The translations under genes and the position numbers were made by a program. A DNA stretch of 64,000 bases from Beroe forskalii (lineage: Eukaryota > Ctenophora > Nuda > Beroida > Beroidae): contig WFMF01000282.1 of assembly GCA_011033025.1 (NCBI GenBank), positions 1 to 64,000 of the forward strand, read 5' to 3'. Every line of letters begins with the position of its first letter. The stretch's first letter is position 1. Below the pieces are notes generated by a model that saw only the letters and a program-made list of their open reading frames with translations, had not been told where the DNA came from and did not search any database. This document shows positions 1 through 64,000 of this stretch, one piece after another.

Positions 1-702
1 AAACCAATCAGCGCTACCTGTTGGCGAGCTCCCGTTGCCAGGACTTCAGTCTTTCAATCAGAACTCTCTTTCGGAACTTCTCCGCGTCCGAGATGATTTC
101 CTCCGCGAAGCGGCGTTTGGTTTCCGTACTGCCCTTCACCTGGTTTAGCAGCTGGAACATCGGGTCGTAGTCTGCAGAGAGGGGTTAGTTATTAGTTAAG
201 GTCTACTAATAGAATACTAGAAGGGGGTTGAGCCAGCGAGGGCCCAGACGGCGCCCAGGAGTGAGAGATACAGGCCGAGGTGACCACAATCATGCTCTTT
301 GCCCCCCGGATGAGACGAGAGCCCCGTTCCTCCCCGGGGTAGTTAACATCAGTATTAGCTTACCCGCAGCTTCATTCGACATTACCCAATCAGCGTACGA
401 GTTTAGCATAAAAATAGGGACAAAAAATAAAAATCAAAGTTTTAAGTTTCGAAACTCACTTTTGCCCGGTTTTCTCAGTTCCTTCTGAATCATGTCCTTC
501 AGTTTCTTATTTTCTCTCTTCACGTCAGCGTTATTCGAAGACAGCTTTGCTTTCTTCGGCTTGTGATTTGTGTCGTCTGACCGGCTCTTTGGGATGAATT
601 ACAGGGATAATATTGGACACATGGCAAATTTAGGGCAGGAAAAATCAATGCGATCGTCGTTGCAATGCTCACTAACAGATTTCAGAACAAAATTTGGTGG
701 TT

Positions 703-855
703 TCATCGTTCCGCGTCGATCGAATGGATTGATCAAATGAAAAACGCATACAATACACTTTTACGATGACGTCCGCGCAAAACAGCAAGCAAGCGCAATT
801 GTGTGAGTTATTCATTTGATCAGTTCATTCGATCGACGCGGAACGATGCAGGTGC
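703..855. mobile_element. Foldback MITE in intron 16' of the left arm only
   Basis: The ends form terminal inverted repeats: CGTTCCGCGTCGATCGAATG near 709 and its complement near 846, with a GATCAAATGA-type second block. The middle holds CAAGCAAGCGCAATTGTG. The matching intron of the right arm (33383-33609) lacks it, so it is an insertion difference between the arms. A diverged relative lies at 11700-11890. No coding capacity; non-autonomous. Confidence 0.75.
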
Positions 856-1565
856 CTTTGACTATTTATGATTGCATTTTTTCTCAGAAGATTCCCATAT
901 CCTGACTAAATGTATTATGTTTAGGTGAAACATAGTTGATACAAAAAAGATAGTTGATAGAAAAAACAGAAGAAACTCACATGTTCCCTGTTGTTGACGC
1001 CATTAGTATCGCACCCACTAAACGTATCCTTTATCTTATTCTTGTCAATGAAGATGTCTGTGTCCGTGTACTTCAGGAACTTCTCTTTCATCATGGGGTC
1101 CACCACCTGGGCAAAGATTTTACAGATTTATTTAGCATTGACATTTGGGAAAAGTCAGGGAAGATGAACGTTAAGCTCATAAAACATTTCTATCAAAAGT
1201 ACAGTATTTGTACGCATTTTTATAGATAAGATGCCTGTGCAGTGTGCAATGTGCATGTGAGATACTGACCGGCACAGTAGGAGAAGGGGTGTCCTTGGTC
1301 TGGTGTGCGGGGTTGCTGGATTTGCTGCGTGGGGCGGCACCCCCTCCAGAGGAGGTGAGGGAGGAGGGACTGGTAGTGGGGGTGGGGGCGTCAGAGAGGG
1401 GGGCGTGCTTCTTCGAGGCTTCGTTACCACTCCCTGAAACGACGGGCATGAACTATAGTGACTTTCTGCCCCATAATATCATCATAATTCCAGAAACAGA
1501 TAAATAAGTGTATAGCTCTCAAATTTTATTGTACTACACAATCAAATCTTATAGTTTTTAGAAGT

Positions 1566-2090
1566 GTGCAGTACTCACCAATGGAAGCTTTTGTACAAAT
1601 GTACGACACTCACCAATGGAAGCTTTTTAGAAGTGTGCAGCACTCACCAATTGAAGCTTTTTAGAAGTGTGCAGCACTCACCAATGGAAGCTTTTTAGAA
1701 GTGTGCAGCACTCACCAATTGAAGCTTTTTAGAAGTGTGCAGCACTCACCAATGTAAGCTTTTTAGAAGTGTGCAGCACTCACCAATGTAAGCTTTTTAG
1801 AAGTGTGCAGCACTCACCAGTGTAAGCTTTTTAGAAGTGTGCAGCACTCACCAGTGTAAGCTTTTTAGAAGTGTGCAGCACTCACCAATGGAAGCTTTTT
1901 AGAAGTGTGCAGCACTCACCAGTGTAAGCTTTTTAGAAGTGTGCAGCACTCACCAATGTAAGCTTTTTAGAAGTGTACAGCACTCACCAGTGTAAGCTTT
2001 TTAGAAGTGTGCAGCACTCACCAGTGTAAGCTTTTTAGAAGTGTGCAGCACTCACCAGTGTAAGCTTTTTAGAAGTGTACAGCACTCACC
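1566..2090 (-). repeat. 34 bp tandem array made of the INTS6 exon 14 splice donor
   Basis: About 15 copies of a 34 bp unit run up to the exon 14' boundary. On the gene (minus) strand every unit contains GGTGAGTGCTGCACAC, the same sequence as the real donor at 2090/2089 (ATTG|GTGAGTGCTG). The array is therefore a ladder of consensus 5' splice sites. The right arm has only two donor-like copies at the same place (32719 and about 32751). Confidence 0.9.
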
Positions 2091-2855
2091 AATAGAAGCA
2101 GCGATATCCGGACTCGTGGGAGAGAAAGCCCAGGGGGTGATAGCGCAGAGCTTGGGGGAGGTGGGTTTGAGGGGCTTCTCTGCAGGGGTGGGCGGGGTGG
2201 GTAGGGGGGCCGCGGGGGGTTTGGGCGCTTCCGGAAGTGGTCCTGAGGGGCGATAATTGGGTTAGATTTCGGGGGTTGATTTGAAAGAAAATTATAAGGA
2301 TGCTCTAATATGCCAATTCAAAGGTAGATATATTGTTTATTTTTATAGCAGCGCCGGAATATGAAATCAATACTATTCACACAGGCACAGAAATCTGTCT
2401 GTAAAACAGTAAGGCATTGGAGGAAGGATGAAGAACACTACCTGCCGCCCAGGGGTTGGAGAGTGGCGGAGGGGTGGCGGGTGGCGTAGGAGGCGGCGAC
2501 ACACTCGCCAAGGATGGCGTGGGCGGCGTGTTCACGTTGTTAGCCACGTTATTATTACTGTTGTTAGCAATGTTGTTAAGGTGCTGCTGCTGTTGTATGT
2601 ACTTTTGTGGAACTGCAGCGGCGTTTTCTGACGGCGTAGGAAACGGCTTAAGTGGCAGTTGCTTCTTACGGTTAGCCACTTTCTGTGGCATCCTGACTTC
2701 GTCTACCTCATCCGCTGATATCATGTTGTTCATCTGTTTCTGAAAGAGGGTTGAGATCAGTTCAACAGCTGTTGTGTCAAGTGTTGGTATATACAAAGTG
2801 TGTTTCTCAACACAACCCCAGATTCAACACTTGCAGGGGATAATTTGTCAGATTA

Positions 2856-3000
2856 AATTGGGAACTTGAATCATTTGGACACTCACATACCATTTACAAG
2901 CCGCTGTTGCGCAACCCGCAAGCTGTGGAGCTCCAAGAGAGCGAATTGTACGTTTTTTGCTTTCTATTTATAGCGCCTACTACATCAAATTTGCTCCACC
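2856..3000. other. Intron 12' flank next to the insertion
   Basis: Intronic DNA shared with the right arm at 31796-31990. No gene seen. Confidence 0.6.
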
Positions 3001-4240
3001 ATTAATCTTATCCAATTCCCGCCCTGGCCAGGGCGGTAACCCCCCGCGGTAAAAAGAAAACTGGCCAGGGGTATAAGTTAGAGATTTGAGTGTCACAGGG
3101 TGATATAATAATACTATATAATATGTATCATGATAATTGGGAGCAAATTTGGAAAGCCGAGATCTCAAGAACGGGAAATGGTAGAGCCATGATCGAGGTC
3201 AGGTTTTGTTGATCTAAGATGGGAAAATGTTATAGGCTATAAGAGAAGTTCTGGTGACGTCATTTTCACGTCACTATGACGTCATCAACTTAGCGAAATT
3301 TTATTGCTTTTTTTAGCGAAAATAGGCTAATTTCGAGCGCATTTTCACCAAGAAGGAAAGGAGATAGCGGTCTGATTTTTTCGGAGCAATTTTTAGCAAA
3401 TTTAAAGAGCTTTCAGAAAATCATACGGATTATTGGGCTATCTCGATTTTCATCGAGATATACGCGATTTTCTAAGGTACGGTGAAAATCGATTTCCAAA
3501 TTATAGGACAAAGTTAAATGAGTGAGGTGTCAAGAACTGCAACTTATCTTGAGATGAGACCGGTCAAATTATGTTGTACTAAGGTGGAATTGTCTTATAG
3601 GCTATATGGGGAAGTTGGTTTGAGTCTATTTGGGTGCTGTGATGACGTCATCAAAATCGCGTAAAACCACTAAAAATAGCGTATTTTGCGATAGAACGCT
3701 ATTTTGCGCTACTTTGGACATCTCTAACTCAAAGAGTTTTCATCGGATTATGTTTTACTTTGATATGCTGCTTTTAAGACCTTAAGATTTAGCTATAAAA
3801 CGAGTTTCAGGGCGATCGGTCGAAGATTGTTGTCGTGGGAGGCTTCTAAAAATTGAACTGCAAATTGATTGAAATTACGTTTATGACGAAAAATTGTACT
3901 GTAATCCTATTCTGTGATACGATGGTCTACTGATAATGGTTTCTCCATGTCTTGCAGTGAATAGGGATGGGAAATATACGATGAACTAGTGGAGCACACG
4001 TGAGTTGACGCGGACGTTTTGTGAAATTAGGGGATTTAAAAATTAATATTTACACGGGATTTTCGACTTGATTACGTTGAAATGAGTTTAAATACGACTA
4101 ATGCACGTGAAATTAGATCTAGTTGCCATATTTCAGCACGTGAGTACACACGGACGTTTTGTAAAAGTGGGGATTTGAAGAAATTTATGTTTACACGGGA
4201 TTTTCGACTTGATTATGTTGAAATGAGTTTAAATACGACT

Positions 4241-4350
4241 AACGGGGGTCTGAATAACGGGGGTCTGAATAACGGGGGTCCGAATGACGGGGGCCCGAAT
4301 AACGGGGGTCCGAATAACGGGGGTCCTAATAACGGGGGTCCGAGTAACAT
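4241..4350. repeat. 15 bp G-rich tandem array
   Basis: Seven or so copies of AACGGGGGTCCGAAT with small changes, inside the 1.5 kb insertion. The 15 bp period keeps one frame open, which accounts for the Asn-Gly-Gly repeats of a 122-codon open frame across it. I do not read that frame as a gene. Confidence 0.85.
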
Positions 4351-4379
4351 GGGTTTAAACTACATACATCTGTCAAGAT

Positions 4380-4527
4380 ATCACCACCAAAACCGTTGGA
4401 CGGTTGGTCTAGTAACCCCCCGCGGGTTTGGATGTGACAACGGAACCTGAAAAGAAACAAAATGGGCTGATCACATCCAAACCAGCGGGGGGTTACTAGA
4501 CCAACCGTCCAACGGTTTTGGTGGTGT
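4380..4527. repeat. Long near-perfect hairpin at the end of the insertion
   Basis: Arms of about 58-62 bases start CACCACCAAAACCGTTGGAC near 4382 and return as the complement ending near 4527, with a short central spacer around 4440-4465. Both arms contain TAGTAACCCCCCGC and GGTTTGGATGTGA. An inverted repeat this long and this clean suggests recent origin or transposition. Confidence 0.85.
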
Positions 4528-4999
4528 TATAATCTAGTGATTCTCAAAGGCACACACGGGTATGTTGTTCACAAAACACACCCACCTAAAATTTGCTATG
4601 AACAGCCCTCCAGCTATCAAATTACTACACAAATCTGAGCGGCATGTTATTGGCATGCACTTGAAGAGGTGCGCAATTAATAAGTGCGATTTTCTTATTG
4701 AGCATAGCTATGTGTACACTTCATTCTATGTGCACTGAATTAGTACTAGTCTTCAAAATTGCTCAAATTTTACAAAAATTTTACAAAAAGTAAACCTCTC
4801 AGATGTCAGATCAGATCTGACAGTGATTTTGGGACAATAGGCTTATTAAACTTTTAAAAAGGAAACCTTGGAGTTGCCGAGCTTGAAGGGGTTCCCAAAC
4901 ATGTGGTTTGCTCTCTGATGGACGTCCACGGTTCTGAGGGCCTTAGCGAACGCATCCTGGTATTGACCCATTTTGGAGGAGGGCATGCTGAATCGTGCC

Positions 5000-5170
5000 C
5001 GTTTTTCTGAGGGAGAGAGAGGGTTAAAATGAAATCTCAGGCTGAATAGATTCGTGCCCATGAGGGTTGGTGAAAATGAAATCTCAGGTAGAATCGTGCC
5101 CGTTTTTCCGAGGGAAAATGGAACCTCAGGAATAAATCGTGCCCGTTGCTTGGGATGGAAGTGGACGAGA
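5000..5170 (-). repeat. Tandem copies of the INTS6 exon 12 acceptor and exon start (left arm)
   Basis: On the minus strand the true acceptor and first exon bases (CTCAGAAAAACGGGCACGAT, exon starting at 5006) are preceded by about three degenerate copies near 5055, 5100 and 5145, each with GGGCACGATT and a nearby CTGAGATTTCATT-like spacer. The right arm has a single extra copy at 31251-31285. Confidence 0.75.
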
Positions 5171-5339
5171 AATGAGATCGGAAGTGAGATAAATTTAACA
5201 AAAAAGGAGGAAACATAAAAGAGGTTGCACTACTATGCATGGTTATGAACAGTAAAATAAAACATGATGTTCCTTGCTGTCAAGTTTTAAACCTGCCAAG
5301 TTCGGGGCACGTTTTTATTTTAAAAAGTTTTAAACCTGC

Positions 5340-7030
5340 GAGGGACTCTGTGGTTGTGTTGCACGATCTCTCCAGGCCGATCTCCTTTCTCAGGAGTTTC
5401 AGTTGACTCAAGACGCTGTGTTGGGGGAGTGTGAAGGTTCTTATTGCCTTTTTCCTTCCTCCCCTCCTTCTGAGAAAATCAATTAAAAGATTAATTTTTT
5501 AGAAAAGCAACAAGTAAACAATTTTCCAATCAGCAAAGTGCCCACTCCCTGGATCATAAAGAACGAAAAATTTTATTCAAAATGTGCTCAAATGCCCAAG
5601 TGGGAAAATAAAAAAAATTAAATAAATTTTTAATTTTTCCCCTCGGTTGGGGTTTCCCTGACAATGCCCTTTTTTTGAGACATTTTTCCCCTTTTGGGCC
5701 CCCCCACGTTTTCAAAACCCCCTGGGTGGAAAAAAAAAATTACTTTCTTACGATTATTATATCTGGTTTTAGAGGGAATTAGGGGTTGATTTTGGTAATG
5801 GGGGTTAGAGTGGAAAAGGGGGGGGGGTTTAGGGGAAATTTTTTTTCCCTAACTCTGTTAAAATTATTGATCTTTGTACCTGGAAGGGATGGTCTTAATT
5901 AGGGGGGAAAAAATTTTCATGTCAATTGATAGCATTTATTGAACATAAAACCTTAAAATTTTGAAAAAACCCATTTAAACATGAAAATTTCTACCGTAGC
6001 CTCAGTTTTAGCCTGAGCTTTGAGCCTTGGTGAAGTTGGGAAGTACACATCCCCCCCCCCGGGATGAGTCAGGGGGGACCGGAACCCAATCCTCCAGGCA
6101 CCCCGGCTGCAAATTTAGGGGTTATAGGGGGGAAAAGGGGGTTTAAGTCAACAACTCACTACATAAATTTTTGATAAAGACGTCTCCAAATGCCTATTTC
6201 TCGTGGCGGATCAACGAGGGCCCAAACAACCCAAATTGGTTCCGCGCATTGGGAAATGCATTGGTGTTAAAAAGGCACAAAAAGGTCCCCAAAATTGGTA
6301 CCCCTATTCCCCTTCGTTATGAAGGAACCCAACTTGGGCCCCTTATTTGTGATTTGGGAAAAAACTTAAAATTGACGATGATTTTACCTTTTTAATCCCC
6401 CAATTGTTCCCCTTATCAATATTTTATTTTCACCCAAAAATAATTTGTGAGGTGATTTTAGGGCCCAAGACGGGCAAAAAGTCACTGCGGTGCGGCAAAA
6501 CGGGGGCCCCCAGTGGGGGCAGGAAAGGGACGGAATGGGTTTTTTAAGTTAAAAAAAAAATAAATTGGTATAATAGCTTCAAAATCGGAGTTGACGTAAT
6601 GGGAGGGGAGTTATGTTTAAATTTGACGAATATTTTAAATAATAGGGTGTCAAGGTGTCATTGCCCCAGTGCAGAAGGGGTTTTTTTGGAGGATTTTTTA
6701 AAGGGAATCTAATCATTCTTCTTCTAATCGTTTCTTCTAATGGAAACATTGAAGAAAGTGCACTTTGCGCCATTTGAGGGGTTGAAATAAAACAATTTTA
6801 TCTCTTGTTTCATAAAACCCAATGGGCCATCCAAAAGGTTTTAAACAATGTGATTCAAAAGGGATTTAAAAAACCCTAATGTGTGCAGATCGATCAATCA
6901 AATAAGGCATTGATCTCATTCACATGTTTGGGCCAAAACATGGGTTCCAACCCGGTTTATGGTTTATACTAAATCAATCTCCCGGGTGTGTAAAAAAACT
7001 TTGGTTTGGAACCGACGTTTTTTATTTTAA
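5340..7030 (-). other. INTS6: Corrupted stretch holding INTS6 exons 9'-11'
   Basis: The right-arm exons 11, 10 and 9 can be recognised in order near 5475-5343, 5690-5650 and 6125-5995, but all are broken by many one- or two-base gaps and by lengthened homopolymers, for example runs of 9-12 C or G near 5821 and 6051. The flanking exons 12'-18' are clean. Damage concentrated in homopolymers and shared by exon, intron and repeat alike looks like an unpolished long-read consensus rather than pseudogene decay. Confidence 0.75.
6128..6215. mobile_element. Left-arm copy of the GAGAAATAGGCGG MITE
   Basis: Degraded version of the foldback element seen intact at 30064-30161, next to exon 9' as in the right arm. 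It retains CAACTCACTACATAA and CCTATTTCTCGTGGCGG. Confidence 0.6.
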
Positions 7031-7679
7031 CTTTCTCGTTTCCTCGGAAACTTGTCGAATGCTCGTACTTGGTTCCAGAACTTATTAGTGAAACAGAAAT
7101 GATGTTTGGGAGGAATACAGAAGTTGTTTATTTTTAGTTCTGGAGTAACAAAATACAAAAGAAAAGACATTCTTCCTCGAAAAGACGGAGGGATTATTTT
7201 TTAATACAGCCAACAAAAAGGGTAAAAATGAGAAATGTCCTTTAAGTTCGGTCTTTTCCGGGGACATGTGACCAATGGAAATGTAATCTTTCAATTTGCT
7301 AGTGTTTAAAAAACATCGGGGACCCGATTAAGCAACACAGTTGACAATAACAAGACCAAGTATGGTATTAATTCATGGGATGTATTCTGAGGAAATCAAG
7401 ACCTTTTTACCAGAAGTGAGCAGCTGGTGAGGTGCCAAAACTTAGTTAATTACTTGAAGCCGTGCAATCCACCGAATTGTATGGAGATACATTGGCCGTA
7501 GCAATGTTGTCTACCTGGCATCTAAGAGTAGTGAGTCACTCTATATTGAGTCACTAGGTACTGACTATTAGTAGTGACTATAGTGGTGAGTCACAATGTG
7601 ACTACATTTAGAATAATGACCCCAATTATATTTTTAGTTTAAAAAAGTCCCTGTAGTGCAGATAAAATATTAATAGATC

Positions 7680-9630
7680 AGGGGCTGCAAGCCCCGGGTT
7701 TTTTTCGAGAAAACCTGCTCGGGCCAGTCGAGCCACCGAGGCCCCGAAGGGTGAGCCGTTACGTCTTCACTTTTCTCGGGCCAAGGCCTGAGCAGGCCTT
7801 GGGGACCAATCGAGGGCGAGCCTTTACGGCAGTCCAAGCAGCGAGCCCGAGGGCGAAGGGCCCGAAGCTATCCGTTGCGGGCTGAGGCCAAGCTGAGGAC
7901 AAGTGAAATTTGCCCCAGCCCCAACTATATGTTTTCATGGATTGCCATTTTTACGTTAAAATTTGAGTAAGTTCCCGTTGCCGAATAGGCACCAAAATTT
8001 GAAATCGCATGTTTAGAGGTCAGGCAACCGTCAAAATTTCAGATCGATTGAATAAAATGGCCGAGTTACAACTCTGAATACTGCCAAAATCGAGGGTGTT
8101 CTTGTTAAATGGTTACGCACTATATATATACATAGTATATATATAGTACCCACATACAAATAAGAGAACATTTTTAGGCGAAAAGTATAATCCTCTTTAA
8201 AACGGCGATATCTCGAGAACCATGCAAGATACAGAGCCTTCATCGACCCAGCGTTGGAAAGAAGAAAAGATAGAACTTGCTAATATGACCTTTGAAACTA
8301 TTTTAGTCACTCATAAGACGTCATAATGACGTCACAAAACCAAGAATTCCAAATGTCGATTTTCCAAAATAGGCGTTTTCAACGCAATTTTCGGTATGAA
8401 GCTGAGATAGAAAAAATGCTCCCGTTAGCGAAAAAAGGGAAAATTTTATGTACTTTCCAAGATGTGGTCAAAAGTTCCGACTACGGCATCATTGAGATAT
8501 TGCGATTGTTGAAGCACTTTGACACGAAAAATTCCAAAAAGGCAAAACGGTAGCTAGTGGAGAGAAAACGGATCAAACCCAGAACTTCATCTTTGGATAT
8601 GTTGTCGGTCATAGTCCCAATTGTGTTATTGAATGGGTCTCAGATAGCTTATCTAATTTTATGACGTAATTATGATCATCGGTAATGTAGGAACGCGAAT
8701 TTTTTACAAGTGATTGACGCAAAAACGCTGAGTGTGAGAAAGAACGGGGCCCTTTCCCGACTTATCTTAGTTTGTTGTCGGTCAGTCCAAGTTGGTAAAA
8801 TTGGTCTCATTTGGGTTTCTACGATATAGACACAAACGCAGTGGTATGAGTAATAAATTCTCTTACAAAGTTGCTTTCTTCGCATTAAACCATATTTAGC
8901 ATTCATTGGAGTTTGAGGCTTCAAATTAGCACTGAAAATTTTTCCAAACAAAGGTGGTGTTTGGAACGGCTTTTGCTGAAAACCAAGGTGACCAAAGTTA
9001 CCACTGACCAAGGATCAGCCTTGAAAGGTGCACTAGAATTCAAACCAGGGTCAGTAGGGGATAAGGGGAGACCCCTGTTGAGAACCATAACGTGTCAAAT
9101 GGGGTTCAACATAGGGCCCTGGGACTAGCTCTAATATATAAAATGGCAGCTTACTTGAATGATTACTTATTGGAAGTCCTTATGACAAGAATGCATAAGG
9201 AATGCAGAACTGAAAAACTATAGAAAGAGTAAAGGTACCTATTGGAAATGATAGAATGCCTTGTGGACTACAGACACATATTAGACATCATGAAACACCG
9301 CATTTTAAACTTTTAAAAAATCATTTGGAAAGGTGCTAGAAATTACTAAAATGTAACCCAAAAAAACTGAAATTAAAACCTAGCCCAAGAATCGGAAAAG
9401 TAGGGTAGGTAGGCTTGGTTTTTTTGACCAATTTGATAAGGTTATTTAAATAACATTGGGGAAGTGTCTGTCCCTTTTCTGAGCCAGGGACAATTGGGAC
9501 AGAGGCACCCTATCCCATACACATGATTTCCAGAGGGTCATGGAATTCAGAGAGACAGATCATCCATGCATTAATATTCATCTAACTACAGGTATTCTCC
9601 TTGTTTCTCTTGAAGTCACATTTATAATAT
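7680..9630. other. Repeat-derived DNA between the left arm and the photolyase
   Basis: 7680-7915 is GC-rich with short inverted repeats such as GGGGCTGCAAGCCCC and repeated GAGCCCGAGGGCGAA-like words, suggesting a small foldback element. 8100-8350 holds CTCGAGAACCATGCAAGAT and TGACGTCATAATGACGTCA, resembling wording in the 1.5 kb insertion near 3140-3290, so these are probably related dispersed repeats. 8670-9630 shows no gene or clear repeat. Confidence 0.5.
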
Positions 9631-9633
9631 ATT

Positions 9634-9820
9634 ATCACCTGCTATTTGACTCACCCAAGAACATTGAGGCTTGAATTGTCCCTCTTTTTTTCTGATAGTT
9701 GATTTGTTTGTATCTTTGGCATTTAAGGAAATAATCACCTGTTATTTAACTCACCCCAAGAACCTTGAACTCTCCTTCCTTTTCTCTGATTTGACTTGTT
9801 CTTATTGGCATCATAAGGAA
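9634..9820 (-). repeat. Tandem duplication of the photolyase 3' exon end and donor-like site
   Basis: The last 85-90 bases of the photolyase frame (9733-9820) recur just downstream on the gene strand (9634-9724) with changes. Both copies contain GTTCTTGG followed by GTGAGT and AAATA(A/G)CAGGTGAT. The shared GGGTGAGT has the form of a strong 5' splice site. Confidence 0.8.
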
Positions 9821-11336
9821 CATGCCTCTGTGTACTAGAACTTGAATTTAAGTCACATGAAGAATTGGCAGAGGAGGTTTCATTTGAAAGAGGAACTGCC
9901 ATTGAAGTATACTGGGAAATATATTTGAACACATCAAATTTGTTTTTAGCTCCATTAAATGACATGTACCTGATCTTTCCATAAACTGGTCTTTCACCCC
10001 ATTTAGGAGGATCATGAACCCCAGCAATTGACCACATTACGCCAGCAAAACCATTAGGATCACCTCCATCTATACTGTAATGGTCATTAAAATAAAGTGC
10101 ATACTTTATGGCATTATCTGGAGTATCTGACCACTCAAGAATCTTCTTAGCCCAGTACATTCTCATGTAACCATGCATTTTACCCTCTCTTTTCAACTGA
10201 ATTTGGGCAGCATTCCAAAGTTGGTCATGTGTTTCAGCATTATCAAACTGTTCTTGTGTATAAACATATTCTCTTTTGGTGCTTCTATGCTTGTTAAGTG
10301 TTTCAATTGCCCAAGAAGGAGCTCCCTCTAAATTGTCATAATTGCTGTTATAGAAGCAGTAATTGTCAGACATTTCTCTCCAAACAATAGCTTCATCAAC
10401 AAATTTTGAAACAGATGATGAGTATTCATCTTTGTACTTCAAAACCTCAGCAACAACTTTTTGAGCACTTACATGACCATGATTAAACCATGGAGACATA
10501 TGGGATATAGCATTAATTGTGGGGTTATTTCTCTTTTCACTGTATTCCTTAAGTCCTGTTTCAATGAACTCCTGCAATTTTAGGGAACCATGCTGGAAGC
10601 CTGGTTTAGCCCAGCTTGATTGAGTTACAGACTCATCAACATTGATGGTGTTTTTCATAGCATTCCAGTCGATAGGAGTGGCTTTGAAAGTACTTTTAGT
10701 GGGATGCATCTGAACCTGAGGAAATTCAGTAAAAAATTCATCAAACTTTGATAGAATTCTTTGCCTCATTTCTGTAGCTCTTGGTTCTTCCATGTGAGAA
10801 GCTTCCCACACTGGGACTATGTTGTGGCTATCAACTTGATATAGCAAGCAGTCATTTATGCCCCTCAGCTCCTTTTCAAGCAAATGAATTTGTTTTTGAT
10901 ATGACCTCAATGGACTAAAATCCATTATGACACACTTTATGTTAGATTCATTCACAAAATTCTTAATGTGTTTGTGGATGGATGAATTATTACTATGAAA
11001 AAAGTGAAACTCAATTCCATATTTTTTGCACTCATTTTCAACTTCTTCAAGTCCACCAAGGATAAAACTCAATCTCCTCCTGGTGGCCTCTGGATTAGTT
11101 GGCCATTCTAAATTGAAACTACTGACTATGTGAAAGGGTAAATTCTTTTCCATTGCAAGTTTCTGTCCAAAAATCACAGACCAATTATCATGCAGCCTTT
11201 GGTCACGATGCATATAATAAACAACACCACCCACATCTTTTGATGATAAATCAATATTACATCCATCACCAATTATGCATCTTATCCTCTTGTAATTAAA
11301 ATCTTCATATCTACGTACATTTCTCAAAAACTGCAT
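9735..11336 (-). CDS. PHR: Class II CPD photolyase (deoxyribodipyrimidine photo-lyase)
   Basis: 533-residue frame in one exon. Class II photolyases bind FAD and use light to split UV-induced cyclobutane pyrimidine dimers in nuclear DNA. The N-terminal photolyase/Rossmann domain spans about residues 35-180 (GGVVYYMHRDQRLHDNW at 36-52). The C-terminal FAD and DNA-binding domain spans about 270-475, with the class II motifs HGYMRMYWAKKILEW (388-402), DGGDPNGFAGVMWSIAG (423-439) and ERPVYGKIRYMSFNG (448-462). Residues 478-533 are a Ser/Asn-rich then basic tail unlike the usual class II end. The frame runs through TGG G|GTGAGT at 9749-9756, so the true exon may end at 9755 with the last five codons being intron. 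A possible acceptor (TTTCCTTTAG) directly precedes the ATG, so an upstream exon cannot be excluded. It is divergent from INTS6, 2.3 kb apart. Confidence 0.92.
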   Translation of the reverse strand: MQFLRNVRRYEDFNYKRIRCIIGDGCNIDLSSKDVGGVVYYMHRDQRLHDNWSVIFGQKLAMEKNLPFHIVSSFNLEWPTNPEATRRRLSFILGGLEEVENECKKYGIEFHFFHSNNSSIHKHIKNFVNESNIKCVIMDFSPLRSYQKQIHLLEKELRGINDCLLYQVDSHNIVPVWEASHMEEPRATEMRQRILSKFDEFFTEFPQVQMHPTKSTFKATPIDWNAMKNTINVDESVTQSSWAKPGFQHGSLKLQEFIETGLKEYSEKRNNPTINAISHMSPWFNHGHVSAQKVVAEVLKYKDEYSSSVSKFVDEAIVWREMSDNYCFYNSNYDNLEGAPSWAIETLNKHRSTKREYVYTQEQFDNAETHDQLWNAAQIQLKREGKMHGYMRMYWAKKILEWSDTPDNAIKYALYFNDHYSIDGGDPNGFAGVMWSIAGVHDPPKWGERPVYGKIRYMSFNGAKNKFDVFKYISQYTSMAVPLSNETSSANSSCDLNSSSSTQRHVPYDANKNKSNQRKGRRVQGSWGELNNR

Positions 11337-11339
11337 GCT

Positions 11340-12220
11340 AAAGGAAATATAAAATCTATTAATTTACATTGAATTGAAAACTCACCTTGCCACCAAATAC
11401 CAATGACAAGTCTAATTAGATATAAAACAAATTGAATTTTTAGAGAGAAATAACAGTAGGGTGTCAGAATTATTAGCAGGTTTCAGTGAGAGCATAATTT
11501 GGGTGTGTGACAGACTAGATGACAGTAACAACTTCATCATAACAAGCAATTATGCAACAAATTGTTTATGTACAATTGTCAGCTAACAGTGTGATCAATT
11601 GGTCCCTGTTTGATATCATTGTCTAAATAAATAGGGACAACAAAATAGGGACAACAAAAAGGATTTAATGTCATTTTACTGAATCTTTCTTCACTTCAAA
11701 GAATTGAATTGAATCAGTCCAAAGTCCAAAGTGGTTGCATCATTTTGCATCAATCAAATGGACTTATCAAATGTAAAACACACACAACACATTTTTGCAA
11801 TGATGTCAGTGCAAAAAAAGCAAGCGCAAGCAATTGTGTGCATTTTTCATTAGATCAATTCATTCAATTGACGCAGAACAATGCAGGTGCCTAATCAATA
11901 TAGGTGTATGACAACACTGGATATCAATTTTATAATCCAAGGATCAGAGTGCCGAGGGAAGAGACTGGACTGTGAATCATCAATTACCTGCTAATCAAAA
12001 TCTAATTAGCAGATGCAAGGTCCTCACTGTAAACTGGGATGTGATATCAGATATTGTTAATTATATGTTGAAAATGAAGTGAATCAAATCAATGTTACTC
12101 AGTGTGAACTTTTGTCAATTGAATTTCATTAGCACATGCCATAAATGCATATTCATAAAACTTAAGGCATAAAAAGGTTCTTAAACTTATTCACAGAAAT
12201 AAGGTTGCAGTTTTACAACC
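11340..12220. other. AT-rich spacer between photolyase and INTS6
   Basis: No gene seen. Short direct repeats AAATAGGGACAACAAAA lie near 11630-11660. Apart from the MITE at 11700-11890 it looks unique. Confidence 0.5.
11700..11890. mobile_element. Diverged copy of the foldback MITE at 703-855
   Basis: Shares the central CAAGCGCAAGCAATTGTGTG and the right end TTGACGCAGAACAATGCAGG with the element at 703-855. The inverted ends (CAATCAAATGGACTTATCAA and AGATCAATTCATTCAATTGA) are imperfect. No coding capacity. Confidence 0.65.
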
Positions 12221-13300
12221 TTTCCGAGGTAAGGTAGACGAATTTCTCCCAACCCTATCGCACACCTCTCGGAAATTTGGAGGGTCGTGTTGCAGACTTG
12301 GAAAAAAGGTTTGGGGATGTTGCAGACTAGGAAAAAAAAGTTTGGGGAAAAAGGTGCGCGCAGCAGATGGTATGGTTACATCCTACTATAACTACGGTCA
12401 TGCTCCATAAGAGCATACGTACCTTTTCTTCAACAAATTTCTTGCGCATTTATTGTTTATCGATGATAGACCCTTCCAAGCGACGCGTCGCCCTAACCTG
12501 GACCCTAACCTGGACCCTGGTTTCGCGCACAAAGTGCGCGGCGCGCCGGCGCGGCAAGCCCCTGTCGTTTCGCGACGCCCCCTGGTTAGGGGGAGACGCG
12601 CCGCGCCGCCGCGCATCGACGGACGTTGCCTGTCAAATGTGGAGCGTTGCGCGCGCGGGGTACAGTCTAGTAAAATGCTACGACCGCGTTCCGTTTGCGG
12701 CTGCATTTGTCTGTCGATGATCATGATAGACCCTTCCCGCATCCGGGCACCGACTGCATCACCGAGTATGGTATTATTCCATGTTACGGAGCCTTTTGCT
12801 ATAACCAGATCCCTAGTTTTACGCGCAACACCCCTGGTTTTATTCCATGTTACGGAGTTGCTAAACACGTATATCCCTGTCTGCGTTGCGCGGCGCGCGT
12901 ACGCACACCTATGCGGGCTTAGGAAGTTACGGAGCCTTATTTTTTACCACATGTTACGTGTCCCTGTTTGTTCGCGCTTGCGCGCGCTTTTCGTAGGCGC
13001 GCTTGCGCGCGCAAAATAAGGCTCCGTAACATGGAGTAACTTATTTTGCGCGCGCAAGCGCGCCCCTTCAGAAAAGAGGCTTTTGACTTTCCTCAGAAAA
13101 GCGCGTGCGAGCGCAAACAAACAGGGGCACGTAACATGTGTTAAGTCAGGCATCACCAGGCAAAGCTGCATTAGCGGGCCTGTTATTATTCTCCTTTCCC
13201 CTAACTATGGGCGTCGCGAAACGCTTGCCGCGCCGCGCACTCCGAGCATCCATGGCCCGCGCCGTGCGCTTGAATAAGTTGAATTCGAGCACTTGCTGAA
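12220..13300. repeat. CpG-rich nested foldback region upstream of INTS6
   Basis: A hairpin with perfect 23-base arms (12997-13019 and 13041-13063, GCGCGCTTGCGCGCGCAAAA onward) sits inside a wider inverted repeat (about 12947-12990 and 13096-13140, both with CATGTTACGTG and AACAGGG). The word CCATGTTACGGAG occurs at about 12779 and 12841 and inverted at about 13022. 12480-12620 has two ACCCTAACCTGG repeats and CGCG-rich inverted words. Open frames across it arise from lack of stops in GC-rich DNA. It may be a foldback transposon. It lies 300-1400 bp before the INTS6 start, so it could overlap the promoter. Confidence 0.7.
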
Positions 13301-13608
13301 TGCATGCGCAGGAAATCACGAACGGTCAGGTTGTCCAATCAGATGGCAGAGCATGGCTAGCGTGATGGCTGTGTGACGCAACGGATGCCCACGTGACCGT
13401 GGTGTTTCTTCTAGCTGCTCCTGTTGTACAGTTCCAGCAACAGCTCGTTGTAGCTGTTGTGTTTTAAGTGCTCCTCAAGGGATATCAAATGACAAGCACC
13501 CTCCACGTCCCTGATCCGTGTGAGCATGCTATATTCACTCATATCCCCTTCATTTCAGTTCCCTTTGATGCAACTTCACTCTAACCTTTTGAGGTCTCAT
13601 GAATTGTG

Positions 13609-13912
13609 ATGGCAATTATCCTGTTTCTCATGGACACCAGTGGGTCAATGAACCAGCGGACGTGTTTTGGACCTACTTACCTTGACTACGGAAAGATTGC
13701 AGTGGAGAACTTTTTGAAGGTAGTTGCATTCTCGAGCTCCTCTCTCCGACCCTATATTTGTGATGATAACTTACTTTCAGGAAGGGGTATCTGATGACTT
13801 TCTCTCCTACTTTCCATCATTTTCTTCTTTTCAGATACGCGGTAAAGACCCAGGCAATTGGAAGGATAGGTACATGCTGGTGACGTGTGAGGATTTCCCT
13901 GCTGCGATCAAG
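13609..13912 (+). CDS. INTS6: INTS6 exons 1-2 (vWA domain start)
   Basis: Exon 1 is 13609-13719 with donor AAG|GTAGTT; exon 2 is 13835-13912 with acceptor CTTTTCAG and donor AAG|GTATTG. Both are phase 0. They encode the MIDAS strand and GxDRYMLVT-like strand of the von Willebrand A fold. A GTG codon at 13606 is in frame but ATG 13609 fits the family. Confidence 0.93.
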
Positions 13913-16900
13913 GTATTGGAGGAACCCCTTGGTTTTTTTGATGGGCAGGTATTCAGATGGGTTTGTTTTTGGCGTCCCAGCCCTACCGAGCCGAGTTTTG
14001 CTGTCGAATTTGATCTGCGTTGCTGATGAATGTCCAGTTCCACGGTGTTCTGTGGCCTTGTTGTGTCCCCATCCATTTCTAGTTTCTGTCATGAAATCAA
14101 CTTATGAGATTTTGCCCTCTCCAGACTCATTAGGATTTGACCTGAGTGTGCACAGGAATTCCAGTTTATATGGCTAACTCCTCTTTCCATCCTGTGGAGA
14201 AAAGTTGACACCGACCATCTGATAGGCAACCTGTTTCCATCCAGGCCCCTTTGCATTTTAAAGTTGATGGCATCGAAATGAGTTAGGCATTTCTGAACAT
14301 ATTTGTTGATATTTTGGTCTCAGTGTGGATCGTGTGAAGAGTCCCCCGCTCAGCCGGAGATTCTTCCATTCCTTCTTCGGCCCTGAGAAATTTGAAAGAG
14401 ATGATAGGAAAATTATTTGCTTCAAGCTCTTAAATTCTCTTCTGTATAAGAGCATTCCATGCAGTTTGCACACTCTAAGGGGGAAGATTTTCGGATTTTC
14501 ATTGTATCTGACAGATGAGAACACCAGCTACCTGTAGGGGGAAGATTTTCGGATTTTCATTGTATCTGACAGATGAGAACACCAGCTACCTGTAGGGGGA
14601 AGATTTTCGGATTTTCATTGTATCTGACAGATGAGAACACCAGCTACCAGTAGGGTTTTATCCCATGAAATTTCAAAGTTGACCGGCTGTTCAAAAAATC
14701 GTCATAAATGAGGATTTTCAAATTTTAATTTCTGATGTCTCAATCAAAATTTGGCTTGGTGCAAAGTTCACTTTTATGCCCTAGTTTTAAGGGTCTATCG
14801 CAAAATTTGTAGGAATAGTATAATTTTAAAGTTAATTTTAAAGTTAATTTTCGGCGTAAGTTTGCGCGCGTACTGTAATTTAACAGGCAAACTTGAAATT
14901 AGAAAAATTCATAACTTTGGCTAGGAACAATATTTCGACATGGGGTAAAAACCTACTGGTAGCTGTCGTTCTCTCCTAATAGAAACAACAAAAATCGAAA
15001 ATCGACCTCATACACCCAGCCCGCCCCTAATTTTAATCATTGACAGTTTCAATCATTACAATTTCTCATTTGGCAATTTCATATATTTTACACTCTTCAA
15101 TTGACAATTTCATACGTTGTACACTCTTCTTTATTACACTCTTCAATTGACAATTCCATACATTGTACACTCTTCAATTGGCAATGTCATGCATTGTAAA
15201 CTTTTTGATTGACAATTTCATACATTGTGCACTTTTTAATTGACAATTTCATACATTGTGCACTTTTTAATTGACAATTTCATACATTGTACACTCTTTG
15301 ATTGGCAACTTCATACATTGTACACTTTTAATCGACAATTTCATACAATGTACACTCCTTGATTGGCAATTTCATACAGTATATACTCTTTGATTGGCAA
15401 CTTCATACATTGTACACTTTTAATCGACAATTTCATACAATGTACACTCCTTGATTGGCAATTTCATACAGTATACACTCTTCCATTGGCTATACATTGT
15501 ACAATTCACACTTTTCTATTGTTGGTTTCTCTTCAACGAAAAGTTTTTTTTAAAACTAAGATTGGCTCATATCTCACCTCGAAAAAATTGCGTCTGCAAA
15601 CTATTCTTCTATCAAGATGTATTCTGTCATTCAGGATTATATTTCCTTCCTTACCTTTTAAATGCTTAACTTTTACACATCATTTTGACACGCTGCATGC
15701 TAAATCGCTGCCAAGTTTCATTCCATTCCATTGCAGTGTATACGTCTTGAATCATTGGGAAAATTAATGGTGATTAATAATGGGACACAATTGATTTCAT
15801 TAAAACACGAAGACATTTACAATCACTGACAATGGGAGAATGGACCCTGAGCACCTAGGAAGCGTCGATTAGCATTGTATTTCTATGCCCAACTTTGATT
15901 GTTGGTAGGTATATAGGGGGATATAATGATTTAGCGTTGTAGTGATCTTCAAGATTAATTAAAAAACTCAAATTTGTATGCCTTTAACAGTGAATGTTAC
16001 GCTCTATGAAATAATTCTCAATCCAAGTGTAAAACTGGGGTAAAACTGGTCGTAGCAGCCACAAAACCTGATTATATCACGGTGCCCTGGTCACTGGTGA
16101 TTTAAACTCTATGCGTGCCATACCTATGAAATTGCTACTGCAAATAGCACAGGTGCAGGCTCCAGTCCCCGTATATATTGTGTAATCAATGCAGCAAGCT
16201 GATTGGTTTAAGTCCCCGTATTGCTGCGTGCTGATTGGTTGAACTGCATCCGTCGATAATGATCTCCAATTAGTGGCACCTAACCTGTCACGTGGTTCTT
16301 TATTATGTGCTGTTAATTTTAGTTGTTAATTAACGCTTGAATGGCATAATATTTCCGAAGGTTTTATTAGTAAGTGTCTAAGCGTGTAATAAGTACTTTT
16401 GATTTATTTTATTTTATTTATTATTTGTTAATTGTGGTTGTTATGTAGTCCTCATGTAGTTAATTCAAGTTGTTGATTTAAGTTGTTGTTTATTGAGCCT
16501 TTAAAGGATGTGCAAAGAACTAAGCCCGTGTATTGCAGTCTGTTACATTGAGTAGATTCTAATGTAGGTGTAATGTAGGTGTAAAATGTGTAATGTAGCT
16601 ACCTACATTACACACACTCTGTCCTCTACAAATAACACATTTCTGGTGTATTTCCATCTACATACAGCACAGATGGTTATTGGTGTACGTATTGACCTAA
16701 CATGTACATTGTACACATTGTCAATTAGTTTCCGACATCTAATCCTTGGCATCATGTACTCATTACCACTACTTCGATAATTAATGCCGTTTACGATTAA
16801 TAGGCGTTTAAAAGTGAATGCATTATATGGGTTTTTAACCGCATTGAAACGCCTACTTTTTCAACATGACGTATTATATGGGGATAGAATTTCGCGATAC

Positions 16901-19900
16901 TTACCGATTCAAGTATAATCGATGCCTGAATAATAGGTTGAATGAATCTGTAGATAATTTTCTAGAACACTTCTAAATTTGAAAGAACATATTACAATAA
17001 CACTCTTTGTATGTAAACAATGTACATTTTACCAGGGCCGCCAAAATGAAAATGACTTTGGGCCGGCCAGTGGCAGCCTAATACGGCAAAAAACAGAACG
17101 TATTTTTTGGCAGAAACAGCCGTATTTTCCTCCCCGGTTTTGAAATTTTGCTTCAATTTCAAATCAGTAGGTAGTATTTTCACATATTTTTCACGTATTT
17201 GACGACCTCGAAATTTTTCGTTTTCACTTTTCATAGTTAGTCACGTATTTTGTACAAAAATAGCGTATCCTTCTCCAGCAGCAAATGCGTCATATTTTTT
17301 GACGATTTGTTTTGGGGTCTATCCGGGAGGTTTAGCCGTAGCGCCGCCTTTCGAAGGCCATGCATTTAGTTTAGGGATTTTCTTTGGATCAATTGTACCT
17401 AAAGCACCTGCCCACTTCCATGAGTTAAATAAACTCATTACGAGCTTATTTTTTGTACATATATGGAGGAACTCCAGATTTATTAGGACATTTAGGCAAT
17501 GTCCTCAGTTATGACAATAAATGGTATAATAAGAAATGGAACGATTGTTGATGGAGTTGAATACTGTATACGTACATTGTTTCATTGTTTTAAAGACCTA
17601 CTTGGAACATGTTTGGAATATGAAGATTCAACATTGTACCTTGTACAATGTATTGTACACAGTAAAATTATATATTGTACATTTTGTGTTTGTCCGGAAA
17701 TTTATAGAAAAATGTATAAAACGGACAAATCGGACATGTGCGTTTTTCAAAAGCGGACAAAACGGACATGTTCATTGTTCTTTATTTCCGATTTGTCCGT
17801 TTATCCGCTTTTTGAAGCGGACAAAGCGGAAATGTCCCTTTTGTCCGCTTTTGTCAGTCAATCTTTGTATCCATAGAGGCCGTGTTCATTGTTCAAAAGT
17901 AGGCGGTCCTTTTAAGAACATTATAGCAATGTGATGACTCGGTCATCTATTGAAAGGAACTTGAAGCATTCCTAGAAATGTGTGTGTACCTACGTACGCA
18001 TTGATAATACCATTAATAATGACGTCATCTATGCTCGATTGAAGAAAGCTGAACGTACAGAAAATGATCAATGATACAGCGGTTGATTTTATGCTTGATT
18101 AAATGGACGAATTCATTACTAACATGGTCAGTTGTACGGGACGAATAGTGCGTAGAGCATATAATATCTAGGTACCTACTCAATTCCTGTTGACTGTTCA
18201 TTCATCATTAAATGTATAGTATTGTACTAGGTACTCATCACTTTTGTTATCTGTTCAGTGTTCATTCATCATGGAATGTATTGTATTGTAATACTTATAT
18301 GGGGCGTAAACTGTATCGTGTCTATGGGGCGTATAATGTATAATGTATAATGTATACACCCTATCTTGTCAAGCACCAAGAAGTGACGTATTACAATTTA
18401 CACCACGCTTGAAGCGGTGAATCCAAAACGTTAGTGAGTGGTGTAAGTCATGGCGCATTGTACTATACAATATACATTGCATTGTATATGGGTATCCGGT
18501 ATGTACACTGAATCATATCCTATATACATTTCATATGTACAATTTATAGATTGTACATTGTACATTGTATATTATGTATAATACACTGAGTACGGACATT
18601 GGACAGTATTAGTTTCTCGTGTGTCTAGAATACTTTCACTTCACAATCGTCCATGGTCCAATAAGGCGTTGTAAGTCCGTAAGTACTCGTTTATTCTGCG
18701 TCAGTGCTCCTTGTGTATCTTTAGACATTGCGTCATGTTCATATAAATATTCATATGATGATTTATGGCAGTTAAAGTGTATTTTGTGACTCAGAAGTTC
18801 AGTTGAAATGTTGGCGTATGGTTTTATGAATTAGTGACAAGGCGCTCAAAAGAATCCAATGTTTATTTACATCAACTTACCACCTTGAACTGTGATAATG
18901 ACGTCAGCATAACCGCCTATGTCTCGTGTCAGGCAGGTTATCGATGATAAATGGATGAAAAATACCATCTAAATGTGAATGGTGAACATTTTAATCTAGA
19001 TATCAAAATTCTCCATTATCAACTTTGTTTCTAGCAAATACTCTTGTACTCTTCTCTGATTGGTTCACGCCACTTGTACTCTTCTCTGATTGGTTCACGC
19101 CACTTGTACTCTTCTCTGATTGGTTCACGCCACTTGTATTCTTCTCTGATTGGTCCACGCCACTTCTACTCTTCTCTGATTGGTCCACGCCACTTGTTAT
19201 CTTCTCTGATTGGTCCACGCCTCTTGTACTCTTCTCTGATTGGTCCGCGCCACTTGTACTCTTCTCTGATTGGTCCACGTCTCTTGTACTCTTCTCTGAT
19301 TGGTCTACAGCACTTGTACTCTTCTCTGATTGGTCCACCCCACTTGTACTTTTCTCTGATTTGCTCACTCCACTTGTTATCTTCTCTGATTGGTTCACAC
19401 CACATGAGGTCTTCTCTGATTGGTCCAGGCCACCTTATGATCTGGGTGCGAGAGATCTGTGGTCAGTGACGGAGTAACAGCAACCAAATTGAAAAAGGTC
19501 GCTTGCTAAATAATACTGTTTCTTTTCATCAATACACCATTATAGATCATGATATGGTCGTCACTTTCAAAGCGCTATTATTCTTACGTGCTACCTAAAA
19601 ATGTTGGATGTTAGCCAACGTACTAGAATGACGGGCGACGAGAAATAGGCGGTTAAGATGACGTCATTATCATAGCTCAATGTAGTGAGTTGATGACGTT
19701 GAACCGCATATTTTTCTTACGCGGCGTATAGAATGACGGGCGACGAAATTGATACCTCGAACATCTAGCATGATATTCAATATAATAAATACATCACTAT
19801 AACAGGTCGCACTGTTGAGAATGATGACGTCATTATCAAGAATTATAATGGTGAATTGCTGTTGTTAATACGTAATCGTGTGAAATATTCGTGAACGAAA

Positions 19901-22900
19901 TGTATACGCTTCTTGATCTAATGTATAGAAGTGTTTTTTACACTCATTCATGTAATGAATACATTTCATGTACATTTACACGTGTGTTCGTACATACAAG
20001 CTCGTATACATATTCCTATGAATGTACACTGAATGTGTACACTGTACTGTATACCTTACAAGAAATGTTTATTTGAAACAGTAATTTGGGGCTCGAAATT
20101 TCTGGTGCTTCGAAAATATGGGGATTACTCATGTTAACATATGATGATGGCGTCATATTCAAATTAGCGAACTACAGGTTTCGAAAATACATAGGGATTT
20201 CTTCATAAAATCCCCAAATTACGGTCCCCATATGTCTCAATAGATAGGTATTCACAGCGTGTATATACACTTATGTCTGTTTGTTATCTGGCTACTTAGA
20301 GTTAACTGATGGAAAGAGGCACTGTAAAGTATTAAATTTATACGCCTCGCGCGAGAAATAGACGGTTCAGCGTCATCAACTCACCACATCATGATATGAT
20401 AATGACGTCATCCTACCCGCCTATTTCTCGTGCGCGGGGTTTAGTTATGATGCTTTACCAAACATTCCGATGATCTGTTTTTGTCACTGAAAGTTTGAAC
20501 GAAGAGGCTGACAATTGGCAGCAGAGCAAATGTTAATTTTAGCTGATTCTATCTTGAAGAAAGTTATAACTTGGCAGTCAATATGAAGGGACGAAAGAAT
20601 TATTTGCATCTGCAGTCACTCATTGTTTCGGGGGTTTGGAAGTCAAATTATTTGATCATTTCGATAAAATAATGTAAAGCAGGAAATCCTCATTTTATGA
20701 TCCAGACTTCAGCCAAAACATTTCATGATGGATGTCAAATCACATGCACATTGATCATGAAATGTTGTCAAAATATTCTCATATAACATCATAGCGTATC
20801 ATTGGTACAACTGATTTTAAACCATTTTATTTCCACCTTTCATTGGGCATAATGCATCTTGTCACCATGAGGCTGTCCTTTTTCTCAGATTGGAATTCAC
20901 AGAAACACGCCTTTTACTCTGAAAGCTAAAATCACATACGCAGAAATTGCTGTCACATGACGCAATGCCTGGGTGGTTCCCTCTTTAGAGACAAAACGTT
21001 GCATTATTTGGGTGGTTCCCTATTTAGAGACAAAACCCTCCAGAGGTGTTTCAAACAACAGACAAGAAAATATAATGGTCATGCATAGGATCCATTTATT
21101 CCATTATCATCAGGCTGCAGAGGAAAAAATTCGGCCAAAGATGGATTGATGGAGAGTTTCGTATTTTATGGTCAATAAGCTTTCCTTTTTTTCTGATAAA
21201 ATTTTAAAATGGGTAAAAATATATCAGCATTCCTCCTTAGTATTGATTAAGGGGTGAAAAGTGGCCCTTCCAAAATCAAATAGCCTCAATCATTGCCTTG
21301 ATGCTTCATCCGTCAGCAGAACTCACGAAATATTACGTAATCGACTTGGGGAGGGGTTTCAGATGATTTCGCTTTATGTTACAAATGCAAAGTTACTGTA
21401 AACTTGATTACGTAATATTTGAACGATTCCCAATATATATATATTGGTCGAATTGTAGAGGTTGTCTGTTGTACTGTAGCTGTAAACATAATTCAATTCG
21501 ATTCAATTCAATTCAATTCGATCCAATTCAAGTCAATTCAATTCGATTCAATTCCATTCCATTCAATTCAATTCAATTCAATTCAATTCAATTCAATTCA
21601 ATTCAATTCAATTCAATTCAATTCAATTCAATTCAATTGTAACCCTCATCAGGTGGGTTGGAGAGATGTAACCCGTGACCAGGGCCCCAACGTTTACTTC
21701 AAAGAACAGCTAACTCGACTAGTAGCTACTTCTATGACTAATCTGGGTAAGTAGAAACCCATAGGACGAAGTTGCAAATATTGAACTGCCCATAAAATCA
21801 AGATGAAATGAGCTTTTGATAAACTTTTGGCAATTCACCTAAGGTTATTACAGTGCACGATATTATCAAGTTTCATGAAAATCAGACCATTGGAAGTTTA
21901 GAAAACTGGCGTTTATAACATCGTTTAAATAATCCTATGATGCGTCTTTTCTAGGTGGGGCTATCAAGTGTTCCCTGGATCTCCTCAATATTCACAGAGT
22001 GCAGAACGGACTGGACAACTACGGTCAAGTAAGTCCTAATTCGAATTAAACAATTAGTGTTTACCTATTTAATAGTTTAGTGATAGTTGTTATTGTTTTC
22101 TTGAAGAAGATTGGAATCATGAACGTGTACTTGTAGTTGGCGTAAGTTATCATTAATAGGTACAGTTTTTGCTCAGGAAAACAAACCTTGGCTATTAGTA
22201 AACCGGAGTTTAAGGCATGTCTCTTGTTTTGGAAATGACTAATTGTCTAAGGCACGGATCGGCTACTGCGTACTACGGAGACACGCCAATAATTAGAAAA
22301 TTAAGCCGTTTCCTAATTTTATTAGCATCCACAGCGTCTAGCCCTACTTCCTGAAAAACGTGCATAAATTCAAAAATATATTTTGTCATTTGACCCGCGT
22401 TTTGCAGAATTATGATTTGAATCGCAGTAAAAGGTAGCCTTAGAAATTTAGAATTATACTTTTAAAATTAGGTGATACTTAGATTTTTGGACTTCATTGA
22501 TTAGAAAGCATGGTTAATGAGATAGAATTTGGAATGCATTGACCCTTATAATTTTTGGGTAGAAACCCGTTTCTGTTTTCCTAACGGTGCCCCTTATTAT
22601 TTCAGGGCAGAAACCCGTTTTCCTAACCTTGCCCCTTATTATTTCAGGGTAGAAGCCCGTTTTCCTAACCTTGCCCCTCATTATTTCAGGGTAGAAACCC
22701 GTTTTCCTAACCTTGCCCCTCATTATTTCAGGGTAGAAACCCGTTTTCCTAACCTTGCCCCTTATTATTTCAGGGTAGAAACCCGTTTCTTCTGGAGCCG
22801 GCTGTTGTCGTCATAATATCAGACGGGTGCAAACTAACCAACACCCAAACAGTCACTGAAACTGTGAGTACATTTTAATTAAAAACTTTCAAGTAGATAT

Positions 22901-25900
22901 GACAAATAATCTGGCTCTGTGTTGAGAAAAACACTTTGTATTATAAACACTTGACACAATGGCTAAATAAGAAGTACAACAATCAATGATTGATAGTAGA
23001 GTAGATTAAGAGAGTATGACTATGATGCCTCTACAAATTGTGCAGAGGTAACAGCATCATGTTTATTGAGGGACACGCCTATGTGTAGAGTGCATAGTGC
23101 ATACAGCTATATCGTTCAGCCGGAAGGTGCAGAATTAGTATACACAGCCAACATATGTTAGCAACACGGGTCCGGGGTCACATACAATCATTAGAGCTGT
23201 AACATGGTGTTTCAAACTGGAAATGGAAGATTATTCATGTGCTAATTGCAATGTTAATTTAACGGAATAATTGACCGGTTTTATATGTAAAAGACATATT
23301 CCATAGAGTGTAGCCCGTTAGTGACAGTTATTTAAGTATATGTTAAACGGATGTAATATATCGGGTTTTTGGAACGGAACGTTGCTAGTGTCTAGTAAAT
23401 CAAATTCATTCATCACCAAGCACTAGAATTTGTCTCTGACTATCAAATCATATTTGATAGGCTAAACCTAAATTGGCAATATTCAATGTTAAAGTAGGGG
23501 AATCGATATACAGATTATGCTCCCAAGTTATATTCTAATGTACCAGAGCGAAACAGGACATGATAATAGACAGTCTGTAGAATTTGATGGGTTAATTTAC
23601 TCAAGTTTATTTGGTTATATATGGACACAGCTCAAGATATGGTGAGCGGACAGAAGCTCTCCCCCATAAGCATCTACGTGTAGATTAGGCCGGATTAGGA
23701 TTCGATTTGGCCCGTGTCCACTTGTCCAGGGGGCATGAGGGCTGCGACCGCCCTCGGAAAAATAGGAATCTCCCAAAATTTTGCTTTTGTCATGGAATCC
23801 CAAAATCTATCACTTATCATTTACCAAGTTGAAATGACGTGACTATCATGATGCACGATTACGAAATGATGACGTAATATCCACTCACACTCCTCCCCCA
23901 TATTGCAAGTTTAATAAAGTAATAAGTTCTCGCTTCTACTCTACTACCATATTCTATACATTGTACAGTAGATGTATATCAGGAAACATTGTAATGAATG
24001 TATGTTTAATGGGAACCTATTTGCGCTTGGAAAGTGATGATCGGAAATAGAAATCGTAGTAACTTCACTTGACGGTTATAGGGTTATAGGGTTATCGTCA
24101 TTTTTAAATGCTGGTCATAAATTTCAAATTTAATAGTTGAGACTCATTAGATTGAACGGTAAGCGAAGGAACTAATGAGTTGAAAGTCTTTTACAGAGGT
24201 TAAACAGACATCGGTTAATTCCATATATGGCATTTCAGTAGGTACTAGGACACTAGGTACCTATAATCCTTTCTCGTACCACGAGATTTACCTGTTTGTA
24301 TTTATAGTGTAGGTACATTCCTTATCTGCGAAAAAAGGGTTTATATACATAGTTTGGACTATTTACTTTAGGAACATTTTCTACTTTTTGTATACTGCTG
24401 TGTACTTTAGGTACATTTTCTACTTTTTGTCCACGGTTGTGAGCACTTTAGGTAGCGTATAATGCTTGTGGACAATTCATTGTATAAGTTCTAGCAATCT
24501 GAGTGAGAGTTTTGTTAATAATAACCATATAAGTGCTACGGGAAGACATCTTCAAGTTTTCACGATTTTAAATGCTATCATTTACAGTGTCATTCGCAGT
24601 AGTTGACAATCTTCGACATTTGGGGCTAAAATAATAACCCAGCTTCCTGCAAACTTTAAAATCGAATTGCATTGTCCAGCCCATACCTACCTACCTTTAT
24701 TGAAGAATTTAATTAAGTTATGTACTAATTAATTTAGTAAGCGATTGTGTCACCTTAATTAGTGCCTTAGTTTGTCTTTCCATGATCAAATAAACCCCAC
24801 TAAGGTACCACCATCGAAAACATTGTCTTTCAAATATACCTATTTCTAAATATGGACCTTGGGCATTTTTCGACGTCAATGTCTGCTTTATTCAAGTGGG
24901 CGGGCAATAAATGCTGACAATTTGATATTCTAACTTTATAACTTGAACCTTAAACTGTTGTGTGAAATTAACATTTTACTGCAATTGATATGCATGCCTA
25001 AACCGGCTCGAAAATTAGGCCTGGCGAGTTACCACGTGTAAAAGCCACCAAAACAAATTTAAACCCATCTCATTGCAAGGACAATCCAATACCGAATCTC
25101 ATTTCATGGTTTAGATCAATATCCCTGTTACATAATGGCGTTCAAGTTAATCAAATACTGTATAAGCAAGTCATGTTATTAAAATTTCATTTGACCAAAA
25201 TTGGCAGGCCCTAAACTTAATCGTGCTTACTTTTACGTGTCCTTAGGTCAAGGATTTCTAAGTTGTTTTTGCCCTTAAAGACTGTTTCAATAAGGGTTTT
25301 ACAACGCTACTAAAAGCAGTCATTTTCCGAATGTATTGATGGACAAATTCGGAATGTATATAGTAATTATTAATTAGATTTCGCATCAATCTGGCCGATA
25401 ATTGGTGTTTTGCGTCGCGCGCGGTTACAAATCTGTACAAAAAGGACCTAAATCGTCCGCATCTATTTCAGTGCATAATCGTTGTACTTTAATTTGCGCG
25501 CTATGCGCGTTCTTTCATTGTTTTAACACGATATTGAGGCAAACAATTATCATGAGAGCAATGGAATTTCTTGAAAATTCGTTTTAACAGCAGATTAAAT
25601 GTGCTTATTCAGATAAATATTCGTTGCCAAGTGTAAGTTACAGTAAACATGGCTTAATTCCTACGGAAACGGGGGAGTCTATATGGTGTCAGTCTGTATG
25701 ATGTCAGACTGGTGTCAGCATGTTGTCAAACTGGTGTCTGCATAGTGTCAGCATATCGTGAGACTGGTGTCAGCATGTCGTCAGACTGGTGTCAGCATTT
25801 CGTCAGACTGGTGTCAGCATGTCGTCAGACTGGTGTCAGCGTGTGGTCAGACTGATATCTGTTTGGCGTCAAACTGGTGTCAGCGTGTGGTCGGACTGGT

Positions 25901-28900
25901 GTCTGTATGGTGTCAGACCGGTGTCAGCATATCGGCAGACTGGTGTCAGCATGTCGCCAGACTGGTGTCAGCATGTCGACAGACTGGTGTCAGCATGTCG
26001 CCAGACTGGTGTCAGCATGTCGCCAGACTGGTGTCAGCATGTCGCCAGACTGGTGTCAGCATGTCGCCAGACTGGTGTCAGCATGTCGCCAGACTGGTGT
26101 CAGCATGTCGCCAGACTGATGTCAGCATGTCGTCCGACTGGTGTCAGCATGTCGTCCGACTGGTGTCAGCATGTCGCCAGACTGGTGTCAGCATGTCGCC
26201 GGACTGGTGTCAGAATGTCGTCCGACTGGTGTCAGCATGTCGCCAGACTGGTGTCAGCATGTCGTCCGACTGGTGTCAGCATTTCGTCGAACTGGTGTAA
26301 GCATGTCGTCCGACTGGTGTCAGCATGTCGCCAGACTGGTGTCAGCATGTCGTCAGACTGGTGTCAGCATGTCGTCAGACTGGTGTCTGTATAGTGTCAT
26401 ACTGGTGTCAGCGTGTGGTCAGACTGGTGTCTACATGTTGTCAGACTGGTGTCAGCATGTAGTCAGACTGGTGTCTGTATGGGGTCAGACTGGTGTCTGT
26501 ATTGTGTCAGGCTGGTGGTTGTATCGTGTCAGACTGGCGTTTGTATGGTTTCAGACTGGTGTCTGTATGGGGTCAGACTGGTTCGTGTATGGTGTCAGAC
26601 TGGCATTGCAGATCATCAGAATGGTGTCAAATGACTATTTGACTATTTTCAGCAGAAAACGCCAATACGATTTTAATTAATACCCTTCTTTTTCTAAGTT
26701 AATTCCATTTCAGTTAACCTTGCCGATGCATCCGTCCTTTCCGGGTAGTGAACTTACGAAGGATCCGTTCCGATGGGACCAGAGGATCTTCTCTATCGTG
26801 TTGCGGTTTAAGGGGAACGTTGATAACGACTTTGTTGACCACGCTACTTCAGATTCCCAGATAAATGCTATGTGTGAGGTGACGGGAGGTAAGGCACCAT
26901 CTCCTGACAAAAGTTTAAAACTCCGTAACAACTAATATAAGCATTTCAAATGTATCAATGTGACCCTCGCGCACTCCCCCTTTTGAATGAATTATCTCTC
27001 ACTCACCATCCCTTTGGGTCACCCCTTTAACTTTTATTTACCTCTTCAGGCCGAAGTTACACCATTTCATCCTTCAAAAGTCTCCTCCAAGTCCTGGAAT
27101 CTATCAATCAGAAGGTACTTAGCGGTGTGGTCATCCAACTCGAACACCTGCCTTCTGAAGCTGAACGGAATCTGGCTGCTGACGCCTGGAGGGCTACCCG
27201 CCGCATGATCATTGTCAACAAAACTAACAGCGCTCAACTCGCCCATTGGCCGATACCCGAAACTTTTTGGCCGGTGAGAGAGATCCGGCCGATACGGACA
27301 GCAATTCCGGTCATTTATTTTAGTTCGGAGAGTAAGAAAGTGAATGTTTTGGATAACTTACCATTCGATAAGTATGAGTTGGAACCCTCGCCCCTGACTC
27401 AGCATATTTTGGAGCTACGACAACCGACATTTTGTTGGCAAACCTTCGTCAAGAACTCCGGCAGAGATAAAGGTAAGGTTTTATTCATTGTGTTTTCAAT
27501 GAATGAATTTTATAGTTATTTTGTTGTGTAATCTATAAAACTCCCTTCCATGCATTGCTGTGAAATACTTCTTCGTATCCATTTCATTCTCGTTTAGTAC
27601 TTTCAAAATGCACCCCAGACTAACTCGATAACTCCCAGGAATCAAATGTCCGTTCGGGTACCTGAAAGCGAGCGTTAAAGGAACCTGCGTTAATCTCTTC
27701 GTCATGCCGTACAACTACCCCGTGCTGTTTCCCCTGTTAGAAGAGTTGGTGAAGGAGTTAAGGATGCAGCCAACTAACCAGTGGATAACGGATTTCAAGA
27801 ATTATCTGGCATCGTGCCCACTTTATTACTTTGGGGTGAGTATATCTGGCATCGTGCCCATTTTGTTACTTTGGGGTTCCGGGTAGTTTCCGGGTAGGTT
27901 TCTATTACTTTGGGATGAGTAAATATATCGCAATATATACAATATACACAACCCACATGTACATTAAGTATACACCACTCAAACACTATACATCCGCATG
28001 TACATTTCATATTCTATTTCCACGGGTTATTTATAAGGATTACGTGGCTATCATTATTCGCAATAACTTAAGTTTCACATAATTCATGTTTAAGATCATG
28101 CCATTTCCATCACTCGTTATCTCCATACGCCCTGAGGTCTTGGCCCCTGCATACTCCCATTCCTTGCACATCTACTCATTTAATCATTTCATGGGCATGT
28201 GTTCATTCGATATGAAGTGTATATATAGCGCTGTCACTTGTAAAGTTAAATTGCTTCACATCTTCTATTCTGACGTGGTGTCAGCTGTCTTTGCGAATAC
28301 AGATCATGTACTCTCGCTCTTATCACAGTTATATCACCATAAGTGACGTCATTATCATAGTTTAAAGTGGTGAGTTGATGACCCCGTAGTAGCATTGTGC
28401 AGGAAACAGAATGCACGCATTGGAGTTTTATTTTAGAGCTTTATATGTCTATGTATAGAATCTATACTAGAATCAATACTAAAGATATACCTGTATACAT
28501 TACATCATCGTGCATTACATCATCGGAGTACACTTTTGTGAGTTTCATGTACGTTATATACATCCCATTATGGCTAAACTAGCAAGTACCGAAATATGAA
28601 GTACAAATATAAAGTATCTATTTATATTTTACTGCTAAAATATATAATTGGTAGTCATTGTGATGAAATGGTGAGACACTATACTTAGTGAGACTCTACC
28701 CAGTGACTCACTATCTAGTGATTCACTGCTCAGTGACTCACTAGCTAGTCACTCACTAGTTTGTGACTTACCAGCTAGTGAGTAACATTGTACACGGGCC
28801 ACTGTCTCCCCTGTTTAGTAGTAGATTGTAGGAATGTGTGCTTCCTGATTGGGTGCCATGAGACCCTGAACACAAGACCGAACTGAAAAGGACATATTTG

Positions 28901-31900
28901 TCAGTTTTATCTGCCTGTTGGCTGTAAAAATAATGCCTGCGCCTCTTTTCAATGAGAGGAAATGCTCATTTCTTTTGTATTCTTTTTACTCTCCAGAACT
29001 AGAAATGGAACAACTTTACTGTATTCCTCGCGACATACATCATTTCTGTTTCACTAATAAGTTCTGGAACCAAGTACGAGACAGTGCTCGACAAGTTTCC
29101 GAGGAAACGCGGAGCAAAGTTCAAATACCAAGTAAAACGATCGGGTTCCAACTCAAAGTTTCTTACGTACACCCCTGGAGATTGTACGTTAGTACTAAGT
29201 ACATGAAACTTCGGGTTGGAACCCGATCGTTTTATTTGGTACTTTAAGCATGTGTGTAGAATGCAGATCAATGCCTTATTTGATTGATCGATCTGCACAC
29301 ATTACTGTGAATTTTCATTACCCTTTTGAATCACACTTGATTAAACCTTTTTTGGCCATGGCCCATTGGTTATGAAACAAGACGATAAGAATTGATTTAT
29401 TTCAACGCCTCAAAATGGCGCAAGAGATGCACTTTCTTCAGATGTTTCCATTAGAAGAAACGATTAGAAGAAGGAATGATTAGATTCCTTTAAAAATCAC
29501 TCCCAAATACAACCCTTCTGCACTGTGGGCAATGACACACCTTACGACATCACTATTATTTAAAATAGTTCCGTCAAACTTATACATAACTCCGCCTCAA
29601 CCATTACGTCAACTCCGATGATATGAAGCTGATTATACCATATATGGTATGATTTAGATTGTTATACGTTACAGAATACATTCCGTGCCTTCCTGCCTCC
29701 ACTGGGTGTGCCGATTTTAGCCGCACCGCGAGATGTACTTTTTGCGCGCCGTCTTGCGCCGCTAAAATCACCTCACACGGCGGATTATTGGTGTGCAAAT
29801 AGATGATTCAGATATAGGGGACCACGATCGATTGAGGGGATTCCAACGTCATAAACTCATCAGTCTAACTAAGTTTTATTGCGAAACTCACAAATAAGGG
29901 CACCAGAGTATGGTCTCTCATCATAAGCAGAAGTGGAATAGCGGTGACGCAATTTTAGGGCACCTTTGTGTGCCGTTTCTAACACCAATGCACTCTGCCA
30001 TAGCGCGATTTTATGCAATCTTTAAGCTTATATGTGTAGATTGCTTGGACGCTCGATTGATCCTGCACACGAGAAATAGGCGAGTTGAATGACGTCATTA
30101 TCATAACATTATGTAGTGAGTTGTTGACGTTAAACCGCCTATTTCTCGCGCGCGGCGTATAATAACGCCCTCAATTTGCAGCCGCTGCGGGTCGCTCTCC
30201 GGAGGATTGGAGTTCCCGGGTCCCTCCTGACTCTCATCCCGGAGGGAGGGGACGCCGTGTACTTCGCTAACTTCACCAAGGCGCTCAAAGCTCAGGCTAA
30301 AACTGAGGCTACACGGTATGACAATTTTCATGATTAGCATGGGTATTGATAATCATAATTTAAGGTTTTTGGTGATTCAATAAATGCTATCAATTGACAT
30401 GAAAATTTGTTTCTACACCCTAATTCAAAGCTTCATCATCCCTACCCAGTGCTCAGGTACAAAGATCAGATAATTCTTAACGCAGAGTTAGGAAACACAT
30501 TCACTCTAACACCGTCCCCCAGCCCCATTACCACTCTAACCCCCATTAGGCCATTACCAATCTAACCCCGTAATTACCACTCTAAACCTCAGATATAACC
30601 CCTTAACTCGTATCAGAACCGCTCTTACCCCCTCTACTCCTCTTTCTTCTCTACCCAGGTACATGGATCAGATAAAGGTTCGTGAGGAGACTGTTAGTAC
30701 CACAGAGTTAGACGTGCCTAGGAAACATGTCTCGAAACAGGACATTGTCAGGAACCTCAACCGAGGGAAAAAGGTACAAATTTCGGCTTAATTTTGTATT
30801 TCATAATTTCCCACTTGGGCATTTGATGCTTTGACATTTGAATAAATTATTCGGTTGCATTCATGATCCAGGCCAGTGGGCACTTTGCTGATTGGACACT
30901 TGTTGACTTGTTGCTTTTTCTAAAAATTAATCCTCTAATTGATTATCTCAGAAGGAGGTGAGGAGAAGGAGGAAGGGCTGAACAAGAACCCCTTCCACAC
31001 TCCCCAACACAGCGTCCTGAGTCAGTTGAAACTGTTGAGAAAGGAAATCGGCCTGGAGAGATCGTGTAACACAACCACTGAGTCCCTTGCAGGTTTAAAA
31101 CTTTTTAGAATAAAAACGTGCCCCGAACTTGAAAGGTTTAAAACTTAACAGGTTTGAAACTTGACAGGAGCATCATCTTTTATGTAACTGTTTATAACCA
31201 TTCATAGTAGTTCGACCTCTTTTCTGTTTCCTGAAGGTCTCGCCCACTTTCATCTCAGAAAAACGGGCAAGATTCAGCCTGAGATTCTATTTTAACCAAC
31301 CCTCTCCCCCTCAGAAAAACGGGCACGATTCAGCATGCCCTCTTCCAAAATGGGTCAGTACCAGGATGCGTTCGCTAAGGCCCTCAGAACCGTGGACGTC
31401 CATCAGAGAGCAAACCACATGTTTGGGAATCCTTTCAAGCTCGGCAACTCCAAGGTTTACTTTTTTAAAGTTTGCTTTTTAAAGTTCAGATGTCAGATCT
31501 GATCTGATATCTGATGGGTTTTCCTTTTTGTGAATTTCTATACCTTATACTAATTTAGTGCACATAGAATGAAGTGTACATAGCTATGCTCAATAAGAAA
31601 ATTGCACTTATTAATTGCGCACCTCTCCAAGTGCACATCTTCAAGGGACCTCTTCAAGTGCACCCCAATAACATGCTGCACATATTTATGCAGTAATTTG
31701 ATAGCTGGAGAGTGGAGGACTGTTCATAGCAAATTTTAGGTGGGGTGGATTTGTGCACAACCTACCCGCGTGTGCCTTTGAGAATCACTAGATTATATTG
31801 GATAAGATTAATGGTGGAGCAAATTTGATGTAGTAGGCGCTATAAATAGAAAGCAAAAAACGTACAATTCGCTCTCTTGGAGCTACGCAGCTTGCGGGTT

Positions 31901-34146
31901 GCACAACAGTGGCTTGTAAATGGTATGTGAGCGTCCAAATGATTCAAGTTCCCAATTTAATCTGACAAATTATCCCCTGCAAGTGTTGAATTTGAGGTTG
32001 TGTTGAGGAACACACTTTGTATATACCAACACTTGACACAATTGCTGTTAAAGTGACTCCAACCCTCTTTCAGAAACAGATGAACAACATGATATCCGCG
32101 GATGAGGTTGACGAGGTCAGGATGCCACAGAAAGTGGCTAACCGTAAGAAGCAACTGCCACTTAAGCCGTTTCCTACGCCGTCAGAAAACGCCGCTGCAG
32201 TTCCACAGAAGTACATACAACAGCAGCAGCACCTTAACAACATTGCTAACAACAGTAATAACGTGGCTAACAACGTGAATACGCCGCCCACGCCGTCCTT
32301 GGCGAGTGTGTCGCCGCCTCCTACGCCGCCCGCCACCCCTCCGCCACTCTCCAACCCCTGGGCGGCAGGTAGTGTTCTTTAACTCTTTCCTACTCCCATG
32401 CCTTACCGTTGTACAGAAGGTTTCGGGGCCTGTGAACAGCATTGATTTCATATTTCATATTTATGAATTAACCATTCTATCTACTTATGAATTGGTACAT
32501 CAGAGCAACCTTATTATTTTATTTCAAATCAACCCCCGGCATGTAACCCAATTATCTCCCCTCAGGACCAGTTCCAGAAGCCCCCAAACCCCCCGCGGCC
32601 CCCTTGCCCTCCCCACCCACCCCCGCAGAGAAGCCCCTCAAACCCACCTCCCCCAAGCTCTGCGCTATCACCCCCTGGGCTTTCTCCCCCACGAGTCCGG
32701 ATATCGCTGCTTCTATTGGTGAGTGCTGCAAAATTGTAAATAGCTTCCTTGGGTGAGTGCTGTGCTGTTGTAAAAACTATGAAGTTTATCTATAAGATTT
32801 GATTGTATAGTACAATCAAATTTGAGAGCTATTCACTCATTTATCTGTTTCTGGAATGATGATTCCCAATATTATGGGGCAGAAATTGAGCCCTCCGCAA
32901 GAGCAAAGTCAACATACTTCATTACCTCTGTTTCAGGGAGTGGTAACGAGGCCTCAAAGAAGCACGCCCCCCTCTCTGACGCCCCCACCCCGACCACCAG
33001 CCCCTCCTCCCTCACCTCCTCTGGAGGGGGTGCCGCCCCTCGCAGCAAATCCAGCAACCCCGCACACCAGACCAAGGATACCCCTTCTCCTACTGTGCCG
33101 GTCAGTAACTGTGTGTTGGCACGGGCATCGACAAAAACGCTAAAATGCTGTACTTTCGACAGAAAGACAAACTTTGGAAACTGCTTCCACTTTTTTGAGT
33201 TTGCCAAAGTTTGCTTTACTCCCCCTCCTTATTAAATCTGTAAAATCTTTTCCCAGGTGGTGGACCCCATGATGAAGGAGAAGTTCCTCAAGTACACGGA
33301 CACTGACATCTTCATTGACAAGAACAAGATAAAGGATACGTTCAGTGGGTGCGATACCAACGGCGTCAACAACAGAGAACATGTCAGTTTTATCTGTTTT
33401 TTTGTAGTTAATACTTTACACCTGAACAGATTATATTCAACCATGATAAGATATTCAATGGAATCTTCTGATTGCGACAGACTTGAAAAATGCAATCATG
33501 ATCGTCTAATTCTCTTCTCAAATCTGTGAATGAACATTGCAAATATGAACATCGAATTAATTTTTCTCATTCTACCCAAAATTTGCCATGTCCAATATTA
33601 TCCCTGTAGAGTCGGTCAGAAGACACGAATCACAAGCCAAAGAAAGCGAAGCTGTCTTCGAATAACGCTGACGTGAAGAGGGAAAATAAGAAACTGAAGG
33701 ACATGATCCAGAAGGAACTGAGAAAACCGGGCAAAAGTGAGTTTCGAAACTTGAAACTATTTTTTCCTATTTGTATGCTCAACCCGTACGCTGATTGGGT
33801 AATGTAGAATGAATCAATGGGCAAGGTAATATTAATTTTAACTACCCCGGGGAGGAACGGGACTCTCGTCCCATCAGGGCGCCCAAGAGAATGGGAGCGG
33901 TCGCCTCGGCGCCGTCTTGGCCCTCGGCGAGGGCCCCTCGCTGGCTCATCCCCCTTCTAACAGTAGCTGTTAACCCCTCTCCCCTCAGACTACGACCCGA
34001 TGTTCCAGCTGCTAAACCAGGTGAAGGGCAGTACGGACACCAAACGCCGCTTCGCGGAGGAAATCATCTCGGACGCGGAGAAGTTCCGAAAGAGAGTTCT
34101 GATTGAAAGACTGAAGTCCTGGCAACGGGAGCTCGCCAACAGGTAG
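13609..34146 (+). CDS. INTS6: Integrator complex subunit 6, complete 18-exon gene
   Basis: Joined exons: 13609-13719, 13835-13912, 21653-21746, 21955-22028, 22774-22863, 26714-26888, 27050-27472, 27639-27835, 30182-30315, 30659-30773, 30963-31092, 31315-31454, 32074-32368, 32566-32718, 32937-33100, 33257-33382, 33610-33736, 33989-34146. Every junction keeps phase, giving 928 codons with the stop; human INTS6 is about 887 residues. INTS6 is a nuclear Integrator subunit that helps recruit PP2A to attenuate or terminate RNA polymerase II transcription. The N-terminal von Willebrand A domain has the MIDAS motif DTSGS at residues 9-13. Conserved blocks include DNYGQGRNPF, PGSELTKDPFRWDQR, CEVTGGRSY, LPFDKYELEPSPLTQ, NLFVMPYNYPVL, GNPFKL, and a C-terminal helical segment from KDMIQKELRKPGK to the end. 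The exon 13-15 part is Pro/Ser/Asn-rich and poorly conserved. Start chosen at ATG 13609, the family's usual MxIxLFLxD start. Confidence 0.95.
14478..14654. repeat. 58 bp tandem repeat, three copies
   Basis: Three almost identical units starting AGGGGGAAGATTTTCGGATT at 14478, 14536 and 14594, inside INTS6 intron 2. Near-identity suggests recent duplication. Confidence 0.9.
14670..15010. repeat. Dispersed repeat, relative of 43915-44200
   Basis: Shares a colinear set of words with 43915-44200: CAAAATTTGG/CCAAAGTTTTG, TTTTATGCCC(T/C)AG, AAGGGT(C/T)T, GTACTGTAATTT/GGACTGTAATTT, AACAATATTT and CAAAAACCTACTG. Same orientation. No coding potential. Confidence 0.6.
15050..15500. repeat. About 31 bp degenerate tandem array
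   Basis: Roughly 14 copies of a unit close to TTGACAATTTCATACATTG plus TACACTCTT. A larger duplication (15293-15365 and 15386-15460) repeats several units together. Open frames here follow the repeat and are not genes. Confidence 0.85.
19025..19433. repeat. 30 bp minisatellite in INTS6 intron 2
   Basis: About 13 copies of a 30 bp unit containing CTTCTCTGATTGGTCCACGC. The period is a multiple of three, so several frames stay open on both strands (for example the minus-strand decapeptide QSEKSTSGVD). These are by-products of the array. Confidence 0.92.
19632..19730. mobile_element. GAGAAATAGGCGG foldback MITE
   Basis: Inverted ends CGACGAGAAATAGGCGGTTA and AACCGCATATTTTTCTTACG around a conserved middle GACGTCATTATCATA...GTGAGTTGATGACGTTG. 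The same family lies at 20338-20442 and 30064-30161, with fragments near 18890-18930, 28345-28390, 46390-46440 and 47700-47770. Confidence 0.75.
20338..20442. mobile_element. GAGAAATAGGCGG foldback MITE
   Basis: Inverted ends TACGCCTCGCGCGAGAAATA and CCTATTTCTCGTGCGCGG around TCATCAACTCACCAC...ATAATGACGTCAT. It lies in the opposite orientation to the copies at 19632 and 30064. About 105 bp, non-coding. Confidence 0.8.
21494..21638. repeat. (ATTCA)n microsatellite abutting the exon 3 acceptor
   Basis: Pentanucleotide repeat, pure from about 21551 and slightly mixed before. It ends 14 bases before the acceptor CAG at 21650-21652, so it occupies the place of the branch point and polypyrimidine tract. 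Confidence 0.95.
21653..22028 (+). CDS. INTS6: INTS6 exons 3-4
   Basis: Exon 3 is 21653-21746 (acceptor CATCAG, donor G|GTAAGT, phase 1). Exon 4 is 21955-22028 (acceptor TTTTCTAG, donor CAA|GTAAGT). They encode the vWA segment ending SLDLLNIHRVQNGLDNYGQ, matching the family's DLLNxNRxxxGIDNYGQ. Confidence 0.93.
22553..22785 (+). repeat. 42 bp array of the INTS6 exon 5 acceptor and exon start
   Basis: About six copies of a 42 bp unit of TTATTATTTCAGGG, TAGAAACCCGTTT and TCCTAACCTTGCCCC. The last copy is the real one (exon 5 begins at 22774, GGTAGAAACCCGTTT then CTTCTGG). Earlier copies keep pyrimidine tract, CAG and the first about 15 exon bases, then diverge into TCCTAA, which is an in-frame stop in the exon 5 frame. 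Confidence 0.93.
22774..22863 (+). CDS. INTS6: INTS6 exon 5
   Basis: 30 codons, phase 0 at both ends, donor ACT|GTGAGT. Encodes GRNPFLLEPAVVVIISDG, the vWA strand before the second MIDAS loop. Its first bases are the last unit of the 42 bp acceptor array. Confidence 0.94.
22900..25680 (+). other. INTS6 intron 5, first part
   Basis: AT-rich intronic DNA. No gene or convincing repeat seen, apart from a 30 bp imperfect duplication of TTTAGG(A/T)ACATTTTCTACTTTTT near 24370-24430. Confidence 0.6.
25690..26610. repeat. 22 bp minisatellite in INTS6 intron 5
   Basis: About 42 copies of a 22 bp unit (AGACTGGTGTCAGCATGTCG plus two bases), most uniform at 25960-26110 and more varied at both ends. Because 22 is not a multiple of three and the unit lacks stops, all three forward frames stay open for up to 201 codons. 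These frames are not genes. Confidence 0.93.
26714..27472 (+). CDS. INTS6: INTS6 exons 6-7
   Basis: Exon 6 is 26714-26888 (acceptor CATTTCAG, donor G|GTAAGG, phase 1) and carries PGSELTKDPFRWDQR and MCEVTGG. Exon 7 is 27050-27472 (acceptor CTCTTCAG, donor G|GTAAGG) and carries RSYTISSF, HWPIPETFWP and LPFDKYELEPSPLTQHILE. AAG|GTACTT at 27114 looks like a donor but the frame continues through it. Confidence 0.94.
27639..27835 (+). CDS. INTS6: INTS6 exon 8
   Basis: Acceptor CTCCCAG, donor GGG|GTGAGT, phase 1 to 0. Encodes CPFGYLKASV and NLFVMPYNYPVLFPLL, among the best conserved INTS6 blocks. Confidence 0.94.
27804..27925 (+). repeat. Duplicated end of INTS6 exon 8
   Basis: The last 30 exon bases and donor (ATCTGGCATCGTGCCCACTT to TTTGGGGTGAGT, 27804-27842) recur at 27846-27877 as ATCTGGCATCGTGCCCATTT to TTTGGGGTTCC, where the donor is altered. 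A third part-copy CTATTACTTTGGGATGAGTA follows at 27902-27921. Confidence 0.88.
27960..28610 (+). other. INTS6 intron 8, part before the duplicated block
   Basis: Unique AT-rich DNA with a MITE fragment (GACGTCATTATCATAGTTTA...GTGAGTTGATGAC) at about 28345-28385. No gene seen. Confidence 0.6.
30064..30161. mobile_element. GAGAAATAGGCGG MITE directly before the exon 9 acceptor
   Basis: Inverted ends CACACGAGAAATAGGCGAGT and CCGCCTATTTCTCGCGCGCG, middle GACGTCATTATCATAACATT. Its right end is 18-20 bases before the acceptor CAG (30179-30181). The left arm keeps a damaged copy in the same position, so the insertion predates the split between the arms. Confidence 0.82.
30182..30315 (+). CDS. INTS6: INTS6 exon 9
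   Basis: Acceptor AATTTGCAG, donor CG|GTATGA, ends in phase 2. Encodes PLRVALRRIGVPGSLL and the helix KALKAQAKTEATR. Confidence 0.88.
30659..31092 (+). CDS. INTS6: INTS6 exons 10-11
   Basis: Exon 10 is 30659-30773 (acceptor CTACCCAG, donor AAG|GTACAA, phase 0). Exon 11 ends at 31092 (GCAG|GTTTAA) and encodes NPFHTPQHSVLSQLKLLRKE. The obvious exon 11 acceptor CTCAG at 30947-30951 would throw the frame off. Frame is kept by acceptors at 30962, 30965 or 30968 within the GAG-rich start; 30963 is given as the start of exon 11. The choice needs a transcript. Confidence 0.8.
31082..31172 (+). repeat. Donor-end repeats after INTS6 exon 11
   Basis: The exon 11 junction GCAGGTTTAAAACTT is followed by near copies AAAGGTTTAAAACTTAACAG (about 31131) and CAGGTTTGAAACTTGACAGG (about 31149). 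The left arm shows the same GTTTTAAACCTGC words around 5285 and 5325. Confidence 0.7.
31237..31325 (+). repeat. Duplicated INTS6 exon 12 acceptor and exon start
   Basis: CTCAGAAAAACGGGCAAGAT at 31252 precedes the real CTCAGAAAAACGGGCACGAT at 31310 by 58 bases. The upstream copy runs into TTCAGCCTGAGATTC, which puts TGA in the gene's frame. The left arm carries several more copies. Confidence 0.88.
31315..31454 (+). CDS. INTS6: INTS6 exon 12
   Basis: Phase 1 to 0, donor AAG|GTTTAC. Encodes KRARFSMPSSKMGQYQDAF and HMFGNPFKLGNSK; human INTS6 has a similar QMGNYQEYL and FGNPFKL. Confidence 0.93.
31455..32073 (+). other. INTS6 intron 12 (empty site of the 1.5 kb insertion)
   Basis: Unique intronic DNA shared with the left arm. 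At about 31794-31806 it is uninterrupted where the left arm carries the 1.5 kb element. Confidence 0.75.
32074..32368 (+). CDS. INTS6: INTS6 exon 13 (Asn/Pro-rich linker)
   Basis: Acceptor CTCTTTCAG, donor GCAG|GTAGTG, phase 0 to 1. Begins with MNNMISADEVDEVRMP, matching the family's MMIDEADEF. It continues into QQQQH, Asn-rich and PPTPP-rich low-complexity sequence, expected to be disordered. Confidence 0.92.
32566..32718 (+). CDS. INTS6: INTS6 exon 14
   Basis: Acceptor CCCCTCAG, donor ATTG|GTGAGT, phase 1 both ends. Pro/Ala-rich linker ending TPWAFSPTSPDIAASIG. A second donor-like TTGGGTGAGTGCTG follows about 32 bases downstream; in the left arm this donor has about 15 copies. Confidence 0.9.
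32937..33382 (+). CDS. INTS6: INTS6 exons 15-16
   Basis: Exon 15 is 32937-33100 (acceptor GTTTCAG, donor CCG|GTCAGT), a Ser/Pro/Thr linker. Exon 16 is 33257-33382 (acceptor TTCCCAG, donor CAT|GTCAGT) and encodes DPMMKEKFLKYTDTDIFID. Both end in phase 0. Confidence 0.9.
33150..33235. mobile_element. Short hairpin element in INTS6 intron 15, right arm only
   Basis: AGACAAACTTTGGAAACTGC and GTTTGCCAAAGTTTGCTTTA flank CTTCCACTTTTTTGAG. The same hairpin family occurs at 34331-34435 and 39187-39266. The left-arm intron (1107-1269) lacks it. Confidence 0.7.
33610..34146 (+). CDS. INTS6: INTS6 exons 17-18 (conserved C-terminus)
   Basis: Exon 17 is 33610-33736 (acceptor CCCTGTAG, donor A|GTGAGT); exon 18 is 33989-34146 and ends TAG. 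They encode the most conserved C-terminal block of INTS6: KLKDMIQKELRKPGK, then YDPMFQLLNQVKGS and KFRKRVLIERLKSWQRE. The human counterpart has IMKEIRKPGR and RFKKRMLIEQLENF. Confidence 0.95.
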
Positions 34147-34330
34147 CGCTGATTGGTTCAAGTCGTAAGCCAATCAGATGTTAGGGCTACCGGTTAGCCG
34201 ACCAATCAGATTAGGGCTAGTTATACGTGACCGTTAGCTAACCAATCAGATTAGAGCTAGTTAAACGTGAGCGTTAGCTAACCAATCAGATTAGGGCTAG
34301 TTTCAACTGCTCGCTAGCCCAAGGTGTGTG
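34147..34330. repeat. 40 bp CCAATCAGATTAG repeats after the INTS6 stop
   Basis: ACCAATCAGATTAG(G/A)GCTAG starts at 34201, 34241 and 34281, period 40, with degenerate relatives from 34170. Similar TAGCCAATCAGATGCTAG words follow the RGG gene stop at 42815-42940. Confidence 0.88.
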
Positions 34331-35229
34331 GGGGGGGGTAAGGCAAACTTTGGCAAACGCTTCCACTTTTTTTGGAGTTTGCCAAAAAAAGTGTTTGCCA
34401 AAGTTTGCCAAAGTTTGCCAAAGTTTGCCAAAAATACCCCAAAAATTTTGGCATTTCTGATTTCTTGTCCACAGTGCATGCAGGACGTGTGCATAATGCT
34501 ATAATGGTTTTTGAGGGAGCTGAACCGATTTACAATGCTTAATTTTCATTCAGACCTTCCCCTTCAAGGCTTTACTGGTTCCACGTCTGGACATTCCCTT
34601 TGCAAGCTTCGCTTTAATTACAAAAAGGTATCCTTCGCTCCACAGCATCCTCTTTGACCATCCCGCCTCACTTATTGCTTCACCCCTCGCTCCTAGGCAT
34701 CCTCCTTGACCATCCCAACTCACCTTCCGCTTCACCCCTTGCTTTGCTCCTCAGCATATGCTCTGACCACCCCGCCTCACTTACCGCTTTAATTCGTTAC
34801 CTTGAGTATGGTGTCAGGTGTTCTATCCCCCACTCCTTACCCCACCTTCCCTTTGACTCCTGTTCACCCCCCTTGCCCCCTTCTCAGTTAGAGCACGGCG
34901 ATTCAGGCATTCCATCAGCTTTTTCACTCACAGCCCACACCCTGACATCCAGGGCTCTATCTTAATCTGATCACTTGCTCAACTTATCAACGCATCACCT
35001 ACTCAGCACCCATTAACATGCTTTTGAGTATGTATGATTTGAATAACATTGCATTTGTTACAAATTATATTTGAAAATTCCTTGAAAATTCCTTGGACCT
35101 GGGTTAGAATTTTCGAGAACCTTTTGGTTCAAGAGGTGAGATATCTATAATTATCAGGAATGGATCCATGTATCTACTATCTACTACCAGTTCATCAGAT
35201 AACGTGTCTTTGGCAAAATTGTACCACCA

Positions 35230-35530
35230 ATTTGACCAAAATTAGCCTCCATTAGCATCCATGGAGGCTAATTTCAAACATAAGCCTCTGCAACCGTTAG
35301 CCTGCATGGACATGGAGGCTAATAGTTCCAATAGGCAGGCTCCACTGTAGAGGCTAATTAGCCTCTACTAGCCTCCATATAAGCCTCCACTCAGCCGCCA
35401 TGGAGGTTAAATTTTGATTTAGCCTCCACTGAAGAATTAGCCTTGGACACAGAAACTGAGTCATAACATTTTCGTGGAGTCTAAAGCTTTAATATGGAGG
35501 CTATTTGGAGGCTTAGCCTCCATAAAACCA
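35230..35530. repeat. Diverged TTAGCCTCCAT repeats before the minisatellite
   Basis: Degenerate words TTAGCCTCCA and ATGGAGGCTAA in both orientations, related to the CAGCCTCCACTAGG wording of the adjoining arrays. They probably mark an older fringe of the same satellite. Confidence 0.6.
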
Positions 35531-35811
35531 GGGGCGTAGCCAGTTTTTTGCAGAGGGGGGGGGGCGGGTTGCATTCAAAACCTGTTTATTAATGTTATAA
35601 TTTGTAGGCTTCAAACTCTCATTATGTCAAAATGAACAATTTCTTTCAAAGGGGGAGGCGGCCGCCTCTGTCGCCTCCCTCCTGGCTACGCCCCTGCTGA
35701 TAGAACAAAATTTCGTGCTGAAACTGGTAAAATGTGCACTAATTTCTTAATTTCAAAAGCAATTTATAGATTCAAACTTTCAGACAGCTCCAACTATCAT
35801 CCACTCAACTT

Positions 35812-37700
35812 CCACTAGGTTTCACTCAGCCTCCGCTCAGCCTCCACTAGGCTCCACTCAGCGTCCAGTAGGATCCACTCAGCGTCCAGTAGGATCCACT
35901 CAGCGTCCAGTAGGATCCACTCAGCGTCCACTAGGATCCACTCAGCCTCCACTAGGATCCACTCAGCGTCCAGTAGGATCCACTCAGCGTCCAGTAGGAT
36001 CCACTCAGCGTCCAGTAGGATCCACTCAGCGTCCAGTAGGATCCACTCAGCGTCCAGTAGGATCCACTCAGCGTCCACTAGGATCCACTCAGCGTCCAGT
36101 AGGCTCCACTCAGCGTCCAGTAGGATCCACTCGGCGTCCACTAGGATCCACTCAGCGTCCACTAGGATCCACTCAGCCTCCACTAGGATCCACTCAGCGT
36201 CCAGTAGGATCCACTCAGCGTCCAGCAGGCTCCACTCAGCGTCCACTAGGATCCACTCAGCGTCCAGTAGGATCCACTCAGCCTCCAATAGGCTCCACTC
36301 AGCGTCCAGTAGGATCCACTCAGCCTCCACTAGGATCCACTCAGCGTCCAGTAGGATCCACTCAGCGTCCAGTAGGCTCCACTCAGCGTCCATTAGGATC
36401 CACTCAGCGTCCAGTAGGATCCACTCAGCGTCCAGTAGGATCCACTCAGCGTCCAGTAGGATCCACTCAGCGTCCAGTAGGCTCCACTCAGCGTCCAGTA
36501 GGATCCACTCAGCGTCCAGTAGGCTCCACTCAGCGTCCAGTAGGCTCCACTCAGCGTCCAGTAGGATCCACTCAGCGTCCAGTAGGATCCACTCAGCGTC
36601 CACTAGGATCCACTCAGCGTCCAGTAGGATCCACTCAGCCTTCAATAGGCTCCACTCAGCGCCCAGTAGGCTCCACTCAGCGTCGAGTAGGATCCACTCA
36701 GCGTCCAGTAGGATCCACTCAGCGTCCAGTAGGATCCACTCAGCGTCCAGTAGGATCCACTCAGCGTCCAGTAGGATCCACTCAGCCTCCACTAGGATGC
36801 ACTCAGCGTCCAGTAGGATCCACTCAGCGTCCAGTAGGATCCACTCAGCGTCCAGTAGGATCCACTCAGCGTCCACTAGGATCCACTCAGCGTCCACTAG
36901 GATCCACTCAGCCTCCACTAGGATCCACTCAGCGTCCAGTAGGATCCACTCAGCGTCCAGTAGGATCCACTCAGCCTCCACTAGGATCCACTCAGCGTCC
37001 ACTAGGATCCACTCAGCCTCCACTAGGATCCACTCAGCGTCCAGTAGGATCCACTCAGCGTCCAGCAGGCTCCACTCAGCGTCCACTAGGATCCACTCAG
37101 CGTCCAGTAGGATCCACTCAGCCTTCAATAGGCTCCACTCAGCGTCCAGTAGGATCCACTCAGCCTCCACTAGGATCCACTCAGCGTCCACTAGGATCCA
37201 CTCAGGGTCCTGTAGGATCCACTCAGCGTCCAGTAGGCTCCACTCAGCGTCCAGTAGGATCCACTCAGCATCCAATAGGATCCACTCAGCGTCCAGTAGG
37301 CTCCACTTAGCGTCCAGTAGGATCCACTCAGCCTCCACTAGGATCCACTCAGCGTCCACTAGGATCCACTCAGCCTCCACTAGGATCCACTCAGCCTCCA
37401 GTAGGATCCACTCAGCCTCCAGTAGGATTCACTCAGCGTCCAGTAGGCTCCACTTTGCGTCCAGTAGGATCCACTCAGCGTCCAGTAGGATCCACTCAGC
37501 CTCCATTAGGATCCACTCAGCGTCCACTAGGATCCACTCAGCGTCCACTAGGATCCACTCAGCGTCCAGTAGGATCCACTCAGCGTCCAGTAGGCTCCAC
37601 TTAGCGTCCAGTAGGATCCACTCAGCGTCCACTAGGATCCACTCAGCGTCCAGTAGGATCCACTTAGCCTCCACTCAGCGTCCAGTAGGATCCACTCAGC
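35812..37700. repeat. 21 bp minisatellite, about 90 copies
   Basis: Unit AGGATCCACTCAGCGTCCAG plus one base, each with GGATCC. Variation is confined to few sites (GTCCAGT, GTCCACT, CTCCACT, and GGCTCC for GGATCC). The period is seven codons, so long frames stay open (521 codons minus, 327 plus) made of repeats such as DAEWILL and SRIHSAS. The heptad composition is set by DNA repeat structure; there is no start context or non-repeat domain. Confidence 0.96.
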
Positions 37701-38990
37701 CTCCACTGGACCACGAGGCTCCACACAGTCTCCACTACGCTCCAGAAGGCCTCCACTCGGCTACACTCAGTCTCCAGTAGGCTCCACTCAGCCTCCACTA
37801 TGCTCCACCCAGCCTCCATTAGGCTCCACTCAGTCTCCAGTAGGCTCCATTCAGCCTCGAATAGTCTCCAATCAGTCAACAATCAGTCTCCACTAGGGTC
37901 CATTCTCCCTCCACTAGGCTCCAATTAGCCTCCACTAGCCTCCACTGACCACTAGCCTCCACTCAGCCTCCATTAGGCTCCACACAGCCACCATTAGGCT
38001 CCATATAGCCTTTTTTAGGCGACACCCAGCGTCCACTAGGCTCCACTCAGCCTCCACCACGCTCCAAACAGCCTCCACTCGACTCCACTCAGTCTCCAGT
38101 AGGATCCAATCAGCCTCCACTAGGCTCCACCCAGCCTCCACTAGGCTCCACTCAGTCTCCACTAGGCCCCATTCTCCCTCCAATAGGCTACAATTAGCCT
38201 CCACTGACCACTAGCCTCCACTCAGCCTCCATTAGGTTCCACACAGCCACCTTTAGGCTCCATATAGCTTCTTCTAGACTCCACTCAGCCTCCATTCAGC
38301 CTCCACTAGTCCACTAGGCTCCACTTACCCCCCACCAGGCTCCAAACAGCCTCCATTAGGCCCAATTCAGCCTCCACTAGGCTCCAATCAGCCTCCACTG
38401 GACCACTAGGCTCCACACAGCCTCCACTAGGCTCCACTCAGTCTCCACTTGGCCCCATTCTCCCTCCAATAGGCTACAATTAGCCTCCACTGACCACTAG
38501 CCTCCATTAGGTTCCACACAGCCACCGTTAGGCTCCATATAGTCTCTTTTAGGCGACACCCAGCCTCCACTAGGCTCCACTCAGCCTCCACCACGCTCCA
38601 AATAACCTCCACTCGACTCCACTCAGTCTCCAGTAGGCTCCAATCAGCCTCCACTAGGCTCCACCGGCCACCCAGCCTCCATTAGTCCATTAGGCTCTAT
38701 TCAGCATTCAGCCTCAACTAGGCTCCAATCAGCCTCTACTTGGCTCCACTCAGCGTTCTCTCAGCCTCCACTAGTCCCCACTCAGCCTCTACTTGGCTCC
38801 ATTCAGCCTCCACTAGGCACTAGTAGCCTCCAATAGGCTCCACTCAGCCTCCACAAGGCTCCGCTCAGCCTCCAATAGGCTCCACTCAGCCTACACTAGG
38901 CGTCACACAGCCTCCACTAGGCTCCACTCAGCCTCCACTCAGCCTCCACTGGCTCCACTCAGCCTCCACAAGGCAAATGCCAAATAAGAG
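37700..38990. repeat. Diverged continuation of the 21 bp minisatellite
   Basis: Degenerate CTCCACTCAGCCTCCACTAG units with higher-order duplication: blocks near 37960-38215 and 38480-38670 repeat the same run of variants (CCACACAGCCACC, GGCTCCATATAG, GGCGACACCCAGC). The uniform core flanked by an older edge is the expected satellite pattern. Confidence 0.9.
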
Positions 38991-39269
38991 GTAAGACTAA
39001 AGAGGTAATGAAATATCTTATTTGTTACTATAGTCTCTTACTCTATTCAATGTGGATGTGGTCTCTGCTACAGCTTCTGGATAACATCAAAATGTGAAAA
39101 AGACCTTGGGAATCGATTCAGCATCCTTGAAAAGCATATTATGGGTACCTTAAGTGTTGCCAAAGTGCTCAAAAATGTGTTTTATTTTTGGCAAACTTTG
39201 GCAAATGCTTCCACTTTTTTGGAGTTTGCCAAATAAAGTGTTTGCCAAAGTTTGCCTTACCCCCCTGTG

Positions 39270-40200
39270 TGTAGTGTGTACTCTACAGACGCCAATGCGG
39301 GCTTAGGAATTCAGTTGCCCAATCAGGAACTCAGAACTGTTACGCGAAGATTTCAGTCGTGTTTGATGAAGATGTTCAAGGCCAGTTAAATTACTGAAAG
39401 ATTATGCTTTCAGTGTGATACAAGAATTTTATATACTTTGTAGGTCAAAGGTCAGATAAACGTGTTTTTACTAATTTAGCATTTGATAAAATTTAGCAAT
39501 AGCTTAGAATGTCGACCTTTTCATGCGCGGTGACCAACATTGAAGAGTTTTCGATTTGTTGCGTTCGATATATGAGCAGTGAGCAGACAACGTGTTTAAT
39601 AGCATTCTGTGCACAGTAATTCGATGAATTAACAATTATGACTAGAAAATTTTACAGTTGTCAGGTTAATGAATGCTATTGCTAACTGAAAGTGAAAACC
39701 GAAATGTACAGGACAGTGATTTGACCGTGCGAGTTTACAGTTAAAATCGCCCGTGTCCATTTGATAGTTGATACTGAAGAGTAAATAGTGATGAAATTGA
39801 ATAAAAACTAAAAGTAAAATATGTTCACATCTATTTGAGAATTATGCGCAAGTATTATAGTTCAAATTTTCGTTAAAGTTTTAAATTACAAGTGTATGAC
39901 TATGAGCAACTTTGACTTAAAGTTAAGATGAAAAAACTTTCAGTACAAAGTGTCCAAGTACGAAGTGTTTAAATGATGGTATTGCTTTATATTTAAAGGA
40001 TTCAGGAATGGATTGGTAAAACTTCAACTGAAAATCCTGGTTTCACTTTGCCGGGGAGTTGAGGGATTTTTGTCTCGGTAATACGGTGGCGTGTCGAATG
40101 TCGAACTCCTGGTAGTAGTCCTACGTGTGCGGCGTAATCGTGAGTGGCTCACTGCCTGATACTAAAAGTGTTAGTGACAGGCAGTGAGCCGCGCATGTAT
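39270..40200. other. Spacer between satellite blocks
   Basis: AT-rich DNA without a recognised gene. 40150-40195 holds an inverted repeat (GTGAGTGGCTCACTGCCTGA against CAGGCAGTGAGCCGC) directly before the palindromic array. Confidence 0.6.
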
Positions 40201-40239
40201 TAGTTCGACACGCCCGTTTTTCACCTTACATTCATGAGA

Positions 40240-41260
40240 AATGCACTGCGATTGTACGTGCAATGCAATTGTGCGGCGATTGCAAGGGCAATGAAATTGC
40301 GCGGCAATTGCACGTGCAATGTAATTGCGCGGCGATTGCACGTGCAATGCAATTGCACGTGCAATGCAATTGCACGTGCAATGCAGTTGCGCATGCAATG
40401 AAATTGCGCCGCAATTGCACGTGCAATGCAATTGCGCTGCGATTACACGTGCAATGCAATTGCGCATGCTATGCAATTGCGCCGCGATTGCACGTGCAAT
40501 GCAATTGCAAGGGCAATGCGATTGCACATGCAATGCAATTGCGCCGCGATTGCACGTGCAATGCAATTGCGTCGCGATTGCACGTGCAATACAATTGCGC
40601 ATGCAATGCAATTGCGCCGCGATTGCACGTGCAATGCAATTGCACCGCGATTGCACGTGCAATACAATTGCACGTGCAGTGCAATTGCGCCGCCATTGCA
40701 CGTGCAATGCAATTGCGCCGCTATTGCACGTGCAATGCAATTGCGCCGCGATTGCACGTGCAATGCAATTGTGCCGCGATTGCACGTGCAATGCAATTGT
40801 GCCGCAATTGCACGTGCAATGCAATTGTGCCGCGATTGCACGTGCAATGCAATTGTGCCGCGATTGCACGTGCAATGCAATTGCGCCGCGATTGCACGTG
40901 CAATGCAATTGCGCAGCTATTGCAAGTGCAATGCAATTGCGCAGCTATTGCAAGTGCATTGCAACTGCAATTGCTCATGCAATTCGATTGCGCCGAGGTT
41001 GCACATGCAATGCAATTGCGCCGCGATTGCACGTGCAATGCAATTGCACCGCGATTGCACGTGCAATGAGATTGCGCCGCGATTGCACGTGCAATGCGGT
41101 TGCACGTGCAATGCGGTTGCACGTACAATGCGATTGCACGTACAATGCGATTGCACGTACAATGCGATTGCACGTGCGATGCAATTGCGCCGTGATTGCA
41201 AACCAATTGTGTTGCGATTGCACGTGCAATGTTATTGCGTCGCGATTGCAAACCAATTAA
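40240..41260. repeat. 28 bp palindromic array with CACGTG in nearly every unit
   Basis: About 35 copies of a unit made of ATTGCACGTGCAAT (a 14 bp perfect palindrome), GCAATTGC (a second palindrome) and CGCCGCG. Because the unit is nearly self-complementary and lacks stops, long frames are open in all six frames (up to 311 codons). The right end (41080-41170) shifts to shorter units with TGCACGTACAATGCGAT. Confidence 0.95.
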
Positions 41261-41261
41261 C

Positions 41262-41645
41262 AACGGTACCTTATTAACACGTGCAATGTTATTGCGTCGC
41301 GATTGCACGTGCGATGCAACTGTACCTTATTAACAACGGTACCTTATTAACAACGGTACCTTATTAACAATGGTACCTGATTAACAACGGTACCTGATTA
41401 ACAACGGTACCTTATTAACAACGGTACCTTATTAACAACGGTACCTTATTAACAATGGTACCTTATTAACAACGGTACCTTATTAACAACGGTACCTTAT
41501 TAACAACGGTACCTTATTAACAACGGTACCTTATTAACAACGGTACCTTATTAACAACGGTACCTTATTAACAACGGTACCTTATTAACAACGGTACCTT
41601 ATTAACAACGGTACCTTATTAACAACGGTACCTTATTAACAACGA
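41262..41645. repeat. 17 bp array with GGTACC
   Basis: About 20 copies of TTATTAACAACGGTACC, adjoining and interleaved with the end of the 28 bp array (the units meet twice between 41200 and 41330). Very uniform; recent expansion. Confidence 0.95.
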
Positions 41646-41699
41646 TTATTATTTACATTATTAACAACAATTAAGCAAGACAACTCGAAAAAGAAAATG

Positions 41700-42000
41700 A
41701 AAACTAATGACCAGAGCTGCAGCACATGTCCTTATATATGTTGGCTGACACCACTCAGTCATCAATGACGAACGGCGACGTATGCACATTCCACATACCA
41801 ACTCTATAATGACGTTGACACCACTCTGTACCCAATCAAGCATGACGAATGAAGTTACGTACACATATCGACTCCTTGACGTTGACACCACCAACACATA
41901 CCAACATCAAATCAAGCATGACGAAAAGCAACGTTTGTACATTCTGGATATCGTTGCATTGCAATCTGCACTATTTACCGTACCTATCTGTGTGACCTAG
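41700..42000. repeat. About 80 bp degenerate tandem repeats
   Basis: GACGTTGACACCAC recurs at about 41811 and 41879, with AATCAAGCATGACGAA at 41835 and 41912. Imperfect copies; no gene seen. Confidence 0.6.
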
Positions 42001-42814
42001 CTATTGGTACCTCATATAGTGCGCCAACTAAACACCATTCCTGAATGGCATTCGGGGAAAAGTCAGGTAAGCGACCGATCGCGAAAATAATCAGTTATTA
42101 TCATATCCTCAATTCTACGATGATGCGTGTAATTTCGGTCGTGCGCGCGCAGACGTATGCGATTTTCAAACGAATGAGTAATATTTTGCTAGTTGTTTTA
42201 GAGGTTTTTAACATTACCCTGAATAAATGTGACATTGGCAATTTCGAAAGAAATTTAAACTGTTTTAACTTTGATTTGAATTAATTTCTCATTTGTTTCA
42301 TGGACATTAGGTCAAAAAACCGCAACATTAAATTACTTTAAATACTCAAAGCTATTCAAAAAGTTAGGGGCCGACTATCAAGGCTTTGGAGATGATTGTC
42401 AATAGTTAAATGTGCTTAATATCGAATCATTAGCGAAAGCACATTTGAAAAAGCTGACAGCTGATTTTCAGAAAGTACAGTAGGTTTGATAGCGATAATC
42501 TGATGAAGATAAATATAAACTGAATTTCATAACTTAAGATTTAAAACCATGACGATATGAAAATAGCTGGAGTCAAATTCAAGATACGTTGTTAAACTCC
42601 TCGCCCCAATTTCTATTTCAAGTAAATATTTGTCTCTAGTCAAATAGTCAATCACGTGTGTGGTCATTGCATGATGATAAGTTCAGGTTTAAATAGGTCT
42701 AAAAATATCAAATACAGTACGTGACTTTACAGTGAAAATCAATTGGCATTACTGCAATGGCAAATAACAATCAGTCACGTGATTTAATTGAAGTAGTTCG
42801 GTTTCACCAGAACA

Positions 42815-42940
42815 TTAGCCAGTCAGATGCTAGAACGGTCAAATTATTAGCCAATCAGATGCTAGAACGGTCAAAACATTAGCCCATAAACGTCAGCCAA
42901 TCAGATTTGTAGGACGAAGAGAAGATCAGCCAATCAGAAC
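42815..42940. repeat. AGCCAATCAGATGCTAGAACGG repeats at the RGG gene 3' end
   Basis: Four or five copies of AGCCAATCAGA-type words, two as AGCCA(A/G)TCAGATGCTAGAAC. They overlap the RGG gene stop region on the other strand and resemble the repeats after the INTS6 stop. Confidence 0.75.
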
Positions 42941-43100
42941 ATCAGAACGTCTCGGTCAAGGTCGTTGAAGCCTCCGCCACTTGAACTGCCCCCAAGTCGG
43001 CTAGATGAGCTGGAATTCTGAAATTATAGGACGTAATGAGCTGGAATTCTGAAATTATAGGGCGTTATGATGAGCTGAAATTCTGAAATTACAGGGCGTT
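42934..43100 (-). repeat. Tandem copies of the RGG gene exon 8 acceptor
   Basis: On the gene strand, ATAATTTCAGAATTCCAGCT leads the real exon 8 (from 43017). The same acceptor plus exon start precedes it at about 43048 and 43083 (TGTAATTTCAGAATTTCAGC), spaced 31 and 34 bases. Exon 8 itself (43017-42934) ends at TGA. Confidence 0.88.
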
Positions 43101-46100
43101 TTGATAGCATACCAACTCAGACCTAGGACAGAGGACGGCAGATATATGCGCACCTGCAATCGGTGCCGATCCACCACCGATCAGCGCTGATAGGCGTCGA
43201 TCCACCGCCGATCGGCGTTGGATCGGCGCCGATTACAAGGTGCACATCTGCCCAAAGGACTTTATTACAAAATGAAGAAAAATTAAAAAAGAAGTTTAAC
43301 CTACCAACAACAGTTCGTTCTGGCGACTCTGGATGTTTTGCAGCTGTTGGAGTTGTTTCTGCAGGAGTTGCTGGTTCTGGGCCAGGAGCTGCAGCTGACG
43401 AACTTGCGTGTTCTGGTCCTGATGGAATAGTGCAGGGTCAAGAATGAGTTGTATAGGGGAGGGGTGGAAATGGTCCTGATGGAGTAGTGCAAGGTTAGGT
43501 GTGGTCCTGATAGAATAGTGCAGGGTCGGGCAGGGCGTAGTCATGAGGTTTTTAGGCGAGTTACATTCAAAAACCTGTTGAATGGCTTATTTTACAAAAG
43601 GGTGTCGCCTCCCCCCTAGCTACGCCCTTGGGGTCAGGACTGCTGCTGCTAAGAACAGTGTAGCGATTCATTCTATTGACCCTATTTGTGAGTTCTTTTA
43701 AACTACTAAAACCAGTCTAGCGATTCATTTTATTGACCTTATTTGTGAGTGTTTAACAACTACTGTTTCATTACATGTGGTGTTAGCATATCTGGGTCAA
43801 TGCGGTGACCACATTGAATCACGTCACTTTAAAGTTACTTCACGGGAAAGGTACCGTGACAACATTGGCGTTGGAGTTGGTCAAGTGAATCAAATGGTCC
43901 ACAATATCATATGAATTTTCAAAGTTGGCTCCTGTCCCAAAAATGGTCAAAAATGACGATTTTCAAAGCTCATATTTTCACTTCTGGGGCTAAAATCAAA
44001 AATCTGTCTAATCCAAAGTTTTGTTTTATGCCCCAGAACATAACTAACAAGTTTCAAGGGTTTTCCTCATAAAATGTTGAAGATAGATTTTAAAGGTTAT
44101 TTTCAGCAAATTGCGTTAGAAGTTTGTGCGTGGACTGTAATTTGCTAAGAACAATATTTTTCCATGCGGCAAAAACCTACTGTCAATCTCCTACATCAGA
44201 AATTAAAAAAACAGAAATCGAGAGAAAATGTCTTCTCACCTGTAACATAGTGGCTGCTCCTCGCTGAGAAATTCTGTTGCTTGGAGTGTTACTTCTGGGT
44301 GAAGGCTGGGGTCGGCCAATGTTACCCTGAAAATATGGAGTGACTTGTGGAGATCAAGAAAAAACTTTGTTTTCTCAGTGTACCGTATACTCAGCTCGTA
44401 TAGTGATTATTGCGTTAAATGATTGGTAAGTGACCGTTAAGGTATCGGTTAGTGTTTTTTGAACTATCGGAAATCGACCGCTAAATGATCGGTAACTAGT
44501 AAGTGACCGTTAAATGACCGGTAACTGGCCCCAAAATTATCGGTAAGTGAGTGTTAAATGATCGGTAAGTTATCATTCAATTATAGGTAAGCGACCGTAG
44601 AATGATCGGTTACTTACAATAAACTGTGTAGTGATCGGAAACTGACCAACTAAAAGCATCAAAATGTTACATTCCGCCATAAAATAAAACTCTTCTCTCC
44701 CACTTTACGCGTGTTACAATGAATTGTGTTGACGAAAACCAACAGGCGCTACAACAACCCAAACCACACAAACTGAACATGACCTTATTATTCCATATAT
44801 GGTATAACTGGAGAAGCGTGACACTCCATGTATAGAATAAAGAGGGGGAGAGGGGGGCACCTACAGGTGATGGTGGTCTTCTCACCAGACTATAAGGTGT
44901 ACAGAGGGAGAAAAGAGAGTGTCGACTGTTTGGCAATGGATTACTACTTAACGGGGGATGGATCTACAAGAGATCCAGACAGAAACCCCAGCACGGGACC
45001 TCCCGCTGTAGGGTCCCTGTTGCCAGTGCTACTGCGGATGGGAACGAGTCCCGTACCTCCCAACGCGGACCAGTGTGTAGGGAGCACACTGGGATTGCCG
45101 TTGGGTAATGGATATTTTGTACCTTCAATGCCCTCTAAAAGTGCTTTAAGCAGCTCCCTAACACCCCCTCAAATCATATCTTTTTATCCTGCATTTCATC
45201 ACCAGTTCACTGGTGAGTCATATTCCGTGATCAAGTATAGAAATAACCGGGTTTTCTGTCAGACTTGTCACTTAACACTTGTCACTTCACACTTCAATAC
45301 TTACACTCGCAGAGTCAGGATATAAGTGCTGCTTGTAATTCCAGCAGCTCTACCAAGTGCTCACTTATCTGGCAGAAAGTGTTGAGAAGACTGAGTACGA
45401 GCTCGGTGATTGGTCGGGAATCAAAATTAACTGACCAATCGTATGCTTTATTGAAGGAGGTCACGTGATTTAGGTACTGTGTACCCCAATACAATGTGTG
45501 CTTAATACAATGTGAGATCAATACAATGTGTACCTGATTATCGTGTTTAGTATCGTGTAAGTGTGTACGGCACTGTCGCAGCCTCTCACATTTTTAAACA
45601 TTATCTCTCCTCTTGACACGTCCATATCGTGAACATAGCAGTATATCTAGCTTTAAAACTCGAATGTAATGAAAGATATGATATCACGCTGTAAGGTTTT
45701 AACATTACAACACATAACGAACAACTCATTTTGCTAGGGATACACTCTTGTTATCGCGGTGACAGATAGCATTTACAACATAGAATATACGATGGCAGAT
45801 TGGCAGATAACATGGAAATCTAATACGATATACATACATTCATACAAAATATATACATGAAGTGATAAAGAATTTCTTAAAGTACCTAATTCCTTGATAT
45901 TGATAGTGTGTACAATGCAAAGGATGAATTATGATATCATTCAGATTTTTATGGAAATAATTTAAAATCTCGCCATCTCTCTATCTGAAACCAGCACGCA
46001 GACTTCAGTGAATACAATATAAGTTTTCAGCTCTATTATAAGATTCACAGGTGTCGCGACTTCGAGAAATGAGATTCAGAGCGAAATTTCCGATCGTGCG

Positions 46101-49100
46101 GCGCCAAATACGTACGTGCATATACTGTTATTAAATCAGTATCACACACGTACGAATGGCGGTTTTGTGGAATTATTTCAGACACCGATCTCAGAGCTGG
46201 CGACACCTCTAAAAGAAATCTAACTAACGTTTCCCTCATTTTACAGTACAGAAAACAGTCTGTGACACTTCATTCATTTTCCCTAAACGTCTGCTACACA
46301 TCTGATGTGAATGGAAAATGTCGTATGCGACACATGACGTTACACACGTTACATTAAACCACGCAAAACAGAAAGGCAGGCATCTGTGACGCCATTATCA
46401 GAGTTTAGAATTGTTAATTGCTGACGCGCGTATATCAGCTAAGAGCTACTCACACCTCAAGATCGGAGAGGCGGAAAATATATGGAAAAACATTAAACCT
46501 TTTTCCAGGAAATATAGATGCTTGCTTGGAGAGGAGAGAAATTTAAATAATGCGATGCCGTGAGAAAAATGAGTCGTAACATAATGCATAATAGAACATA
46601 TTTAGAAGTTTTTAGAGAACTAAAATAGAATGAAGTTTATAACGTCTGAGTTGAAACGTCTGAGTTGAAACGTCTGAGTTGAAACTTTATAACGTCTGAA
46701 TTGAAACTTTATCTCCTAATCTGTCGTGTTGGCGTATCTTGTTTGCGTTGGCAAAATAATGATTGGAAATTGAGATCAAATTTTGTATGTAGGACCTTAG
46801 CTAACATGCGCTCAGAATAAACATATAAATAAGCGGTCGAAATGACGTATTTACATTGCGCGCGCTGCCACACTGCGCGGGGTATAATTTTGTATAGCTC
46901 ATATAGATATGCTTCATAAATATCATACTGTGTTATGTTTTGTATATTAATTATGCACTCACCGAGTGCATGGGATAATGACATTGTACGTGCTCAGCAC
47001 TCAGCAGTGTAGTTAGACAGTTTAATAGACATCCAATAGGCATTATGCAATAAGTATTACTAATTATTACAAGCACACACACCCCAACACATCATGAACA
47101 AGGTCCCCTAGCCTTATTCTCAAGAATAATGTGGAACACCTGGTTCAACTGGTGAGTGGTGTAGGAACAGTGAATGAATCCAATGGGACTACACGACACA
47201 CGTTCCTCCCCCCCCCCTATTTTTTACTTCTTTAAGGGGGCTATCTGCCATGATTTCGAAAGGCCCTCCGTAGAGAAACCCTGGAGAGCCTTGGCGACTG
47301 GATTTAGGTACTTCTGTTTTTCAATCTTGCTCTCAATCTTTGTGGAAAGCATTATGTCTTGACCCAAGAAAGTAGCCATGACGCTGCATATATGCAATAA
47401 TATTATCGCATAATACTGGACATAATACTATGAGTTCTAGTATATGCTTATGTAGGTGATTATCTTATCATTATGCAAATTATCATGAGTATGTTGTGTG
47501 TGTACACATGTGTGTTGTGTGTACACAGCAACGCGTGTATAGAACACACAAATCACTTTGTTCTTTTAGTGTATTCATGTGCGAGTCATATGTGATCTGT
47601 CAGACCGTCACATATCACGTCATCTCTTTCTTTGGCCTTGGCCATATATGCGGGTCTTTATTTCACACAATTTCATTTATGATGGTATAAATCACTACAG
47701 AGTGGAGAGTTGGTGACGTCATTATCACATCACCAAAGTGGAGAGTTGATGACTTCATTATCACATCATCAATAAGACTTGTCATTGAAATGCATATTGT
47801 GTACTGAGGTTGACGAAATACTACTGAAATGACGAAAATATAGTGACTTCATCGTGACAATACAGGGTGGTACATGTCGGAGAGGAACCGAGAGGGTGTT
47901 TTCAATACACTTTTTTTACGTAAGACGAAGGGAGGAGAGGGATTTTCAAAAGTTCAAATGATGACAGGGGGATGGAGAAATATATTTTTTCACCTATGAA
48001 GTGTTATGAAATCAATCGATCTCATCTCTATCAACAAACCACACATAAAAATGCTGTTATTTGATATCAGCTTATCACGTACTTCTATAATGAAACAGCT
48101 GGAAGGTGGCTATGTTTTGAAATGAAGGAGTATTTTTATGTGTTTCGTGGGAATTTAATCTCAAGTGGAGTGTTTGAAAGGAATTTGATGATGTCATCGC
48201 AATATCCGTCACGGGCATTTCATCAATGGAGAAAGTCAAAAGTTTGGTTTTTATCACGAAAGGTCAAATTACAACACTCATGAAAAATATAAAAGCAACA
48301 AAAACCTCACAATAAACTTCAAAAACTAAAAACTGAAAGCAAAATAACACAACTCAAAACACGACTAACAACAACAGACTATAACACCACAACTACAACT
48401 AACACCAACTTACTCTGTTATTCCTGAAGTTGTTGCTCCTCATTCCACCTCTAGTGTTGCCAGTGTTGTTGTTATTGTTGTTATTGTAGTTAGGGTTGTA
48501 GTTGTTACCCCGGTAGTTGCTTCCTCCACGTCTGTTGTTAGATAGACCCCGGGTGAAGTTGCCTCGGTTGTTGTTCAACCTGAGGGAGTTATAGTTTGGT
48601 TAGAAGAATCAAAGAATTTTGATTAGTTTTGTTAAGGGCAAGAATCGAAGCCTAATTTTGACATGCCACGTCAAATAAAGGGACAAAGAAACGGGAGATG
48701 TTTTAGAGTATCGAATGAAGAAAAATAACAAAAAACCAAGAAAAAACAAGAAAATGCATCAAAAAGGAAAGGAATAAAGAACAAAAAAACAAGCAAAAGA
48801 AGAATAAAAACAAGAACCACCTTTTGGGAGTGTAGTTGCTGTTATTGTTGTTGTAGTTGGACCTGTTAACAGCGTTGTTACCCCCTCTTCCACCACGACC
48901 TCCTGAAGGAGATAATAGGGTTCAATGAGATATTTCAGTGCGTATTAGACGAGGAAAAGTCGAGATTAATATAGATGTAGGTCGAACATCAACCTGCATC
49001 GTAAATATCAATGATGTCTCAATAATGGTCAAATAGATTGTCAAATGAAATACAAATCATCAGCACAGAAGCACTAAATGATATAACATTCTCATCTGAA

Positions 49101-52100
49101 ACCCCCTCCTAACCTCCTCTGCCACCACGGAAAGGCTTGCCTCCACGGTTCCCTGCACTGGCAAAACTGTTGGTGTTGTTATTGTTGTTGTTGTTGTTGA
49201 ACAGCTTTCCTTTGTTGCCTCTCGTAGCACCTGAATAAAGAACATTTAACAGATATTTCTCGATTGCACCTCAGGTGTTTCTCGGATACACCTCCAGCGA
49301 GAACATTTCGTGGAATTAATCCACGCGTTATAAAATAACCCCCGACCTAGGCGACTGCGTTGACAACCAACTAAATTGGGCTAACTTCAGTGATCTGTTT
49401 GACACCACTCACTTCTGCCCCTTGCCTTGACACCACTCACCTCTAACCCTTACCTTGACACCACTCACCTCTACCCCTGCCTTGACACCACTCACCTCTA
49501 CCCTCTGCTTTGACACCACTCACCTCTGCCTCTTTCCTTGACACGACTCACCTCTATACCCTGCCTTGACACCACTCACCTCTGACCCTTCCCTTGACAC
49601 CACTCACCTCTGACTCTTCCTTGACACCACTCACCTCTACCCCTTCCCTTGACACCACTCACCTCTGCCTCTTGTCTTGACACCACTCACCTCTGCCTCT
49701 AGCCTTGACACCACTCACCTCTGCCTTGACACCACTTACCTCTGCCTCTTGTCTTGACACCACCGGCTCCACCACGGTTAGGTTTGAAGCTCTTCTTGTC
49801 CTTCTTGATGATGTCATCTGAAGCAACATGGATTTAGATTAGAATTCAAGACAAGTCGAGCACAAAAAGTAGACGGTTGATCGGATTAATTACCACCAAT
49901 TAAAGTCAATCAGTGAACTTCAACCGTCTCATATTTGTACACGACCAGTGAGTCCGAGAAACAGTCAGCGATCCTTGCAGCCATGATATTATCATGATGA
50001 TATCAGATCGACTTGGATTGAAGGACCAAATTATTTTAGCACTTTTCTCTGTTATTCGTTGACCCATATGTACATTCAATTGTATGTTTATGAAAATGTA
50101 GAGAGATGGCAATAAGTTTATTGTGCACTCAGGAATATTTCAGGCAAATGTACATTTCTCTTTTATCAACCTGAAGTCCAACGCATATAAATATAATTCA
50201 ATGATTTCCGAACCCCAAAAAACTAAAGATAACAAAGCTTGATCAAGTAATGCCGTATCCATATAACCAAATACTTGAGTAAATAAAATAAATCCTACTG
50301 CCCCCATTATTGTATGGCTATAGCATAATCTCTGCTCCCTTCATTGTATATATGTATGGCAATAGAATTTAATCTCTCAGAATTCACTCTCAGAATTTCC
50401 CCAGAGCATTGCCAGTTTGTACATTTAGTTATATGTTGGCGGAATCCTTTACTTATTTCAAACCATGAGGCTCCACAATTAGAGGGGTGGCAGGAGAAAA
50501 CTAGATGACCCGAGGTATCATATCAATTCTTCACTCTAAACCATGATAAACACGTCAAACTCAACAGCTAACCGTCCTTACACGACCTTAATTCGGTTTA
50601 ATGTCCCTAATGCTCTGTAAAAGAATATATTTACGGTGGCTGTAGAAAATATTGCAAAATATACTTCATCTTAGGAGCAATTATACATGCAGATAGCATA
50701 ATTTATTACATACATATGGCATTATTTATTGCATACATATGGCATTATTTATTACATACAGATGGCATAATTTATTGCTTCTCAACAATGCAGGGAATCA
50801 ATGATTGGTAGTATAGTTATGGTAGTTTAGTTATATGATTGGTAGTGTAGAAGTTAAACATATTATCATCGAGGTTATGGTATTATTAGAGAGAGCAAGC
50901 TATTGATAGTACACCCATATGTATAGGGTTCATCCCCTCCCACTGGTTTAAACAAAAGAATTGCTCGGTAAATAGTGGGCACGAGATGAAATGATTCCGG
51001 TGGCCCCAAAACAACTGATGAGTGTAAGTCATTATATTCAAGTGGTGTAGGTTAAAAAAAGAACCTCCCATGTATATTGCACTATGAAAGTTCTTCCATT
51101 AACCTACAGTATGCTCCTATATGATCAATTTACAATATTATACATGTGTAATGTGTTGAGTACATTACATAAAATGTACATTTTACATTTGTACAATGTA
51201 AAATTGTATGGACTATGTGCATATTGTTAATTGATCAAAGAAGCACAGGGTAATGTAATTTTAATCCACAAAACACAGTAGAAAGTTGCGGTGATTCGAT
51301 CAGCTCATTCTCAGTTCTCACGAACCAGAGGATGAAGGTGTACAAATCTAATTATGCACACTTGATGGTGACCAAGGAGGCGGCAAGTGGCAATGAAACG
51401 GTTATTATATACCACAGTGGCTCATGCAAAGTATCAAGGGCGTTAAATTACAGCTTCATTGTAACAATGCAGCTGTACAATTACAATTTACAGTTGTATG
51501 ACTTTATGAATGTTCCTTTCATCAAGATATTAGATAAGACAGTTAAAGAGTCCATTCAATTCTCTTGAGTTTATTAAAAAAATATGTTACAAATTGCAAT
51601 GTAGGTGACCCTATGCATGTATGTATGTATGTAGGTGACTCTAAAAGTTTTAAATATACTCACAAGAATGGAACCTCCTGGTATAAACTTGAATGTCTTG
51701 ACTGTGGAAGTCTTGGTTCTTTGACTGCCAACTTTTGCAGGGTGAAGAAGAGAAGGGAGCTATTGGGTCTTTCAAAGCCTTTGCATCTGATTGCCACGGG
51801 GACTTTCAAACCAATGCTTGTCAGAATAGTGCAACTTTTCCATAGCCATGATAAAATTATTGTCAATCTTCATTTTTCCATACAGTAGGACTTAGGTGTT
51901 TTCAAGGGTCTTTCTGATCGTTCCTTTATCGACGATGGTCATCCTTTAACATCAATCAGACATTCAATTCAATCCAATTACACAGTGAGTACTTTTGATT
52001 GCTCATTCATTAATTGATAACATCTTTTGAAGGAGTGACGACTTTTCAAGTGGGACTTAAGAGGGATGGAGTTGATCTTTGATGGCAACCAAGTGTTGAC

Positions 52101-54762
52101 TGTTGCAGCAGCGTTTTAACAGCACTGCAAAATTACTTTTGTCTTCTTTTAGAAGGTCTTCAAGGCTTCTTCATAGTCTCTCAAATGAGATTAATTTGTT
52201 GCTTTAGAGGAGCACATTTAGTTATAAGGCTATAATACATTGATGTGGCAACTTTTCAAGTCTAGCTTCTCTTCATCTTTGAATGTAGTATTCATCATTA
52301 TAGGTTGGGCATCTTTGAAATGAAGTATTCATCAATATAGGTTGGGCATGTTCATTGGTTCTCCAGCTTCTGTCTTTGATTCATCCAAAATTCATTATTT
52401 AACCATTCCAAGGTCAATCCAATGAAGTCAATCCAAAAAAGTTACTTAACTGAGATCAATCGAATGAAGTGAAGGAACTGAGGCCAATCCAAAGAAGTCA
52501 ATGAAATGCAATCTATTATCCAAAGTCTTGAATCCATTGTAGGTGGTCAGGTAGGTAATAGCTAGTAGCTATCCAGTGTAGCCATAGGTTATTCTTGGAC
52601 AAAAGTTTGTGTCTGATCTTTCCCAGAGTCTTCAGCAGGAACTTTCTTTTTCTGGTTGAAATTCTTCAAGCAGTATATAAACTGGTGATTTCATCTAAAT
52701 AGGTATCTCAGACTAAGTAAGTTCATGATAGAACTTCTTTGAAAATTCAACATCCGTTTGGGATAGCATTAAATTCTTCGAAGTCCTTCAGTGAATTCGA
52801 ATGTAGAGTTTGTTTTTCAATAGCTGTATTTCAGTTATACTGATCATTCTCATATTATCACATATCATGATGCATGATATCAATATTTTCAGATGTATTA
52901 CTCATTCTCTAGTTATAGCTTCAAGCATGAACGAAGATTCATAACTGTTATTTGGGAATCGTCGTTTTAATAATATCGTTAGGTGTACTCATTTGATTCC
53001 ATTCGGCACTCACATATTTCAAAATATAAAGTTGCACTGTATGCCCACAAATATTTTGGACCCCGTGACTCAGTCAAGCTGTGACGTGTCACATTTGCAA
53101 AGCATAATAATGCTGCACACAATACCTAGATGAGCTATACTTGTCAGTATAGCCTAGCAGCATGATTGCATTGCATGCTGAGCTAATCATATGTTGAAAT
53201 GTGTATGTGGGTTAATCAGACTTGACAAGCATGTGTACGACGTGTATTCTCCTGAACAAGCAGTGTTCAAGCTACGGATGGTTATGTAACGGCTGAAAAC
53301 ACAAGATGTTGGGGGCTCCCCAAATAAAAAGAAGACTCTATCTGCGTTGACTCGTTCCAGGGGAAGATGGGGTTCACTGCATCAGGATGGCCATAATGAA
53401 CTCTTTCTAAGGGGCTATTTCATAATGAACTCTTTCTAAGGGGCTATTGCACAATGAACTCTTTCTAAGGGACTATTTCATAATGAACTTTTTCTAAGGG
53501 GCTATATCAGAGAAAATGATTTCACATTGATGGATGAGGCTTCGGGAGCTAACTGATAGTGAAAGTATTTTTTTGGAACTCATTGAGGCCACTGGAACAG
53601 GGCCAAGCTATGTCTGAACATGTCTTCAAGATTCATGCTGGGTTCCTCCAGTCCATTGATCTTCTGAGTAGTTCAAAGGAAGCTGCACAGCAGGCTATCC
53701 AAGTATGTAAATCAGAAGCTCATAATCCTCTTCACATGACCCATAATTAGTAGCATTTAGTAAGGATTGGTCAATCCGAAACATAACTTCGAGATATCTC
53801 CATTTCACAGCGTCTAAAGGCACAAAATGTGGGGCTTTGTGCAATGCCATTTTCTTTCCAACAAGTTAATCAGGCTTTTTCAGTCCTATTTGCTGTTCAA
53901 TTGGTATCTTGTGTAAGATATTTTTCAATCATAATCAATCAAGTCGATTACAATCTTAACTAGTTACTACGCAATCTTTCATTTGCTAACTTTCACTGCC
54001 TCTCAAAATTATGCAGTATGGAGTTTTCTTGTTCTAGAATTCTTGATCCACACAGAAACATCATAACCTTTCCTTCTTCAAATGGATCACAGGGGTAGTA
54101 TCTTAGCTTCAGATGAACTCTGGCAGCGTCATAAGTGTTTACTTTAGATTGCTTTATTGAGTCTGTAGCTCAGCATAAAACCAATACTGTCAGGTAAGGC
54201 GCCTCATGCGACTTCTTCACATCGATAATTTCTATAGAACTTGCTTTGTAGACGTTAAGTAAGGACAACACATAAGCATGAGCCAATGTCAGATTGAGTA
54301 GAGTTCAAATCAGCATGAGCTGTAATGTGGGATGGAGCAGAAATCAGAATGAGCAAAATGAGCTGAAGTCAGAATGGAGCAGAAAGAGCTAAGTTTGGAT
54401 GCAGTGAACCCCAGCCCCACAGAAGGACCCAACGTCGGAGGCTGCTGAGGAATGTTAGAGGAATTAGTACACACACCGTACAAAGAACAAACAGCACTAC
54501 CAGTAATTAATGTCCTTCTAAAAAGAATCTTATATTAGCCAATGTCTAGAACTTGTAGGATGGGCAAATCAAAGTTTCTTAAACCGCTTAAACAATGAAA
54601 TCAAACACCTAATTACCAATAGCCCTGAGTCACCAACATAAATATCATCTCTGTCTGAGTTAAATTTCAATCGTTTTTTTTTCCGAAAAATGAAGGATAA
54701 TCGGTTTATTTTGAGTCAAAAGACTTACCCAGAGCCATATTGATCTTGTCATTACCACTCAT
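42934..54762 (-). CDS. UAP56-motif, RGG/Asn/Gln-rich protein (likely mRNA-export adaptor)
   Basis: Joined exons on the minus strand: 54762-54729, 49817-49740, 49230-49114, 48902-48821, 48579-48414, 44326-44240, 43418-43305, 43017-42934. Phases agree at all seven junctions and the total is 762 bases, 253 residues plus stop. The N-terminus MSGNDKINMALDDIIKKDKK carries the LDDIIK core of the UAP56-binding motif of ALYREF and UIF (FYTTD1), adaptors that hand mRNA to the NXF1 export receptor. It is followed by RGG/GRG boxes, Asn-rich runs, a Gln/Leu-rich stretch (QLQLLAQNQQLLQKQLQQLQ) that could form a coiled coil, and a Ser/Gly-rich end. There is no RRM, so it is not ALYREF itself. Motif and composition support RNA binding and export; orthology is not settled. 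It is convergent with INTS6. Confidence 0.82.
43305..43418 (-). CDS. RGG gene exon 7 (Gln/Leu-rich)
   Basis: 38 codons, phase 0, acceptor TTCCATCAG and donor TTG|GTAGGT. Heptad-like spacing of Leu with Gln suggests a coiled coil. Downstream on the gene strand no copy of the exon is seen, but the intron next to its acceptor (43420-43530) repeats GTCCTGATGGA(A/G)TAGTGCA three times, again covering the acceptor itself. Confidence 0.82.
43915..44200. repeat. Dispersed repeat, relative of 14670-15010
   Basis: Second copy of the dispersed repeat described at 14670-15010, here in an intron of the RGG gene. Confidence 0.6.
44240..44326 (-). CDS. RGG gene exon 6
   Basis: 29 codons, phase 0, acceptor ATTTTCAG and donor CAG|GTGAGA. 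Encodes RPQPSPRSNTPSNRISQRG, basic and probably disordered. Confidence 0.8.
44395..44645. repeat. Degenerate ATCGGTAAGTGACCGTTAAATG repeats
   Basis: About ten imperfect copies of GTAAGTGACCGTTAAATG with AATGATCGG, period near 22-36. Each unit contains GGTAAGT on the plus strand. In an intron of the RGG gene (minus strand). Confidence 0.75.
44828..45325 (+). other. Unrecognised 165-codon open frame
   Basis: Plus-strand frame inside an intron of the minus-strand RGG gene. It has no domain, membrane segment or repeat I recognise. Composition is unlike the surrounding AT-rich DNA between 44880 and 45150 (GC-richer), so this could be a fragment of a mobile element. Not called as a gene. Confidence 0.2.
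45500..48400 (-). other. RGG gene intron 5, mostly featureless
   Basis: AT-rich. It holds a short (ACGTCTGAGTTGAA)n repeat at 46645-46715 and MITE fragments with GACGTCATTATCA at about 46390-46440 and 47700-47770. No gene seen. Confidence 0.6.
48414..49230 (-). CDS. RGG gene exons 3-5 (RGG and Asn-rich core)
   Basis: Exon 3 49230-49114, exon 4 48902-48821, exon 5 48579-48414. Encoded features: GNRGGKPFRGGRG, GGRGGRGGNNAVNRSNY, LNNNRGNFTRG and long Asn runs from AAC/AAT repeats. Exon 3 uses a weak donor (GGAG|GTTAGG). RGG boxes bind RNA and are common targets of arginine methylation. Confidence 0.82.
49390..49762 (-). repeat. Array of RGG gene exon 2 donor sites
   Basis: About 14 units of 23-28 bases, each reading AGAGGTGAGTGGTGTCAAGG-like on the gene strand. 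The real junction is GGCAGAG|GTAAGTGGTGTC at 49740; the last exon bases (GGTGTCAAGACAAGAGGCAG) are the template of the units. Most units keep GGTGAGTGG, a good 5' splice site. Confidence 0.92.
49740..49817 (-). CDS. RGG gene exon 2 (UAP56-binding motif)
   Basis: Acceptor GCTTCAG, donor AGAG|GTAAGT, phase 1 both ends. Supplies DDIIKKDKKSFKPNRGG, the second half of the motif begun in exon 1. Confidence 0.85.
49830..54728 (-). other. RGG gene intron 1 (4.9 kb)
   Basis: AT-rich with TTTATTACATACA(G/T)ATGGCA repeats (50700-50775), an ATGT microsatellite (51615-51635), a 29 bp array (53391-53510) and an inverted pair GGGGTTCACTGCATC (53369) / GATGCAGTGAACCCC (54396) about 1 kb apart that could mark the ends of an old element. 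Open frames at 51332-51888 resemble nothing I know. Confidence 0.6.
53391..53510. repeat. 29 bp tandem repeat, four copies
   Basis: Unit CATAATGAACTCTTTCTAAG plus GGGCTATTT, four copies with few changes. Confidence 0.9.
54729..54762 (-). CDS. RGG gene exon 1 (start codon)
   Basis: ATG at 54762-54760, 11 codons plus one base, donor CTGG|GTAAGT. Encodes MSGNDKINMAL; joined to exon 2 this gives ALDDIIKK, which decides the start. Confidence 0.83.
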
Positions 54763-54879
54763 GGTTGCAGTTGATGCTATTTGAGATGAGATAAGTCAAA
54801 TATTTTGAAATAAAATCTTAATGCAATACTTAAATGCTGAAATCTATCTACATATCAAAGATTGAATTGTAAGGCGCCC

Positions 54880-55095
54880 GTAACGTTCGTGGGTCGATCG
54901 AATGGAATTGGTCGATCGATCAACTCCATTTGAACAAATGATGTGTTTTAATGCTCCCTGTTGACTATAATCGTGTACTATAAATGAGCAATATTTAGTT
55001 GTTTCCCTACTAGCTTAAAGATTTTCTATTAAAAACACATCAGTCGATCAAATGAAGTTGATCGATCGACCAATTCCATTCGATCGACCGAGGAA
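54880..55095. mobile_element. About 215 bp foldback MITE upstream of the RGG gene
   Basis: Arms of about 60 bases: GGTCGATCGAATGGAATTGG at 54893 and its complement ending near 55090, each followed by GATCGATC and (A)AACACATCA. Related in wording to the MITEs at 703 and 11700 (TCGATCGAATGGA and ATCAAATG). It lies 120 bp before the RGG gene start, so it may sit in the promoter. Confidence 0.82.
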
Positions 55096-55099
55096 TGTT

Positions 55100-56660
55100 A
55101 CATGCACCTAACTTCTAACAGTCGATATTATCATTGAAGAAGTCTACTTAGTATGCAAAAGACAGTTTTCGATGAACTATTTTTAGCAGTGAAATAATTC
55201 CAAAGCAACAGGAATTGGAAAAGACAATCTGAATACCTGTTATCAACATTTTATAAGTAAAATTTAATAAACTTAAAGCAGTCAAGCAAGTTTCTAATGA
55301 AAAATTCTTACATCAATATATAATATGTATGTTACGAATACAGTTTTCTTGAAAATACTTCTGATATATAATTACTAGTCACGATCACGGATAATTACAA
55401 AAATGCCACATTCGGCAAATATTGGGTGCTCTGACATCATCAATATTAAATATACCATTCTAAATCATGATATTATATTGATAATATAACGTCATATAAT
55501 TATCAAACACCTAATAGATAATATCGTGACGGGCCTATAATACAGTCAACGTGAAGTTATCTTATCACACAGTTGTTCATATATAAATTATACAACGATC
55601 ATATTAATGTAATGTTATTACAATTTTAAAAAATAAGCTGATGAGCAACCGCCATGATTTATAGCAATATAAATTAAAATATTACAGTTTGCATGTACAA
55701 TGTTTTACGTAAATATGTGCACATGGATCGATTGAATATTAGGTATTGGTAAAAGATTTTTTAGCCCAAGATGTAAGTCAGCATTTTGTCCAAAATTTGA
55801 CCCAATTTTGATCCTTAATAAATGCGTAAAAAATTGACTGCAATAAATTGTACGTCTTTATCAATCCTTTATTATACCTATTCAATCAATTAATGTGCAC
55901 ATACATACGTTATCATACTTCGGAAATATCTAGAACTTGAAAAACACACGTTTTTATGTTTTTTTTGCTTTATACTTGTATAAACCTGAATATTTGAGGA
56001 GTTGAGAGATGTAAACAATAAACATACGCGCGTACATGTACCGATCAAATAAGGGATCGATATTGTTGCACAATTCTGCTGTTCCCGCGTTTGTTCTCGA
56101 TAGAATTGCGTGTAATTATCGATACCTTGCTGGATCAATCCATCTGCACACAGTATAATACGCATAAACATAATACAACACTATAAGTTTAATAATTTAT
56201 AATATTTTATGTCTAGTTTTACTTTTTAGTATTTACAACTCAGTAGATCGACTGAAAAAAGGGCACCACTTTTTACTGTATTATAAACTGCATCAAAAAA
56301 CATTGCGATAAGCAAAAATATATGCGATAAAATCGTTATCATCATCGATCAATAAATTTATCACGATTATTATCATGGATCTTGAGAAAATTAGATCCAA
56401 TTCCATCCTTTATAATTAACCAAATATGAACGAACAGCCAAAAGGCAAGAAGCACGATCCTATATTGGTTATACATAACATTCAACATACACAAGTCTGG
56501 CATAAAACGTCTTGCAAATAATAATATAACATTAAAATCATCATTATTTCAGCAACATTAAAACAATCAATCAAGTAATCAATTAATGCATTAATTCAAG
56601 TAATTAATTAAAATATTAATCAATACATTAATTAATGCATTAATCAATAAACTATATATG
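55100..56660. other. AT-rich spacer between the RGG gene and the RhoGEF
   Basis: No gene seen. 56575-56650 consists of ATTAAT-rich short repeats just after the RhoGEF frame stop. Confidence 0.6.
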
Positions 56661-57733
56661 TTATTCAACTTTATCCACTTTGGCAGTGTTTCTACAAGTG
56701 ATAACAACAAAGAGAAGTATAACAGCGCACGGCGGTACAGTAACATAGTACGGAAGGAAGGAAATAAGGCAGACACTCAGATAGAACAAAGCAAAGACAT
56801 TGCCGGGGAAATACTGGCTTTCTGCCAACCGGTTACCCAACCACCCCAGAACACCACCGCAAGACCCTGAGCTCTGGTTTTCTTCTGGTTTGAAGTCCTT
56901 GAAGGCATCCTCTGGAAGAGCATGACTTGCATTGGAAACATTAGATTGATGACTGGTATCCAGTTCATTCGGTTGGTTACCCCCATCAAATTCTGTGTTA
57001 GGGGCTGATTCCGTTTCCTTGACTGGTTCTATCGTTACAACTGATTCTGGGGGCGAAGTTTGCACAACTGGTGTCTCGAAGGGCACCTCAAAGACCATCC
57101 CCGAACTTGATTCAGCAGCCAGAAGTGACTCAGGAACTTCATCTGATAGCTCTGGAACAAAGTCTGTAACGGTAGAATTGGAATGTTTTCCTTCAAGAGG
57201 GATAAGATCATCTTCGTCTTCAAAGCTATCTGGAGTTGATGATTCTGTCATAGCCTCAGAAGTGTCCATGCCAACGTCTAATTCATCATCCGGTGACTCT
57301 GATGCGACTAAACCCTCTGCCATGTTAGGTATGTTATCTGATGAAAACTTGGCATTTTGAATCTTCTGAATTTCGGGTTCTACACTGTTCAAAACGTCAT
57401 GGATGAAGGAATCTGAATTCTCATTTCTGACGCGATCAGTTTCATCATCAGAAAAGGCGCCTCCTTTTTCTTCCATTTTATCTGATAAATCTGGTGAAGC
57501 GGACTTGGCAGTTTCACTAATTTGAACAGAATCAGGATCACTAGGGGGTTTTCATCGTCATCAACAACTCTCTTTTTCACAGGAATCCGCCGATTGAACC
57601 CGTTTGCAGATGCCCTAGAATCGAAGCTCAAACTGCTCCTATTGCTGGCAATGGAGGGTGTGGGCGACTCAACTGAGAAAGTTTCAGATATCTCCGAGAT
57701 TAATAGAGAAAGTGTCGGGCTCGCAATCCGCAT
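56661..57733 (-). CDS. C-terminal part of the RhoGEF gene, acidic with a membrane segment
   Basis: Two overlapping minus-strand frames that appear to continue the DH-PH protein. 57733-57545 reads SESPTPSIASNRSSLSFDS-like, Ser-rich then basic (RIPVKKR). From about 57540 a different frame reads SDPDSVQISETAKSA and runs 280-odd acidic, Ser/Glu-rich residues to 56661. It ends with Gly-Trp-rich GVLGWLGNRL and a hydrophobic hairpin-like segment (about 38 residues, FALFYLSVCLISFLPYYV and on), followed by a short polar tail, which suggests a C-terminal membrane anchor. The change of frame sits at GGGGGTTTT (57544-57552, plus strand), a typical place for a lost base. Confidence 0.6.
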
Positions 57734-58982
57734 TATGCAGGATTCTCACACTCTCAGTTCGCTTGGCAGCCTTCTTGGATTTCTTGTGAGCCCTCTTCCA
57801 GATCCTATCAATGTGTTCCACGTCGTGTTTGAGACTAGGTAGCTTGTGGAGGAATGCTTCTTTCTGCATGTCCGTCAGTCCAGGGGTGCTGTAGACGATA
57901 CATCGCTTCACTTCACGAATCCAGCGGTCTCGCTGCTCAATATCCTTAGCTACAACGGTAAAAGATTCCCCGCCTTTGCCGATGAGCAGAGACCATTTTA
58001 GAAAATCATTATCCACTTGCTCCTTCAACGTTATGTCGTTCATAGCTATAGATTCCTTGAAAGAGAAGACCCCTTCAGCTTCTTTCTTCTTCGTTATCAG
58101 GACACAGTCTTTGAACAAGAACAGGTACCGAGGATCTTTTGCTCCGAGAATCTTGAAGGAATCCTCCAGAAGCAAATCTCCCATAGATTTCAAATCGCCG
58201 CCTTTCCACCCAGAAAGTTCGGTCGATTGGAGCTCCTGGACTCTTTTAACTGAGTTAATCTTAACAGCTGTAACCAGTAACTTGTCCAAAGCCTGCTGGA
58301 CCACATCATGGCCATCCAATGACTCCAGTTTCTTGGCCATGTCCTTGAAAAGGAGCGGGTACTTAAGGAACCTTTGCACTGCCCGGTGTAGATACTCTTC
58401 CACAGCAAAGATGTGTCCCAGTTCCCTTTGGCATTGATCCAGGGCGCTCTTGTGGGGCTCACTCTGGTGCAACTGCTCCAGTTTGGCTAGCGACTGGGGG
58501 AAGGCGGAACAGAACGCTATGTACATGTCTGAAAGCCGGTGGATGTTGTCGATAAAGAGCTGTGCTACTAGCTTGTGTTTTGTCTCGCATTGGAGCAGCT
58601 GTTTCAGTAGTTTGTCGTGGAAGTTCCTGATTTCCTCGATGTTAACGAAAACTTGGCTGATTATCTGCTCGGTAAACCCACTTGCTGTGTCCCGTCTTAA
58701 ACGCTTCATGTAGCCATCAATAACGTCATCTAAAGCATGGACATAGGTCGACTCCGTCTCTATCATCTCCACAATGAGGAAGCCAACGTGCTTCAGTTTC
58801 TTGTCCACCTCGCTCATCACGGAGGCTACACTACCCCCGCCAAGCCTCTCCAAGGATTGCTCGGAACCGGAAGACATGCTTTTCAGCGACGAACCATCTG
58901 ACAAACTGGCAATGCCAGCAGCGGAATTTTCGTCTATTTCAACGGAAGGGATAGGCGAGTGGGATATTATCAAATCAGTCAT
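57684..58982 (-). CDS. Dbl-family RhoGEF with DH and PH domains
   Basis: 432-residue frame without introns; DH domain about residues 66-245, PH domain about 262-365. DH domains swap GDP for GTP on Rho GTPases; the paired PH domain helps position and regulate them at membranes. DH signatures: EMIETESTYVHALDDVI (CR1, 72-88), FVNIEEIRNFHDKLL (112-126) and QRFLKYPLLFKDM (CR3, 203-215). PH: KDPRYLFLFKDCVLITKK and the C-terminal helix Trp in RDRWIREVKRCI. The N-terminal 60 residues are Ser-rich. The frame stops at 57684, but a Ser-rich coding-like frame continues from a different phase, so the stop may be an artefact or a real frameshift. It resembles PLEKHG-type GEFs only in general layout, so I give no symbol. 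Confidence 0.85.
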   Translation of the reverse strand: MTDLIISHSPIPSVEIDENSAAGIASLSDGSSLKSMSSGSEQSLERLGGGSVASVMSEVDKKLKHVGFLIVEMIETESTYVHALDDVIDGYMKRLRRDTASGFTEQIISQVFVNIEEIRNFHDKLLKQLLQCETKHKLVAQLFIDNIHRLSDMYIAFCSAFPQSLAKLEQLHQSEPHKSALDQCQRELGHIFAVEEYLHRAVQRFLKYPLLFKDMAKKLESLDGHDVVQQALDKLLVTAVKINSVKRVQELQSTELSGWKGGDLKSMGDLLLEDSFKILGAKDPRYLFLFKDCVLITKKKEAEGVFSFKESIAMNDITLKEQVDNDFLKWSLLIGKGGESFTVVAKDIEQRDRWIREVKRCIVYSTPGLTDMQKEAFLHKLPSLKHDVEHIDRIWKRAHKKSKKAAKRTESVRILHNADCEPDTFSINLGDI

Positions 58983-59019
58983 TCGATGTAGACTTCGCAG
59001 GATAGGAACACGAGAGAAA

Positions 59020-59930
59020 TAGACTAAATAGATGTGATCTAACCTCTAGTATAATATGTCTATGGATTTGTCACTAATATGACGAGATACAATGTAATAC
59101 TTGGGTAGGGAGGGAGTGTTATCGGTTAGGTCTTCGTGCTTCCAACATCTGTCTTGTATCACTCTCAGCTGATTATCTCATTGTAGGTACATGATAACTA
59201 CCTCAAAATGGAATGGTCAAACACATGGTAAACCAGTTATTTATTGCCGTGACCAGATATATAATATTTTCAAAATGATAATAATAATACAGGAATGAAT
59301 AATACAGGAATAAATGATCAATCATAGGAGAATAAGTAAAGTACTCAATTATTAGTTAATTGAATGGATAAATCAATTTGTAAATCAGATTTTCAGTCAT
59401 TGAAACAACAGAGAAGCAATGAATATCATTAAACACATTTAAAAAACGAAATTCACAAGCAAAATGCCGTTCATATTTGAATTGTTTTCGACACCAATAA
59501 TGTATATATTGGTATGAGTATTTTGTAACTTGTACAGATTTATTCATTTGTTAGATTTATTCATTTGTTAGATTTATTCAGCAATAATATTAACAGTAAG
59601 ATATGCAATTCAATTACCAGCAATAGCATCTCATACAATGAAAAACAATGAGCTTCTCATGAAACTATTCATATTATGAACCATTGAAATTTGGAAAGGC
59701 TTTAAGCACAGCAGCAATCAGCGAAACAACAAATATCAACAGTTTCAACAATTCAGCAAATAATGTTATACTCCGATAGTAAATTCTAAAACAAATATAT
59801 GAAATATATATCTTCTAATATATCCAATCTATGAGATCAACCATCTTAAATTGAGGTGACATTGCAAATAAAATCTGCTCAACATAATTCATAGCCTTAT
59901 AATGCTACAAATATATGAGTTATTGAAATA
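59020..59930. other. Spacer between zinc-finger gene and RhoGEF
   Basis: AT-rich; small repeats TTTATTCATTTGTTAGA at 59540-59580. No gene seen. Confidence 0.6.
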
Positions 59931-59939
59931 GTCTTCACT

Positions 59940-60944
59940 TCAAACCATTGATGGTTTTGATTTTAAAGCCCTGTCCTTCGCATTTTGCTCTTTTTTAGCC
60001 CTCCTTTTCCGGGCTCTCACCAGCATTTTAGCCCTTGCCTCCTCGGAATGTTTTAAACGTTCGTGTTTCTTCAAATTGTCTTTCCTGGTGCACTTGAAGT
60101 CGCATTCCGGACAGGGGAAAACCTCGCCGGTATGTCGCCGTCTGTGACGGATTAAATCGGAACTGTTTGTCGTCGCAAACGGACAATCGTGGCACTGAAA
60201 CGGTCGTTCGTTTGAATGTTTTCTCATGATATGACGGAGCAAGGATTGTTTATAGGCGCACTTGAACTCACAGCTGGAACATTCGTGCCGTTTTTCACCG
60301 ACATGGATTTTCTTGTGATCTCGAAGAGTTTCCTTGAACGAAGTGGTGAAGGAACAGAAAGAGCATTTGAAGGTGCTTGAGTGAGTGTGTTTGTCAAGGA
60401 TGTGCAATCTTAGATGTGATTTTTCCTTGCATCGGTAACCGCAGTTATAACATAAATAGGGGTATTCCAAATCTTTACTTAGATCTTCAGAAGATTTCAA
60501 CAGATCATCGCTATTAGAATTCACATCGTAACTTTCTGTTTGGCATTTGGGACAGCAGAATAATTTCACAGTAGCACCATGAACCAGCTTATGAACAGTG
60601 AAGCTTCTCTTGTTGTACGTTCGGAACGGACAATTAGGGCACTTGAAAAATGCCAAGTTTTCGTTGAAAAACGATGTGTTCAAAAAACTCGGGTGGGTAT
60701 TCGGTAACTTCACGAAAGGCACTGAAAGTGGAGTATTCAACAACATCGACTCCGATGACGATATAATCTTAGAGACATCCGAATCCAAACTGGGTTCTGA
60801 TTTTATCATAGTTTCTTCAGCTACAACTTCTGGGCATGTACAAGATGATTCTGACGAATCCTCGTTAAGGGGTGTTTTATAGCTGTTGCAGATGACACAC
60901 CGTACTCGAGCGAGAGAATCGCTTTCACCGAATTTCTTGATTTT
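59940..60944 (-). CDS. C2H2 zinc-finger protein, last exon
   Basis: The frame from ATG 60809 gives 289 residues, but it stays open upstream through VRCVICNSYKTPL to a good acceptor (CAATCATATCAG, exon from 60944) with no ATG, so this is probably the 3' exon of a longer gene. Six classical fingers (numbered from ATG 60809): CPNC 57-60 with H73/H77, CYNC 120-123 with H136/H141, CSFC 149-152 with H165/H169, CSSC 177-180 with H193/H198, CHDC 206-209 with H222/H226, CPEC 233-236 with H249/H254. CPKC at 86-89 lacks its histidines. The last five fingers form one block, two linkers being close to TGEKP type. The basic C-terminus (VRARKRRAKK) suits a nuclear localisation signal. Likely a DNA-binding transcription factor; target unknown. 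Confidence 0.85.
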   Translation of the reverse strand, partial: KIKKFGESDSLARVRCVICNSYKTPLNEDSSESSCTCPEVVAEETMIKSEPSLDSDVSKIISSSESMLLNTPLSVPFVKLPNTHPSFLNTSFFNENLAFFKCPNCPFRTYNKRSFTVHKLVHGATVKLFCCPKCQTESYDVNSNSDDLLKSSEDLSKDLEYPYLCYNCGYRCKEKSHLRLHILDKHTHSSTFKCSFCSFTTSFKETLRDHKKIHVGEKRHECSSCEFKCAYKQSLLRHIMRKHSNERPFQCHDCPFATTNSSDLIRHRRRHTGEVFPCPECDFKCTRKDNLKKHERLKHSEEARAKMLVRARKRRAKKEQNAKDRALKSKPSMV

Positions 60945-61690
60945 CTGATATGATTGAGGAAGGTAAGTTGTTGCTATCGATCGCGGGGTTATTCATTAGA
61001 TTTCCATCTCTGGAAGAAAATTTTATCTTACAAATAAATGCTCTAAGAGTTATCGAAACTCGTATCAGTGTAGAGCGAGAAGGGCCAACGAAGCATTCGA
61101 CAATTATCAACTGGAAAAATTGAGGATAGATGAATTCAAACAAGCTTGCTAAACAATATTTTAATATCTAATAATGGGAAAATCCACCATTACAGCTTCA
61201 CCGGGAAATTCTCAGAAAATACGTCTAATATTTGATTAGAATCAACGGTATTTCATATACACCTTTGTGATAAAATCATGAATCAGGGCGAAGTAAATAA
61301 TGAAGCAATAAATCGCCAAGCAACTTACAAATGCGATGAAGAATTGCGAGCGTTGTTTTGAAAGAAACGGTTAATCGGCCGATGATATAAGAAATGAATA
61401 TTTTGCGTGAAAAAATAGCGCTCGATTATTTTCGTAAGTGTATGATATTTTACGGGACAAAGTGCGCGGCTTTTGAAATCTAAACTGGTTTAGTGCATGT
61501 CGCGCCGCGCACTTCGAGCAACAAACCAGGAGCTGTTTATTAGGCAAAATTCTTGTTATGAAGTTTGTCGTACGATGTATGACCCGTTGACGCCAGCCCC
61601 GAAGCGGTTGGCCATGGCGTCAGCTCGATGAGAATCAGCGCCGTGCGCGCGGCGCTGATTCTCGAGAGGGTCTGTCAACGTCAGACAATA
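60945..61690. other. Region upstream of the zinc-finger exon, with a GC-rich hairpin
   Basis: 61440-61680 is CpG-rich in an AT-rich setting. GAGAATCAGCGCC (61630) and GGCGCTGATTCTC (61652) form a perfect hairpin; GACGCCA/TGGCGTC flank it. AAAGTGCGCGGC and CGCGCCGCGCACTTCGAG resemble words in the foldback region at 12520-12620 and 13200-13260, so the two may be one element family. The missing 5' exon of the zinc-finger gene was not found. Confidence 0.5.
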
Positions 61691-61859
61691 AGAAGTCACT
61701 TATTGCATAACAACAATTTAAAACTATAAAACGATGCAATTCTATAAGCCCGTTTGATTTTTATAACAGGCCAGCTAAAGAAATATGGCCATTCTGGCTG
61801 TAGAATTGCCCAACCCCAACGTGCAACAGCTCCGACATTTGAAGGGTCGTGATTTAATA

Positions 61860-62600
61860 CTAATAATAATAATAATAAATTGAAATTTAGGAACACTGCT
61901 TTTAAGGCAAGCTTATACTCAGCAGTGTTAAACCAAAATGAAAACCAAAAAGAAAGAACTAATAATTTAACCTTTCAAAACCTAATGCCTTTAATAAAAC
62001 TGTAAAAATCACGCAAGTCAAAATGATCCTAACAAAAACAGCTAATGAAATCTAAGTCATTGCTTATTATTAAAGCACCAATGGCCAAAAATATCATTTC
62101 GTCAAGTTCATAGTCTCTGATATAGAAAGTTTAAACAGATATGTTTTCAAAAGTTTTTTGAATGAGTCTGTGTTAGAAGCCGTGGTGATTTGAATAGGTA
62201 GATTGTTGAAGATCTTTGGGCCAATGAATGATAGGCTTCTTTGACCAAGTCTTGTATTCATAACAGGAGTCAGTAATCTTGGTATGTAGCCCTGATAGGA
62301 GTAGGTGAACATGTCCTGAATATAAACTGGTGCCTGACCATTGATTGCTTTGTATGATAAAAGTGCAATTTTGAATACAATGCGCTTCTTAATCTGTAAC
62401 CAATGTAGATCATGGAGGTCATTATCAACGTGATCATATTTATATTTTCCAGTTACTAATTTAGCAGCAGAATTTTGAATGATTTGCAATTGATTTAACA
62501 GCCTTTCTGCAATGCCATAGTACAAGCAATTACCGTAGTCTAAGCATGAGATGACCATACTATTTACAACTGATTTCATATGGTCCTTACTAACGTTTTT
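61860..62600 (-). mobile_element. 5'-truncated CR1/Jockey-like LINE, reverse-transcriptase C-terminus
   Basis: The minus-strand frame 62579-62094 reads SCLDYGNCLYYGI, IIQNSAAKLVTGK, LHWLQIKKRIVFKIALLSYK and a GQRSLSFIGPKIFNNLP-like end, the standard C-terminal part of non-LTR retrotransposon ORF2 after the catalytic domain. The 3' part (to 61860) ends in an (ATT)n tract at 61858-61880, typical of CR1-type tails. The palm motif (YxDD) and endonuclease are missing, so it is a dead 5'-truncated insertion. Confidence 0.88.
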
Positions 62601-62639
62601 AAGAACAAATTTATCTAAAATGGATGTGCTTCAATCATG

Positions 62640-64000
62640 TTCTGTTCAATAATCATTTACTTATTTTTCAAAGTTGCAATATGTTATAGTTATAAAAGGC
62701 TGCAAAACCCAATAAGAGGTGGACGGTTGAAGATAATTAAGTTCTGTGAACAATTTTGATGTGTTCATTTTATTCAAGCCAGTTTTTAGAAATTTGAATT
62801 GAAGGTCATTTTGTATTGATCTTCATTTGCCGGTTAGAAAATTATTAAATTCCCAGCTCCTTGTTGTTATTCTTGTTATGGAGCTGGGCAATTACAATGG
62901 TTTATTTTATGCTTGTCATAAACCCATCCACCTTAAGATAAGACTTTGGATAACTACTAGAGAGGTGTAAAATCTCAAACTCGATTCTTTCACTCTGTTG
63001 CCCTTATATCATCAATTGGCCTCTATCAGAAGCCATTAGTCATGCCCTATAGCTACAAAACTACAAATGTAGAAATAACTACAAATATGTATTGATATTC
63101 ACTGGTGAACAAGGGCCATTAGGCCTGAGTTAACCAGTGTAGTAGACATATCTCCCTGCATTTTAAATTGATAATTGTCCAACAGTTTGAACCATAAAGA
63201 TATTTTAACCCATTTCATGTGGTTTTTGAGAGAATCACTCCTAAAATTTCATTGGTCCTTGCATTCGAACATCACACAACCCAAAGAAAATATATTTTAA
63301 GTTTTGTGCTGTAAGATTTTATAATTGAATTGAATTGAACAAAAAGGATGTTGCATTGGCTGCAGTACAACACAAGGGTCTGCTTATACAGGGGTATGCA
63401 GCCTATTTGTCAGGAAGTACTAAGCTCAAGGCTCAGTAATCAAGCTAAATTGAAATATTCAATGCTGCTCAGATTGAGAGAATGCTGCAAGCATTTATCA
63501 TCAAGGGTTTTTTAAATCTTACCTGGATGAGAATGTGGCATTTTTCTATATGCACCTCAAAAGTCCTAGTAGAGTGCCTGAGGTTGGTTTAATGGTCTGA
63601 GGTCGATTTGTGTTTTTTTTGCTTCTGATGGAGGAAAATACCAGCTACCCATTATGTTAATTGCAAAAAATTTGAGGTCCAAATGGCTGTAGAGAAAATG
63701 CTATCTTTGTTGGAATATATGTTTAAATCTTAAAGAAATGTTTCTTCAAGACATCAATCTGCAAGACTTTTATCCAACTCCATACTTGAATGACAACATG
63801 TTGGATATAGGTGCCAACATGTTGGATATAGGTGCATTCTCTGCCACCATGCAAGAAGTGCAAAGTTTTAACTCCATTTGTTTCAGTTATTCACTCTCAA
63901 CAGCTCAATTGCCTCTCCATTATAATTGTGAGCCAGTCTATATAATAATGGTTGGGCTTCTTGGGCTTCAAAAAGGTTTTACAATCTTGGAGATTTAACA
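62640..64000. other. No recognised feature
   Basis: AT-rich DNA with only short open frames. A 22 bp direct duplication ACATGTTGGATATAGGTGCC / ACATGTTGGATATAGGTGCA lies at about 63797-63840. I see no gene. Confidence 0.5.

Follow-up and report, generated by a model that had tools for sequence, protein, structure and literature searches.

Tandem-repeat ladders across existing exon-intron junctions in INTS6 and an adjacent RGG gene

In the window, the whole stretch of 64,000 nucleotides of eukaryotic DNA analysed here, nine of the 48 splice junctions examined in two adjacent genes carry tandem repeats with a unit that spans the exon-intron boundary. As local duplications at exon edges, these ladders are beyond chance. 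They are probably minisatellites of the type called mirages in lancelets: tandem duplications of random phase crossed existing junctions, were tolerated, and then expanded or shrank. We hold this reading with good confidence. The 48 junctions belong to the following gene models.

13609..34146, plus strand: INTS6 gene model, 18 exons, 34 junctions
42942..54762, minus strand: RGG gene model, 8 exons, 14 junctions, no Pfam match

The INTS6 model matches PDB chain 7cun_F with an E value of 1.5e-135. In Pfam its product has a VWA domain (VWA_2, PF13519, 7.3e-10) followed by the INTS6 beta-barrel (PF25462, 1.3e-50), the arrangement by which we recognise Integrator subunit 6 (INTS6). With human INTS6 as the query, exons 1-8 gave matches of 35-60% identity, a range that would be low for a lancelet without being decisive as to the host. 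The product of the RGG gene has no match in Pfam, and the exon edges of this gene were therefore placed from open frames and splice consensus. Rfam gave no hit. As modelled, the join between INTS6 exons 10 and 11 is one base out of frame, which leaves the junction positions unaffected.

For each junction we scored the best ungapped copy spanning it by at least 3 bases on each side, within 300 or 600 bases. Thirteen of the 48 junctions scored at least 15, and each was compared with 300 random far flanks swapped in for its own. Nine beat all 300 swapped flanks, and the same nine score at least 22. Both boundary types are affected. The donors are those of INTS6 exons 8 (D8, score 34), 11 (D11, 23) and 14 (D14, 25) and of RGG exon 2 (D2, 75); the acceptors are those of INTS6 exons 5 (A5, 85), 10 (A10, 30) and 12 (A12, 46) and of RGG exons 7 (A7, 47) and 8 (A8, 60). 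The swapped flanks for these nine ladders reached maxima of 16-21, compared with the 23-85 observed. At the other four junctions tested, the swapped flanks were not all beaten (P 0.02-0.16). The nine ladders are located as follows.

22540..22789, plus strand: INTS6 exon 5 acceptor (A5) ladder, six exon-edge copies, 42-bp unit
27801..27924, plus strand: INTS6 exon 8 donor (D8) ladder, three copies, real donor after 27835
30454..30712, plus strand: INTS6 exon 10 acceptor (A10), one decayed copy 202 bp upstream
31085..31162, plus strand: INTS6 exon 11 donor (D11) ladder, three copies
31254..31336, plus strand: INTS6 exon 12 acceptor (A12) ladder, two copies, 56 bp apart
32709..32762, plus strand: INTS6 exon 14 donor (D14) ladder, two copies, 34 bp apart
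42999..43099, minus strand: RGG gene exon 8 acceptor (A8) ladder, three copies of about 31 bp
43411..43527, minus strand: RGG gene exon 7 acceptor (A7) ladder, three copies
49399..49763, minus strand: RGG gene exon 2 donor (D2) ladder, 13-14 copies of 28 bp, 12 in-register decoy donors

An earlier note on this DNA had listed eight ladders in three unrelated genes. Seven of them lie at exon edges of our gene models, where we count six copies at A5, three at D8 and at D11, two at A12 (three in the inverted left arm described below) and two at D14 (16 in the left arm) in INTS6, and 13-14 at D2 and three at A8 in the RGG gene. The ladders at INTS6 A10 and RGG A7 were absent from that list. Its eighth entry is a repeat in a photolyase gene.

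9643..9800, minus strand: a 60-nt stretch present twice where the photolyase frame ends, the second copy scoring 50

The photolyase open frame reaches a stop codon, and gene modelling gave no exon end or downstream exon. The repeat is a duplication located where an open frame ends and was dropped as an exon-edge ladder. Since the photolyase has no demonstrated exon end, ladders at exon edges are supported in two genes, INTS6 and the RGG gene, and not in three.

INTS6 exons 9-18 occur a second time in the window as an inverted copy (the left arm, 2-7255), with ladders of its own.

1555..2093, minus strand: left-arm INTS6 exon 14 donor ladder, 16 copies of 34 bp
4985..5147, minus strand: left-arm INTS6 exon 12 acceptor ladder, three copies, found by script
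5282..5343, minus strand: left-arm INTS6 exon 11 donor ladder, two copies

The two arms are 93.7-99.4% identical in exons 12-18 and 65-84% identical, with many gaps, in exons 9-11. Over 286 codons of exons 12 and 14-18 (exon 13 was omitted for a gap), they differ by 32 synonymous changes and 4 non-synonymous codons. The ladders differ in copy number between the left and right arms, with 16 versus 2 at D14, 3 versus 2 at A12 and 2 versus 3 at D11. Whether the arms represent alleles or paralogues, the differences between their ladders are minisatellite-like turnover. Part of the left arm (5208-7255) looks damaged, and exons 9-11 there are gap-ridden relative to the right arm. This stretch might be taken as a sign that the ladders are an assembly artefact, an explanation that we find hardly credible: eight of the nine ladder junctions lie outside any visibly damaged stretch, substitutions are scattered between the copies, and each junction has an independent unit.

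The earlier note also held that the repeats sit on splice sites, a claim that fares differently under two ways of counting. By coverage, 9 of 48 junctions (19%) are duplicated, compared with 18.5% of intron positions in one count and 19.1% in another, which took 5202 control positions, and there is no excess. Near-exon control positions are duplicated in 22.4% of cases, a figure that we do not rely on because positions inside the junction arrays are included. For the event count, duplicated positions were clustered into events, and wholly exonic clusters, which at threshold 22 numbered 5 of 55, were left out. Nine of the 50 clusters span a junction. If a unit with the observed period is seeded at random, 2.67 would be expected (P 0.0006); a null that handles short introns separately from long ones raises this to 3.24 (P 0.0015). 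A slightly different cut gave 7-9 crossing clusters and P values of 0.0003-0.016 under the seed-unit nulls, with three smaller P values in the whole-array null. In INTS6 alone, 6 of 29 clusters cross a junction against 1.89-2.31 expected (P 0.006-0.007). When only TRF arrays are counted (31 after merging by hand), 3 cross a junction against 0.94 expected, with P 0.065 under the seed-unit null and P 0.0245 and 0.148 under two whole-array nulls. Event counting thus favours the claim by a factor of about three, whereas coverage shows no excess and 41 of the 50 clusters in the two genes cross no junction.

The event null describes the origin of such repeats better than the coverage null does. However, the event result is post hoc, because this count was devised only after the coverage null gave nothing, and the P values are flattering, because the ladders were the reason for choosing the window. 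For both reasons the roughly threefold junction excess in the window is suggestive and not established. The excess, including that in INTS6 alone, is the main argument for regarding splice junctions as a mutational hot spot, at which exon-edge composition, transcription or R-loops raise the rate of tandem duplication. We consider such a hot spot unlikely, given the flat coverage result, the P value of 0.065 for the TRF arrays and the varied phase of the units, in addition to the two limits on the event count.

The exon share of the unit ranges from 0.08 to 0.75 among the nine ladders, and these hand-entered values do not depart from a uniform distribution (KS test, P 0.15). The lack of a fixed unit phase favours random breakpoints over an inserted element. 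Introner elements are dispersed copies of one element. The ladders resemble them in that repeated sequence is tied to splice sites, but each ladder junction has its own unit, and no single element was found in many introns in a random-flank sample, which is narrower than an all-against-all comparison.

The reading that we prefer, mirage-type minisatellites, suggests a simple course of events. In a minisatellite-rich genome, short tandem duplications with units of about 16-60 bp (once 202 bp), arising perhaps through slippage or unequal exchange, would hit existing junctions at random phase. A duplication that straddles a junction could be tolerated because the exon-proximal site still works; the exon-proximal copy would still give a normal mRNA, and the extra copy would become intron. 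Exon definition would be expected to favour the exon-proximal site. The arrays may then grow and shrink like other minisatellites, leaving a longer intron and leftover decoy splice sites. At A5 and D8, homology to the human protein assigns the used site to the exon-proximal copy. These are the only ladders at which homology fixes the protein, and the exon-proximal site is presumably the one used at the others as well. That tandem duplication recurs across existing junctions, as had been proposed for this DNA, is borne out at nine junctions in the two genes. Since junction events are about three times more numerous than random seeding predicts, random landing and tolerance may not be the whole story. 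The modest excess could mean that selection against duplications of this kind is weak, or that duplication is locally biased.

In most copies the splice signals still look usable, in agreement with the suggestion in the earlier note that the ladders provide redundant or decoy sites. We scored the sites by consensus, with a matrix built from the 39 other junctions. Above the listing cut-off there are 24 in-register decoys, and a further 15 GTGAGT motifs are present in the left-arm D14 array, so that many copies keep their AG or GT. In the A5 ladder an AG is found in five of six copies, representing four decoy acceptors and the real one at 22773/22774, and a branch-like CTAAC motif lies 22 nt before each of the five. 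The A5 decoys score 10.8-11.4, compared with 11.4 for the real site. Scores are also close at RGG A7 (10.5 and 11.0 versus 10.6), RGG A8 (8.7 and 7.3 versus 9.0), A12 (10.1 versus 11.9) and RGG D2, where 11 of the 12 decoys score 9.2 and one 6.6, versus 10.2. At D14 (7.7 versus 6.1) and D11 (5.5 versus 2.5) the decoy outscores the real site. Poor decoys are found at A10, where the copy at -202 scores 3.8 versus 9.7, and at D8, where the second copy is weak, the third has lost its GT and the copies fall below the listing cut-off. The branch-like motif was not found in the A12 decoy or in one of the RGG A8 decoys, and decoys are therefore not always complete 3' sites.

The similar scores of most decoys and real sites, together with A5 units that carry a branch-like motif, a tract and an AG, could be read as signs that selection maintains the decoys for a function, such as the tuning of splicing or the production of unproductive transcripts. 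Further in this direction, the GTGAGT hexamer is nearly unchanged in the two longest donor arrays, with 0 of 22 differences in one (P 0.014) and 1 of 38 in the other (P 0.0012), P values to be read with the non-independence of array copies in mind; the single difference among the 38 is the real site. However, some non-junction arrays equal or surpass the donor arrays in the dispersion of column variation, and neither donor array stands out in the length of its longest invariant run (P 0.32 and 0.43), compared with P 0.003 for one non-junction array. Because uneven variation is equally strong in several non-junction arrays, we do not claim selection on the decoys from the quiet GTGAGT. If used, 22 of these 24 listed in-register decoys are predicted to shift the frame or bring a stop, the A10 decoy being counted as a frame shift from its length of 202 nt alone. 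The two that would leave the frame open are RGG D2 +21 (7 residues) and RGG A7 -57 (19 residues). An upstream A5 acceptor would always bring a stop, because the CTAAC in the frame-keeping 42-bp unit supplies an in-frame TAA. Such outcomes would fit neutral debris as well. With copy number also very different between the arms, a functional role of the decoys appears very unlikely.

The closest known system is that of the lancelet (Branchiostoma) mirages, described as minisatellite-like tandem copies spanning exon edges and accompanied by a model of intron gain (PMC3087553). The accounts that we draw on report them in Adh3, the globins BflGb6 and BflGb9, PGBD5 and troponin C (PMC3087553, PMC3902484). 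In one of these accounts RT-PCR pointed to regular splicing, and the number of units was 6 in one haplotype and 3 in another (PMC3087553). The ladders are similar in that 5' or 3' exon edges are spanned and many AG or GT signals are present (PMC3087553, PMC3902484). Copy number differs between lancelet haplotypes, and it differs between the INTS6 arms, which may be alleles or paralogues. Most units here are about 16-60 bp, as described for Adh3 (10-72 bp) and one PGBD5 array (60 bp), whereas units of about 108-160 bp are reported for the globins and the other PGBD5 array (PMC3087553, PMC3902484). Unlike the lancelet cases as described there, the present ladders occupy nine junctions in two adjacent genes and are known from the sequence alone. 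Since lancelet mirages have already been named, the ladders are a dense new example and not a new phenomenon.

Boundary repeats are also described in human segmental-duplication genes, in which internal tandem repeats located at the edges of exons change the transcripts and can give rise to new introns (PMC2812944). As in that description, minisatellites overlap exon edges here and vary in copy number; unlike it, the ladders are seen at the level of DNA sequence and the models contain no new intron. The earlier note had linked the process to intron creation through duplication across AGGT-type sites, and mirages have indeed been proposed as an intron source (PMC3087553), as well as a potato intron being traced, in the account cited, to a duplicated intron-exon edge (PMC4974935). 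The ladders share with this route a duplicated segment that carries splice signals. However, neither the INTS6 nor the RGG model has an extra intron created by a duplicated segment, and the units straddle existing junctions instead of exonic AGGT. The link is not upheld by the models, and we regard it as highly improbable that the ladders are steps toward new introns.

Mirage-type minisatellites at this density may be informative for splicing and intron evolution. A genome with strong tandem decoys at about one fifth of the exon edges examined would offer a natural test of splice-site choice, and its laddered edges would provide a direct way to watch intron edges lengthen and shorten. The name mirage has so far been applied, in the reports cited here, to cephalochordate hosts (PMC3087553, PMC3902484); if the present host is not a lancelet, mirages would be more widespread than the literature on lancelet mirages says, and if it is one, the short list of published cases gains two genes. 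A bolder possibility, which we consider doubtful, is that in this organism, which may lie outside the lancelets, splice junctions are a true hot spot of tandem duplication, with about one fifth of exon edges laddered, introns growing from their edges and strong decoys tolerated or kept. If that were so, the genome would be a natural laboratory for the choice of the spliceosome among near-equal sites and for intron evolution.

Exons 9-18 of INTS6, the Integrator subunit 6 gene, occur a second time in the window as a partial inverted copy, and further coding frames were located on the minus strand.

Coding features in the window
2-7255 versus 28874-34158, opposite orientations: INTS6 exons 9-18, partial inverted copy
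9738-11363 (-): reading frame for a DNA photolyase (Pfam 2.3e-16)
57687-59045 and 59943-60992 (-): long ORFs with Pfam matches

Exons 12-18 are well preserved between the two INTS6 arms, with 32 synonymous changes and 4 non-synonymous codons among the 286 codons compared (exons 12 and 14-18). Left-arm exons 9-11 fall within 5208-7255, where the sequence looks damaged and contains homopolymer-like runs. The copy at 2-7255 may be an allele, a paralogue or an assembly fault. In the INTS6 gene model, the exon 10 to exon 11 junction (30773/30952) is one base out of frame as written, which may reflect a sequencing error or an unusual edge.

Copies of a dispersed ~100-bp element, in which TGACGTCA is abundant, lie at 19638-19730, 20338-20438 and 30062-30162, with 84-87% identity and both orientations present. 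Three separate short arrays (19043-19433, 34193-34302 and 42811-42884) share a CCAATCAGA-like core. An intergenic minisatellite of 3.1 kb (35800-38969) consists of 21-bp units of the TCCACTCAGCGTCCAGTAGGA type, and ~1 kb of GCAATTGCACGTGCAAT-type repeats (40248-41258) also self-matches in inverted orientation.

The photolyase frame, presumably a class II DNA photolyase, has 8oet_A and 2xry_A as its top PDB matches and a non-conserved tail. The two minus-strand long open frames gave Pfam matches to a RhoGEF-PH pair (3.4e-28) and to C2H2 zinc fingers (1.1e-18). These loci are long open frames, whereas INTS6 is intron-rich.
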